Assembly (NCBI GenBank): GCA_027604185.1
Contig: JADGKB010000004.1
Coordinates: 62,001-126,000, forward strand
Direction: 5' to 3'
DNA from: Boothiomyces macroporosus
Lineage: Eukaryota > Chytridiomycota > Chytridiomycetes > Rhizophydiales > Terramycetaceae
DNA length: 64,000 nt
Shown: positions 1 through 64,000 of the stretch, piece by piece
Layout: every line of letters begins with the position of its first letter
How positions within the stretch are numbered: the first letter of the stretch is position 1
Made by a program: the position numbers and the translations under genes
The notes under the pieces: model-generated
Databases searched by the model: none
The model's input: only the letters and a program-made list of their open reading frames with translations
What the model was told of the DNA's origin: nothing

Positions 1-105
1 TTATCTCCTGCAGAATATACACATTCATGGCCTATGGGAACTTCTATTCATGGGGTTTGGGACCTTGGTTTAGACCAAAAACCACTGGGGGAATTATCCG
101 AATGA
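1..105 (+). CDS. 3' end of an unidentified gene (partial)
   Basis: An open frame runs from the first base to a TGA at 103-105 (34 codons), with a composition unlike the AT-rich DNA after it, and an AATAAA at 138-143. This fits the last exon of a gene entering from the left. The peptide is too short to identify and chance coding cannot be excluded. Confidence 0.3.
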   Translation, partial: LSPAEYTHSWPMGTSIHGVWDLGLDQKPLGELSE

Positions 106-255
106 ACTTATGATTATAAAAAGTGTATATCTTTTGAAATAAAAATACAAGTAAAATCGATGTTATTTTGGGATTTGAATAGGAATTTCACATTGTGTTC
201 TTTCCACGACAAATCCACATTCGCGATTTTTGATAAAGAAAAATCAATTTAGATA

Positions 256-2475
256 ATGGCAGAAGTTAGCGAAACCCCAGCGTACGAAAAAAAGTCATCT
301 TCAGCAGCGCCTTCCGGGTCACCTAATGCTACTCCACGAACAACATCTACAGGACAGAAAATAGGTCCGTATGTGTTGGGAAAGACATTGGGTGTAGGAA
401 GCACAGGTACCGCATGTTTAAACGTCAGGAAGAGTAAAGCTGGCAGTGCATATGGAAACTAATCAAAAAGTAGCAATAAAAATTATCAGCAAAGACAATC
501 CAGAAACACCAGGAAAAAAGAATCCAGCAGTAGAAAAGAAATTGGATAGAGAAATTACAATTATGAAGCTAATTCAGCAGTACGAGAAGAATTAATCAAT
601 AGTCCGAACGTGTTGCAAATTTACGATGTGTACGAAACCAGCCGGGAGTTGTAACTATTCGTTTAAAGATAGATATCTTGTATTAGAGCATGTAGAAGGA
701 GGCGAATTATTCGATTATCTCGTAAAGAAAGGCCGCTTATCAGAATCTGAAGCAGTCCAGTTTTTCCAGCAGATAATTTTTGGAGTAGAGTATTGCCATC
801 GGCATCTAATATGGTAATTAATATTTGATTCAGCCACCGTGATTTAAAACCAGAAGTACTTTTAACTTGATGTAGAACTTGCTTTTAGATAAAGAGTACA
901 ATGTTAAAGTAGCCGATTTCGGGATGGCGAACATGATTGTTCAAAGTAAGATGCTGGAAACCAGCTGTGGGTATGCTTCGTGTAACATAGATCCCCCCAT
1001 TATGCCAGTCCAGAAATCATCAGGGGAGAGAAATATGATGGGAGGACTTCAGACGTTTGGAGTTGCGGGATTATATTATTTGCACTAGTGACTGGAAATC
1101 TTCCGTTTGACGATTCTAATATCCGCCGATTGCTGACAAAGGTTAAAACCGGTGTATACCATATTCCCGAGCATGTTTCTCCAGCTGCGAGAGATTTGAT
1201 CAAAAAAATGCTGACAGTAGAGCCAGCAAGCCGAATAACTGTAATTTTTTCTAACGATAGTTGCAAGAAGTAATGAAGCACGAATTCTTTCTCTCCCGGC
1301 CACCAAAGAACAACCAAACAGTGATGCCATCCATGTTGGAGTCTGATAATGTAATTCGTGCTTACTTTAGTTCAGTCAAGGATATCCAAAGAATTTTAAA
1401 TTTGAAACAGATATTTTGGACTCCTTAACATTGTTGGGGTGGGACAACAGAGACAATTTGATAGAATGTTTGCATGCTGAAGGAACAAATGCAGAAAAAG
1501 TGTTTTACAATCTATTGCACAGAAGAAAATGGGAAATGCTTGAAAACTATAACAGCGAGAAACAGGATAAAGTGGATCCAGATGGTAGGTTTTATTAATT
1601 TCAGGAAACACTCCAGTTAGACGAGCCGATTCCTTCTGCAGTGATAATCTGGATCCTGCAGCCAAGCGTGAACCTACTGGAAACAGAAGGGCGTTTAGTG
1701 AAGGTGGTCCCGCACGTGCACCTACGATGACAATGAAGAGTCCGTTGGCAGCAGAAACCAAATTGTAATTTGTGATTCATAATAGGTCAACCGATTCAGA
1801 TGAAGCAATTTCAAAATCTGGGTCACAATCCCCTCAGAAAACACCTACTATCAAAAAAGCAGTGGGCAGCAAGCGCAAGGGACCTTTGGCAATTAATACC
1901 ATAGCGAATGGTGAAGCTACAGAGCCATCACCAGTGTCTGCTTCATTGAAAAGCCCAGCGATTGCAAGCGCTTTTGCTGCAATTGGCTTGGGAACGCCTA
2001 AATTCCATCGTAAAGGTAAGGAAAGAGTAATTCTAGGAACACTGGCATCTGAAGTTCCAAGCTCTCCTGTAATCACAAACACTCCTAAAACAAGTTGGTT
2101 CCACAATATTTTCAACTTTAAGCCTGATACCTATTATTTGGTTAGTCAGGCTCCGCTAGCTGAAACGCTTGTACAAACTGAAGAGTTGTTGAACACATTG
2201 CACATCAGCTTCAAGCCTGGAGCTCCGGGAGTATTGAAATGCAAATTTGACTCTGATGGCTCTTCAGATACTGATGTCGCCAGCACTGAAACTAAGGGGG
2301 TAAAGTTTAGAATTGAGATTGTCAATGACGAAGAAGATGCAAATAAACTGCGCGTGCAATTAATTCATCAACAAGGTAGGCAAATGCACTGACACTAGGT
2401 GCGTTTTCGATATTCCAGGCATTGGTTGCCAAGATGCAAACAAATTGGTTAAGTAGGGAAGCTCAATCATCGTAA
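256..2475 (+). CDS. BRSK/SAD (Gin4/Hsl1-type) serine/threonine kinase
   Basis: Protein kinase of the AMPK-related BRSK/SAD family, which in animals and fungi links polarity and cell-cycle control. Splicing gives 662 aa. Introns are 407-428, 580-602, 651-672, 814-833, 856-875, 971-990, 1241-1260, 1351-1370, 1585-1604, 1765-1785 and 2376-2398. Visible parts: Gly loop GVGSTG and Lys68 (VAIKII), HRDLKPEN split by two introns, DFG, and an [14 protein letters not shown] activation loop with the Thr phosphorylated by LKB1-type kinases. A UBA-like segment follows ([18 protein letters not shown]), then a Ser/Pro-rich linker and a KA1-like C-terminus. All key catalytic residues are present. The ATG at 256 is the first in frame. 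Family is sure; the exact orthologue is not. Confidence 0.93.
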
Positions 2476-2541
2476 AGTAATATATTCATTAGACAATTCA
2501 AAAATTTAACTGTTATCAATTTTATTAATAGCGTAGAGTAC

Positions 2542-3930
2542 TTACAAGCGGACTGGTGGCAGAAGCGATTGAGATCTAGCAGAGAACCCGGATCTTGGCC
2601 TGCTAACTCTCGATTCTCTATCGTTTCCTCCTCGAAGTGGTTCGCAAATTGCCATTGGGAATATACCTTCAGCGCCAGAAGTAAGATTTTGTCCAGTTGC
2701 CCAGCCTATTGTTAACTTATTTTTACCATCATCAAATTCTTCGAATACGGCAATGATGTCGCCAACGCGACAATCCATTTCGTCGTCCATGCCAGCATCG
2801 TAGTCTTCAAAGACTTGGACTTCATTTCCTCTATCGCCGCCTTGAGGCTGATAATAATCAGGATCGTCTTGAAGCTCACTGAAAGTGTTCAACTTGGCAG
2901 CAGGAGGCAGTTGAATTGGGCCAGTAGGCATCTTTGGTGGATCGCTCTTGAAAATGGTACTGGCACGGATGGTAGTGAACAAACTTGATCTTGGCTTTCC
3001 ATTGGAAACTGGGAGATCTGGTGCTTGGTTGTTTCCGGCAAAGAATGAAAAGAATTTGGATTTGCTCTTTGTAGCTCTTTGAGGATTGTAAGCAGTAGTT
3101 GGACGCTGTCCCATCTTGGACAGTCTTTGATAAATGAGGAAAGCAATACCCAGTACCGCCAAGACACCAGCAACAATCGATGAGATAACCCATACATTGT
3201 TTGCAGGTGCAAGTAAAGACAGTGGAGGCGGGGCAGCGGCAGCTGCAGCCATTACACAACAGAATTCATTAGGGTTAGCAGCACAGAATGCCTTTGTCTC
3301 TGCAGGACTCATGAAACCACAAGCGAGGAATTCAGCCTTTGTACCATTAATACATTGGGATCCTGGCTGAGCAGCAGGGTTGGAATTCAAGCTGTTGCAG
3401 AAATCATTGAGATTTGTGGTAGCACCACCACCAGTTTGCGCAGCAGTTCTGGCAGCAGCAGCAGTAGTACTTGGGTTGGCATCACAAATTGAAGCGTTTG
3501 ACAAAAGACTTGAAATTGACTTTTGATGGGCATCACAAGTAGAGGCGCACAATACTAAAGGTGGAACAGAAGTGTTCTTGTATTGTGATTGGCATTGACT
3601 TGCGGAGGCTTCAATCATCTATATTAACTTGATTCTTACGAATGCGCATAGGGTAGAGTATGGGAACCTAATACCAGCCCCGTTAAAGTTTGGACATTGA
3701 TATACTTGTTGAAACTGTTGAACGTTTGATTGAACTCCTTCGCTTAGAGAGTCCAAGTAAGAGTCAAGCGATGTCAAATCCTTGAATTCATTTGAAGGCA
3801 GAATAGCTATGATTAGTTAGTAGTTACAATACGCATCCATTCCAGCACAGTTTTTACTTCCAGCTAATGATATACATTGAGGATTGCTCTGGCCATATAC
3901 AGTGAGCAATAAATATGAAATTAAAATCAT
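2542..3930 (-). CDS. Secreted-ectodomain membrane protein with C-terminal SH3 domain (Fus1-like)
   Basis: 448 aa after removal of two 21-nt introns (3619-3639, 3807-3827). The order is a signal peptide (MILISYLLLTVYGQS), a Cys-rich and Ala/Thr-rich ectodomain, one membrane helix (VWVISSIVAGVLAVLGIAFL), a basic cytosolic linker, and an SH3 domain. The SH3 shows the ALYDY-like VFEDYDAGMDDE, the acidic RT-loop region, GWATGQN and the GIFPMAICEPL end. The architecture resembles fungal Fus1-type surface scaffolds, which act in polarity and cell fusion. Ligand and partner are unknown. The ATG was chosen because it gives the signal peptide and lies upstream of both introns. Confidence 0.82.
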
Positions 3931-4507
3931 TTACAAAAACTAGGAATTTTTGGGGATTCCCCTACATTTATTCATCTTGGCTCAACACGTCTCAGCTCGA
4001 AGAATGGGGGGCAACGTTGGGGGCAACTTTGGCTTCTCCAAAATTTGTAATTTCGAGGGGCATGAAAATTGGGCTTGCACAGTATGTAATTGCTTAGCTC
4101 ACTATAGGAGGCCTTTATGATCTTTCTTATCGCATTAGGCATTCGAACCCTCCTGTGAGTTATTATGATCCACTTCTACTTTTTTTTCGAAATATCTTGC
4201 AAATGTTTCATCCACAGCGTGCGGTTGGGCGATTGGTGCCTCATGCGGACAATGGAAGAAGTTTCACTAATCACTCACTTCTCAAAGTGCAGTGGATCAT
4301 AGTACGTGGTTACAGTCGATATGAGTGCTCCGTTTAATAATCTGCCTTTAACTGCTTGTAAATATTTCGTGAATAGAGAAGCCAACATTTTATCGCATTG
4401 CCTTATGTTTGCTACTCGCAGTTTGAGATAAATCCACTCGACCCTTATAAGATAGATTTCGGATGGTTTGTAAAAGATAATTTGGCTTTTTTCAACCTCA
4501 ATCTTGA
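3931..4507. other. Intergenic stretch, no convincing gene
   Basis: This is the 577-nt shared upstream region between the SH3 membrane protein (leftward) and TMEM184 (rightward). Short open frames exist, and one intron-like 22-nt element at 4095-4105 and its flanks would join a short hydrophobic peptide, but nothing matches a known family. It presumably holds both promoters. Confidence 0.4.
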
Positions 4508-5948
4508 ATGGGAGCAATTGAAGAAGGAAGCGCCAAAGTTGGTGCGTTTCTGTATTACCTATCCTTCCTCACAGTCATCGGAGCATCGCTAAGTTCCTTT
4601 TACACTATATTTCTACACTTGAAGAATTATCGCAGACCGGATTTACAAAGATTAACTATCCGGATTCTAATAATGTACCCATTGATGACCATAGGATACC
4701 AATATATGGAATAGCTTCGCTAGTATCCCTGTCGTCTCATAATTTAGCGTTTTTTGTGGATACTGTCAGAGACGTTTACGAGGTATGCTTGATCTAAGAA
4801 AGGCGTTTGTCATTTATTCATTTTTTACGTTGTTGATCAATTATCTGGATGGAGAGAGGGCATTGTTGGAGCTTCTTCAACACCGATTGCGGATACACCA
4901 CATTTGGCCATTCAATTATTGTTTCCGACCACTGGATGTAGGATTTGTTTGTAACCATAGATGAGCAACCCGGAAACGTTCTTGAGGATCAGACAGGGTG
5001 TACTACAATTTGTGGTGCTAAAGCCTTTAGTCGCGGTAATGATTATGATTCTCAAAGCCGCGGACAAGTATGACGAGGGGTATATAGCAGTAGGATCCTC
5101 TTATTTGTGGCTCAGTCTAACCTATAATATTAGCGTTATGCTTGCCATGTATTGTTTGGTTCTATTTTACCTTCAATGTAGCTTAGATCTGAAGCAATAC
5201 CGTCCAATGCCAAAATTCATTTGTGTAAAGAGTATTATTTTCTTGACATTCTGGTAATTCTAGTTAATTTAGGCAGGGGCTGCTGATTGCTTTCTTTACA
5301 TGGGCAGGTATAATTACAGATGGGGATATATATTCCAAAAACAACATAGCACAAGCGTTCCAAGACTGTTTACTTTGTTTGGAGATGCCGTTATTTGCCT
5401 GGATGCATTGGTATGCGTTCCCATGGACTGATTATGATGACAGTCGACTGTCATCAAGACTTCAAATTAGATATGCAATTCGAGATTGTCTGGGAATAAG
5501 AGATATTATTTTAGATACAAAAAAGACCTTTTCATTCGGGCCATACGGAGCGATATATTTGGAAGATTCTGACGAAACTTTGCCCTTTAGAACACCTAAT
5601 TCTCCAAGAAGATATGTCTTGAATGACGAAAGAACAGATATAAGGGTTGAATTGGATGAAGAAGTAGAGCATCAATACGCACTAGCTAGGGAATTAACCT
5701 ATGGTGATCCAAAGTTTCCAGTGTTTGTTCATGAAAATCCAGCATTCCATCACCCACCAGAGATTCAAAACAAAATGAACAAGAGTGCTCAAGAATTCTA
5801 TGCCAAAGTAGGCAATACGAGTACGCAGGCTTCCAGATCTGCAGATATAGAGGAGCATATTGATTTGTGGCAGTCTGATGAAGAAACAGAGAACCTAATC
5901 CAGCCGTCTAATATCAAATCAGAAAAGGGAAAGAATCGATTAAGATAA
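4508..5948 (+). CDS. TMEM184/LAZ1 (DUF300, Ost-alpha-like) membrane protein
   Basis: 452 aa after splicing at 4675-4694, 4783-4802, 4938-4960 and 5254-5272. Family signatures appear in order: LKNYRRPDLQRLTIRIL, the spliced IPIYGIASLVSL, VDTVRDVYEAFVIYSFFTLL, FLRIRQGVLQFVVLKP, YNISVMLAMYCLVLFY and FICVKSIIFLTFWQG. Seven membrane segments are followed by a hydrophilic acidic tail. TMEM184 proteins sit in endomembranes and the vacuole or tonoplast, and the group is related to organic-solute transporter alpha. The transported substrate is not known. The start is the first ATG giving a family-like N-terminus. Confidence 0.9.
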
Positions 5949-5967
5949 TGTTGAAATAAAATGTTCT

Positions 5968-6371
5968 TTATAATTTAAAATCTTGATTTAACGAATTGGT
6001 CCTCGTAAGTGCAGTCTCAGGTTCTCTTACAGAGTCTGTGCTGAAAGAAATAATTGAACTACTGTCTTTGACTGAACTGGAATCGTTAATACCAGTTTCC
6101 ATATCAGACAATAAATCATCCTTTTCATTTTCCACTATATTCCTGTATATCGCTGATTGAATTGGATTGTCTAAATCCGCTTCGATATAATCTGGCGGAT
6201 AAGGTTTGTACGGCGGTAGTATGCTGACTAGAGAAGATCGGTCCTTGTACTTTGGGGGTAATGATCTCTGATACTTTACAATGCTGAATATACAAACTAC
6301 ACAGGCAAGCAGGACACCTGAGAATATAATCTGGGTTAGCAATGACTTACCAGCGCTGTTGATTTGCTCAT
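5968..6371 (-). CDS. Small single-pass membrane protein, unknown
   Basis: 127 aa after removal of a 20-nt intron (6331-6350). The N-terminus (MSKSTALIIFSGVLLACVVCIFSIV) is a signal anchor. A short basic stretch follows, then a Pro/Tyr-rich motif (LPPYKPYPPDYIEADLDNP) that could bind WW or SH3 domains, and a Ser/Asp-rich tail. It is convergent with TMEM184, with 19 nt between the two stop codons. Splicing restores one clean frame across the helix, which supports a real gene. I do not recognise the family. Confidence 0.65.
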
Positions 6372-6875
6372 GGTTTTACCAAAGGCGTCATGGTATGTCA
6401 GCGTTGTTTGGTTGTTAAAGTTTTGGTATCCAGACATTTAACCACAAAGTTCCTATCGGCCTTTAAAAGGTTTTACTCGGGGGCCGTCATATACATTGCT
6501 TTGGTGAGGATCAGTGCACAAAGTGGAAAACAAAGTAAAAGCTATCGAATTATCCGCGAAACCAATAGTATAGTGAAGGGCGATGCGTACCGGTTCTATT
6601 ACAAGTTTATACTGTTTTATTTGGGGTTTCTTTTATATTTCATGGTATCACCTGACAAAAGAAAGGTCGTACAAAACACGTTTGATTTGGAGTTTAAAAA
6701 AGCTACAATTTTGTGTTTTTACATTCAGAAAGACTTCTGCCAAAATTTATGATTGTTGCCAGAGTTCAAAGCTGAACACCTCATAAAATCACCTGATTTC
6801 TTAATTTTGATTGGTCAATTATTTGAATGATTGTGTGGCGCAAGTATAAATAGTGATGCTCATGATTTCTAGATA
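6372..6875. other. Intergenic stretch, one doubtful 120-codon frame
   Basis: A plus-strand ATG frame at 6390-6752 is open but rich in Phe/Tyr/Lys in AT-rich DNA and matches nothing known. The rest is non-coding. The last 35 nt hold the TATA element of the HNH gene. Confidence 0.35.
6845..6852 (+). promoter_or_regulatory. TATA box of the HNH gene
   Basis: TATAAATA lies 23 nt before the ATG at 6876. If transcription starts about 30 nt downstream of TATA, the mRNA has almost no leader. Confidence 0.5.
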
Positions 6876-7898
6876 ATGAGCTCAACCTTATTACAAGACA
6901 AAAAAGATATCGAGGACGATAAGAAAAGAGCAGAAGATGCTATGAAAGAAGCAAAAGATGCTATGAACAGGGCAGAATTCGAGATGAAAGAAGCAAGAAA
7001 TGAATTGAAAGAAGCAGAGGAAGCATTAAAGAAATGGAAAGAATCAAATCCTAATTTTTCCAGAACAAATGAGGAATTCATCGAACTGAAAGCAGAAAAA
7101 GAAGAAAAAAAAGAATTGTACTTGGCAGCACAAAGAATATATCTTAGCAAAGAGGAAACTTACAGAAGCAAAGAAGAAACATATCGAGAACTAATCAAGA
7201 GAATACCCAACCAAGAACTTGAAGAGAAAATTGCTTCAGTAATAAAGCGGACATTAGAAGAAAGCTCAGTATCTTCTGGCAAAAAAAGCCGAAGCACAAG
7301 CCAACAAGATGCATTTCGTGATAGAGTGAGGGAAACCTGTGGAGGTCGGTGCTTGTTGACTAATCAAACTTCATGGGAAGCATGCCACATAATTCCACAC
7401 CGGGATATAAATGTAAATTTTGCTACTTGGGAAGAGGAGTACTCCAACTATTGCTTTATTAAAACCCATGGGATTGATGATGTACGAAATGGAGTTGGGC
7501 TTTGCAAAAGATGGCACGCGCTATTCGATTTTTATAATTTTACAATTCGACTTACAGATGACAACAAATATAGAGTGGAACTGTCAAAGTATTACAAGTA
7601 TTCGGATAAAGAAAGAGCAGATTACGAAGGATTTATAATACAGTTCACTGGAGATGAACAGCAATGGCCAAGTGCATTTTTTTTGTCGCATCACAACAAG
7701 AATTTTGCCTATAGAGAGGCAGAAAGACAAAGAACAATAAAAGCTGCAGCTGAGCCAGAAGACTATGCAAAACGAGACTCTGATGCTACAATTGAATACC
7801 ATTTCGAACGTCTGGACTATAGACAAACTGACTGGATTAAAGCCCAATCCAAAGAACATGAGGCTCGGCAACAAGATACAGAAATGGTTAATACTTAA
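6876..7898 (+). CDS. HNH nuclease-domain protein with long N-terminal helix
   Basis: 340 aa with no intron. Residues 1-120 form a charged helical coil with repeated KEA/AMxxAE units. Residues about 145-245 carry an HNH_2-type nuclease core: CGGRCLLTNQ, then EACHIIPH, then VRNGVGLCKRWHALFDFYNF, with the paired His, the Asn and the final His all present. Fungal proteins of this layout are common and poorly characterised; some resemble mobile or effector-type genes. No transposase, terminal repeats or signal peptide is seen. The stop overlaps TAATAAA. Nuclease activity is inferred from the motif only. Confidence 0.85.
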   Translation: MSSTLLQDKKDIEDDKKRAEDAMKEAKDAMNRAEFEMKEARNELKEAEEALKKWKESNPNFSRTNEEFIELKAEKEEKKELYLAAQRIYLSKEETYRSKEETYRELIKRIPNQELEEKIASVIKRTLEESSVSSGKKSRSTSQQDAFRDRVRETCGGRCLLTNQTSWEACHIIPHRDINVNFATWEEEYSNYCFIKTHGIDDVRNGVGLCKRWHALFDFYNFTIRLTDDNKYRVELSKYYKYSDKERADYEGFIIQFTGDEQQWPSAFFLSHHNKNFAYREAERQRTIKAAAEPEDYAKRDSDATIEYHFERLDYRQTDWIKAQSKEHEARQQDTEMVNT

Positions 7899-8161
7899 TA
7901 AAAAAGTTTCTGCTCTAATATTAGCAAAAAAGTTGAATTTTTCAATATTTGACTGGCGATTCGTTTGAATATTCACCACATTACAACGACAGAGTAACTG
8001 ATATAGGCAATATGGCACACAAAAGAATAGTTCTCTATCCTAGACCAGCCCAATTGAATATTTTACTCATTGAGATTACTATTCAAGAACCAGAATGAAG
8101 ACTCCTTTTCCAAACTCTGAAATTTTTGATTTTTTTGAAATCTCAATTCACGTTGAAATCA

Positions 8162-12422
<4,261 letters not shown>

Positions 12423-12887
12423 TTTAATATAATTTATACACTTTTCTTGACTGATTAGCAGGTTTAATGGCTGGTGTCTCATCTGTTTCTTTTATGAATC
12501 TAGAACGACCAATATATCACAATTCAATGAATCTGCCTTGTATCCCAATCATTAGTTGAACTTGGCCCTTCAAAAACCAAATAAACCAAGAGCGAAAGTA
12601 CAAGGATTCAAGTCCAGCCTCTTGCTAACTGGTTCAATAAATATCATAGCCTGCTCAGTATGAGTTTGGATGCAAGAGATTTCAAATGTAGTGCTTCAGC
12701 AAGTAACCAAGTACACAAATAATTGGTAAAAGAAAAGCTGAAGCACGTCACTCCACCATGGCTCCGTTCACTGGTTGTCAACTGGGTAACAGCAGCGGTG
12801 CGTCATAACACACATCCATGGATATCGTATTCTTTAGTGCACTATTGTGGACTGGGAAATTCGAGAGATTAGAAAAAAAAGTAAAAG
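12423..12887. other. Convergent intergenic stretch, nothing recognised
   Basis: This 465-nt region lies between the DUS2 and Hei10 stop codons. There is no supported ORF, RNA gene or repeat. It is unusually long for a convergent gap here (others are 16-60 nt), so a small non-coding RNA is possible but not visible. Confidence 0.4.
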
Positions 12888-13851
12888 TTAGAAATGCTTT
12901 GATTTAGTAAAAGATGAAATTGAGCTGGAGTCCTTTGTGAATAAATTGAAGCGACGAGATTGAAGCGGATTTGGAGTACTGTTTCTAGCGTTGAACTGTT
13001 GGCGGATTGGACTTTGGCTTTGCGATCGTAGTTGGCTTGAGGATTTTTGACTGAACAATGACGGATAGCCATTCAGCTGTTAGGCAGCAATTACCTTCTT
13101 TTGCGCAAAAGAAAACTGATTGTCCAAGTGATTTTGAACACTGGTGGTGTCTCGTTCAATATTTGCTACATTGTCGTTCTTGCCAAGTGGAATCTTTCGC
13201 TTCAATTTGTCATACATGGCCTGTTGTCAACTAAGCTTACCTGCAGTTTCTGAAATTGTCGGCTCTTTTCTGCGTACTGCTCAGTCAATTCATGATGGCG
13301 ACGCCTTTCCATTTCGCGCTCTTTCAACAGCCCTGCTTTAGCTGGTAAACACCTTTGTTTTTATCATTCATGGCTGAATTAAAGGATTTTACCTGCAAGT
13401 TCTTGGTTGGCTTCGCGAATTAGCTGCTGCATCTTTCGATCGACATCATTGCACTTTTCATTCAACCCTTTCCTAACAATTTCCTGGTAAGCTATTTCTT
13501 GCGTGGTTCTTTTTAGTTTGATCTTACTGGTAGACCCAAAAGCTGAGTGCCCTACTACAAATTTCGGCAATGAGTTCTGGACGCAATCCGGACAACACGC
13601 TCTAACATTACATTCTATTACTGATTTATAGTCTTCAGTGGGATTCAAATCAGTAATGACTACATCATCCCTACATTAATCAATACCAACCTTTGGGTGA
13701 GGTTCGTTTCGCACGCTGGACATATCATTGCTTCTTGGAAATACTTTTGTCCGCATTCCATACAAAAGATATGACTGCATGTAGTCACTACCGCTTTGTT
13801 AGTAACTTGCTTTCTACACTGTAGGTTATTGCAGCGAAGGTGAAAATCCAT
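12888..13851 (-). CDS. HEI10: Hei10/CCNB1IP1-type RING E3 ligase (meiotic crossover factor)
   Basis: 288 aa after splicing at 13671-13690, 13374-13392, 13333-13352, 13221-13240 and 13077-13094 (the last only 18 nt). The N-terminal RING reads C-x4-C ... CSHIFCMECG ... MICPAC, the HEI10 form. DLNPTEDYKSVIE, a long coiled coil (EREMERRRHHELTEQYAEKSRQFQKLQAMYDKLKRK) and a Ser/Gln-rich tail follow. Hei10/Zip3 proteins designate meiotic crossovers along the synaptonemal complex, so a sexual cycle is implied. The start is the ATG directly before the RING; it lies 43 nt after the DGAT2 stop. Confidence 0.85.
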
Positions 13852-13894
13852 AAACAATTTCAGCCGCAAGAAAGAGATAAAAATGATGGTTTAT

Positions 13895-15059
13895 TTAGGC
13901 AACAAATCTCAATTCCTGAGTACGATTGGTGTGGAATTCATCTTTGAATTCATCATACAAATCTTGAATTGCTTTGACGTATTTCTGGTGTAACTCGTCA
14001 ATTTGCTCTTCAGTAGGGTGATCTACCCTCTTAACTGGAATTGGTCTTCCAACTATATTCAGTCCAAACTTACCAACAGTGTATAGGGGCACTCGCTTTG
14101 GAATGGCGATACCAAATCTTCCGATAAATAGAGGTGCTGCACTTTTTAATACAGCTTTGAAAAAGTTGTGTAGCGGTTGAAAGGCGGGATGGGTTATACG
14201 ATGGAACAATTCATTTTCACCAAATCCAATGACAGGAACGAGATGCGACCCTGTTGCCAAGGCAATCTTTGCAAACCCTTTGCGCTTTAACAAAACTAAA
14301 TCCAAAGTTCCTGGAATGAGAAATAGATACCTTCAGTCATATGTTTGAATTCTTCTGCACCCCCTAATGCGATAATCATAGCAGTCCCTGGTTTACCATT
14401 TAACAGCCGCCTTTTGATAGATTTAGATTCACAAGATCCGGAACCTAAACTGAGGATATAATCTCTCCATATAGGGATCCAAAAGTTTGCTGGTAAAGTA
14501 TTCATGATAATGTCAATGCTATATTAGCCTAAAAATACCCAGGAAAGACAGTGGCAATAGCACTATTGAATACAACATTTGCAAATAATGCAATCGCATA
14601 AACACCTATCGTTAAATCAAATCAACCATGTGGGTGATATCCGATGATATACTTTTCATTTGGATCTAAATCACAAGTCTTGATTAGTTTACCAGGAAAG
14701 TAAGCTTTGAAAGGAGTCCAGATAGGGCTATATCGTACGAAATCTCTTATCCAAGGAATCGCTCTTCCGTTGATTGGGCCTTTTCGATCGTACCACATCC
14801 AGCCGTAATATCCAACGATCAAGTATCTGCTCCACGGAATGTTGATAAAGCAGTAGACAAAAGTGAAAGGAACAACCACTAGAAAGAAGATGAACATCCA
14901 TAACCACAACACCACTGATAGAAACTGTAGTTTCTTTTCGATAAAGGTTGGATTGGGGTAGTCTTCTGGTATAGCCTGATATTTAGGCTTTCCCGCCTTC
15001 TGTTTTGGTTTGTAATCTGCTTCTATAGGTGCATCTTTGGCAAGCGGCTCTTTGGTCAT
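13895..15059 (-). CDS. DGAT2: Diacylglycerol O-acyltransferase type 2
   Basis: ER enzyme making triacylglycerol from diacylglycerol and acyl-CoA. 367 aa after splicing at 14606-14626, 14519-14538 and 14311-14330. A Lys/Pro-rich N-terminus is followed by a hydrophobic hairpin (LSVVLWLWMFIFFLVVVPF), then the catalytic HPHG in KYIIGYHPHG, split by an intron inside the Gly codon. GGAEEF, KRKGFAKIALATGSHLVPV and the conserved FGENELF follow. Family length and motifs are normal. Confidence 0.93.
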
Positions 15060-15297
15060 TCTTAGTTTAATTTTTTCAGAAATTTTTTGGTGGTGGATGG
15101 TGGTACAATTTCATTAGCGGGAGACCCGAGGTGGATCAAAAGAGATTATTGGCTGATGAAATCCTTCTATTCAGGTCAGCAATCGTCGGCGGGATCACTG
15201 AATGTGCAGATAGAACGTTTTTTGTATCAGTCAGAATTTATCCGCCCAACAATTACAGAAATAAGCTATTATAATAATTTATTCTATCAAACAATAC

Positions 15298-15918
15298 TCA
15301 GTGGAAGCAGTCGGGATATCGGTATTGAAACATTAAGGTGCGGAGTTGCTTTTCGTTCAAGTAGGGTAAATTGTCAACATATTGAGGTCTTCCAATGTAG
15401 CCTAATACAATATCTGCTATATCAAAAGGAAGATCTAGATCGTGCATTAGTAAGTTCCCAATAAGCTGGTAGCAATGAACCTTTAGGATCGCTAAATACG
15501 GTTTGAACATTGAGTAATATTCTGTAGAGTATGAGCAGTACTTTTCTATCTTGATTCCATAGTCTATCAGCAGTGCTGCGGTATGCCAGTGCTCCCGTAT
15601 TATTGCCCAGTGTAGTGCATTTAATCCTTCATTTCCCTTGATATTTATTTTGATTCCCTTTTCCAGTAACAAGTGGGCCATTTGATTGTCGCCGTTAATA
15701 CATGCCAAGTGTAACGCCGTCATCCCATTTTTTGCAAGTTGATTGATATCTACTCCAGATTCAAGCATATATTTTACTATATCGTAGTGTCCGTTTGACG
15801 CTGCCTGTTGTAGTGGTGTGAAACGGTGATCTCTCGTGTTCAAATTTTCACCATTCTGGACCAAAATTTGCACTTTTTTCAAATCTCCTTCAAAAGCGGC
15901 TTCAATCAAATCTGTCAT
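15298..15918 (-). CDS. Ankyrin-repeat protein
   Basis: 206 aa, intronless. About four ankyrin repeats fill residues 1-140: DLIEAAFEGDLKKVQILVQNG, FTPLQQAASNGHYDIVKYML, MTALHLACINGDNQMAHLLL and LNALHWAIIREHWHTAALLI. A C-terminal region (LPFDIADIVLGYIGRPQYVDNL) resembles a SOCS/F-box-like helical end, so an adaptor role is possible. The ATG at 15918 begins directly at repeat 1; an in-frame ATG about 63 nt upstream is an alternative. Confidence 0.8.
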   Translation of the reverse strand: MTDLIEAAFEGDLKKVQILVQNGENLNTRDHRFTPLQQAASNGHYDIVKYMLESGVDINQLAKNGMTALHLACINGDNQMAHLLLEKGIKINIKGNEGLNALHWAIIREHWHTAALLIDYGIKIEKYCSYSTEYYSMFKPYLAILKVHCYQLIGNLLMHDLDLPFDIADIVLGYIGRPQYVDNLPYLNEKQLRTLMFQYRYPDCFH

Positions 15919-15968
15919 TGCGCAAAGTAAATAAACAATAAAATTTGTCAAAAATATTTCGCGTTGAG

Positions 15969-16205
15969 CTATTTTTCCCATTGGCTGTTTGATTGTTCCA
16001 ACCAATCACAAGTTTTTCCCCCTGTTGCCACAATAGAATTTCCACTGTGGCTGGTGCTGAAAGAAGTTTGCGACATCTTGGAATGATTATAGTCTGTATC
16101 TTGACTGCGATCGCATGTAGAAATCCGCCTTCTATTTTGTAATCCATCTCTTTTAGCTTTAATTACCTGAATATGTACAAGACAAGGAAAAAATTGCTTT
16201 CGCAT
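15969..16205 (-). CDS. Possible small Ser/Thr-rich protein
   Basis: A 78-codon ATG frame fits neatly between the ankyrin gene (51 nt downstream) and the Ydc2 stop. The peptide is basic at the front and Ser/Thr/Gln-rich at the end, with no known domain. Spacing supports a gene; similarity does not. An intron in the first half is possible. Confidence 0.3.
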   Translation of the reverse strand: MRKQFFPCLVHIQVIKAKRDGLQNRRRISTCDRSQDTDYNHSKMSQTSFSTSHSGNSIVATGGKTCDWLEQSNSQWEK

Positions 16206-16346
16206 TGCAGATATGGTAGCCAGTAAGATATCCTCAAACAGTCAATGGGTTTAAACATTTTTAACATAAAATGCAAATCTATATGAACGGTGAATTAAAG
16301 TGTTTTTATGATTAAAGGTATTGATAGTGGCATTGCATATTTAACT

Positions 16347-17018
16347 TCATTTGTTAAATCTATTCCTGAAATTTAGTAGCTTCAATTTCCATTGATAGTA
16401 AGCATATGCAATCAAAAAACAATCGCTCAGATCGTCCTTCTTTTTTGACAGTTGAAAGGTTTCCAAAGCGTGTTTGCCCACACTCAACTCTCCCTTTTCG
16501 ATCAAACTAGCCACCAATTCTATGCTCTTCTTCTTCTTTAGCTTGTAATCACTTTTTGGCAGTTCAAAGTACTTTGAAACCATTTGAGGCGGGATAGATT
16601 CAACCTGATTTACGAATAGCCCCGATAGAATCGCTTCAATAGCATTAGTCTTTAATATAGCATATGGTATACGCGTCCCTAATCTATAAGATTGCTTTTC
16701 AATAACATATTGCACATTATTTTTGGGAATAAGTTTGTTCAAGATTGTCGAGTAAGCTGCAATATCAAAACCCTTGGGAAATTGAGGATCAATCAACTTC
16801 CAATCGATTATATTTTTTGAGCTAGTTTCCAGATGAATATATCCTAGATTTGAAGTCCCAATATCCATTGCGATTATATCTTTAGGCACAACTACTTGAT
16901 CACATGCATTTACAATATTATCAATCAGAACTTGGCGGGTTCCGGTGATAGGCAATCCAAATTGTACACAGTTGCGGATTAATTCTGGCTTCTTTAGTTG
17001 TGAAAGGTGTTTTAACAT
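16347..17018 (-). CDS. YDC2: Mitochondrial Holliday-junction resolvase (Cce1/Ydc2)
   Basis: 223 aa, intronless. An N-terminal SAP-like helix pair (KKPELIRNCVQFGLPITGTR) precedes an RNase-H-fold resolvase. Candidate catalytic acids are Asp52 in IIAMDIGTSNLGYIHL, the Glu in QYVIEKQSYRLG and the Asp pair in KKDDLSDCFLIAYAYYQW, matching the Ydc2 pattern. These enzymes cut four-way junctions in mitochondrial DNA. The start is the first ATG on this strand (the codon before it is TTG). It is divergent from the macro-SirTM gene with 100 nt between starts. Confidence 0.9.
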   Translation of the reverse strand: MLKHLSQLKKPELIRNCVQFGLPITGTRQVLIDNIVNACDQVVVPKDIIAMDIGTSNLGYIHLETSSKNIIDWKLIDPQFPKGFDIAAYSTILNKLIPKNNVQYVIEKQSYRLGTRIPYAILKTNAIEAILSGLFVNQVESIPPQMVSKYFELPKSDYKLKKKKSIELVASLIEKGELSVGKHALETFQLSKKKDDLSDCFLIAYAYYQWKLKLLNFRNRFNK

Positions 17019-17085
17019 CAATCCAAAGAAATGTTCCGCCTCGCAAAATTAACAAAGAAATTTTCCGCCAAATTTTCCATTAATG

Positions 17086-17093
17086 TATAAATA
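17086..17093 (+). promoter_or_regulatory. TATA box of the macro-SirTM gene
   Basis: TATAAATA lies 25 nt before the ATG at 17119, a position like that of the HNH gene. It implies a very short or absent leader. Confidence 0.5.
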
Positions 17094-17118
17094 GAATAGA
17101 GATTATTGAACATGCAAA

Positions 17119-18819
17119 ATGAATCAGATCCTATTTGAAGCACTTGAAATTCTCACACAAGAATACTTTGAACGAACCGGCAATGAAATCGATTTGCATG
17201 ATTTTCCCCCATACACACATCGAAATCTGCTCAATCAGCTGCTGTGCATTCGACCACCAGTAGAGAACAAGGAATTATTTGAAAAGATTGATTACATACT
17301 GGAAGCAGAATCATCTAAACGATCAATATTGGATGTAAGCAAATTTATTGGGAATGAATATGCAAACAAATACTCTTTATATTCTGGGGATATCACAAAA
17401 CTATCAGTTGATTTTATCACGAATGCTGCAAATTCTGAACTGCTAGGATGCTTCCAGCCCTCTCACAAATGCATCGACAATGTAATCCATACATTCGCTG
17501 GACCAAGGCTAAGGTTAGCGTGTGCTAAACACCAACCTGGCGATGGAAGAGTGGGAAACGCATTCGTAACTAAAGGTTACAGTCTACCGTGCAAATATGT
17601 TATTCACACTGTTGGTCCTCAGATTAGACATAAGAGAAAACCTACTCTTGCAGAACAGGAGCAGTTGGCATCGTGCTATATACAATCCCTCGAAAAAGCA
17701 AGGCAAAGTGGAATTCCAAACCCTTCAATTGCATTTTGTTGTATTTCAACTGGGCTCTATGGATTTGATCAAGAACTTGCAAGCAGGATTGCTGTAGACA
17801 CCGCTGTTAACTATATCAATGAAAACAATATTGAAGGATGGCATATAATATTCAATGTATTTACTCCAAAAGATGAAGAGTTTTATCAAAGTCAGTTTGC
17901 AAGACAATTCCGTACAGTATATGTAAATAGAGACAGGTTTGAAATGCAAATCGCCCAAGTTGTTGAAGCGCTCAAGAGTGCGGATTACTTGCTGATATCT
18001 GGTGCGGCCGGGCTGTCTGCTAGCGCTGGAATAGATTATACATCAGAGACTGTATTCAAGAAGCATTTCCCAGTAATGCACAACAAAGGATTCAGAAAGT
18101 TTTACGAGTTTATTGGGTTTAATGACTGGAAACGACACTCTAGCAACCCCGATGGTCTAAAATGGGGGTACTATTTGGATCAAATAAACCTCGTCAGGTA
18201 CAACTGGCCAAAAGCAAAGGTATATCAAGATCTACTGGAAATATTCAACAAATTCGGAACACAAAAGGCTTTTGTAGCGACATCAAATGCGGATGGTATG
18301 TTTGAACAAAATGGCTTCCCTCTCGAATCGGTTTATACCATTCAAGGAGAATACGGAAAACTCCAATGCTTCAACAATTGTAGAGAGGATAGTGTATGGC
18401 CAACCAAGCCATATATAGACACTATTCTGCCTTATCTAAACAAAGAAACTCAAGAAATCCCTCCTAATCTTGTTCCAAAGTGCTCTAATTGTGGAGGGCC
18501 AATGATGATTAATGTGCGAGGAGGAGACTGGTTTAATGACAAGCCATACAAAGTTCAACAAGCAAGATTCAAAGAATGGAAGAGGCAAGTACTTTACGGT
18601 GTTGAACATGAAAACAAAAAATTAGTAATTCTAGAAGTAGGTGCTGGCTTCAATACACCATCAGTGCTAAGATGGCCAAATGAGAGGCTGGCAAAGAAAG
18701 ATGGAGTCCTACTGTGTAGAATCAACACAATGGAAGAAGTAGTGGACTGCAACTTTTGCGGAATCGGACTAGACGCTACCGATGCCTTGGATGTGCTATC
18801 CAGCAGTTTGCATGAATAA
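17119..18819 (+). CDS. Zn-macrodomain fused to class M sirtuin (SirTM)
   Basis: 566 aa, intronless. Residues about 85-260 are a zinc-type macrodomain: LYSGDITKL, FITNAANSELLGCFQPSHKC, CIDNVIHTFAGPRL, VIHTVGP and the ISTGLYGFD loop. Residues about 280-560 are a sirtuin: SGAAGLSASAGIDYTS, TSNADGMF (Asn390), TIQGEYGKLQC with Gln409 where ordinary sirtuins have the catalytic His, and Zn-ligand pairs including CSNCGG. Asn and Gln at these places mark SirTM, which in bacteria ADP-ribosylates a lipoylated GcvH-like protein while the macrodomain removes the mark. In fungi the two are fused. Trl1 begins 67 nt downstream on the same strand. The stop lies inside AATAAA (18815-18820). Confidence 0.92.
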   Translation: MNQILFEALEILTQEYFERTGNEIDLHDFPPYTHRNLLNQLLCIRPPVENKELFEKIDYILEAESSKRSILDVSKFIGNEYANKYSLYSGDITKLSVDFITNAANSELLGCFQPSHKCIDNVIHTFAGPRLRLACAKHQPGDGRVGNAFVTKGYSLPCKYVIHTVGPQIRHKRKPTLAEQEQLASCYIQSLEKARQSGIPNPSIAFCCISTGLYGFDQELASRIAVDTAVNYINENNIEGWHIIFNVFTPKDEEFYQSQFARQFRTVYVNRDRFEMQIAQVVEALKSADYLLISGAAGLSASAGIDYTSETVFKKHFPVMHNKGFRKFYEFIGFNDWKRHSSNPDGLKWGYYLDQINLVRYNWPKAKVYQDLLEIFNKFGTQKAFVATSNADGMFEQNGFPLESVYTIQGEYGKLQCFNNCREDSVWPTKPYIDTILPYLNKETQEIPPNLVPKCSNCGGPMMINVRGGDWFNDKPYKVQQARFKEWKRQVLYGVEHENKKLVILEVGAGFNTPSVLRWPNERLAKKDGVLLCRINTMEEVVDCNFCGIGLDATDALDVLSSSLHE

Positions 18820-18852
18820 AATATTCTAAAGTTTTTGTTTTAATGACTTTTG

Positions 18853-18859
18853 TGAGTCA
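18853..18859. promoter_or_regulatory. TGAGTCA (AP-1/Gcn4-type bZIP site) before Trl1
   Basis: A perfect TGAGTCA lies 27 nt upstream of the Trl1 ATG. The same palindromic site lies close to the second RNA-ligase gene (48843-48849). Confidence 0.4.
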
Positions 18860-18886
18860 CCTTAGCATTTTTCCCAGTTTTATCCA

Positions 18887-21070
18887 ATGCAAAAGATAGC
18901 AGAGCAACTAAAACAAATTTCAATTCAAACCAAAGATGTAAGAATCAAGCATTTCGAATATAAGCAAACCAAAATCTTGTCTTTTAAATTCACGGACCAA
19001 ATATATCCGTCGCTACCAATCAAGGCAAGAGGATTGTTCATCAACCAAGACACAAAGGAAATATTGATCAGAGGATATGACAAGTTTTATAATATTGGAG
19101 AGAATGGATTGGATTGGGAGAAATTACAAGAAACTGTAGGTCCATACAAAGTTACATTAAAAGAAAATGGTTGTATTATTTACGTATCTGTATTGAACAA
19201 TGAATTACTGGTGACTTCAAAGCATTCGCTAGGGCCTGCTAGAAATCTATCGCATTCAGAATATGGGCAGCAAATGCTTGAAAAAACCGTTAAAGATATC
19301 CACGGGCTGGTAGAATATTTGTCTGCAAATAATCTCACAGCGGTATTTGAATTGGCGGATGACGATTTTGAAGAGCATGTATTGGAGTATCCACCAGAAA
19401 AAAGAGGATTATACTGCCATGGACTAAACAGAAATACCATCAGATTTGAATCATTGGATATCAAAATAGTCAAGGAATTTGCTGATCGATTTGGATTTTT
19501 TAGTGTGGACTATCTGGAGTTTAGCGACATTTCAAAAGTAAAGGAATTTGCTGATGAATGTGCGAAAACAGGAAGTTTTGAAGGAAAAGCAATTGAAGGG
19601 TTTGTTGTTCGCTGCTTTCAAAGACAATCGTTAGAGCAACAGATGGAAAATCTAATGAAGGAAACCTCTCCATTCTTTTTTAAAATCAAATTTGATCAGC
19701 CCTATCTGATGTTTAGAGAGTGGAGGGAAGTTACCAAATCACTGCTTCAAGGGCAACATCGCTCAAAAGTGAAGTTTGAGTTATCCAAAACCTATATGGA
19801 TTGGGTTTATAAAACTATGCGTTCTCAACCTCAAGTTTTTCAGGGATTTATGGAGAATAAGGGTATCATCAAAACCAGAAACTTGTTTTTAAAAGAAGTA
19901 AAGGGTTTGGATAGTTTTGTAGGTATTACAGTCTCTGATTTGTGCCAAGAAGCCTCTGGGGATTATGAATTAAGTGTGAAATCTGGGTCAATCAAAGACA
20001 AAGTTCTTTTGATTCCGATTGCTGTTATAGGAGCCGGTAAAACCACATTGGCTAGGACTTTGGTTAATTTATATGATGAAATCGGGCATATTCAAAATGA
20101 TAATATTATTCAGAAAAAAAGTGCGCCAGTATTTGAACAGAATATCATGAATGAGTTCATGACGAAACGGATAGTTTTTGCAGATAGGAACAATCATTTA
20201 TTCCAACACCGATTAGGTTTGTGTAAAAAGTTCAAAATGGAGTATCCAGACGGGGCTGTTGTAGCTCTAAACTACAATATTGATTCGATGGATAAAAAAC
20301 AGGTGATTGAAATATCTTCAAAACGAGTGCAAGAAAGAGGCGAAAATCATCAATGCATTACGCCTACAAAAACACCAGACTTTCCTCGTATAATATCTGG
20401 GTTTGTCCATAAAAGAGACCCACTCGACTTGACTAATCCAAACGATGCATTGATTGACAGGGTGATTGAATTAAATATCAATAATTCAGTAAATGAAAAT
20501 GTATTGCTGATATCAAAAGAACTAGAGTTAAATCAATGCTCCGTTGATGATATTGAAAGTGCATTATCAAAGGCTCTGAATCAAGTTGAAACTGTCTCAA
20601 AAGTGGTAAAAAAGAAGATACCAAGGTATTATGGAATAGAAATTGACGTTCCACTTTTACCAATACTTGAAGAAATCCTGGCAGATGACTATTCATTATA
20701 CGAATCCTTTATTCAGCAATACAAAGAAAAAGGGTGGCATTCTACTATTGCATTAAGAACAGTTCCGGATCATCACCAGCTAATCAAAGAATATGATCTC
20801 AAATATCAAGATTTTGAATCATTTGAAAGAATGGTTGAAATTAAACTGGACAGACTTGTTTGGAACGATAAAGTTATGGCATTTTCAATTGTTTCCACCT
20901 ATCCTGTTATCCAGAGTGCAAACAAGCACATGCATATAACTTGTGCTGTAATGAATGGGAAAGCTATGGACAGCAATGGCATGCTGAAAGAGTACTTTGA
21001 AGAAGGTAAAGGAAAGGCTATTCCTGTTGATTTGACAATCAAAGGACATATTAAAGCATACTTGTACTGA
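18887..21070 (+). CDS. TRL1: Fungal-type tripartite tRNA ligase
   Basis: 727 aa, intronless. It heals and seals exons after tRNA splicing, and HAC1/XBP1-type mRNA in fungi. Residues 1-about 370 are the adenylyltransferase: Lys92 in VTLKENGCIIYVS is the AMP-accepting Lys, with FELADD and IEGFVVRC further on. The polynucleotide kinase follows with a P-loop (VIGAGKTTLARTL). The C-terminal 2H cyclic phosphodiesterase shows both His motifs, GWHSTIALRT and KHMHITCAV. All three activities look intact. Such ligases leave a 2'-phosphate that Tpt1 removes using NAD+. The TGA stop overlaps AATAAA by one base. Confidence 0.95.
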   Translation: MQKIAEQLKQISIQTKDVRIKHFEYKQTKILSFKFTDQIYPSLPIKARGLFINQDTKEILIRGYDKFYNIGENGLDWEKLQETVGPYKVTLKENGCIIYVSVLNNELLVTSKHSLGPARNLSHSEYGQQMLEKTVKDIHGLVEYLSANNLTAVFELADDDFEEHVLEYPPEKRGLYCHGLNRNTIRFESLDIKIVKEFADRFGFFSVDYLEFSDISKVKEFADECAKTGSFEGKAIEGFVVRCFQRQSLEQQMENLMKETSPFFFKIKFDQPYLMFREWREVTKSLLQGQHRSKVKFELSKTYMDWVYKTMRSQPQVFQGFMENKGIIKTRNLFLKEVKGLDSFVGITVSDLCQEASGDYELSVKSGSIKDKVLLIPIAVIGAGKTTLARTLVNLYDEIGHIQNDNIIQKKSAPVFEQNIMNEFMTKRIVFADRNNHLFQHRLGLCKKFKMEYPDGAVVALNYNIDSMDKKQVIEISSKRVQERGENHQCITPTKTPDFPRIISGFVHKRDPLDLTNPNDALIDRVIELNINNSVNENVLLISKELELNQCSVDDIESALSKALNQVETVSKVVKKKIPRYYGIEIDVPLLPILEEILADDYSLYESFIQQYKEKGWHSTIALRTVPDHHQLIKEYDLKYQDFESFERMVEIKLDRLVWNDKVMAFSIVSTYPVIQSANKHMHITCAVMNGKAMDSNGMLKEYFEEGKGKAIPVDLTIKGHIKAYLY

Positions 21071-21400
21071 ATAAAATGAGTCTTTTACTCAATAGTTATG
21101 AACATGCTTGTCCAGCTCAGTATGTTGGTTAATATCCGTTGATCTGTAAAGGTGACGAACAAGAAGGTTACTTGGCATAGATACAAGAGCGTTATCACCG
21201 CAACCAGGAAGCTCAAGCCCGTTCAACACGAAATAAGTCAAGATTACCAGTTAAAAGAAATTGGAAATTAGTTCTCACCTTTCTTGGATAATAGGTGGTA
21301 GTATCAAGCAGCACTGCTATCGTATCGACTTTTCATCTGTGAGACGAAAATCAACCTGCACTATTATTTAGGGGTTAAAGACCAGGTAATTACAAGATAT
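21071..21400. other. Intergenic stretch with weak coding signal
   Basis: This 330-nt gap lies between the convergent Trl1 and Sem1 genes. A plus-strand stretch after an ATG at 21076 reads like protein (charged Arg/Gln-rich segment near 21181-21280), but the frames cannot be joined by introns of the size used elsewhere here. It is left unassigned. Confidence 0.3.
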
Positions 21401-21624
21401 TTATTGCCCAGATTTTTGTTTTTCCTGATATTTCAATAATTCAGCACTTGGTTAGCTTCATCTTACCGCAACTGCAACGAGAATGGATCTTCAAACGAGT
21501 CGTTATCCCAATCCTCAATCCACAACTGGCTATCCATCGTCTCCTTCTGATCCACATTCCAGTCCTGAATATCAAATTCTTGAAACTCGTCATCGTCTTT
21601 AAGGAGCTGTTGTTTATTCGTCAT
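21401..21624 (-). CDS. SEM1: 26S proteasome subunit Sem1/Dss1 (Rpn15)
   Basis: 67 aa after removal of a 20-nt intron (21447-21466) that lies in the conserved C-terminus: FSLQLR joins AELLKYQEK, as in FSKQLRAEL of Dss1. Two acidic/aromatic blocks (DDDEFQEFDIQDW and LWIEDWDNDSFEDPF) are the family hallmark. Sem1 is a flexible linker in the proteasome lid, and also in TREX-2 and BRCA2 complexes. Without the intron the ORF would end at LQLR and look truncated. The stop lies inside AATAAA (21400-21405, minus). Confidence 0.93.
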
Positions 21625-21933
21625 TGCGATTTCCAAATTAAAAGGAAAAAAAGAAGCGAAAATATTACTTGATATTAGTCGCTCTAGTTCGATCCTGCAT
21701 CTCAAGATTAATTCTATTGTTTTTTCCATTGTATGCGGCTGCAAAATTACGCCCAACCATACTATGATTTGCCACCTCAAACTCCGTTCTCAAGTGGTTG
21801 GTTTTTAGCCTCCTTCTCTAAACAATTTTCATACTCTTCTCATGCCTTCTATTTTTTGAATTCATTCATTATTGATCTAGGGCTAGGGCTACTCTAAACA
21901 AAAGCAGTGCAACAAAAAAACTCTACAAAAATA

Positions 21934-22457
21934 ATGCAAATGAATGGAGATTTCGGCTGGCAATTTAGCAACTCTAACCCATTCCTCTTCCAAGAGCCAA
22001 TAAAAGCTGAACAGCAACCACATGTGTATGATTATGCCGAATACCCACTGAGCTTAACCTTTGATCCGACTTATATTCCAGAACAGCCTTTGAAAACATT
22101 TGAACCTAAAGAAAAGGAAATAGATCAATTCGTATGTCCCGAAGATGGCTGTGGAAAGGGATTTAAAAAGAAGTCGGCATTTCAATCACATATGAAGTCA
22201 CATACCGATAGTCCTAAGCCGTTTGTATGTACAATATGCTCTTGGTCATTTAGCCGAAGTCATGGTAATCGATCGTTTATTTAGATTTGAAACGACATGA
22301 GTTTATTCATTCAAAGGACAAGCCATTCACTTGCCAAGGATGTAACAGAGGGTTTTCCAGGAGGGATGCGCTAAAGAGGCATTTGGATACCTGGAAAGGC
22401 CGAAGAGGAACTTGTGGTCAAGCTGCGAATAAGAACAAGGAATATGCGTTGGATTAA
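21934..22457 (+). CDS. C2H2 zinc-finger transcription factor
   Basis: 167 aa after removal of a 20-nt intron (22265-22284) inside finger 2. Three C-terminal fingers are visible: [44 protein letters not shown] and [18 protein letters not shown]. The [20 protein letters not shown] pair is typical of fungal Crz1/Msn/Azf1-like regulators. The N-terminal half is acidic and aromatic, perhaps an activation region. The start is the first true ATG (an upstream in-frame GTG was ignored). Confidence 0.88.
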
Positions 22458-22566
22458 ATCATTTTCTGAATATATTAACATCTTTTATTTTGTAATTATG
22501 GCGGTTTTATAGACAGCTTCCTATGAGATATTTTGTGGTGTATTGATTCGCGCTGAAATAGACATA

Positions 22567-23588
22567 CTATTCCAATAGGGGCTCGGTTTCAGTTAGCAGT
22601 TGTTGTGGTTCTGAATCATACTGCAAGACAAAAAATCCAATAAATATTAGGGCAGATCCTATCCCAGTGTTCCAGCCAAAAGGAGTACCTACTAAAACCC
22701 AATCCACCAAGCTAGTCAAGGGAATAGAGACCAAAATACCTATTGCAGCTGTTACTGGTCCTGCAAACGTAATGACCAGAAGAAATAGCGCATTAAATAT
22801 CATCCCTAGTAAAGCAACCAACAAGATATACGGCCAAGCTTCAATAGGCGGTAGCTGGAATGTTTCAAACCCAGTAAAATGAAAAATAGGAAATAGGATA
22901 GGTCCCAACAGTATCGTAACCACTCCAATACGTCCAGTGATGTTGATGGAAAAGAATAATGATGGAGTAAAGGTAATCCCAATCTTTGTATATATAACTT
23001 CGTAAAATGCCACACAAAAGGATGAGATGATAGCGCTCGCGTACCCTATAAACTGGTCGCTATGTCCTGAAACTGAAATTCTGGGGCCAAGAGATATACA
23101 CGCAATTCCAATTATACTTATACCAACTGCGGATAGCTTTAGCCATTTAAACTGTTCGTTTAATAGCAAAGTGGACAATACATAAGTAAAGAAACAGCTA
23201 GTATTGTAAATCTACATTAAGGAATAAATACTGCAGTAATATCCCCAATAGGTATCTTGGACACACTGATATACCAGAATAATGATGCGGATGTGAATAA
23301 TATCGTCAAGATTGTCATTCTCTGCCAAATTCCAAACTTGCTAGTGTACGGTAATGTATCAATATTGCGCTGAATCAGCTTTAAATATTCAGAGTGAGAA
23401 ACTTTGGTCCGCATGTAAATGTATTGGAACGGGAGAAATAGGGCATAAGCTCCGTGGGCAACGTACAATATGAACCATGGTTTGTAGTAATCCTTTGAGC
23501 TTTGAACTAGCTGCACTAATTCTGACTGTAGTACAAACGAAGCGATGGCGAATGCGAGCAACCATTTTGATAGCGTTGAAAGAGCCAT
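22567..23588 (-). CDS. DMT-superfamily carrier (SLC35F3/F4/F5-like)
   Basis: 333 aa with about ten membrane helices, after removal of a 20-nt intron (23212-23231) between ISVSKIPIGDITA and IYNTSCFFTYVLS. The region around SAVGISIIGIACISLG, YASAIISSFCVAFYEVIYTKIG and FGWNTGIGSALIFIGFFVLQ matches SLC35F/YML018C-type carriers. Substrate unknown (the subgroup includes thiamine-related and vacuolar carriers). It lies 53 nt downstream of MOT1 in coding direction order on the minus strand. Confidence 0.85.
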
Positions 23589-23641
23589 TTTGGTAAAACT
23601 TTTTCACGATATTTGGAGATGATAATTTAAACTGCAGATAT

Positions 23642-24952
23642 TTATTTTAGCGGTACTTCTGCAATGGTAGCAGAAGATTGTGGTTCTTCAATTTCAGTTC
23701 CTTCTCTGTTGGTTTCTGGATCAAATCCAGCTTCCCTGTCGTACCACCGGTTAGTGTAATGGAATACCAAGGCAGCTACAGCCCCTGCAACGAAACCAAT
23801 ACCATCATTAGCAAATCCTAGTACGACTACGCCAGTCAATATCATGACGAAATACGCATCGTTTCTTTTAGAAATTGTAGCAAAGGATCCCAAATCTGCT
23901 GTGACTAATGCTAACTGCATACCAGCAACAACCAACATAACACCCACGATTGAATTTGGAATTCCTTTGAATACCCCAACCAAGGATTTTCCAAAGAATA
24001 TACCAGCAATCATCTTTAGCACTCCTAAAAATACAACAGATAACCCTGATCTAGCACCAAACCTGTATTGAGCACCCAAACCGCCAGATCCAAGACACCA
24101 GGACATGGACCCAAACCAAACACAAATCAAGTTCATCAAACCAACACCCATAGAAACTACTGTGACAGAAGCAACTGGCCTTGCTTTTTCAGGGAATAAA
24201 TCATCAGCCAATGCAGCAGTGGCAATCACAGAGTTCAGTAAGGTCAATGGCAATTGTCCTAAACCTGCTCTCCATGCTCCAGATGCAAATTCAGCAGCAG
24301 TAGGAGCGAATGGGGTAATGAACGAGATTCCAGGTGGAACAGATACTCCAGATTTGGCAATACTGATAACAATTCCAAGCAGAAATAGAACTAAAGCAGT
24401 AGGAGTTTGCTTTAGCTTCCAAGTAGATATGACAAACAGTGAAGCCAAGATTGCCAATACAAAATTATCAGTCCACCCTTGATGCAAGAAATACCATTGG
24501 TTCGACTCTTTGATCTGTGAGATACCTTTTGAAATCAATGAAAGCGCTGTTCCTAACTGAATTCCTCTGACTAAATATAAAGGAATAAGGCTATTCAAGT
24601 ATTTGATCCCACCAGTTATTGAAAGTAAAACACAAATCGATGAAACGAGCAATCCAGCAGAGGCAATTTCCCCCATTGACAAATTGCCAAGTAATGCAAT
24701 AGCAGCGATGGATTTCATTGGCTGCACGCTGATTGGGATATCAAAGTATAGCCCAGATACAATGTTGAAGATCCCTCCAAATAACAATGAGGCAGAAAGA
24801 GAAATTTGGTCATGCTGAGTTAATGCAACAAGAATAGGAAGTAAAGTCCCCATATCTCCAAAGGCCCCGCTAAATTCCGCAAGGGTGCTTCTCTTTCTAA
24901 GGTAATCCATGGTTGAAAAAAAATTAACAAAATTGTCGCATGATACTGACAT
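23642..24952 (-). CDS. MOT1: MOT1-type molybdate transporter
   Basis: 436 aa, intronless, about ten helices. Both MOT1 signatures are visible: FSGAFGDMGTLLPILVAL near the start, and FDIPISVQPMKSIAAIALL, followed by a second FGxMxxCLGSGGLGAQYRFGARSG region. MOT1 imports molybdate for the molybdenum cofactor and lacks the STAS domain of sulfate carriers, as here. A second in-frame Met (MDYLRKR, 15 codons in) is an alternative start nearer the family N-terminus. Confidence 0.88.
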   Translation of the reverse strand: MSVSCDNFVNFFSTMDYLRKRSTLAEFSGAFGDMGTLLPILVALTQHDQISLSASLLFGGIFNIVSGLYFDIPISVQPMKSIAAIALLGNLSMGEIASAGLLVSSICVLLSITGGIKYLNSLIPLYLVRGIQLGTALSLISKGISQIKESNQWYFLHQGWTDNFVLAILASLFVISTWKLKQTPTALVLFLLGIVISIAKSGVSVPPGISFITPFAPTAAEFASGAWRAGLGQLPLTLLNSVIATAALADDLFPEKARPVASVTVVSMGVGLMNLICVWFGSMSWCLGSGGLGAQYRFGARSGLSVVFLGVLKMIAGIFFGKSLVGVFKGIPNSIVGVMLVVAGMQLALVTADLGSFATISKRNDAYFVMILTGVVVLGFANDGIGFVAGAVAALVFHYTNRWYDREAGFDPETNREGTEIEEPQSSATIAEVPLK

Positions 24953-25576
24953 TTATAGCAAGCCCCGCACTTTCATTATCGCAAACGTTGATAACGGAAC
25001 TAATCATTCCCCGACGTAATTGAATCCATTAGAATTCCATACTGCAAAGGTAGAATATCACGGCCCGCATAGTCCTTTCAAAACCACTTTCTTTGAATTG
25101 TTATTGAGCACTTTTTTAATTAGTGCGGGGTGGCGCTAACTGCGGCGTGCAGTCTACCAGCTTTTTACAGAAGGGTTCAATCAATAGACGCATATAAGCA
25201 TTAACAAAGTCATTTTATACCTTACTAATATAATCTTTGAACTGAAATTGTGCACAATAATTTTCCCGGTCAGTTTCATGTGAATGCTTCTTATCGATTT
25301 TTAAATATGGAATATGAGTTTCGCCTTACAACTTGAAGGAGCTTCTTTCAGGCAATTCAAGTACATTGTAAAAGTAGAGAGTCGCCGAATCCATTCTATT
25401 GCTCATACACCATCCTATTAGCTTTCATTAATTAAATTGAATGCGAACCAACTAAAACCATTAAATTTCAAACAGTTCGGAATTTTAGCCGCTTTTATCA
25501 TTTTCACCGCAGTACAGTTTTTATTAATTTTTGAACAATAATGAATCACCAGTGACTATCTATTACCATTGAGCTT
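24953..25576. other. Upstream region of MOT1, no gene seen
   Basis: 624 nt without a supported ORF. It contains a 9-nt inverted repeat, CCCCGCACT at 24963-24971 and AGTGCGGGG at 25122-25130, in GC-rich islands unlike the AT-rich surroundings, possibly protein-binding sites. Confidence 0.4.
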
Positions 25577-25873
25577 TTAATTTAACAGCATTTCGATTGA
25601 GATGGCGCTGCTGGATCGAATACTATGGGTTTGAATTTCTTGAGATTGTTGCAGCAGGTTCTTGTAAAATGTGTACCATTCTTCAGGAGGTCGGTAGGCA
25701 TTTCTATTATCAATCGGACTGTTCTGGCTGTTCCTAAACCGAATGATTTGATCAGGTGCAGATGACCTGTTTCTGTACATGCGACGGTATGGAGCGTGTC
25801 TAGATCGCAAAAAGTAGAAGGTATGGATGGATTGTGATATCGTTGAATTATTATTGGTTTTGTTAGAATGCAT
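25577..25873 (-). CDS. Hypothetical small basic protein
   Basis: 98 aa ATG frame, rich in Arg/Asn/Gln (RSRHAPYRRMYRNRSS), with an ordered-looking segment YRPPEEWYTFYKNLLQQ. No known domain. Amino-acid use is more protein-like than neighbouring AT-rich frames, but no homology can be claimed. Upstream exons are possible. Confidence 0.4.
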   Translation of the reverse strand: MHSNKTNNNSTISQSIHTFYFLRSRHAPYRRMYRNRSSAPDQIIRFRNSQNSPIDNRNAYRPPEEWYTFYKNLLQQSQEIQTHSIRSSSAISIEMLLN

Positions 25874-26407
25874 GAGAAATTTTCAAAAAATTTACCGCTG
25901 TTCAGAGCAATTTGGATTATGGCGGAGTGGCTGAAAAGAATGTCTCTACCATTCCCAGCCATCCAAACTTTTATACAAACATCCGACTTTATTATAGTTA
26001 TTTTAATATGCGTAAATCTGCTGATTTTAATCATGTTGCAATAATTGTATCTGTCGGCTTTTTTTCCTTATTTTGCGCACAGACCTAAATTATTTTCTTA
26101 CTCGGTAGCTAAATAAGAGCAGGCAGGTAAGAAAAATGAATGAAGCAGTTTTTTAGCTCAATGTATACAAATGTGTAGGATGTAAGGAATACATTCCGAC
26201 GAACCCGCAGAGCAACGCGGTATTTTTATTGAGCTCATTTAATATGTGGCCCAGAAAACTTGAACGTGTAAACGAACAGTCGAGGAACCCACCCAAGTAA
26301 TTAATTTAGTATTATACATGTTTCCAGATTTATGTAGTGACCTGGAATCTCATCTTTTTCTCAATCAAAAACAAAGTAATGGAATAACATATTTATTTTT
26401 GCAATAT
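25874..26407. other. Intergenic stretch, nothing recognised
   Basis: 534 nt between the small basic protein and the SHMT stop. A tRNA-like opening (GGCGGAGTGGCTGA near 25921) has no matching T-arm. No other structure is evident. Confidence 0.4.
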
Positions 26408-27898
26408 TTAGTGACGGAGTCTTTCTGGGACAGTTTCAGGGTTGAATCCAGGCATTGGAAGGTTTTGAGCAAATGCCTTTACTTTAGCTTTCAAAGCGAT
26501 AACTTCTGGGTTGGTAGGTAATGCAGCCAAAAAGTCCTTCATCAACTTACCAGTAGAAGCTTGAATTCTGAGGGCGATTTGCACAGCTTCATGCAAGAAT
26601 TCAGCAACTTGAACTGCTTCGGCTTCCTTGACAGATCTAGAAGTCAAAGGAGACAGTCCTAAACGGATACCACCAGGGGTGAATGCAGATACATCTCCAT
26701 GTACAGCATTCTTGTTGATAGTGATGTTAACTTCGTCGCAGATCTTTTCCATCTTTCCTCCGTTAATTCCTTGTGGACGCAAATCCCACAACACCAAGTG
26801 GTTAACGGTTCCATCAGTAACCAATTTGTATCCACGCTTTTTCAAGTGTTCAGCGACAGCGACAGCATTCTTGCGCACTTGGATAGCGTATTGCTTGAAT
26901 TCTGGGGAAGCTGCTTGTTTCAAAGCAATAGCAATGGCTGCAATAGTGTTGTTGTGTGGGCCACCTTGGTTAGATGGGAAGACAGCAAAGTTAATTTTTT
27001 CTTCCAAGTCAGAGTTCTTTTCTCCCTTTGGAGCTCTTTGGAAAAAGATTAATCCAGCCCTTGGACCACGAAGAGTCTTGTGAGTAGTGGTGGTAACGAC
27101 ATCACAGTATTCAAATGGATTGGCAGCTTCAGAAGCAGCAACTAAGCCAGAGATGTGAGCAATATCTGCCATCAAGTAAGCGCCATGCTGGTCAGCAATT
27201 GCACGCAAACGAGCATAGTCCCATTCTTGAGGGTAAGCAGAAGCACCACAGATGATTAATCTTGGTCTGAAAAGTTTGGCATTTTCTTCCAATCTGTCAT
27301 AATCAATATATCCAGTCTTCATATCAACTTGATATGGAAGCGATTCAAAGTAGATAGCAGAGGATGATACCTTCTTTTTGGCGGTAGCATAACCGTGAGT
27401 CAAGTGACCACCAGATGGCAAATCTAATCCCATAATTCTGTCACCTGGGTTCAAGATACCAGTGTATGCAGAAAAGTTGGCAGTAGAACCAGAGTATGGT
27501 TGTACGTTAACGCCCCATTTAGTAGGATCCAAGTGGAATGCAGCCAAAGCTCTTTCTCTGCAAAGGTTTTCAAGAATATCGACATATTCATTACCACCGT
27601 AGTAGCGAGCACCTGGAAGACCTTCAGAGTACTTGTTGGTGAGAGCGGATCCATTGGCTTCCATTACAGCTTGGGAAGTAAAGTTCTACCGTCAAAATGC
27701 AATTACTTCAGAGGCGATCAATTCCAAGCAGGTGTATTGTCTCCATTTTTCTTGTTGGATGAGATCAAAGACAGCAGGATCTTCTTGTTCAAGAGCAGTA
27801 TTAAGGCATTTGTTCCATGGGTCAACTTGTCCAATAGTCATTTTTTGCTTCTTGTTTGGGGTTGAGGAAGTTTCTGAAGATTTTGTTTTTTTTGCCAT
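26408..27898 (-). CDS. SHM2: Serine hydroxymethyltransferase, cytosolic type
   Basis: PLP enzyme converting serine plus tetrahydrofolate to glycine and methylene-THF. 489 aa after removal of one 21-nt intron (27686-27706), which joins LELIASE to [15 protein letters not shown]. Visible are [29 protein letters not shown], the PLP-lysine motif [16 protein letters not shown] and SNQGGPHNN. No targeting presequence is visible; a Lys-rich start ([10 protein letters not shown]) suggests cytosol or nucleus. Synonymous codon choice looks biased, like the ribosomal protein gene, suggesting high expression. Confidence 0.95.
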
Positions 27899-28144
27899 AC
27901 TTAAATAGTGGCTCACGATCTGGCTTACGTAAGAGAGAAATGGTGATGGAAAATCATTGAATGGTGACTGGAATCCAGTCCAAAAAGGAAAATTAGACAG
28001 TAGCTTATCCGGTCATGGTGATATATCCCTAGCGTTTTTGGCAATGTAACTGAGCAGCTCAACTGATTTCAAGACCCTGAATCAGCGGATGATGAAAAAA
28101 AAGATGATTGAAAAAGGGAATTTTCAGAGAAAATTTTATTGCGG

Positions 28145-31100
28145 TTATGCTTGATTCTCCGCCCTACTGCTGCGAGTCACTATAGTTCTAGTAGGTCTAG
28201 GGGTTTCTTTTTTAGCTGGGGTTTTGCGGCCACGAGCTGGAGTTTTCTTTGATTCTTCCTCTGCAATTTTTTTGCCAACTCTCTTTCGTAAGGGTGTCTC
28301 CACCTCCAGGCTTGCTTCCTTTGCTTTCCTGGCTGGTGTACTTCTAAGTCGAGGCCTGTCTTCTTCTGAAGTATTGCTCTCATTGGTTGGCTGTCTCCTT
28401 CGAGGCTGACGTGGTGTTTTTCTAGCAACAGGCTTTGCTGGAGAATCGACAGGTATTGGGACTTTGATTTCTGCAATTATTTCTTTTGGTAAAGACCTAG
28501 GAGACTCCCGTATAACTGGTGACGGGCGAGAAACTGAGGCGGCAAATGGAGAGCGATTCACTAATGGAGGTGCAGCTGGCGATTTTGGAGTTGCAGATTT
28601 AAGATGATTTTGGTTTGATGATTTTTGAGCAGAACTGGTTGGTGTTGACTGTATAATTGGAGATCTTGAGAGTGAGCTTTCTACAGACTGCTGTGTATCA
28701 GACAACTCCAGGGCTGCGCTATAAGACGAATTAAGGGTTCTAAATTAAAGAGCTTTTACGATTTATCTGAACGGATTGAGCTTGGTAGAACAGCACTAGC
28801 AATGGTAGGTGTTTGAATGAGTGGAGTTCTTGATATTGGACTTGGTGCATTGTTTAACTTTTGACTTTCAATTGGATCGAGAGATTGGCGCTTGTTTGGT
28901 AATTGATGAGACCTAACATTAAATTGTCTTTACGTAATGTCAGATCGTTGAGTTACAGGAGGTTGCATGAATGGTGAGGCAGGAGATTTCGGAATAATAA
29001 CAGGCGTTTTTTCTTTCACCGACGAAGCAGCGGAATTAGGAATTTTTAATGGAGTTTTAAACGTATCTTCTGAAACTTCATCTACATCCATTTCTTCATT
29101 GTCATTGACAGGCACAGATTCATGTTGGATAATATAGTTTTCTTGTAGTACCTTCAGTAATACGGTACTGTCCTGCTTATTGGATACAACTGCAGATATT
29201 GGTTCCGGTTTGGAGGTTCTTCCCATCACTAAAGGCTTTCTGAATGTTTGACTGACAATAGTTCTTTGAAGTGGAGGAAGGGCAAGCTCCACATTCTTGA
29301 TCATATTATCTATCTGCTCGTCTTCAATTGGAGACGGTATATCAAGAAAGATCTTTTTGTAAGCTTCAACCGCTTCCGTATATCTACCCCTTTGAATAAA
29401 GAAAACTAGCAAAAACTTTTTAGGTTGAACGCGGTTGCTTTTCGAGCAATAGTCAATTAGGCAAGATTCCTCCAGCGGTAACAGTGGTGCCTTTACAAGC
29501 TGGTCCATAAGTACAGGAGAATGTTCTAAATTAGTGCCAGATACCATTGAATACTTGATCCAAAATAGCAGGCATTGATATTGAAATATCAACAGAATAA
29601 GCTTTCTGAAACTCGAGTGCGCCAAGTATGTCAACCTTACAGTAAATTTGATGAACAGCGTCAATAATATCGTCCGACCATAACGAAATTGAAGATGCTT
29701 GGATGAAATCAAGTGCCAACTTGAATCTTTCCTGTCGATACAAATTTGTGATAATTTTTTCAATCCAATTGCATGGCTTTTCAGGATTATCACTCAAATC
29801 AACTGAGGGATCAGATAGGAACTTTATGGCATCCTGAGTGTTAAGGCAATCTACCTGAAACTTTCCATTATCAAAATCCCAGAAGCCATTAACGCCATAA
29901 ACAAAAGATTTTGCTAATCCGTAGTATTTCACGTAGGCCTCTGCTTTTGCTTCACTAACATTCTTTAGCATATAAAATATCTGAATTAAAGAAATGTTAC
30001 TATTGAATGCTTTAGTGCAGTTTGATACTCTCCATTACATACTGCGTTAAACAAAGTTTCCAGCTGATTGGCATCTCGTGGAGGATACCAAGCTTGCGGG
30101 ATATCACACGTGTACAATAATTTATCAAAAAACAGCTCTCCGCCCAACTTTTCACGATTTTGCATAATTTCCGCACTTTTTGCAGGTCTATAAGGTCCAG
30201 ATTCAAAACTTAAATCTCTTCCAAACCATTCCAAAAATTCCGGCAACTAATTTTAGAGTCTAGTTACAGTTGCTTGCACTGCATCTGCATCCTCCTGGTC
30301 AGATATAAATGTTCCAAGTCCGTTAGAGTACAGAACCAGAAAATGTCCTCCAACTGATGAAATATTAATATCCAGTATCTCGCCATTTGTTTCTGGGATA
30401 TAAGATCGAGACAAGATTTCGTTTGCTTCTGATGAATATATATCAAGTGTATACCCATTTTCCGAATGATAAACAGTGTAAATGTTGTATCCTTCATCAT
30501 CTAAGTTAATTGAAAGTGTACTTTGAACCAGTTTCGCTATTACAAGTTCTCCGTCTTCATACTCCAAGCTCCAATCGACGTTTTCGTTCAGCTGAGCAGA
30601 AAAATTTTCATCAATACTGTAAGTTGAAATAAGTGGAATTTCAGAGCTTTTGTCAACAATCAAGTACTTTTTAGTATCACGATCACCGTGACCAACAATC
30701 ATACAACTTGGCCCACCTTGATAATCTATTGCATATTCCAAGTAAGAAACCGGTCCTGGTGAAGCTATCTTTGATAAATATTCTAGTTCCTGCCCGCTTA
30801 ACTGATAGATTTCTACTATCCCTGCTTTTGTTCCAATCAAAACAGTAACTCCCGCTTGAAATGGATGCGAATCTATCCTTACACACGTAATCTACATTAG
30901 CGAAACTATACAGTCGGGTCACTCAAATTCGAGAGGGTAAAGTTGTGAAAAATCGTATATTCGATTTTAATTGGAAAATCCCCACATATTTTTAACCCCG
31001 CCATATGGAATCTTTCCTCTTCAGTAAGTACAAAGAATGTAAACCCGTCCTTGTTACAACTGCTGGAGATTTGAAGGTCAGTGTATTCTCCTTTCAATTC

Positions 31101-31485
31101 AAATTTCAGCCGTCTGGCTTTTGAATTGTAAATATCATACAGCCACAAGTATTTTTCGTTGTTCCTCTGATCTTTGGTGAGAAGCAGCAAATAATGCCTA
31201 CCATTGATTTTTGAATGGGCTGCAAATTGAAAAACAGCCTGCGTTAGTATTAGTTACATTTGGTGAGAGCGTTTCAGAGTATAATGAAGATATGATAGCC
31301 CCGTCTCCTGCTTCGAATGTGCGGATTTGAATTCTACGTTCGTCTAGCCGGTATAGCCAAGTTGAATTGCTTTTCGATTCCGACTCTGTTGGATACAAAT
31401 TCCTCTTTTCCTTTTGAACAGTAGCATAGGTTGTGGCGAATCTGCCTCTGCGACTCTGGTCTGAAAAGTCTATAAATTCATCCAT
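28145..31485 (-). CDS. ELYS: Nucleoporin ELYS (Mel-28) orthologue
   Basis: 1066 aa after seven micro-introns: 31239-31257, 30892-30911, 30247-30267, 29981-30000, 29526-29544, 28913-28933, 28740-28759. The N-terminal half is WD-like, consistent with a beta-propeller. The helical ELYS domain follows (TALKHSIIFYMLKNV, then KYYGLAKSFVYGVNGFWDFD, DAIKFLSDPS and LYRQERFKLALDFIQA). The C-terminus is Ser-Pro rich and then Arg/Lys-rich with AT-hook-like RGRKTP. ELYS recruits the Nup107-160 complex to chromatin. Six of the exons would look like separate genes if introns were missed. The chosen ATG is the first after in-frame TTG; it lies 61 nt after the next gene's stop. Confidence 0.88.
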
Positions 31486-31546
31486 TGCAGATCGTGCTCG
31501 TTTTTTTTGTTTACTTTTGCTCACAGACAATTTTAAGGAATGATTT

Positions 31547-32754
31547 TTATTTCGATCGATTATACTGTAAAGGATAGTTCAGTTCAACATTGAAGGCTTT
31601 TGCGACGTCGGCAACAAAAGTTGGGTTTCGCAAGAACTCTCTCCCGACCAAGACCAAATGTGCGCTCTTTCGCTCAAGAATGGTATTGGCGTATTGCGGA
31701 TCTTGAATACCGCCAACTACAGCTACAGAGATATCGTGTACTGACTTTGCGATTTTATCAGAAAAAGGAACGTTCCTTTGATTAATATCGTTTACCATCC
31801 TGGTCCATGATCGTGTGCTTTCTCGCTTGGTCCTCCCACTGTTCCATGCATCTTTTGGTGAGGAACTAGCCCAGCCGAAGAACAATCAACAAGATCAATT
31901 CCAAACGATTTCAAAACAGAAGCCAACTTTACAGAGTCATCTCCATTCCAACCACCATCTGCCCAATCGCTGCAAGAAATTCTTACAAACAGCGGTTTCT
32001 CTTCTGGCCAATATTTCCTAATTTCTGCTGCAACTTCTCTTAGTAGTCTACTTCTGTTCTCAAACGAACCACCGTATTCGTCATTTCTGTGGTTGGAGAG
32101 CGGGGACAAGAAGGAATGAATTAAATAGCCATGGGCTCCATGTATTTCAACCACATCGAACCCTATCGATTAGCAACAATTACCAGCTTCCTGAGCTCTT
32201 CGAGCAGCTTGTCCAAAAGAAAGAACGATATCCTTAATGTCTTTCACGCTAGCTTCTCTGGGAGTACCAGCTGTTGGCCATCCTTGAATTGCACTTGGTC
32301 CTACAACATTATCAGGCCAACCACCATTCTCAGTCGTGGCCAATTTATCCCACCCATTTCCAGAAAATGGCGAATAACAAGACGCTTTTCTTCCAGCATG
32401 AGCTAATTGAATTCCTATCTTTGCGCCTTGAGAATGGGCATATTCTACAATCTCTTTTAAATATGCTGTTTGTTCATCTTTCCAAAGTCCCAAACAGTCT
32501 GGGGTAATCCTGCCATTCGGTTGGACTCCAGTGGCTTCCATAATAATCAATCCCGCACCTCTTAATGCATATTGGCCAACATGAACCATATGCCAAGAGT
32601 TTGCGAATCCATCTACTGAGCTATATTGGCACATTGGCGAGACTACTATTCTGTTTTTGAACTCGACAGATTGCAACTTGAATGGCGTCAATATTAATGG
32701 CAGATTTTTGGTGTCTTGTGTAGAATAGCTGTTGTTTACCACTTTTACAGTCAT
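31547..32754 (-). CDS. Old-yellow-enzyme family NAD(P)H:flavin oxidoreductase (YqjM-like)
   Basis: 388 aa after splicing at 32163-32183 and 31776-31795. TIM-barrel FMN enzyme of the thermophilic/YqjM branch: RIVVSPMCQYSS (with the Cys typical of this branch), GLIIMEATGV, GIQLAHAGRKAS, GFDVVEIHGAHGYLIHSFLSPL, LFVRISCSDW and LVLVGREFLRNP. It reduces activated C=C bonds; the physiological substrate is unknown. The second intron joins GPGW to NVPFSDKI, which matches PGYQVPFAEKI in YqjM. Confidence 0.92.
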
Positions 32755-32955
32755 TGAGCTGATTTGAATTTTCACGGACAAGAAATTTCCACCCGACAAT
32801 ATTTACATCAAGCGGAAAAACATAATTAACAGCTACCTGAGATCGCGTAATACAATCTCTATTACAGGGCCGCAATAGCTTTGCAAGTCAAAAAAGCACT
32901 TGGCGGCCGAACCACCATATCCTTAAAAATATCAACAAAAAATTTTTTGAAAATT

Positions 32956-34290
32956 ATGGACGAAAGGCCAGTAGCAGTAGAAATAAAAAATACAGCGGTT
33001 ATTGGAGATCAAGTAAAGAACAAGTCGAATTATGTTCCTGAAATTGTCATTCAATTTTTAAAACCAAAAATTGACGAGTCATTGCCAGTTGACAGAGGGT
33101 ATGCCTGGGTTTGTGTTGTATCCAGTTTCATTGTTCATTTTTTCGCTCTTGGGATATCATACATATTCGGAGTATATCTAGAAGCTTATATTAAAGACCC
33201 GATGCTGTCTTCGATATCTATATCTAATATATCCCTCATTGGTTCATTTACCTCGGCAGGGCTTCCATTCTTTGCTATTCCGGCAGGTAATTTGGTGGAT
33301 CGCTTTGGACATAGAGCAATAGGAATTATTGGCGGTATTATGTATATGGTGTCACTTATTCTCGCATCACTTTCAACTACTTATTGGCAATTGCTTCTAA
33401 CTCAAGGAGTCATGTTGGGTATTTCAATTTCTGTAGCATACTTTCCTGCTCTTACTATACTATCTCAATGGTTTGTAGAAAAGAAGGGGTTTGCTACAGG
33501 AATCGCTGTCGCAGGAAGTGGAATTGGTGGCCTTATATTGTCTCCCGTTACTGATTGGATGATTTCAACGATGGGAAGACAACAGGCGTTGTTGTTGTCC
33601 GGAATTGTGGGGGGTGCCGCGATCATCTTGTCCTCTTTGACTTACAAACTGCGAACACCGTTGACTGTAAAATCAGGAGATTACGGCTCATTGATAAAGA
33701 ATGGCAGATTTAGACTGTTGTACGTGTTGTTGGTGATTGCTACCTTTGGCTATGTTGCGCCTTTCTTTTATCTACCTTCATACGCAGTTCATTATAATAT
33801 GACCCCATCACAAGGTGCTCTTGCTGTTGGTATCTTGAACGGCGCCTCTGGTGCAGGTAGAATTATTCTGGGGTATGGTGCCGACGTACTCGGTCATATC
33901 AATAGCTTTACCCTTTGCATCTTTTTCGCAACTATGGCAGTGGTACTTATTTGGCCATTTGCCACTAGCTTCGGATTATTGCTCACATTTGCTGCGTTGT
34001 ATGGATTATTTATTGGTGGTTACGTTTCCATTTTACCGAATGTGGTAATCAAAATGTTTGGTTTGGAGAATATTGGTACCAAAATTGGGGCAATCTATTC
34101 ATCTTTCTTCCTGGGATCTGTATTTGGACCCTATATTATTGGATACTGGATTGCTGCCTTTACTACAGGCTCACATATCAATTATCTCCCAATGATCTTG
34201 TATTCAGGTGTCTGTTTAATAGTAGCGACCTTCTTGCTAGCAGTCACCAAATATATTGTAGGAGATCACAGTTGGCTAACTAGAGTATAG
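32956..34290 (+). CDS. Monocarboxylate-type MFS transporter 1 (MCH/MCT family)
   Basis: 444 aa, intronless, 12 helices. The entry motif VDRGYAWVCVVSSFIVHFF is the MCT (D/E)G(G/R)(W/F)xW region. GFATGIAVAGSGIGGLILSPV and DRFGHRAIGIIGGI follow. Fungal relatives import monocarboxylates or riboflavin. It is about two-thirds identical by eye to the next gene, so this is a tandem duplicate. The start is the first ATG (75 nt of open frame precede it from a TTG). Confidence 0.9.
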   Translation: MDERPVAVEIKNTAVIGDQVKNKSNYVPEIVIQFLKPKIDESLPVDRGYAWVCVVSSFIVHFFALGISYIFGVYLEAYIKDPMLSSISISNISLIGSFTSAGLPFFAIPAGNLVDRFGHRAIGIIGGIMYMVSLILASLSTTYWQLLLTQGVMLGISISVAYFPALTILSQWFVEKKGFATGIAVAGSGIGGLILSPVTDWMISTMGRQQALLLSGIVGGAAIILSSLTYKLRTPLTVKSGDYGSLIKNGRFRLLYVLLVIATFGYVAPFFYLPSYAVHYNMTPSQGALAVGILNGASGAGRIILGYGADVLGHINSFTLCIFFATMAVVLIWPFATSFGLLLTFAALYGLFIGGYVSILPNVVIKMFGLENIGTKIGAIYSSFFLGSVFGPYIIGYWIAAFTTGSHINYLPMILYSGVCLIVATFLLAVTKYIVGDHSWLTRV

Positions 34291-34432
34291 ATTTATTTAT
34301 TTAAATAAACATACATTATTCGAAAGCATTGCATACCACTGTAAACTTGGAACCGAATCCAAGAGTTGGGCAAATTCTATTTCGGCGAGAAATCGGTCGG
34401 ACTCTATCGGAAAAAAAACACTGCCAACTTAA

Positions 34433-34439
34433 TGAGTCA
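34433..34439. promoter_or_regulatory. TGAGTCA bZIP-type site upstream of transporter 2
   Basis: Perfect TGAGTCA 104 nt before the ATG at 34544. One of four intergenic copies in the window; function not shown. Confidence 0.25.
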
Positions 34440-34509
34440 CGCCATCAAATCTTTTTCGTTGCACCAAGTAATAGGATGAATCATCGCCAAGCGGCCGTTT
34501 CTCGCTCTT

Positions 34510-34516
34510 TATAAAT
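34510..34516 (+). promoter_or_regulatory. TATA box of transporter 2
   Basis: TATAAAT lies 27 nt before the ATG at 34544, the same tight spacing as at 6845 and 17086. Confidence 0.4.
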
Positions 34517-34543
34517 CAAGCACGCCAAATTCAAGCTAAAAAT

Positions 34544-35944
34544 ATGAACTCTAACACGAATAACTCAATAGATCGCGTACTTTCTACTTCAGCACAACCT
34601 GTGCCAACGTGTCCGAAAGTCAATGGTGTACTTGTCCAGTATAAAGAGCAGCTATCTACCTCCGAGTCAACTCTTGGTAACTCGGTGTTTCCTGAAGTTA
34701 TAGTACAGCTTTTCAAGCCAAAAAGTGCAGTGTCCTTACCAGTAGACACAGGCTACGCATGGATAGTTGTTTTGTCTAGTTTCATAGTACAGTTTTTCAC
34801 ATTGGGCCTCGCGTACATCTCTGGTATCTATATCGCAGATTATATCAAAGATCCAATGTTTACTGGTTATTCAACTTCAGAAATCTCTTTGATTGGATCA
34901 TTCACTACCGCTGGAATGCCATTCTTTGCCATACCTGCTGGTAATTTGGTTGACAGGTTTGGTCATAGAACAGTTGGAATCGTTGGTGGAGTATTGTATA
35001 TGCTTTCTTTGGTACTTGCGTCGCTTTCTTGCAACTATTGGCAGTTGCTACTGACTCAAGGTGTGATGCTAGGCTTGACTATTTCCATAGCATATTTTCC
35101 TGCTTTGACGATTGTATCTCAATGGTTTGACAAGAAAAAGGGGTTGGCTACAGGTATTGCAGTCGGCGGTTCTGGTATTGGCGGACTAGTACTATCACCA
35201 ATTACCAGTTGGATGATTTCGTCCTTTGGAAGGGAAAGGGCATTGCTAGTTACGGGGATTGTAGGCGGTTCAGCGATTATCCTCAGCTCAATGGCATACC
35301 AAGCAAGATTACCCTTGACTAAGAAATCCAGCGACTATGTTTCTCTATTGAAAAACTCTCGATTCCAACTATTATACACTTTGTTGGTAATTGCTACATT
35401 TGGATACTTGGCTCCATTCTTTTATCTACCATCATACGCGGCAGATTACAAGATATCTTCTACCGACGGCGCACTGCTAGTTGGGATTCTAAATGGAGCA
35501 TCAGGAATCGGAAGAGTGATTCTCGGTTACGGTGCAGACTCTTTTGGTCACATCAACAGCTTTACAGTCTGTCTCTTGCTTGCAAGTCTGTCAGTCTTAC
35601 TTATTTGGCCGTTTGCTCAAACATTTCCTTCTCTAGCTGTTTTCGCATCAGTCTATGGTCTCTTTGTCGGGGGCTATGTATCTATTCTGCCAAATGTGGT
35701 AATCAAAATGTTTGGACTGGAAAACATTGGTTCCAAAATCGGTTTAATTTACTCTACATTCTTCTTTGGCTCGGTTTTTGGACCTTATATCATTGGGTAT
35801 TTGATTGACTCGTCCACAACTGGAAACCAGGTAAACTATTTCCCTGTTATTTTATTTTCGGGGATTTCAATGTTTATAGCTACAGTTATGTTGGCGATTA
35901 CCAAATATTTGGTCGGTAATTATAACTGGCTGACAAAAGTCTAA
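34544..35944 (+). CDS. Monocarboxylate-type MFS transporter 2 (MCH/MCT family)
   Basis: 466 aa, intronless. Paralogue of the preceding gene along its whole length, e.g. VDTGYAWIVVLSSFIVQFF, LVDRFGHRTVGIVGGVLYML and GLATGIAVGGSGIGGLVLSP. It has a longer, more diverged N-terminal cytosolic tail. Silent sites between the copies are strongly diverged, so the duplication is not recent. Substrate unknown. Confidence 0.9.
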   Translation: MNSNTNNSIDRVLSTSAQPVPTCPKVNGVLVQYKEQLSTSESTLGNSVFPEVIVQLFKPKSAVSLPVDTGYAWIVVLSSFIVQFFTLGLAYISGIYIADYIKDPMFTGYSTSEISLIGSFTTAGMPFFAIPAGNLVDRFGHRTVGIVGGVLYMLSLVLASLSCNYWQLLLTQGVMLGLTISIAYFPALTIVSQWFDKKKGLATGIAVGGSGIGGLVLSPITSWMISSFGRERALLVTGIVGGSAIILSSMAYQARLPLTKKSSDYVSLLKNSRFQLLYTLLVIATFGYLAPFFYLPSYAADYKISSTDGALLVGILNGASGIGRVILGYGADSFGHINSFTVCLLLASLSVLLIWPFAQTFPSLAVFASVYGLFVGGYVSILPNVVIKMFGLENIGSKIGLIYSTFFFGSVFGPYIIGYLIDSSTTGNQVNYFPVILFSGISMFIATVMLAITKYLVGNYNWLTKV

Positions 35945-36013
35945 TAAATTCTTGTTTCTTCTCGAACATTCATTTCGGACACGATCGGACATTTAAATAA
36001 CACACAAATACAT

Positions 36014-36630
36014 TTATTCGAATGAAAACAAGCGGGCTCCGATATCTCCAGTGACCCAATCCATACCCTTGAGTAAATTCTTGCCAGTGACAGCACTGCA
36101 GCCTTCAATGTGCCAATGGTGGGTCTTGATCTTTTCCAATTCTAATATCTAATTAAATATTAACTAACCTCGACAATTTCAGAGTAACTCATTGATCCAG
36201 GAAGATCCTGTTTATTTGCATAAATCAACAGGGTTGCTCCTGCCAAACGCTTTTGTAAGAAATAATTACCTCCTCTTGTAATAACGAGTGCAATTCTTTC
36301 TTGCATAGTTCCATCCTGTCATGTCGATCAGCGGAATCTACCACCCAAATCAATCCGTCCGTTTGTTCGAAATAGTTTCTCCAGTAGGATCTGATTGAGG
36401 ACTGACCACCAACGTCCCAGAAATTTATTTGGTACCTGGATTAAAGAAACAAACCCATTGTGCTCCAGAGTCTTGATATTAAATCCGAGTGTGGGAGATA
36501 TTTGTGTAATATCCTCGCCATTAATCCTTTTAAGGATCGTGGTTTTCCCAGCATTGTCCAACCCAAGAATCAATATTCTCACTTGCTTTTCTTTTTCTTT
36601 CAGCTTCTTCAAGATAGTCAATAAACCCAT
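36014..36630 (-). CDS. ARL2: ADP-ribosylation factor-like GTPase ARL2
   Basis: 185 aa after splicing at 36436-36454, 36250-36269 and 36149-36168 (human ARL2 has 184). [28 protein letters not shown] (P-loop), [41 protein letters not shown] and NKQDLPGS are all intact. ARL2 works with tubulin cofactors in alpha/beta-tubulin biogenesis. Its start codon is only 26 nt from that of the divergent DUF1764 gene. The stop lies inside AATAAA (36013-36018, minus). Confidence 0.95.
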
Positions 36631-36656
36631 TTTTGCGATTCAAGAAAAGTTTCCAA

Positions 36657-37056
36657 ATGAGTGAAATTGACGATATTTTTGGAAGAAAGAAAAAGAATGT
36701 AGAACCAGCTAAACAGGAAAAGAAAGATATAGAAAAGAAGGAAATACCGCTCAAGTCAGAGTCGAAAGTTTCCAAAAAGAAAAAGGAATTCAAAGTACCG
36801 CAAAAGATAAAAGAAAAGGTCCAAGTAGAAACAGTGGATTTCAGTACGAATGCGGAAATAAAGAAACCGAAAATAGTGGATCCAAACGATGACGGGACTT
36901 TTGCTGATAGCCGAGGTTCTAAACCAAGAAGTACTATTTACTAATGTAGAACAAACCGAAGACGGCTTGCCTATTTATCTAGATACAGAGTTGAATGTGG
37001 GACTAGACGGAGGCGATACCCCTCAATGTCCCTTTGACTGCCAATGCTGCTTTTAA
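36657..37056 (+). CDS. DUF1764 family small basic protein
   Basis: 126 aa after removal of a 19-nt intron (36931-36949). The Lys-rich N-terminus contains the family's DDIFGRKKK, then FADSRG, then the spliced RKQTEDGLPIYLDTEL and the C-terminal CPFDCQCCF. This layout defines DUF1764, a conserved eukaryotic family of unknown function. Without the intron the C-terminal signature is lost. Its stop is 16 nt from the stop of the convergent gene. Confidence 0.88.
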
Positions 37057-37072
37057 TATATTCATCAATTTA

Positions 37073-38716
37073 TTACGACAAAACTCGTATTGTGTCTATT
37101 CTTGATGATGGGAATACTAGGACAAATGGCGAAGCCCTGCTCTTCATTGATATCTTCCCTCCTTCTTTCTGTGTAGTTGGGTTATAGGCGTTTGGCCCTG
37201 GTGACTGTTCGACTATATTAAATTGATTTACTCTTGGTTCTGTCGAGCCTTTTTCTTAGAGAATAACATGGCCCTTTCTTTTTGGTCATTTTTGTAGACA
37301 CTTGATAGTCTGCAGGTCCTGGAGAATCCTCAATAACGTTCTTTAACCTCTCTAAATTAGTGAATATTACCTGCAGTTGATAACTTTATTGTATTTCTAT
37401 TCAATTCTGCAGCTGTCAATTCAGAATTCAAGTGTGGTCCGTAATCTGCTGGTCCAGGCATCTTTTCACTTTTCTGATACAAAATTGGCAACCCTTTAAG
37501 CATTACATGTGGTGCCTGGTTGTATTTGATTTGTCTATCTTTTGGTTCGTATGCACAAGGACCAGGAACAAAATAATTGTCGCTTGGTCTTTCTTTAAGT
37601 CTTGAACCCAAAGAAAACTTTGGGACACTATCAACAGTCAATTTAATGTTTGGGTTATAATCTGCAGGGCCAGGATTTGGTCCAATGTATTCATCATCTT
37701 TGTTAAATAGAGGTACCCTGATATGGGATATTTCTTGCTATCATTGTACATTTCGGTCCATTGATGCTGGATGGAATTATATAATTTGCTGGCCCAGGAG
37801 TCAAAACAACTGCATTAGCATTACTTACTCTTTGGATCTTTGCTCATTCCTTTCAAGGAAACTGTTTTCTCAGACTTGTCTAGTTTCGGATAGTACACAT
37901 CAGGGCCTGGCACTCCGTTTCCTTTTAGAAATACATCATCATACTTGTGCCTCATTGTGAATGCCGGTCCTTTTGGCGCGTCTGGCAGTACATTGGGCAC
38001 TTTATAATCCAATGGTCCAGGTGTAATTTCAGCTAGTGTTAATTAATAATACTTGTAATGAATGGTTTCAATCCAAAAGAATATTTTGGACACTTTCCAA
38101 ATTCGGATGGTGGAAAATACCTATCTGGACCAGGTGTCAAGATTTCTGTGTTAGTAAAAAAGTACGTTTAGTCTCGTGTCTTCCTGATACCGTACAAGAA
38201 AGCGAATCTTTTCCAAATGTTGATGGGATATTGTATGTCAATGGAGATGGAGTAGCTTCTTTTTGCAAGTTGATTGTAAAGACACTTTGGTTGGCTAGAT
38301 TAGCGAGTATTACCCTCCGCTTTCGAAATGATTTTTTTACCAAATGTCCACTGTGGAACTGAATCAAAAATAAGTTTGTTTTTATCAATGTTATATTGAT
38401 TTGGACCAGGACCACCTTCAATCCGCTCTGGTCCTTGATGTTTACCAAGAATCGAGTATTGAAAGCCAGATGGAGGTAATTTAGGATCGTAATCTAATGG
38501 TCCAGGTCCGGGAATAGCTAGATGTGAGAGGGGATGGAAATCAGGGTCATTCGATTTATATTCTCCCATTGCAGTTCTATTTTGCACTCCAAACTGAATC
38601 TTCTTTTTCTTTATTTTGATCACCGATGCATCTTTGTGTAGTGGCGGAGGCTCTAATGCTGCGGTTGATTCGAATCCTCTTTCTTTTCTTTCTTTGATAT
38701 CAACCAAGGTTGACAT
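37073..38716 (-). CDS. Sperm-tail PG-rich repeat (SHIPPO) flagellar protein
   Basis: 502 aa after seven introns: 38295-38313, 38146-38165, 38033-38052, 37810-37828, 37698-37716, 37352-37370, 37213-37231. At least eight PGP-type repeats appear: IPGPGPLDYDP, GGPGPNQY, TPGPDRYFPP, TPGPLDY, VPGPDVYYP, TPGPANY, NPGPADYNP, MPGPADYGP and SPGPADY. Proteins with these repeats (ODF3/STPG/CIMAP) bind doublet microtubules of flagella. This argues for a flagellated stage. Each exon carries roughly one repeat, and introns often fall just before the PG core. Confidence 0.9.
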
Positions 38717-38900
38717 TTGTCAAAGTTGTATGACGTGTTCACAGTTGACAAATGTCAATTCTGCAAACAGCAATTCTAAATACAGCATATTTCCCCGCTA
38801 ATGTAAATCAGGCTTGGAAATTGACAGCCATTTGCTGGTATAATCAGTTCAATCTGATCCTTATGGAACTCAACTCGGATCCAATTATTTCCTTTATTAT

Positions 38901-39231
38901 TTAATCAATCGACACTCCTCTTGATCGCAGATCCATCTTTGCCTGTTGAATTTCCTAACTATTAATAATGAATACCTTTTGAAGCTCTTTAGAGGCTTCC
39001 AAACAATTTCCAAATGTAAACAGCTTGTATCCGATGTTTGCAAGGGAGTAGCTACCGAAAGTGACCAGCAGCCATAGTGGTAACTATATTAGTACAATCT
39101 ACTGTTGGTACTATTTGATCAAACTGTGCTGGGAGTGCAAGTGGGATGATGAGCGAATGGAACAGCATTACCGTCCACAGTGTAAAGAAAGTAACTGACA
39201 GCAATACGAATTTTAAAGCTCTGGAAACCAT
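38901..39231 (-). CDS. DPM3: Dolichol-phosphate mannose synthase subunit 3
   Basis: 96 aa after splicing at 39084-39102 and 38955-38975. Two N-terminal membrane helices are followed by LPLWLLVTFGSYSLANIGYKL, then FGNCLEASKELQKEIQQAKMDL, matching the DPM3 pattern of GYxLxTFxDCxxAxxELQxxIxxAkxDL. DPM3 anchors the catalytic DPM1 in the ER membrane. No single exon is long enough to stand out as an ORF. The start is 32 nt from that of the divergent TrpRS gene. Confidence 0.88.
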
Positions 39232-39263
39232 CCTGATTCAATCGCTTTTTTCTTGCTAAAAAA

Positions 39264-40273
39264 ATGCGAGTATTTTCAGGAATTCAACCTACAGGTATCC
39301 CGCATTTGGGAAACTATTTGGGAGCAATTACCAACTGGGTTAAACTGCAACAAGCCCACGAGTGTTTTTATTCGATAGTTGATTTGCATGCGATTACCAT
39401 CCAACAGGATCCAGAGCTATTACAAAGAAATACCGCTGAGATGGCCGCAGCACTGATAGCCTGTGGAATCAAAAAAGAAAACTTGTTTCGACAATCCAAG
39501 GTATCCCAGCATTCTGAATTGGGCTGGATTCTATTTTGCCATACAGTACTTTTAACTGATTGTAGCCCGTAAGCTGGTTGACCAGGATGCACCAATGGCA
39601 GACCAAATCCCAAAAGAATGAAAAGAAACTGGGGCTGCTATCATATCCCGTTCTTCAAGCGGCAGATATTTTACTTTACAAGGCGAATTTGGTTCCTGTT
39701 GGAGAAGATCAATTACAGCATTTGAATCTAACAAATGACATTTCCAAATCATTCAACAGCACCTATAAGCCAGTATTTAAGGAAATCAAGGGATTGTTTT
39801 CTTCAGACAAGAGCAAGAGAATAATGTCACTCAGGAATCCACTAGTTAAAATGAGCAAGTCCGATATCGACGCATCAAGGATTAATATTACAGACTCGCC
39901 GGACTTGATCAAGAAAAAGATTTCAAAATCAGTCACAGATTCAATCAGCGGAATTAGCTATCAAAATGATAGACCCGGAATTACTAATCTACTTCATATC
40001 TTGATGTCTATCCAAGATTTGCAAAGTGAAAAGTGGAATTTAGACTTGCCAGAGCTTCAATCAAAAGTAGAGCAAGAGTTTGGAAATAAATCTACCCAGG
40101 AATTCAAAAAGATTGTCATTGATGAAATAGTTCAACATCTAGATCCAATCAGAGAGAAGTTTAACGAGACTCGGCATATCGTTGATACAATAATTGCTAA
40201 TGGAGAAAACAGAGCTGGAAAAGTTGCATCTTCTACTTTAGCAGAGGTACATGATGCTCTCGGATTAAAATAA
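39264..40273 (+). CDS. MSW1: Tryptophanyl-tRNA synthetase, bacterial/mitochondrial type
   Basis: 329 aa after removal of a 20-nt intron (39546-39565), which joins GWILFCHT to [17 protein letters not shown]. Class I signatures: [10 protein letters not shown] (HIGH-like) and [11 protein letters not shown] (KMSKS). [12 protein letters not shown] and [12 protein letters not shown] are TrpRS-specific. The type is that of WARS2/MSW1, so mitochondrial use is expected, yet the start is at the first fold strand ([11 protein letters not shown]) with no presequence. Internal targeting or an unseen upstream exon is possible. Confidence 0.92.
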
Positions 40274-40369
40274 TTTGCAATATCAAACGCATGCGACTGA
40301 GATAGTCTTGGTTTCAAATAAAAATCAATTCCAAGTATTTGTCTGTCTTGCTTTTTTTCAAAATCGGAA

Positions 40370-42062
40370 ATGTTGCAATCCCCAGACACAATAAAACAGC
40401 TTCACACCAATTTGATCAAAATCAAACAGCTTGAAACAATATCGCTTAAGCAATTCAATTATATTTTATCCAATAATACGGAAAAAGCAAACGAAGCCAA
40501 GCATAAAATTCTTGTTTTTGTGTTTAAAAAACTAAATTATTCAGTCAAGGAAATTCCTTCTTATTTAATGAAATACAATACGAGCCTGGATATGCTGATG
40601 AATGATTTGGGTGCGTACCAAAAGATGCTGTCGCTCTTGTTACAGAATGTAGATCAAGATTTATTTTCAAAGACAGATGGGATTGTTGATCCATCAGCTG
40701 TTAGACAACCCAACGAGGTACCCATAGCAGCGGAACCTATAGATGCGGAACCCAAATTAAAAAAACAAGAATCAACAGATAAGATTAAAAGAACAAAGGA
40801 TTTGGATATCAAAAAAATCCTCCTAGCCAATGAATCAGAACCAGAACAGCGATTAGTTAAACTGCAAGAAAAGAGGAAATCTGCTGAAAAGGAACTTAAA
40901 CGAAATTCAATTAATAGAGGTTTCATTCAGACCAAAGTTAAGCAAGAAAAGGAAATGGTGAATATTGAAAAGAGTAATATGCAGAAGCGGCTAGAAATAT
41001 TGGAAAAGGAAAACAGGCTTTTACTGGAAAGAAACAAGTCATTGGAAAAAGAGTTGAATCAGCGAAAAGAGTTTTACAATGAACTTACATCCAATGAGGT
41101 GCATGATTACAAGCAACTTAAAAAGCGGCATTTTATTCTTTTACAATCTCAAATTGTGCAGTTAAAACGGCAGCTGATCGAATATAAGCAACTGATTGAA
41201 AAGAAAGAGACGAGTGTTTACAATGTCCAAGAACAGTTGTTTCTTTTGATTAAACAAATACAGAAAGAAGAAAAAGTAGACTTGGTTAAAAGGCTGGAAG
41301 CGATAGCCAAACATTCTGTAAGATCAGAGCAGGGAATAGACGAGAAAGAGTTTGATTTTCATTCAGAGTTTATCAATCAAGAATTAAAGACTGTAAAAAT
41401 ATCTGACATCATTACTCTCAAAACCAGTCACTTATCCCTATTTCACGTGTCGAAATTACAGAATCAACTGAATGATCTTTATGAAGATCTTTCGCTACTC
41501 AAATCTAATCTAACGATTACTAATGAGTTTATTGAAAAAAGGAATCATGATCTGCAGCAAAAAGTTGATAGAAGCCTGCTGGATACAATGAACAATTTAA
41601 TATCCTTGGGCTGCTTAATACCTACTTGTCCCCTACCGCAACTGCCATTAAAAATTGAAGACGACGATATTCTTAAAGATTTGAATATCACTGATCAGCT
41701 AAAAGAAAAACTAGAAGCAAGGCTGACTAATTTAAAGAACCACTACCAACAAATACAAGATTTAAACGAAAGAAAAACCAATTCCATGGAAACTGAACTG
41801 GAATTCCATCAAAACTTTTACAAGAAATATGTAAGTACTGCTAATCTAGAATGAAATTGTAAAACAAAAGATTTCCAGTAATCAAAAAGAGACACTAGAG
41901 TATTATCACCAGATTAGTGATGTTTTGCAGCCTTTGGTTGAACTGAAATCTGAATTGGAAAGGTTGGAGTGGAAGGAAGATTTAGTTTTCGAATTTTTAT
42001 CTAGATTTGAAAACGTGTTTAACGAAACTGCAGAGCAACTGTCTGCAATTAATAAAATGTAA
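40370..42062 (+). CDS. Long coiled-coil protein, unknown
   Basis: 557 aa after a 19-nt intron (41831-41849) that adds the last 70 residues. Residues 1-90 form a small helical domain; 90-170 is a charged linker; most of the rest is coiled coil (about 170-330, 380-500 and the C-terminus), with a Pro break (PTCPLPQLPLKIEDDD). This shape resembles centrosome, augmin or basal-body components, but no family signature is clear enough to name. It is convergent with WDR92 (49 nt between stops). Confidence 0.75.
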
Positions 42063-42111
42063 ATTATCTTGTTGGATTGATTTAGAACGAGCAATGGTTT
42101 CAATTATTTTA

Positions 42112-43229
42112 TTAAATAGAGTTTATTCGAGTAACCATACCTATTTTCACCGTTTGGTCGTACGCAGCAAACACACACAATCCAGCTTTGTCCGGGGACC
42201 AATTGAATGCGCCAACAGGTTGTTCAGCGACGGTATTAGATTGGATCAACTCAACTTTGCCAACTACACCAACATCATGCTTATCTTGTTCGTCTCTCTT
42301 TACTCTTGAAGGTGGATAATGACTAGTTAGTCCAATGCTTACTATTTATACAATTCCAGAGTCCCTGATCCATTACTAAGCATAAACAGATCTCGGTTTT
42401 GAGGCAAGTGTCTGACTAGCCATCCGGTAATATTTGAAACATTTGATTTTTGTGATAGTGCAGTGTATCCTTTTGTTGGATGATGGGTGCGCATATCATA
42501 AACGTGGAATTTGGCCTCTAATCCTGTACATACCAATTTGTTCATTTGGATATCTTTACGATCAAATTCAACAGAACACACACCATTCTTTAGATTGGTT
42601 TCCCAGACTATTTTCATTTGGCGTAAATCGAATAGTTTTAAATCTCCGTTTTCGTATCCTGCTGCAACCATTCTTTCTTGATTGTTGTAGGAATTTCCAA
42701 AAGCTACTGTCCATGGATCGATAACAGCTTCGCCTGGTGCTGGAGCTAATACGGCGACTGGATTTTCAGGCTGTCGAGCATCCCAAATCTTTACAGCACC
42801 TATCTTAAAGTTGAGCTTACCATCTCTGCTTCCAGTCACAATTTCCGGAGGTCCACAGTTGATGGACTTGCCACCCAAGCCATCAATACAATTGATAATT
42901 TGATCATGGGCGGAAAATGAAATATCTGGTTTCTCTAATCGCTCCAAATCCCAAATACTCAATCTACCTCCAAAGTCACCTGTTGCTAATTTTCTGGCCG
43001 CTAAGCTAGAGTGTCCAAATGTACCACACTTGAAAGCGTGTGGTTTTTCTGTTTGGTGGAGATCAGCTATTGATCCACTTGCCAATTGGCATACTTGAAT
43101 AGTTCCCGTTCCGTTTGCTTTCTGCCCCAAGATAACAAATCTAGGGGAAGATGGGATCCAGTGGACGTCATAGGCAGTGTAATTTAGAGATTTAGAAGAG
43201 TGGATGATAATTTGTGGTTTATCAAGCAT
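42112..43229 (-). CDS. WDR92: WDR92/Monad (DNAAF10), dynein-assembly WD-repeat protein
   Basis: 358 aa after splicing at 42800-42820 and 42323-42342 (human has 357). Near-identical stretches to the family: LATGDFGGRLSIWDLE, PEIVTGSRDG then AVKIWDARQP, DPWTVAFGNSYN, GYENGDLKLFDLR, LKNGVCSVEFDRKDIQMNKLV and MRTHHPTKGY. The second intron restores the last WD repeat (FNWSPDKAGLCVFAAYDQTVKI). WDR92 works with prefoldin-like co-chaperones to assemble axonemal dynein. The first intron is 21 nt with no in-frame stop, so an unspliced mRNA would add seven residues. Confidence 0.95.
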
Positions 43230-43556
43230 TTGTTTACAAAAATAATTTGCGCGTCGCCCATCTAATAATCACATGACATTGTAGAATGCTGTGGAATTGA
43301 TAGTCAGAAGGAAATTGTGCTAGCTCAAAATTCCTCCCGACTAACAATCAGAACATGGCTGTATAGCTTTGGCGATCAACATTTTCTGATTGCGGAAGCA
43401 TTCTGGGAGTGAATCCGCATCTGCACTCTCAATCTGCATTACCATCGTTTAAACTCGCAAGAAAGCTTAATTTTTGCTTGAGTAGAGTATCCCGCTTTTC
43501 ATTGGCTTTCAATTTTCCGAAGGAATTTTTTTTCAAAACGATACGATTGGCTTGAG
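43230..43556. other. Divergent promoter region, WDR92 / Zn2Cys6 factor
   Basis: 327 nt, AT-rich, without ORF. It must hold promoters for both neighbours. No clear element recognised. Confidence 0.4.
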
Positions 43557-44731
43557 ATGGAAGACACTGCAGAAAGCAACCCAGCACCAGAAAGTCAAAA
43601 GGAGAATGAATTTACATCCGAAGAAGCCGCACTCTTGACTGACCCTAAATTCTTGAAACTTTTGCCAGAGGTAGCTCTCTTTAATATCTAGTCTCAATAC
43701 CTACCATTTTTAAAAGCTGCAGCTGAAGCTATTGCTTCAACCGCTAATCAGCAGCAAGAGGAGGAATTCAGCAATGCTGAAATTAATATACCATCTGCTA
43801 GTTACGATCCTTCACCTCCAGCACAAAGAATCGAGCCTCAGATTGATTTTGGATCTTTCCTCGCCGCACAGCAGCTTATTTCTAGCAGATTAGGGTACAG
43901 ACATATCATTCCTGCCTTGCCTGGACAGATAATTCCACCCGTTGTCAAGGAAGAGCCTGTGAAGAAGATGTATGTTTTGCGAGCTTGTATTAGTTGCAAA
44001 GCCGCCCATGTTGCTTGCGATACCGCACGACCATGTCAGGTAATTATTTATTGATTTAGCGCTGTGTTCGATTAAATAAAGGAGATACATGCAAGGACGG
44101 AGAGAGAAAGAAACGTGGAAGACCAACAAACACTCAAAGAGATCCAAATTCAATTAAACCGCCAAATCCTAGACCAAAGATTTCCAAAAATGCATTTGTT
44201 AAAAAGAAGGATGTCATTCCTAGGCCACCAATTTTACCTAATCCAAATCACAGAACACTCTTACCCAACATGATTCCCTCCAGACCACTATTCCCAATGT
44301 CTCAAGTTACAGCTCCTCCGCCAACCCCAATACCTATACCGCAAGTGCCGCAGATTCCTCAAATGCCACAAATTCCAGCAGTTCCACAAGAAGCACCAGT
44401 TGAATCTGCACAACCTCCAATCACAGATATATACCACCGTATTTTGGCCACTATAATGCCGGAAACAGATCTAGCCAACCTTGGGACTTCTAGCGAAGAA
44501 TTCCTCAGTGCAATCCAAGCTCTCTCTCTCCTCATGCCATTAAATGCTAACGGAGGTAATTTCAATTTCATTTTAGAACCCGATCTGACATTTTTGCAGT
44601 CTTTGAAGCTACCTGCTGAAGGAGAAGAGCACCAAGAGTTGCACATCCAACAACTGCAAGAACAGCATTTGTTGGAGCAGCAAGCAAAGATGAATGCACA
44701 AAATTATGAAGATCAGAATAATCACGAATAA
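43557..44731 (+). CDS. Zn2Cys6 (Gal4-type) transcription factor, Ert1/AcuK-like
   Basis: 377 aa after splicing at 43672-43692 and 44040-44059. The binuclear cluster RACISCKAAHVACDTARPCQRCVRLNKGDTC has spacing CX2CX6CX5CX2CX8C, and the AH...CD...RPCxRC form resembles Ert1/AcuK regulators of carbon use. A basic AT-hook-like tract follows (KKRGRPT). The middle is Pro/Gln-rich (PIPIPQVPQIPQMP) and the end Gln-rich. The second intron lies between the fourth and fifth Cys of the cluster. No fungal PAS or middle-homology domain is evident. Confidence 0.88.
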
Positions 44732-44989
44732 TAACTTAATATATATACACTGTAGTCAGTTTGGTTTGTTTTGTATCGCCTGCCGCAATATAAAGAATTA
44801 GAACGGACTACTGGAAATGTTAAACATTGCAGGTATGCAGATTGAGTTTGTAAATCGATTATAATTCATCAGTCAACTTCCCAATTGCACAGGTAAAATG
44901 GAGGTTACTTTTCCATTTTCTTGTTTGTTTGTTTGGCGATTTCAACCCCCCACAATAGATTTTAACGCGTATTGGACTATATTCTCGAC

Positions 44990-46057
44990 ATGCCTTCAAT
45001 ACAGCCTATCTTATCGTTGCTTGGAATTGCTGCTGCTTTGCAAACCTTTCCAATTTCAAGGTCCAAAGTGTCAACTACTTCAATGACAAATGTCAGGAGC
45101 GCATTTTATACAGTTCAAGCTGCAGTAGGAAACCAACAGATTTTGAATTTAGATTTGGACACTGGATCATCAGATACATGGTTTAGATCCTCATTATGTA
45201 CCAGTACGGATGGCTCTTGCCCATTGCCTAAAGAGTTTGTCGCATCTGACCCGACAATCGTTGACTTACATGCTAGTTTTGATATTAATTATGCTGACAA
45301 GTCAAAGGCTACTTGTGAAATATACCTGGTCGACTTTACATTGGGTGGGTTCAAGACAAAGCTTCCAGTGGGATTAACAACCACAATGGCAGGATTCAAT
45401 AATACCCCAGAGAGAGATGGTCTTTTAGGATTAGGCTTCAACGATCTTTCAAAAATTTCCTCCGCGTTACATGGCAGTAATGCTAACTGGTTCGATTCCT
45501 TGGGCTTAACGGGAAATAATCAAATGTTTTCTGTTTTCCTTTCTTTATCTGAAATAGACAAAGGAGAGTTGACGATTGGTGGGTACGACAGTAGCAAAAT
45601 TAATGGAGAAATCTACTACTTTCCTTTGTCTAGCAGCAACAGCTGGCAAATTGACGTTACTGGAATGAAGTATCAAATTGAAACTCAAGCTGGGCCAGCT
45701 CAAATATCCCTAAAGAGCATGTTAATTGACACTGGTTCAACAAACATTTACCTCGAAAAATCAGTAGCAGATACCATAAACACAATACTTGGTGCAGCAT
45801 ATGATTCAAAGAAAAAAAATTACATTATTGATTGCAAGAAGATTAACGATGGGCCTGATTTGTCGTTTGTCATCCAAGATACAACATTTTCCATTCCTTC
45901 AACTTATTACATCTCTCAATCTTCCAACTATTGCTTCACTAGGATCAAAGCATCTACTTCAAAGATCATTATTTTTGGAGATTTGTTTATGAAAGCGTTT
46001 TATACCATCTTTGACAAAGGCAACAAACAGATTGGTTTGGCTGTCGCACAGCAATAA
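44990..46057 (+). CDS. Secreted aspartic protease 1 (pepsin family A1)
   Basis: 355 aa, intronless. A hydrophobic signal peptide (IQPILSLLGIAAAL) is followed by two lobes. The first catalytic motif is LDLDTGSSDTWF, the second is MLIDTGSTNIYLE, and the flap region is FDINYADKS. Cys pairs around SSLCTSTDGSC and the C-terminal FGDLFMKAFYTIFDKGNKQIGLAV are typical. There is little or no propeptide, resembling candidapepsin-type enzymes. The stop lies inside AATAAA (46053-46058). Confidence 0.92.
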   Translation: MPSIQPILSLLGIAAALQTFPISRSKVSTTSMTNVRSAFYTVQAAVGNQQILNLDLDTGSSDTWFRSSLCTSTDGSCPLPKEFVASDPTIVDLHASFDINYADKSKATCEIYLVDFTLGGFKTKLPVGLTTTMAGFNNTPERDGLLGLGFNDLSKISSALHGSNANWFDSLGLTGNNQMFSVFLSLSEIDKGELTIGGYDSSKINGEIYYFPLSSSNSWQIDVTGMKYQIETQAGPAQISLKSMLIDTGSTNIYLEKSVADTINTILGAAYDSKKKNYIIDCKKINDGPDLSFVIQDTTFSIPSTYYISQSSNYCFTRIKASTSKIIIFGDLFMKAFYTIFDKGNKQIGLAVAQQ

Positions 46058-46358
46058 AGTTCAATTTTTTATATTCTTTTGCCTTCTAATACTTTTCGAG
46101 CCCTTGATTTGCTATACGCGTTACTCTGAACATATGTAATACGAATTGCTAAACCCATGAATATTCACTCTCACGTCAAAATAGTTTCAAATCACGTGTG
46201 TGAATACGAAATGCAGCGAAAGGTGCTTTGGTAGCTATATACTGGGAATTTCTGGTTCATCTTCAATAAAGCGTTCCTGTACTTTATTTGTGGACCAAAA
46301 CACGCGGCTGATGTTTGTTTATGATATCCCCTGCAAGCATTTATATTCAAAAAGGTAA
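46058..46358. other. Spacer between the two protease genes
   Basis: 301 nt of AT-rich DNA with no ORF; promoter of protease 2. No clear TATA at the 25-nt position. Confidence 0.35.
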
Positions 46359-47432
46359 ATGCTATTCTTCATGTTACTTTTGGCAAGCACTGTTATTCAA
46401 GTTTCCTTTGCACTGTACACTATTCCAATTTTTAGAAGCCAAAGGAACAGCATTGAATCTACCTCTTTGGACAATCTAAATGGTGTACTTTATTCTGCAA
46501 CTGTCGTGGTTGGAAACAATCAGAAGCTTACTGTCGATTTAGATACAGGGTCATCTGACGTGTGGTTTAGGTCTACTTTGTGCCAAAGTACTGATGGATC
46601 ATGCTCAGTCGAAAAGCAGTTTGATGCCACCGATTCATCCATCACTGATTTAAAAACAACATTCAATATCAAATATGGGGATTTATCTCACACTGATTGT
46701 GAGATTGTTCAAGGTACAGTCACATTGGCAGGCTATTCTGCCGCGATTCCATTTGGCTTGGCAACAACGATGGTTGGATTCAACAAATCCCCAGATACAG
46801 ATGGAATACTGGGTCTTGGTTTCAACGACATTTCTGCGATATCGTCTAACTTACAAGGGAAAAGTGCTAATTGGTTTGATGCACTGCAGCTACCAAGTGG
46901 CGAAAATGTATTTTCATTCTTTTTATCCTTGGACCAACAAAATACTGGAGAATTAACCATTGGTGGATATGATCCAAATCGCATTGTCGGAGATATTGCA
47001 TTCTTTCCTCAATATTCTCCGGGACTGTGGGATATCGATGTGACAGGAATGGTTTTCCAAGTCGGTTCAACTACTGGTCAAGCACAATATCAAGTGACTA
47101 GTGGGCTTGTAGATACTGGCACTACTCGACTAGTCCTTGAGGAAAAAGTATACCATGCGATCCACGCTGCACTTGGAGCAACTTTGGAAGGAGAAACGTA
47201 TGTGATTGACTGTCGCAATACCGAAGCAATAGTTTTTGAAATTCAAGGTAAATTATTTACTCTACCATACAATTATTACATGAAACAGATAAATGATAAA
47301 TGCTACACTGATATTGAAACTGATACCAACAATCCATCGGTTATTTTTGGTGATACTTTTCTTAGAATGTTCTACTCCATCTTTGATAAAGAAAACAAGA
47401 AGATCGGTTTCGCTGTTGCCAAGCAATCATAA
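46359..47432 (+). CDS. Secreted aspartic protease 2 (pepsin family A1)
   Basis: 357 aa, intronless, tandem paralogue of protease 1. Signal peptide (MLFFMLLLASTVIQVSFA), first site VDLDTGSSDVWF, second site GLVDTGTTRLVLE (Thr instead of Ser after DTG, allowed in the family), end FGDTFLRMFYSIFDKENKKIGFAV. The shared Cys pattern (TLCQSTDGSC) and equal length show local duplication. Silent sites differ widely, so the copies are old. Confidence 0.92.
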   Translation: MLFFMLLLASTVIQVSFALYTIPIFRSQRNSIESTSLDNLNGVLYSATVVVGNNQKLTVDLDTGSSDVWFRSTLCQSTDGSCSVEKQFDATDSSITDLKTTFNIKYGDLSHTDCEIVQGTVTLAGYSAAIPFGLATTMVGFNKSPDTDGILGLGFNDISAISSNLQGKSANWFDALQLPSGENVFSFFLSLDQQNTGELTIGGYDPNRIVGDIAFFPQYSPGLWDIDVTGMVFQVGSTTGQAQYQVTSGLVDTGTTRLVLEEKVYHAIHAALGATLEGETYVIDCRNTEAIVFEIQGKLFTLPYNYYMKQINDKCYTDIETDTNNPSVIFGDTFLRMFYSIFDKENKKIGFAVAKQS

Positions 47433-47490
47433 AATAAAAACGGATTTATTTACCAGGTTTATAAACAAAGTTTGAGTGACGAGTGCTTCT

Positions 47491-47973
47491 TTAATGTGCT
47501 TCGCTGCTTGGGATTCTATTGCGGCTAAAGCTCAACATATTGATGGCCCAATTGGTGGAAGAGTCTGAGCACTTTTCGCCAGCCTTTTCTAGCCACTGAT
47601 CTCCATAGTCGATAAAGTCCAAGTTGTCTTCGGGTTGATAGACAACTTCTGGGATAGTGACTCGTAAATTCTTGGCATGGGATCCATCGCTTGTGAGGAA
47701 GTTGTTGCTTTCAGTAGCACAACCAGAGTCTTTGCGTTTGATGGTGGCATTTGCAATCAATTCTTCAAACGAGAATGGCTCCCTGATCTTTTCTTCAATG
47801 AAATATTCGCGCTCTTTTGGTATAAGTAGTTTAAGAGTCTTCTTTGGCTTGGCAAAGTTGAGGTCTCGAAGTGTAACAGGTTCTATAGTGTAATCTTGCA
47901 TAGTGTAAACTCGTTCTTTTGGAATTTGGATTTGCAACTGTTGCTTCATGAGGTGAGAATGGTGTCTATGCAT
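47491..47973 (-). CDS. Hypothetical protein with internal IPKER repeats
   Basis: 160 aa, intronless. Two clear internal repeats: IQIPKERVYTMQDYTIEPVTL and, about 35 residues later, LLIPKEREYFIEEKIREPFSF; a degenerate third may be RVTIPEVVYQPEDNLDFI. The C-terminus is Cys/Ser/Trp-containing and neutral. The His-rich start (MHRHHSHLMK) is probably cytosolic. I recognise no family. Confidence 0.6.
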   Translation of the reverse strand: MHRHHSHLMKQQLQIQIPKERVYTMQDYTIEPVTLRDLNFAKPKKTLKLLIPKEREYFIEEKIREPFSFEELIANATIKRKDSGCATESNNFLTSDGSHAKNLRVTIPEVVYQPEDNLDFIDYGDQWLEKAGEKCSDSSTNWAINMLSFSRNRIPSSEAH

Positions 47974-48890
47974 TTAAACTTCTTTTTATAATAACAACAG
48001 TGCGCAAGTTCGGTTTGGCGGTCAGTTCACGTACCGCATCAGTAAATCATATGTCCTTCAACTGGCCGAACGTGGTCGCTTTGGTGCGACATTACAGCTG
48101 CAATATACTTTATTTGGTTGAAGTTTATCTTTCCATAGCTTGATTGCTGAAGAGCTGTTCAAATAGCGAATATTAGTAGTCATTTCACACCAACAATCAC
48201 AATGCACCTGCTCGACGCCAAGTTTAGTCACACCTCTTTGATAAGACCTGAGTCATCGAAATAAGCTTTCTTTCAGTCCCTTTCAGCCATATTACGATTG
48301 CGGTATATTAAATCCTTTTGATTAACTCAATGAAACGCAGCCAAACCTGATGAACCAAAAGAAACTTGCTAATAAACGACAGATCTAATGGTATTTCAAA
48401 GTTTACACATATAATAAATGCTGCCTTGGTTTATCGGGAATAAGTTTGCACTCAAAGCTCAACTAGATATTCTCACTCGATAGCAGTGATCTATAAATGA
48501 TCAATCTGACTCGTTTATCTGAGTAATAGTTTGCTGTCGAGTTGCATTAAATCGATTCACAGACACAGCTGTAGCCATTTGTTTGCATTTAGTTGCGCCA
48601 TCTTTCAAAGCACCTCGCAGATCGGGTATAAGCTGGACAAAACGCAAAGCATTTCCGCATCAGCTAGTTTGAATCCTGCTCGTATATTCTCGTCCGGTTT
48701 GTTCAGCTATCTCGATCTTGGGGTTTGAACGAGAACAGAATCTCGAAACAGTAGATCTGGCAAATAGCGGCAAATATCAACCATGTTGCTAATGTATTAT
48801 AGCCTGTAATAATCTGATCATCAACTGGCTACGTGAATTTTGTGACTCATCCAAATCCAGAAAGTCAGCAAAAGCCCCTCAAGTTTAAAA
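47974..48890. other. Longest gene-free stretch in the window (917 nt)
   Basis: No supported ORF or RNA gene. It contains TGAGTCA at 48249-48255 and TGACTCA at 48843-48849, the same bZIP-type palindrome, the second 41 nt before the RNA-ligase ATG. It probably combines promoters of the divergent IPKER-repeat and RNA-ligase genes. Confidence 0.45.
48843..48849. promoter_or_regulatory. TGACTCA (AP-1/Gcn4-type bZIP site) before RNA ligase 2
   Basis: Perfect TGACTCA 41 nt upstream of the ATG at 48891; same motif as at 18853 before Trl1. Confidence 0.4.
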
Positions 48891-50132
48891 ATGGCGTGGA
48901 AAAAATGCAAGTCAAAAATGTCTCTGTTACAACGACTGATTCAGGACTGGCCTTTCGAAAGAGTTAAAACGGTCCTATCTGCGGAGCCGTACTCTCTCAA
49001 AGTCAAAGAATCAACTCTTCACCCTTCGCTATACTTACTTGCCTATAATATGATCAATTCAGATTTGTCGCATCCAATTGTCCAGGAATGCCGCGGTATT
49101 ATCTTGGAAAAGGAAACCAATAGGATCATTTGCTACCCATTCGACAAGTTCTTCAACATGGGAGAAAAGAATGAACATCCAATTGATTGGAAATCAGCGT
49201 TAGTATACGAAAAGCTGGATGGATCCTTGATGAAATTGTACTATTACGATAAAGAAGATCAGTGGATTATTGCTTCCAATAATTCTATCGATGCTAGGGA
49301 AGCTCCAGTAGCGATTGACCAGATGCAGCGAGCTATACACAAAGTTGAATCGTTTCACTATCTGTTTATCCAAGCTTACGAAACCACTACCAAGCAGGAA
49401 TTCAACATCCCTGATATATTGGACAGGTCAATGACTTACATGTTTGAAATGATGCATCCACTATCTACAATTGTTGTTCAACACGAAAAGCCTCGTTTAT
49501 GTCATTTGGCTACACGCAAAATAACTGGAGGTTTCCCAGAAGTTGAATTTGTGTTTCCATTAGTTGAGCAACCAACTGTATATCCATTGTCTTCTCCAGA
49601 GCAATGCAAACAAGCTGCAGAACAGATTCAGTTGAATGGAAAATTAGTTGATACTGAAGGTTTTGTAGTAAGGGACAAGTATTTCAAACGTGTAAAAGTA
49701 AAGTCGCCAGTTTATGTGTCATTGCACCACTTGGCATCAACCTCGCCAAATCAAACTACTCTAATGGATGCAGTCTTGATGAATGAACTAGAAGAAATTG
49801 TAACCTACCATCCAAGGTTAGAAAAACCTCTGCGGTTGCTTCACGAAGGCTTTGACAAACTGGAAGCTCTTTTCCTCAAAGAGTTGAAAGAATGCGACGA
49901 ATATACGCAAACACTACTGGACCCACCAGCTAAACTATTACAGAAAGAAAGGGCGCTTTTCCTACAAAAAAAGAGCCGATTTTTGTTTTCGCACTACATG
50001 AATTATTATAGAGACAAGCCAAGTAACCGTGTAGAATTCTTTAGAGAGTCTTGCAAGAAATCTGCTGAAAAGACGCTTCAAGCGGTAATGAACTTGATTT
50101 CGAAAGAGGATCAGCAATATTTTACATTCTAA
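48891..50132 (+). CDS. Stand-alone T4 Rnl1-like RNA ligase
   Basis: 413 aa, intronless. ATP-dependent RNA ligase of the Rnl1 branch. Motif I is Lys108 in YEKLDGSLMKLYY; upstream is VQECRGIILEKETN ... PFDKFFNMGEKN as in T4 Rnl1; motif IIIa-like MTYMFEMMHP; motif IV is TEGFVVRD; motif V is RVKVKSPVYVSLHHL. The C-terminal part is helical. There is no kinase or phosphatase domain, so it can only seal 5'-phosphate and 3'-OH ends. It is distinct from the Trl1 of this window. An in-frame Met 9 codons in (MSLLQRL) is an alternative start. The cellular substrate is unknown. Confidence 0.88.
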   Translation: MAWKKCKSKMSLLQRLIQDWPFERVKTVLSAEPYSLKVKESTLHPSLYLLAYNMINSDLSHPIVQECRGIILEKETNRIICYPFDKFFNMGEKNEHPIDWKSALVYEKLDGSLMKLYYYDKEDQWIIASNNSIDAREAPVAIDQMQRAIHKVESFHYLFIQAYETTTKQEFNIPDILDRSMTYMFEMMHPLSTIVVQHEKPRLCHLATRKITGGFPEVEFVFPLVEQPTVYPLSSPEQCKQAAEQIQLNGKLVDTEGFVVRDKYFKRVKVKSPVYVSLHHLASTSPNQTTLMDAVLMNELEEIVTYHPRLEKPLRLLHEGFDKLEALFLKELKECDEYTQTLLDPPAKLLQKERALFLQKKSRFLFSHYMNYYRDKPSNRVEFFRESCKKSAEKTLQAVMNLISKEDQQYFTF

Positions 50133-50186
50133 TATATCCAGTCCAACGCGTCCTTCAAAGTCAGTTGCTTCCGTAATAATTAATGT

Positions 50187-50678
50187 TTATTTAAACAGCT
50201 CTACAATGTTACTAGCTTGTGATTTGGATAGAGAGCATTCCTGTAATTCTGTTTCTGAAGCTAGGACAATGTTTGCCATACTACCAAGGCCATCAATCAT
50301 AACCAAGCACTCATGCTCATCTCGAATAAAGTAATTCAGGTGATCCAGCCAACCTCCATTCAAATAATTTCCAAAGGTCTTGTCATAGACTTCCTTGTCA
50401 AAATTAACACCAGTCATCTTTGAAATCAAATCTCCAAGTTCTCTATAATCATTCAAATAATGCATATTTGGGTATTTGACTGTAAAATCCTGGTTTAGTA
50501 CTACCACATGGTCCCCATCCTGTAAATTCATCTCGTTTGAAAGTAAATGAAAACGATATTCAAGCCCAGGCACGTAGATATCACAAGTCAGTCTAGGATT
50601 AACAGTAGCTTGAGATTAATTATTCCTACGTTGAAATCCAGGCAAGTCAATCTGATATTTTGTTTGAATTTTTTGCAT
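50187..50678 (-). CDS. Conserved-looking protein of unknown function
   Basis: 156 aa after removal of a 21-nt intron (50609-50629), which joins YQIDLPGFQ to PTVNPRLTCDIYVPGLEYRF in one frame. The rest is globular and acidic (GDHVVVLNQDFTVKYPNMHYLNDY; GGWLDHLNYFIRDEHECLVMIDGLGS). No family recognised. Its ATG (complement 50676-50678) overlaps the ATG of the divergent SDHAF1 gene by two bases, within the palindrome CATG. Confidence 0.65.
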
Positions 50679-50907
50679 GAGATCGAAATTACAAATCCAA
50701 GTTTTAAACCTGTACAAGAGCTTTTTGAAAACTATTAAAGAAAAGCCACTGGAAAATCAGCATAAATTTTACTCCAGAGTCAGGAGCCAGTTTGAAAAGG
50801 ATATAAAGGTATCTCGGACGGATTTCAATACCATCGAATATTTATTGCGCAAAGGGGAGAAGCAATTGCTGATACTGAAGAGTCCCCAAGTGCTGGATAT
50901 CTCATAA
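50677..50907 (+). CDS. SDHAF1/SDH6: Succinate dehydrogenase assembly factor 1 (LYR protein)
   Basis: 76 aa, intronless. LQIQVLNLYKSFLKTI carries the LYR-type motif (here LYK), followed by FYSRVRSQFEKDIKVSRTDFNTIEYLLRKGEKQLLIL, matching the RTDFxxIEYLxRxGxxQL signature of SDHAF1. In mitochondria it helps insert Fe-S clusters in the SDHB subunit. The only Met is the first residue, so the start at 50677 is firm, even though it overlaps the opposite gene's start. Confidence 0.92.
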   Translation: MRSKLQIQVLNLYKSFLKTIKEKPLENQHKFYSRVRSQFEKDIKVSRTDFNTIEYLLRKGEKQLLILKSPQVLDIS

Positions 50908-50956
50908 TACAAAGTAATAAATCATCATGGCTAGTATTTTTATTCCAGATTGAAAT

Positions 50957-51577
50957 TTATTCCAAAGCAAACTTGGTGATGAATCCTTGAGCAAGGTAGT
51001 AAGTGGCCATTACAAAGAATGCGCTTGGTTCTTTCAAGACAAATTTGCTGTATGCCAACCAGAAATCAGATGCGCCAAAGAACATTGCACCGGTAATACC
51101 ACTAGATACAGTAGCAGAAGTATCATATGCTTTCCAAATCATTCCAGCAATTGTAGCGCCATACACCATTACTGGTATTTTGAGATCTGCGTCTACATGA
51201 GGTACAATTAAAGTGGACATTAAACCTCCAACCAATCCGAATACAGTCAAGAATGACTTGTAGTCGAAATTGGTCCTAGTGTTGTACTTTGACTTGATGA
51301 ACCCTACGATATAAGATACATGAGCTAGCAGGAATGAGCCCAATCCGTAAATAAAGAAGCTAGGATACTTGTCGTGGTAAGCCAAGAATAAATCACCCAA
51401 TAACGATAGAGACATTCCTACAGTGAAATATGGAGATTTCTTGTATAGCTGCGCGGTCAAAAGGGCAATAGGAGCACATTTAGTCACTGCCAGTAAGTGG
51501 TTGTTTGAAGTAGGAAATAGAGTGAAATATAAATGAAGAAATGAGGTTCCAATAGCAAGTGTTTTTGCAGATAACAT
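50957..51577 (-). CDS. TMEM86/YhhN family membrane protein (lysoplasmalogenase-like)
   Basis: 206 aa, intronless, about eight helices. Family landmarks: TKCAPIALLTAQLYKKSPYF, SLLGDLFLAYHDKYPSFFIYGLGSFLLAHVSYIVGF, PVMVYGATIAGMIWKAYDT and GAMFFGASDFWLAYSKFV, with the paired Asp (GD and SD) at the usual sites. Animal members hydrolyse the vinyl-ether bond of lysoplasmalogens. Convergent with SDHAF1 (49 nt between stops). Confidence 0.88.
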   Translation of the reverse strand: MLSAKTLAIGTSFLHLYFTLFPTSNNHLLAVTKCAPIALLTAQLYKKSPYFTVGMSLSLLGDLFLAYHDKYPSFFIYGLGSFLLAHVSYIVGFIKSKYNTRTNFDYKSFLTVFGLVGGLMSTLIVPHVDADLKIPVMVYGATIAGMIWKAYDTSATVSSGITGAMFFGASDFWLAYSKFVLKEPSAFFVMATYYLAQGFITKFALE

Positions 51578-51748
51578 TGAAAAACGGTCACGCTTTCTTG
51601 GGTTTTATAGGACAAGCTTGCCCAATCAAACACCAGTGTTTTCCGCAGCAGTGTCTCACCAACAAAATTAGGATAAATTCGACTGCTGAACGGTAGATTA
51701 CAATACCTATTTGAAATCACAAAAACCAATTTTAAACTTGAACGCGTA

Positions 51749-52479
51749 ATGATTATTGATTGTAAACAGGACGATGATGAGCATCGGAATTACTTGCAAA
51801 TGCCACAAAGAAAACACGGATTTCAGTTACCATTGCATATCCAACAGCTGTTTACGTTCTTTTACATGCTATACTCTCCAATAATTACACTCATTTTCAG
51901 CTTTCGCGGCGAACCAATCCCAATTGTCATTTATCTCATTTATTATTTAATACTCTACTATTTGGGATATAGACTAATGAAATCTGATCCTGGAGAATTG
52001 GAAAGCCATACTGGACTTTACTGCCATGTTTGCAAGATTAATGTTAATGAGGATGCTTTACATTGCAAGTATTGCAATAAATGTATTAGGTAATGCTTGC
52101 TAACAAGGCGGCTGGATCATCATTGCTTTTATATAAACAACTGTATTGGGTACTATAATTACAAGCTGTACTTGGCCACAATGAGTTTGACATGTATCTA
52201 TTCGCTATTCGAGCTTGGTATGTCTATATACAGTATTCTTTCAGCAAACACGGTCGGAATTGTGTTCTTGAGTATCGAGATATTTCTATCTGGTGTAATT
52301 GCGGGATTTTTGATTTACTTGTTGGGATTACATACCCTGCTCAGTAATCGTCATTAACACAAGGTATCCTGAATGTAACAACACTGGAATACACAAGAAT
52401 GAAGAAAAAGGATAAAGTCGTTCCAGAAAATGAAGAATCCACAGATTTTACTCCAGCATCCGATATCTCCCCAGTATAG
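51749..52479 (+). CDS. DHHC-type protein S-palmitoyltransferase
   Basis: 230 aa after splicing at 52090-52107 (18 nt, one of the shortest) and 52343-52362. Two N-terminal helices, then the Cys-rich domain CHVCKINVNEDALHCKYCNKCIRRLDHHCFYINNCIGYYNYKLY with the catalytic DHHC Cys, two more helices, and the TTxE motif in NVTTLEYTR. The first intron lies between CNKCI and RRLDHHC, so an unspliced reading loses the active site. Small for the family; substrate unknown. Confidence 0.92.
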
Positions 52480-52508
52480 AAAACAATACCAATAAAACAT
52501 GTATTAAA

Positions 52509-52745
52509 TTAAAACCAATTCTTGGCTTTTGGCCCAACGAATTTATCCATACAATTCTTGTACAACTCCAGCTGCTGTGCACATGTTATCAGCGCTTTCT
52601 TTCCTACATCTTTATCCTAGAATGAGGGAATAGTTACCCCATTTGGAGCAGATTCAGTTTCGAAACAGTCAAAAAAGGATTCTGCTACCTTGGCGCACCT
52701 TTTGGTTTTCAATGGAAAGTATGGTGGTAGTGTTTCTTCAGACAT
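52509..52745 (-). CDS. Twin CX9C mitochondrial-type small protein
   Basis: 71 aa after removal of a 21-nt intron (52617-52637). It holds two CX9C motifs: C-AKVAESFFD-C and, after the intron, C-AQQLELYKN-C, the coiled-coil-helix signature of intermembrane-space proteins oxidised by Mia40. No presequence, as usual for the class. It resembles small COX- or complex-assembly factors but I cannot assign which. Neither exon is long enough to be seen as an ORF on its own. Confidence 0.75.
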
Positions 52746-53055
52746 GAGAAAATATTTTGAGATTAACAATTTGAAAATGCGTCACATGCAGTCACACCTA
52801 GAACATGCTTATATTCAAGAGAACTTTGAGATACAAGATTATTCAATCCGTTCGAATAGTAGCTGATCCAACTGCATTAATTCGAGTGCAAAAGTTGAGA
52901 TTCAAAGTCACGTGGAATAACGGGATGTCATTGGCTGAATCGTCCCGGAAAATTTTTAAAAAAATAAAAAGTGCAACATAAACTGCAATTCTTTACTTTT
53001 TCGTGGAAACGTCCTTACTTGTCTACCATCACTAATTGACATTACAGTTTTCGAA
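52746..53055. other. Divergent promoter, CX9C protein / ribosomal protein uS2
   Basis: 310 nt without ORF, with A-rich tracts near 52950-52980. It presumably contains the strong promoter of the ribosomal protein gene. Confidence 0.4.
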
Positions 53056-53850
53056 ATGACCAAATTACCTGCCTCACTTGCTGCTACTGAATCCGATATT
53101 CAACAATTATTGGCTGCTCAATCTCACTTGGGAACCAAGAACACTGAAATTAAAATGAACCCATACATTTTCAAAAAGAGAGCCGATGGAATCAACATCA
53201 TCAACTTGGGAAAAACCTGGGAAAAGCTTGTTTTGGCTGCCAGAGTTATTGCTTCAATTGAAAACCCAGCTGACGTTTGTGTATTGTCTGCCAGACCATA
53301 CGGACAACGTGCTGTATTGAAGTTTGCTCAATACACTGGTGCCCAAGCTATTGCTGGACGTTTCACCCCAGGTACCTTCACTAACTACATCACCCGTACC
53401 TTCAGAGAACCAAGATTAATCATCGTCACTGATCCACGTACTGACTCCCAAGCCATCGCTGAAGCTTCATACGTCAACATCCCAGTCATTGCTCTTTGCG
53501 ACACTGACTCCCCACTCAAGCATGTTGACATTGCTATCCCAATCAACAACAAGGGTAAGCACTCTGTTGGTTTGGCTTGGTACTTGCTTGCAAGAGAAGT
53601 TTTGCGTCTTCGTGGAACTGTTTCTCGCCAACAGCCATGGGACATTATGGTTGATATGTTCTTCTACAGAGATACTGAAGAAGCTGAAAAGGAACAAGCT
53701 CAAGAAGAAGTTGTTGGTGAATTCAACAACACCTACGGTGAAGAACAAGAATATGTTGAAGTTACTGCTGAACAAACTGATGACTGGGGTGCTGCTGGTG
53801 AACAAACCCAAGACTGGGCCGCTGCTCCAGCTCAAACATCTGGATGGTAA
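53056..53850 (+). CDS. RPS0: 40S ribosomal protein S0 (uS2/RPSA)
   Basis: 264 aa, intronless. [78 protein letters not shown] and [18 protein letters not shown] are near-invariant. The C-terminal tail has the acidic DDWGAA/DWAAAP repeats typical of eukaryotic S0. Codon use is strongly biased (e.g. AAC, TTG, CCA, GCT), marking a highly expressed gene. The absence of introns in such a gene contrasts with its neighbours. Confidence 0.97.
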
Positions 53851-53889
53851 TAAATTACAATTGTCATTGTTTAAATGTATTTGGTTCAT

Positions 53890-54618
53890 TTACTTTATTC
53901 TTGACAATTCTGCAAGATCTCTATCAAGCTTTTGATTCTCTTGCAAGAGTAGAGAGTATTCATCCACAATAGCATTAAAATCAGACCCCAAATTCTCATA
54001 GTCTCTAAGCTTCAAATTTAGTATTTTCAATTCCCCACGTATTTTATCCATATAATAGTCAAACAACAACCCGCATTCCTTCAGTTCATCTATATCAACC
54101 GTGCTCAAAATCTCTGTTTCCATAACTTTTTGTTTTAAATAGATATTCTGGTAAATCAACGTGTAGTACTCTAATTTCTCTTTAATTTCATCTGACTGTA
54201 TCGTTTCCAGAGTAAGAGTGTTTATGCGGTTCATTATTTCTTTAGCTAGCATTAGGTATCCATTGTATTCATGAATAATATCTTGTTCCGTTTGTGACAC
54301 TTGTTGCTCCAAGTGCGCTATTGAATCTATTTGGTATTGGTACAGCCCAGGCAGTTGGGCAAGGTCAAGTGGTTTACCAGGAAAAGAAAACTGGTAAAGA
54401 TCAGTTAAGAGCAAGTCTACGCTTTGTCTTGTTTTTTCCTTGTAATTGTCCAAGATATTTTGAGGAATATCGTAGAGTGAATTTGATCCAGGTGATATCT
54501 TTTCTTGTGTGTAGTGCTGGTATAAAAGCGATTGGCCAGACAATAGCTGTTTGACTGCAATTTTTTGTTTGATTTCATTCAGATTGTTTTGCATGTTGGA
54601 CAAAATTCTGCTCCACAT
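53890..54618 (-). CDS. HAUS4: Augmin complex subunit 4 (HAUS4)
   Basis: 242 aa, intronless, largely coiled coil. The C-terminal half aligns by eye with human HAUS4: YQNIYLKQKVMETEILSTVDIDEL, then LKLRDYENLGSDFNAIVDEYSLL against NSYEVLGEEFDRLVKEYTVL. Augmin nucleates microtubules from the sides of existing ones through gamma-tubulin. The protein lacks the first hundred or so residues of animal HAUS4. Augmin is absent from many fungi, so its presence fits an early-diverging lineage. Confidence 0.75.
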   Translation of the reverse strand: MWSRILSNMQNNLNEIKQKIAVKQLLSGQSLLYQHYTQEKISPGSNSLYDIPQNILDNYKEKTRQSVDLLLTDLYQFSFPGKPLDLAQLPGLYQYQIDSIAHLEQQVSQTEQDIIHEYNGYLMLAKEIMNRINTLTLETIQSDEIKEKLEYYTLIYQNIYLKQKVMETEILSTVDIDELKECGLLFDYYMDKIRGELKILNLKLRDYENLGSDFNAIVDEYSLLLQENQKLDRDLAELSRIK

Positions 54619-54821
54619 ATGTTGGCTTTGTTCAACTTACACACTCCCAATATTTATGCAAGTCAGATTTACACTAGTCCTGTGCCCCAATTCTATTTTT
54701 GAAAATAATCCGCCGTCCAAGATAATATTGAAACCGTTGGAAATTTATAATCAAGATCCCAGTGATGCATCATGAAATTCCACTTTGATCTTTATCTCTA
54801 AAACTTTTTTTTAACTTTTTT

Positions 54822-56209
54822 ATGAGCACTGGAGATCAAGTACTTTTTACTAACCACAGGCAAATTTTAGGGATGCCATTGAAAGAGCAAAGGCGATAGC
54901 AGCCAAGCTGAAACTGGCTGCTGGTATTGGGATACAAAGGGAAGAACCTGTAAAGCCAGCTCCTCAAAAAGAAAAAAAAGTTGAAATACCAGATTCAAAG
55001 GATGTCTCTGTTTACCAAGCACCAACTACCACTATTGAAATTATTATTCCTTCTCACATGACTGGATTGTTAATCGGAACTGGAGGACAGACTTTAAAGA
55101 CTTTGGAATCATTATGCAAAGTCACCATTAAATTGGCTGAAGGCAAGACTGAAAGTGAAAAGAAAGCTATAGTCACTGGCGAAGATCCTTGTGTTCAAGA
55201 TGCAAAGGAGCGTATTGAAGATATCGTATTTGGAAAAGGAGCTCTGCAAATTCTTTACGGTGGACCAAGTCAGTTGGGACACGAAACCGTTTATATTCAA
55301 GTGCCAGTACATAGAGGTAATTGTTTTTAATTTAGTCGGTCTCGTTATTGGTAGATTGGGGGAGACTATCAAAATATTGCAAGAAAAGTCTGGGGCCAAA
55401 ATCAATGTTGTAAAAGAAGAAAATGATCATTTGGATACTAGAACTGTAGTTGTGTCTGGACCTCCAAACTGTATTGCTACCGCGAAAACATTGATTGACG
55501 AAATTGTTACCGATGGAAGTTTTGCTTCCCAATTCGGTCCTGCTGGTACTTCAGAAGTAATTTACATTCCAAGAGACAAGGTAAATACTATTAATGTTAG
55601 GTAAATTCTTTTTCGCAATTCTTTTTTCTTATTTCAGTACTAATACTTTAGGTTGGATTAATTATTGGTAAAGGAGGAGATACACTTAAAGTTATCCAAA
55701 ACGAATGCAATGTCAGATTAAACATTGATGCGACAGGTGATGTTGGCGGTGAAAGACCTGTTACTATATCTGGTTTGCCTGATTCTATCCAGCTAGCAAA
55801 AGAACAGATTTATGATAGAGTACAAGGTTTGAGAAGAGGTGGTGCCAAAGAACCAGAATATGGCTTTGCGGATTATGGTGTTGCTTACGACTATTCTCAG
55901 TATGATCCTTCTCAATATCAAGGTGACCCTAAAGGTATTTTTTATTAACAAGATTATCAGTATGATCCACAAGCTTATGCGCAGTACTATGCTCAATACT
56001 ACGCCGCCCAAGGGTACACTGTTGACCCTGAAGCTCAGACTCGTGAATGGGATGTTGGCAAAGAACAAGCCGACCGAAAAAACAAATTCAGCGAGCATGA
56101 TGACAGGGCCAACCACGAAAAAAAGAGAGATAGATCTCCAAGAAGAGATCATAGGGACAGAGACCGTGAAAGAGACAGAGATTTTGATCGCAGAGACAAA
56201 CGCCGTTAA
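54822..56209 (+). CDS. Three-KH-domain RNA-binding protein (FUBP/KSRP/PSI-like)
   Basis: 419 aa after introns 54840-54859, 55317-55335, 55581-55651 and 55935-55952. KH1: IEIIIPSHMTGLLIGTGG; KH2: VYIQVPVHRVGLVIGRLGETI; KH3: VIYIPRDKVGLIIGKGGDTL. Each has the GxxG loop. The tail is Tyr/Gln-rich (YAQYYAAQGYTV), then Arg/Asp/Glu-rich (RD repeats), as in splicing regulators. Introns fall inside the KH2 and KH3 cores (R/VGL boundaries). The third intron is the only long one in the window and has an internal AG|GT junction. Confidence 0.9.
55581..55651 (+). other. Exceptional 71-nt intron with internal AG|GT (composite intron)
   Basis: The first 20 nt (55581-55600) have all features of the usual micro-intron (GTAAATAC, TTAAT, TTAG). 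Directly after AG comes GTAAATTC, a pyrimidine tract and TACTAATACTTTAG ending at 55651. It can be removed in one step or as two abutting introns. Use of the first part alone would end translation at the TAG 55649-55651, before KH3. Confidence 0.7.
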
Positions 56210-56236
56210 TAAAATCTTTTGAGTATTACGTTTCGC

Positions 56237-56545
56237 CTAATCTGGGATTATCTTTATTGAAATATTAAACACTGGGTCAAGTATAACTTGAGCCGTCCTA
56301 TTCAAGCAAATAGCCTACATAAGTTACAATCTACCTGGACTAACCATAATATACTGCTTTCAACTAGTGAGACTACATCAAACTGGTTTCCAGCCAGCAA
56401 GAAACAAAGGCTAGTTGCAATTCCACATAATACTTGTACAAAGAATATTGCTGTATTTAGTATAGTTCTTTTATCCTTGCTGTACTCGAAATACAAGTGA
56501 GAGTTGAGCAAAAGTAATAGTGAAAGCTGGATGATGCATACACAT
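56237..56545 (-). CDS. Possible small membrane protein (two micro-introns)
   Basis: Removing 56476-56494 (19 nt) and 56315-56334 (20 nt) gives one 89-aa frame from ATG to TAG with a strong membrane helix (TAIFFVQVLCGIATSLCFLLAG). The second intron has a good branch site; the first does not. No family recognised. It fills what would otherwise be a 490-nt convergent gap. Confidence 0.35.
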
Positions 56546-56701
56546 ACTGTTGGGTTTACAGACCAGTATATAAAGTGAATTACTATTAGAGTGCTACATA
56601 TTATCTATCGTCAATGAGATTTACTGTGGCTAATATGAAACTCGTCCAGTTGATTGTAGACACCATGAAAACGCGTAATTTCAATCAAAAATTTTGTTTT
56701 A

Positions 56702-58242
56702 TTAGAATTCGCCAATATCTGAATCTTCGTCCATTTCACTGTCAATAATATTCTTGGCGAATTGTCTCTCTTGTTCAAGTAATTCAGCTGCTTTAGCTAA
56801 TTCTTTCTTGTGTGCGCCGTGAGGGAATCTCATTGCTTGAACAGACTCGTTGTGTAAATTAAGGCAAAAGTTGATTCTCTGATTGAATGCATTCTGCGGT
56901 TCAGTAGTAGAGTAAATATCAATGATTTCCTATTTTTAGGATTTAAAGTTACGTTAGATTTCATTGAGCCACTTTCATGATCTATGGTTGCATCAATTAC
57001 ACCGTCTCTGATGGCTTTTGCAACAATGTATTCGGCATCTTCTTCACAATCTAATTGCAATTTGATGCAAATATCCTTCAATGAAATCTTTGAGTAGGAT
57101 AGACTGATTCTTCGCACCCCAGTCTTGATTACATTGTGACGGAGTCTGGACGTCAACAAAAAATTACCTAAGAATCAAAGTCATGTTCTTGTCAGCATGG
57201 AAAACATCAGAGTGCTTTGCAAGGGCGTCCTGGAATTTTCCTAAATCTCCTTCCCTAACTGCTTGGGTGATTTGTAAATAAGGGACCAATGCCTTTCTTA
57301 AACTTTCTTGTCTAAATAGGGATCTTTCAGGAATTTCACCCATCAACAACTGTACGATGATTGAGAGCTTGTTTGCCTGGTATTAATAGCTTTATACAGT
57401 TTGCTGGAACCCAACGGCAGCCGGTGTTTGTGGTGCCTTTCTGATTGCTTGCAATAAATGACGGTGAGAGGTTGAATAATCCAATTGAATGGCTTTGATA
57501 CGTCCCAAATAGTACATGTATCTCGCAAATTGATTGTTACCGACTGTTTCTGGGAAAACTGCTTTTGAAACCAGTTTGTCTGCTTGATCTATCAAATTCA
57601 AGGTCAAATATATCTTTAACAAAATGTTCAACAGCGTAGCCTAGATATTAATCCAAAAATTGCCTGTGAATCATTGTCTTGACGTAAGGTAGCAGTACGA
57701 TGGGAGGCAATAACAAAGGATTGGATTTGTGCCAAATTTCCGTTAGAGTCATGGAAATGGCTAAAGAAGAAGAACAATTTGGCTTGAATTGGATCCAAGG
57801 TACGGCGATTGAACGTTCTGCTTCGTTCAATCAAATCTGTAACGGTGGTGATTCCTACTTGGTGTTGTTTTTGATCAGACAAGTAAACTACTACCAGGTA
57901 TCCTACAAACAACTCAATTTCAGGGACTCTTTGTTTTCCAGATGGCAATGTGAATTCCACGCCGATACTTGAACATAATTGCTTATTCAATACGGAATCT
58001 ACATAAATCCACAATTACCAAACACATAAGTATCTATTACAATTTTAAGTATTTCTGGCGTGAGCAAATGTCTGTAGGAGCTGGTTTTGCGGAGCGCTCT
58101 TGAAGCAAAGCGAGTTTCCAAGGACGAAACGGATCGCTCCAATAAAGTAATTGTAAATTCGATGTCTTGTTAATTTTATCTCACCTTTAAGAATCGATTC
58201 GTGTGGTTTGTCGATTTGCATTTCCTGATTTTCACCACTCAT
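56702..58242 (-). CDS. RPN3: 26S proteasome lid subunit Rpn3 (PSMD3)
   Basis: 470 aa after introns 58166-58184, 57999-58018, 57641-57663, 57377-57397, 57146-57167 and 56930-56952. Typical parts are [83 protein letters not shown] and the PCI end [21 protein letters not shown]. The third intron begins with GC, not GT. The protein is slightly shorter than human PSMD3 at both ends. The start is 46 nt from that of divergent Gtr1. Confidence 0.95.
57641..57663 (-). other. GC-AG micro-intron (23 nt) in RPN3
   Basis: On the minus strand the exon ends ...GATTCACAG, the intron starts GCAATTTT and ends with TTAATATCTAG, and the next exon is GCTACGCTGTTG. Only this splice gives [15 protein letters not shown], which matches the conserved family sequence. 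It is the only GC donor among the introns found. Confidence 0.8.
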
Positions 58243-58288
58243 TTTTCGCAAAGACCAGGGTTGAAAATTTTTTGATTTTCACACACTA

Positions 58289-59224
58289 ATGAAGCGGAAA
58301 GTTCTGTTGATGGGGAAATCAGGATCAGGAAAGACTTCGATGAGGTCAATTATTTTTGCGAATTATATTGCAAAGGATACCAGGAGACTGGGTGCAACAA
58401 TTGATGTTGAATACTCCAATGTTAGGCTGCTGGGCAAGCTAGCTTTGAATTTATGGGACTGTGGTGGTCAAGACGGATTCATGGATAGCTATTTGACTTC
58501 ACAGAGAGAACAAGTATTCAGAAATGTAGAAGTGTTGATATACGTCTTTGATGTAGAAAGTAGAGACGAAAAAGACCTCATTTATTATCAATCCATTATT
58601 GACGGGATGCGAGAAGGGAGTAAGGATGCTCAGGTAACTATTAAATTAATGCTGATTTTTTGCCTAATTCACAAGATGGATTTGATTCAGCAAGACAAGA
58701 GGGAAAAAATATTCAACATGAGATGTAAAGATCTCGCTGAACGGTCCTATCCATTTAAACCAATTGTATTTGCTACTTCCATTTGGGATGAAACTCTGTA
58801 TAAAGCGTGGTCGTCTATCGTGTATTCATTGATCCCAAATGTACAGCACTTGGAGTCGAGTCTAGAAAAATTTAGAGTGCAATGCGAAGCGTCTGAAGTG
58901 ATTTTGTTTGAAAAGGCAACGTTTCTGGTCATTGCCCACACCAAAGAATCTAATAATCCAGACATCCACAGATTTGAAAAAGTCTCGAATATAATCAAGC
59001 AATTTAAACTCAGCTGCAGTAAATCTCAAGCACATTTCCAAACAATGGAGCTGCGCAACAACCAAATGTCGCTCTTCATACAACCACTCACATCAAACAC
59101 ATACATTCTAGTAGTACTATCAGATCCAAATATTCGTATTATATTAACTAACATAGAATCATCTATACCTATTTTGAACATACAGGCTGCCAAAAATCAC
59201 TTTGAAAAAATTGAATTTGAATAA
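58289..59224 (+). CDS. GTR1: Rag-family GTPase Gtr1 (RagA/B)
   Basis: 311 aa, intronless. P-loop [18 protein letters not shown], switch [16 protein letters not shown], switch [21 protein letters not shown] base-recognition motif, and the C-terminal roadblock-like domain. With a RagC/D partner it sits on the vacuole and signals amino acids to TORC1. Length equals yeast Gtr1 and human RagA. The stop lies inside AATAAA (59220-59225). Confidence 0.95.
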
Positions 59225-59237
59225 AACAATGTACAAT

Positions 59238-61310
59238 TTAAGATCTAGAGCTCGAGCTAAAATCGTCAGAGATTTCCTCTCCTATTGGGTCTTCAGGTTC
59301 AGAGCGCCAGAACTGAGTACCACAGGTAACTTTTGGCACTGTTTGTTTTAGCAGTTTTACCGAGTAATCTTTATCTTCACCGCTGAAAAGTTGAAGTTTT
59401 GAAGGAATATACTTTGGACGGTTAGTTACTGCTTCTACAACCTCGGCTGAATTTGCAACAGTGTTTGTTTGAAACAAGGTTTTTCCAAATTCAGCTACTG
59501 CATCCAAATTTATTGAATGCCAGTAATTTTCTTGTCTTGAATCCTTTGGTGGAAAGTCTTGCATCCATTCTGCGAGTGGTTGGGGTTCCATGTATTCTGG
59601 TTTACAGAAAACCTGCCCGTATTTGAATGGATTTGGCTCACATGGCTGTACAGGTTCATTGATACTTCCTCTTTCATAGACATTTTTTCCAGTATTTTCA
59701 GAATGCCTTTCTTTGCCTAGGGTAGCAGAATCAGGCCTCTCTGCAGCAAATAGACTGTAAGACTTTCTCCTTTTTGCCATATTCGGGAGCTCCAACAAAG
59801 CTTCTCTATTGTTTTCAATTCTTGATTTATTTCCACTATCTCTGGTATTTTCCACTCTTGGTAGTCTATTATTTGCAGAAGTTCTACTACTTGGAGACTT
59901 TGAAGCTGATCCACTTTGCCCAGCTGTTGAGGGTCTTAGACTGGTTGATGTAGCTCTGTTTAAGATAGAACTTTCTTCGGATGCAGACTCTTCGTCTTCC
60001 TCAGCATCATCGACCATGATGGCCAAGTTGAATGATGGTAATATAGAGTTTTCATCATCTTGATGTAACTGTGCTACAAGGGTTGCCTTTTGCCGAGGTT
60101 CTTCTACATGTTTCTTGATATAATGTGAATGTCTGGAAGTAGATATCAAATTCTTTGCTTTGTTTGCTATGGCTTGCTTATCAGGAGATAATTTGGTTTC
60201 ATCCATAGCTTGAAGAATGTTTTCTTGAATTTTCTCATCCTTACTATCCTGTTCACTTTTTTCTGGTTCCACTTCTTTGATTTCTTGGTCTAGATCAACT
60301 TGTTCTTCCTCGTTGATAGCTATTATACTCTGCGACTTTTCTTGCACATCAGGCTTAATCAACTTCAGCTCTGGCTGGCTGGTAACAAACTGCGGTTTGG
60401 CTAACTCTGGAACTACACTGCCGTTCCAGGCCGGATCATCAGTCGAGTATCCATGCTTGTACCCCAAGTGAAAATTTTCTGCAATGGATGATACAAATCC
60501 AAATTGATTGATATTTCCTAAAGTCAAATGCTTGGTTCTTGCTTTATTCTTCTTGTCGGTTTCTATCATACTATAAAGTTTTGAAAGCACGACTTTTGAT
60601 CTTACAGTCTGAACTGCAGCTTTTGGAATCAATCTTCTGGAGAAAGGGCTGTCAGCGCGTTTGTATTTCTCCAAGAATGCCTCCACTTCTTGAGGTGTGT
60701 GTAAACCTAAAGGTGCATTCTTTGATGAATTCTCTCGTTCAACGGAATAATCTTGCTGGATGATTTCTTTTCGTTTATGAGAAGGAGCTTTCACAGTCAA
60801 TGCTTTTTGGCGATTCACCAATATTTTGTCATGTACTTTCTCTTGATGGTGTCTATACTTTGAAAATTCTCTCGCTTGCTTAAAGTACACGTTGCTTTTA
60901 AATGGAGTCATCGTTTGAGCTTCTACTTGTGGCAGAACTTGCTTGCTTTGAAGATTAATCAAATTTCCAGCAGAGTAACTTCCGGTGCTGACCTTTGCTG
61001 GCACTTCTGGCCTTTTTAAAAGAGATTTCCCGATATCTGTCAACTTCTTTCGTTTGTTGTCCAGAAATTCTTTTCTAGCTTTTTGTATATCTTTGATTTC
61101 CTGTTCTCGCTTAGCCTTTAATTGAATTGCCTTTTCCTCCATTGCTACTTTTTGAATTGCTATCTTCTCATTCAGTTCTCGTCGCCTATTCGCGATATCT
61201 TTCCTGTCACATTGCTCAATGTAGTCAAAGAGCATCAATGCTCTTTTTTCTCTTTTCTCATTCTCTTCCTTGCTCTTTTTTGCCAATAATTTTGCAATAT
61301 CTTTATTCAT
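59238..61310 (-). CDS. Large unidentified protein, N-terminal coiled coil
   Basis: 690 aa, intronless. Residues 1-110 are a continuous charged helix (KKSKEENEKREKRALMLFDYIEQCDR...). A basic middle follows, then acidic/Ser-rich stretches (DDAEEDEESASEESS) and Trp/Pro-containing short motifs near the end (MEPQPLAEWMQDFPP; QFWRSEPEDPIGEE). It looks mostly disordered, like a microtubule- or flagellum-associated protein, but I recognise no family. The start is the first ATG; an upstream TTG frame was ignored. It ends 13 nt from the Gtr1 stop. Confidence 0.75.
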   Translation of the reverse strand: MNKDIAKLLAKKSKEENEKREKRALMLFDYIEQCDRKDIANRRRELNEKIAIQKVAMEEKAIQLKAKREQEIKDIQKARKEFLDNKRKKLTDIGKSLLKRPEVPAKVSTGSYSAGNLINLQSKQVLPQVEAQTMTPFKSNVYFKQAREFSKYRHHQEKVHDKILVNRQKALTVKAPSHKRKEIIQQDYSVERENSSKNAPLGLHTPQEVEAFLEKYKRADSPFSRRLIPKAAVQTVRSKVVLSKLYSMIETDKKNKARTKHLTLGNINQFGFVSSIAENFHLGYKHGYSTDDPAWNGSVVPELAKPQFVTSQPELKLIKPDVQEKSQSIIAINEEEQVDLDQEIKEVEPEKSEQDSKDEKIQENILQAMDETKLSPDKQAIANKAKNLISTSRHSHYIKKHVEEPRQKATLVAQLHQDDENSILPSFNLAIMVDDAEEDEESASEESSILNRATSTSLRPSTAGQSGSASKSPSSRTSANNRLPRVENTRDSGNKSRIENNREALLELPNMAKRRKSYSLFAAERPDSATLGKERHSENTGKNVYERGSINEPVQPCEPNPFKYGQVFCKPEYMEPQPLAEWMQDFPPKDSRQENYWHSINLDAVAEFGKTLFQTNTVANSAEVVEAVTNRPKYIPSKLQLFSGEDKDYSVKLLKQTVPKVTCGTQFWRSEPEDPIGEEISDDFSSSSRS

Positions 61311-61540
61311 GACGTTTGTGAATTGCCAAATTGGGTGAAAATTCAAACGCTTGATTATGTAAGCAATTATTATTCTCAAGAACTTTGCAGGACTAAACAG
61401 ACATTTTCACTGGCGAGTTCAACCCAAATAATCGCACTCTTTCATCTCTAGTTGGAATTTTTAAGAGGAAATCAGTTTTGATTAGGAGACTTGTGAAACA
61501 GGTCACAAAATATTTTGCTAAAAAAAAGCACAGAGATACA

Positions 61541-62611
<1,071 letters not shown>

Positions 62612-62653
62612 ATTTTTTAACCCATCACCTACAAATTTTTTATCTCTAAAAAT

Positions 62654-64000
62654 ATGAAGCGAATACAGAGAGGATTCAAATCGTCCTGCATCACTCTAAA
62701 ATTAACAAATCAAGACAAGCCTAGAATATCCTTGAAGGAACGAATGGCGGCTGCCAATCAGCAAAAGAACGCACCAGTAAATTCCTCATTCAATGTGCCA
62801 AAGTTCTATGTCAAACCAAAGGATTTACCTGCAGTGGATTCAACGAATACATCACTCGGAAATAATGCAAAAAAGCCGGAATTTCAAGCACCGTCAATAG
62901 TTGATCAAAATGCTGCATCTGCAAATACACAAAAGATGGATCCTTCAAAATTCAGACTGCCAAATATCAAGACGAATTTCCGGCCTGCTGGAAAATCTGA
63001 AAAGAAACCAGGTCCAGAAGCAGACAGTAGGAGTAAAAGACCTCAGAAACCAAAGCATAAATCTGGAATTAATTCAACTGTAAAACCAATTGATAAAACT
63101 GATAATATAAATGAATCGGAAGATGATCTAGATAGTGGAGCTGTAGCTGAGGATACCCCAATCACAATTGTGGAAGCAGTAGATGACGATTTGGATACAA
63201 AAAAAGTACACAAAAAGGATTTACTGAGAGACAAGGAAAAAAGGCTGAGGGAACTTGAACGAAAGGCTGCAGCCAAGGCAAATGCAAAGACGGTCAAAGT
63301 TAAAGCAAAGAATATCAATATTCCAAACTTTATCACCGTTGCCAACCTTGGTAATTTGCTTGGTGTCAATTATTGTAAATATTTCTAATTTAGTGCACCT
63401 TTCAAAGAAAATGAAAGAGCTAGGATTTGATGACTACCCGCCAGACTATGTTTTGAATTCTGAATTAATTAGTATGATTGCGCTAGAGTACAACTTCAAT
63501 CCTATCATTATGAAGCAAGAAGTAGTTACTGCTGAACCAAGGTTTTAAATTGCTAATATAGACCTGAGCCGGAAGATTGGTCGATATATCCTACACGTCC
63601 GCCTGTCATTACTATTATGGGACACGTAGACCGTAAGTTTCAATTAACATAAGATGGAAAAACGACGCTTTTAGACTCTTTGCGAAAAACATCGGTAGCT
63701 GCTGGAGAAGCTGGAGGTATCACTCAGCACATTGGTGCATTCTCTGTTTTGCTGCCTTCTCAAAAGCGAATTACCTTTTTGGATACTCCTGGCCATGCGG
63801 CATTTAGCCAAATGAGAGCTAGAGGTGCACAGGTTACAGATATTGTTGTTCTCATCGTCGCTGCTGACGATGGAGTCATGCCACAGACTATAGAAGCAAT
63901 TGACCATGCTCAAAAAGCAAACGTGCCAATAATAGTTGCGATCAACAAGTGCGATAAGCCAGGAGTCAATCCAGTACACTGAAACTAAAATTAGAAAAAA
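62654..64000 (+). CDS. IFM1: Mitochondrial translation initiation factor IF-2 (5' part)
   Basis: The gene runs off the window. Introns 63375-63393, 63542-63561, 63633-63653 and 63974-63994. The Arg/Lys-rich start ([11 protein letters not shown]) suits a mitochondrial presequence; a disordered Lys-rich region follows. The IF2 N-domain is [26 protein letters not shown], then the G domain: [21 protein letters not shown] (intron inside the His codon of VDHGKTT), [26 protein letters not shown] and NKCDKP. The final intron precedes only six more bases in the window. Confidence 0.93.

Follow-up and report, generated by a model that had tools for sequence, protein, structure and literature searches.

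Introns of 18-23 nt as nearly all sampled coding introns of the chytrid Boothiomyces macroporosus

In a 64,000-nt stretch of DNA (the window) from the 15.2-Mb assembly of Boothiomyces macroporosus, a free-living chytrid, genes are interrupted by segments of about 20 nt. Are these segments spliceosomal introns, and what kind of spliceosome would remove them? Introns of 18-23 nt are near the smallest known in nature. The precedents found near 20 nt are relic nuclei, reduced parasites and ciliates; therefore, the need for a cut-down machine was an open question. We conclude with high confidence that the segments are U2-type spliceosomal introns, which have contracted to the smallest size workable for a spliceosome without clear signs of reduction in the parts tested.

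We placed 87 introns in 29 window genes, assessing introns within coding sequence only. The set came from a gene-finder run restricted to 15-26 nt ("limited run") and hand curation; a "second analysis" gave evidence on length independent of that run. Models listed below with no stated basis came from the limited run and the second analysis. The four introns marked weak are 21 nt long, lack an in-frame stop and have the gene finder as sole basis.

256..2475, +, BRSK/Nim1-type kinase; 11 introns 407-428, 580-602, 651-672, 814-833, 856-875, 971-990, 1241-1260, 1351-1370, 1585-1604, 1765-1785, 2376-2398; limited run and hand curation
2542..3930, -, membrane protein with SH3-like end (by eye); introns 3807-3827, 3619-3639, 2706-2726 (weak, limited run only)
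5039..5948, +, multi-pass membrane protein (3' part); intron 5254-5272
5968..6437, -, membrane protein; intron 6331-6350
8617..11278, +, importin/exportin-like (by eye; model without 5' part); introns 8862-8880, 9069-9087, 9154-9173 (limited run only), 9468-9486, 9642-9661, 10178-10197, 10423-10443, 10975-10994, 11177-11196
11316..12422, +, dihydrouridine synthase; introns 11404-11423, 11487-11507, 11650-11669, 12077-12096, 12329-12349; hand-curated, PF01207 match
13379..13761, -, RING-like protein (partial model, by eye); intron 13671-13690; limited run
13895..15059, -, diacylglycerol acyltransferase-like (by eye); introns 14606-14626, 14519-14538, 14311-14330
21401..21624, -, Sem1/DSS1-like (by eye); intron 21447-21466; limited run
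21940..22457, +, C2H2 zinc-finger protein (by eye); intron 22265-22284; limited run
22567..23588, -, SLC35-like transporter (by eye); intron 23212-23231
26408..27898, -, serine hydroxymethyltransferase (by eye); intron 27686-27706
28145..31485, -, Nup133-like (by eye); introns 31239-31257, 30892-30911, 30501-30521 (weak, limited run only), 30247-30267, 29981-30000, 29526-29544, 28913-28933, 28740-28759
31547..32754, -, NADH:flavin oxidoreductase; introns 32163-32183, 31776-31795; second analysis and hand curation, PF00724 match
36020..36630, -, ARL2 GTPase; introns 36436-36454, 36250-36269, 36149-36168; hand-curated, ARL2 structure match
36657..37056, +, small protein; intron 36931-36949
37073..38716, -, PG-rich-repeat protein (flagellum-type, by eye); introns 38295-38313, 38146-38165, 38033-38052, 37810-37828, 37698-37716, 37352-37370, 37213-37231 (limited run only)
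38955..39231, -, small membrane protein; intron 39084-39102; limited run
39264..40273, +, mitochondrial-type TrpRS (by eye); intron 39546-39565; limited run and hand curation
40370..42062, +, coiled-coil protein (by eye); intron 41831-41849
42112..43229, -, WD-repeat protein (by eye); introns 42800-42820 (weak), 42323-42342; limited run
43557..44731, +, Zn-cluster-like protein (by eye); introns 43671-43691, 44040-44059
51749..52479, +, DHHC palmitoyltransferase; introns 52090-52107 (18 nt, directly ahead of the DHHC motif), 52344-52363; hand-curated, PF01529 match
52509..52745, -, small CHCH-like protein (by eye); intron 52617-52637; limited run
54822..56209, +, triple-KH protein; introns 54840-54859, 55317-55335, 55581-55651 (71 nt), 55935-55952; hand-curated, KH_1 matches
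56702..58242, -, PSMD3/Rpn3; introns 58166-58184, 57999-58018, 57641-57663 (GC-AG), 57377-57397, 57146-57167, 56930-56952; human PSMD3 match
58289..59224, +, Rag/Gtr-like GTPase (by eye); intron 59136-59156 (weak); limited run
61541..62611, +, ethanolamine-phosphate cytidylyltransferase; introns 61625-61644, 61740-61762, 62031-62051, 62313-62335; hand-curated, PCYT2 structure match
62654..63982, +, mitochondrial IF2-like (by eye; continues past the window end); introns 63375-63393, 63542-63561, 63633-63653 (restores VDHGKTT); limited run

All but one of these introns are 18-23 nt long, with counts of 2, 18, 37, 20, 3 and 6 at 18, 19, 20 (the mode), 21, 22 and 23 nt; 86 of 87 thus fall in the narrow band below about 30 nt that marks an ultrashort-intron regime. 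The earlier note had given 29 genes and the same length range, both borne out here; its hand count of introns was 97, ten above our set. The termini were GT-AG in 86 cases and GC-AG in one, the gene finder having demanded GT-AG and the GC-AG intron having been entered by hand. Nine hand-finished genes, all with whole codon numbers, hold 38 introns, 37 of them of 18-23 nt. Intron density in the window models was 1.6 per kb of coding sequence. Extrapolation from the window gives about 20,000 introns genome-wide.

Removing the segments restored conserved proteins. For genes with solved structures as reference, 18 of 20 junctions lay within ungapped alignment: 7/7 in the BRSK/Nim1-type kinase domain (355 bits to BRSK2), 5/6 in PSMD3/Rpn3 (427 bits to human PSMD3), 3/4 in the cytidylyltransferase (298 bits to the PCYT2 structure) and 3/3 in the GTPase (302 bits to ARL2 residues 1-183). 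The spliced dihydrouridine synthase matched PF01207 over residues 8-291 (160.6 bits), the NADH:flavin oxidoreductase PF00724 over residues 22-374 (239 bits) and the palmitoyltransferase PF01529 (78.6 bits), and the triple-KH protein had three KH_1 stretches (157 bits together). A PSMD3/Rpn3 protein of Boothiomyces sp. JEL0866 was of equal length and 97% identical. The depositors' gene models contain 14 of the 17 introns checked in two genes, including 9/11 in the kinase. The three that they missed are all 23 nt long, and one 20-nt intron was added that is false by our reading; such lost and false introns are a warning that annotation suffers at these lengths.

Since the limited run was restricted to 15-26 nt, the length spread of the window set is not independent evidence. 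Independent evidence came from the second analysis and from two further approaches, applied to 264 kb made up of the window and bases 20001-30000 of each of 20 contigs (21 stretches). The number of GTA..YTAAY..AG pairs was 74, 85, 54 and 19 at 19, 20, 21 and 23 nt, far above the shuffled expectation of 10.8, 11.9, 14.0 and 10.5, and stayed close to the shuffled level at the remaining lengths of 10-60 nt. There was no excess at 18 nt (7 vs 11.6) or 22 nt (12 vs 11.9), so introns of these lengths rest on single genes and the gene finder. A motif-blind gene finder with a flat length prior called 42 GT..AG introns of 18-23 nt (one at 18 nt, seven at 22 nt) compared to 2-6 for five pairs of decoy termini, none of which gave a length peak; this finder is insensitive, as about 360 short introns were predicted from the window density. 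In the sample, therefore, 18-23 nt is the length of nearly all coding introns found, and the earlier claim of a genome-wide norm is supported across 264 kb out of 15.2 Mb.

Could the short class be the coding majority only, next to a separate population of longer introns in UTRs or unsampled genes? The coding-only scope and the 71-nt intron leave this some room. On the other hand, the motif-pair rate was level between 24 and 400 nt on both strands of the 264 kb, with no excess for longer introns, and long calls of the motif-blind finder were no more frequent with GT..AG than with decoys. We consider such a population unlikely. The 71-nt outlier itself contains GTAAATACTATTAATGTTAG, directly followed by GTAAAT, so that a donor would be re-created if 20 nt were spliced out in an initial step. 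In stwintrons and recursive splicing, the outer intron is divided by another intron within it or by a splice site that forms anew.

The form proposed earlier, GTA(A/T/C), a branch-like (C/T)TAA(T/C) and a nearby AG, was right, with donors degenerate in the sampled introns. Two short rulers fix the length: one runs from the donor G to the branch A, the other from there to the final G (4-7 nt, mode 5-6). Within the intron, the branch-motif A falls on position 14, 15 or 16 and rarely on 17; counts at 13 and 18 were at chance level. Position 14 was seen 56, 46 and 11 times at distances of 5, 6 and 7 nt from the intron end, position 15 was seen 11, 35 and 29 times at 4, 5 and 6 nt, and position 16 was seen 12 and 9 times at 5 and 6 nt, where about 2 per cell were expected. 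This sharp ruler for the predicted branch A, a new result here, was computed from YTAAY only, and either A of the motif may serve as branch, which would move every position by one. Within the spacing island, YTAAY occurred 214 times vs 17 expected, followed by YTGAY (48 vs 23), RTAAY (47 vs 17) and YTAAR (44 vs 17); the motif upstream of AG is thus close to YTNAY, as in U2-type introns.

Position 14 was also raised at distances 9-13 (8, 3, 6, 7 and 10 vs about 2), which we took for later AGs downstream of true introns.

We sought eleven splicing components and found nine: U1, U2, U6, SF1, U2AF65, U2AF35, Slu7, Prp18 and SMU1. The U1 snRNA scored 68.8 bits, just below the Rfam cut-off of 69.5, and has the 5' end AUACUUACCUG; U2 (142.2 bits, two loci) has the pairing box GUGUAGUAUC and U6 (62.2 bits) has ACAGAGA, all three boxes being intact and canonical. 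SF1 and U2AF65 gave full-length models and U2AF35 four matching pieces. U5 had no match to RF00020, nor to its loop with one mismatch allowed, and RED had no RED_N match, in searches that were run without positive control. The segments are thus supported as U2-type spliceosomal introns of a fungus, with removal deduced from coding logic, because of their termini, their branch motif, the conserved proteins restored and the genes for snRNAs and splicing factors that this assembly contains; the spliceosomal nature claimed by the earlier note holds on these grounds. The geometry is unusual, as it had said of U1, SF1/U2 and acceptor recognition, but the parts found look canonical, so none of them points to altered components; among the factors that it had named for inspection, U2AF, SF1 and the U1, U2 and U6 snRNAs are present and U5 is unmatched.

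Could the nine parts be an incomplete core, the introns being real and the spliceosome reduced or altered? The unmatched U5 and RED would fit, and so would two precedents. Mikrocytos mackini and Paramikrocytos canceri have very uniform introns of 16-17 nt, likewise at the short limit, with 17-19 spliceosomal proteins (PMC10245619); these parasites, however, have 224 predicted introns with highly conserved sequences and a strongly reduced spliceosome, in contrast to the density and degenerate donors here. Ciliates also have short introns genome-wide but belong to another kingdom; the lengths are 15 nt in Stentor, a median of 24 nt in Paramecium bursaria (PMC12862383) and 21-29 nt, with no branch motif found, in Nyctotherus (PMC2633312). 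Stentor keeps SF1 and both U2AF subunits, as B. macroporosus does, with Slu7 and Prp18 not detected (PMC9505925); both genes are present here, among nine of eleven components. On the basis of these eleven components, we regard a reduced or altered machine, including a broad reduction of the mikrocytid kind, as improbable.

Sequencing or assembly errors would yield broken frames, yet one would not expect them to carry common donor, branch and acceptor motifs a set distance apart or to peak at 19-21 nt across 21 stretches, nor would excising exactly GT..AG restore a homologous protein; the motif count, the motif-blind finder and the ruler make errors a negligible prospect. Ciliate-like elimination of DNA from the expressed genome would suit short, AT-rich, precisely bounded segments within genes, but the elements that ciliates eliminate are bounded by TA repeats, whereas these segments have GT-AG ends and a branch motif. 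The genome is moreover that of a chytrid and contains splicing genes, so we give this reading hardly any credence.

For U2-type introns handled by such a spliceosome, the rulers suggest a mechanism. U6 would pair with about the first six intron bases and U2 with about seven bases that span the branch A (positions 9-15 if the A is at 14), so about two bases would remain between the helices, and position 14 may be a hard floor imposed by them. The 2 to 5 bases that separate the branch A from AG are too few for a polypyrimidine tract where one normally lies, and therefore the first AG past the branch would be used as the 3' end. T content upstream of the branch motif was 45% vs 28% in exons; the retained U2AF might read this U-rich stretch or work via SF1/SF3b contacts and not RNA. 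Tentatively, and with somewhat less than even confidence, we propose that, for an essentially complete fungal spliceosome (with SF1, both U2AF subunits, Slu7 and Prp18), position 14 is the closest to the donor at which the branch A can physically lie, that nearly all introns here sit on this floor, and that, with the U6 and U2 helices abutting around about two free bases, the B stage is passed collapsed or skipped. In the human B complex these helices are separated by a gap of roughly 15 nm, which could not be kept.

Other systems compare as follows. Human introns dependent on SPF45 or SMU1/RED face the same problem of a short donor-to-branch distance or a truncated polypyrimidine tract (PMC8363638, PMC6692369), with a lower donor-to-branch limit of about 50 nt compared to 13-15 nt here. 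The intron-rich nucleomorphs of the chlorarachniophytes Bigelowiella natans and Lotharella oceanica also have GT-AG introns of mostly 18-23 nt and a few GC-AG ones (PMC4035089); these are relic endosymbiont nuclei of a few hundred kb with a mode of 19 nt, whereas B. macroporosus is a fungus with a 15.2-Mb nuclear assembly and a mode of 20 nt. Encephalitozoon cuniculi, one of the microsporidia and thus a fungal relative, has short introns as well (22-76 nt; PMC3629993). In Yarrowia lipolytica the branch motif nearly abuts the 3' splice site (one nucleotide away in 72.5%; PMC13309789), but the introns are far longer (size classes from 100 to over 700 nt), have a GTGAGT donor and are compact at the 3' end only. 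The earlier note knew of no fungus described this way; none appeared among the literature matches listed, which covered few subscription papers, and most introns checked were already in deposited models. Such introns are thus in databases already but, among the matches listed, undescribed.

A free-living chytrid thus splices such introns and still has nine of the eleven splicing components sought. B. macroporosus is a natural test of the smallest intron that an unreduced spliceosome can handle. It makes directly testable how short an intron can be, what the polypyrimidine tract and U2AF contribute, and whether Slu7 and Prp18 are needed when branch and acceptor lie very close together.

The intron sample comprised the window (bases 62001-126000 of contig 4, which has 320,488 bases) together with the stretch 20001-30000 from each of contigs 1 to 20, altogether 264 kb out of 15.2 Mb; the assembly, from the fungus Boothiomyces macroporosus (Chytridiomycota, Rhizophydiales, Terramycetaceae), has 15,203,306 bases in 216 contigs. 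The claim of the earlier note that almost all spliceosomal introns are 18-23 nt long was borne out, for introns in coding sequence, by a motif count, by a decoy-controlled gene finder and by homology. For the motif count we took every GTA followed by YTAAY, then 1-6 bases and then AG, with dinucleotide shuffles as the control. Such pairs numbered 74, 85, 54 and 19 at 19, 20, 21 and 23 nt, compared to 10.8, 11.9, 14.0 and 10.5 in the shuffled sequence. At 18 and 22 nt, and elsewhere between 10 and 60 nt, the counts in the 264 kb stayed near the shuffled level. A similar count in the same 264 kb was flat from 24 to 400 nt, with 11.4-14.3 pairs per nt against 50.4 at 19-23 nt.

The motif-blind gene finder relied on coding bias only, allowed lengths of 10-300 nt at equal cost and used GT..AG as its sole motif. 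It placed 42 of 123 introns in the 18-23 nt range, while five decoy pairs put in place of GT..AG yielded 6, 5, 6, 3 and 2 introns there. Outside this range, GT..AG never exceeded the highest decoy in any length bin. This finder was insensitive, and its longer calls were mostly noise. An initial version of the finder, whose background model was weak, had given mainly noise and was retrained, with motif scores added later. The finder with motif scores, allowed lengths up to 120 nt, produced 274 introns, 215 of them 18-23 nt long and 59 outside that range. Thirteen of its window introns were longer than 30 nt. In a check that covered the window loci, twelve of these had short introns called at or beside the same place under a 26-nt limit or by hand (57641-57663 was set by hand); the thirteenth was a 71-nt intron at 55581-55651.

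Nine genes were finished by hand. They contained 38 introns, 37 of which were 18-23 nt long, and each spliced gene was a whole number of codons, with the ARL2 model ending before its stop. When the kinase domain of a BRSK/Nim1-type gene (256..2475, plus strand), PSMD3 (56702..58242, minus strand), ARL2 and a cytidylyltransferase were aligned with solved structures, 18 of 20 junctions, read by eye, fell inside ungapped blocks. Two junctions did not: the one at PSMD3 residue 69 adjoins a gap of eight residues, and the one at cytidylyltransferase residue 150 lies where an aligned block ends. Pfam models were matched by the spliced products of the dihydrouridine synthase, flavin oxidoreductase, DHHC and KH genes.

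Deposited B. macroporosus proteins matched the window PSMD3 (96%) and kinase (97%) in local alignment, with mismatches falling where the gene models disagree. The deposited models contain five of the six PSMD3 introns and nine of the eleven kinase introns; the three missed are all 23 nt long, one of them GC-AG. By our reading, the depositors' kinase model (P0241) seems to insert a false 20-nt intron (530-549) and to leave the true 23-nt intron at 580-602 unspliced, hence a frame-shifted stretch of 15 residues. The deposited kinase of Boothiomyces sp. JEL0866 lacks just the 16 residues that separate two introns of the window kinase, as if a small exon had been skipped. In Globomyces sp. JEL0801 the deposited kinase (row P0291) carries a ten-residue insert, GDLFLFFDIS, exactly at the last intron of the window kinase; a retained 30-nt GT-AG intron would fit, and other Rhizophydiales may have short introns as well. 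Both observations are only suggestive.

In the final window set, 29 genes held 87 introns; all but one, of 71 nt, were 18-23 nt long. The 29 genes and the length range of the earlier note stood; its hand count was 97 introns. Because the finder was limited to 15-26 nt and followed by hand curation, the length spread of this set is a description and not a test. Among the 84 finder introns of the 15-26 nt run, an in-frame stop was present in 18 of 22 whose length was divisible by three and in 39 of 62 others. The bias is weak, and therefore we make no claim that stop-less introns avoid lengths divisible by three. Several other genes of the window were noted:

Other genes of the window
6876-7898, HNH_2 endonuclease that starts with a coiled coil (by eye), modelled without introns
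17119-18819, Macro domain (Pfam) and, after it, a region that by eye resembles a sirtuin (no sirtuin match in Pfam at 1e-5), modelled without introns
18887-21070, fungal tRNA ligase, separate from the RNA ligase at 48918-50132; closest named relatives Boothiomyces sp. JEL0866 (83%) and Terramyces sp. JEL0728 (75%)
32956-35944, tandem gene pair, transporters by eye, modelled without introns
44990-47432, tandem gene pair, aspartic proteases by eye, modelled without introns
48918-50132, RNA ligase (RNA_lig_T4_1), modelled without introns

The 71-nt intron, in a triple-KH protein gene (54822..56209, plus strand), opens with GTAAATACTATTAATGTTAG, which has the full form of a 20-nt intron and is directly followed by GTAAAT, and its last 15 nt, GTACTAATACTTTAG, are intron-like. 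The 15-26 nt run called 55581-55600 and a 15-nt candidate at 55637-55651 in its place. We provisionally kept the 71-nt form over the two short candidates because it restores a KH motif. The 71-nt intron may be removed stepwise or be alternatively spliced.

Intron anatomy was tabulated from each YTAAY by the position of its second A relative to the donor G and by the distance of that A to the final G; branch points are here sequence motifs. With about 2 sites expected per cell, position 14 had 56, 46 and 11 sites at distances 5, 6 and 7, position 15 had 11, 35 and 29 at distances 4, 5 and 6, and position 16 had 12 and 9 at distances 5 and 6; position 17 at distance 6 was weak (5 sites). At positions 13 and 18, YTAAY was at chance level in the 264 kb. 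Position 14 was also raised at distances 9-13 (8, 3, 6, 7 and 10 sites), probably by later AGs downstream of true introns. In the 86 short window introns, the inferred branch A was at position 14 (37), 15 (35), 16 (10) or 17 (4), the count being limited to branch-like motifs 4-8 bases from the intron end. Two short rulers, from donor to branch and from branch to AG, thus fix the intron length. The donors were weak. Of the 214 sites in this island of cells, about 17 of them expected from chance alone, 59% had A at +4, and only 41 had G at +5, the base that in most organisms pairs with both U1 and U6. The T content upstream of the branch was 45%, compared to 28% in exons.

Of eleven splicing components searched for, nine were found in the same assembly. 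The inspection of U2AF, SF1 and the snRNAs suggested in the earlier note yielded U2AF65, U2AF35, SF1, U1, U2 and U6, and U5 was not found. U1 scored 68.8 bits (cut-off 69.5), U2 was present at two loci, and the pairing boxes were intact. The U2 loci (contigs C80 and C178) scored 142.2 and 135.4 bits, and their 3' halves differ by eye. Beside U6 (contig C59, stretch L001, 1-1430) there is, by eye, a seeming inverted pair of near-identical genes, which seems higher in G+C than the remaining genome. The SF1 model (467 residues) has KH and zinc knuckles by eye. Since the U2AF65 family search gave weak matches in two bacterial control genomes too, its top match was compared with solved U2AF65 structures; the protein has both RNA-binding RRMs and the C-terminal UHM. 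U2AF35 matched in four pieces. Slu7 and SMU1 scored 426 and 472 bits against human SLU7 and SMU1, and the Prp18 model has 337 residues. The Slu7, SF1, U2AF65 and SMU1 models themselves hold introns of 19-24 nt (lengths limited to 15-26). U5 snRNA and RED (RED_N) were not found in the assembly by searches that had no positive control, and therefore no loss of either is claimed. Among the parts tested, no loss from the spliceosome was demonstrated.

Precedents exist: introns are mostly 18-23 nt in chlorarachniophyte nucleomorphs (PMC4035089), 16-17 nt in mikrocytids, with a reduced spliceosome (PMC10245619), 21-29 nt in the ciliate Nyctotherus (PMC2633312), 24 nt in the median in the ciliate Paramecium bursaria (PMC12862383) and 22-76 nt in microsporidia (PMC3629993). 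The ciliate Stentor, a further precedent, is described as retaining SF1 and both U2AF subunits, with Slu7 and Prp18 undetected (PMC9505925). A survey of 644 fungal genomes counts the Cryptococcus mean of 63 nt as relatively short, and its density table rests on two Chytridiomycota (PMC8476143).

In the human B complex, some 15 nm separate the U6/5' splice site helix from the U2/branch helix, and the donor-branch minimum is estimated at roughly 52 nt (PMC6692369). The motif-based span here would be 13-15 nt. If U6 occupied about 6 bases and U2 about 7 around the branch A, about 2 would be left between the helices, and this would account for a hard floor at position 14. In humans, short introns whose tracts are truncated pass from U2AF to SPF45 (PMC8363638). 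Both U2AF subunits are retained here, and the branch-AG gap is too small for a tract. Yeast work indicates that Slu7 and Prp18 matter more as the branch-to-acceptor distance grows. Their loss, suggested by the closeness of branch and AG, was rejected, as both are present; their presence speaks for an additional role, or demonstrates no more than that they persist where all distances are short.

The earlier note knew of no fungus described this way, and among the matches listed in our literature search none describes a fungus with introns near 20 nt. This is the shortest intron regime that we could find for a fungus. Extrapolation from 87 introns in 64 kb gives about 20,000 genome-wide.
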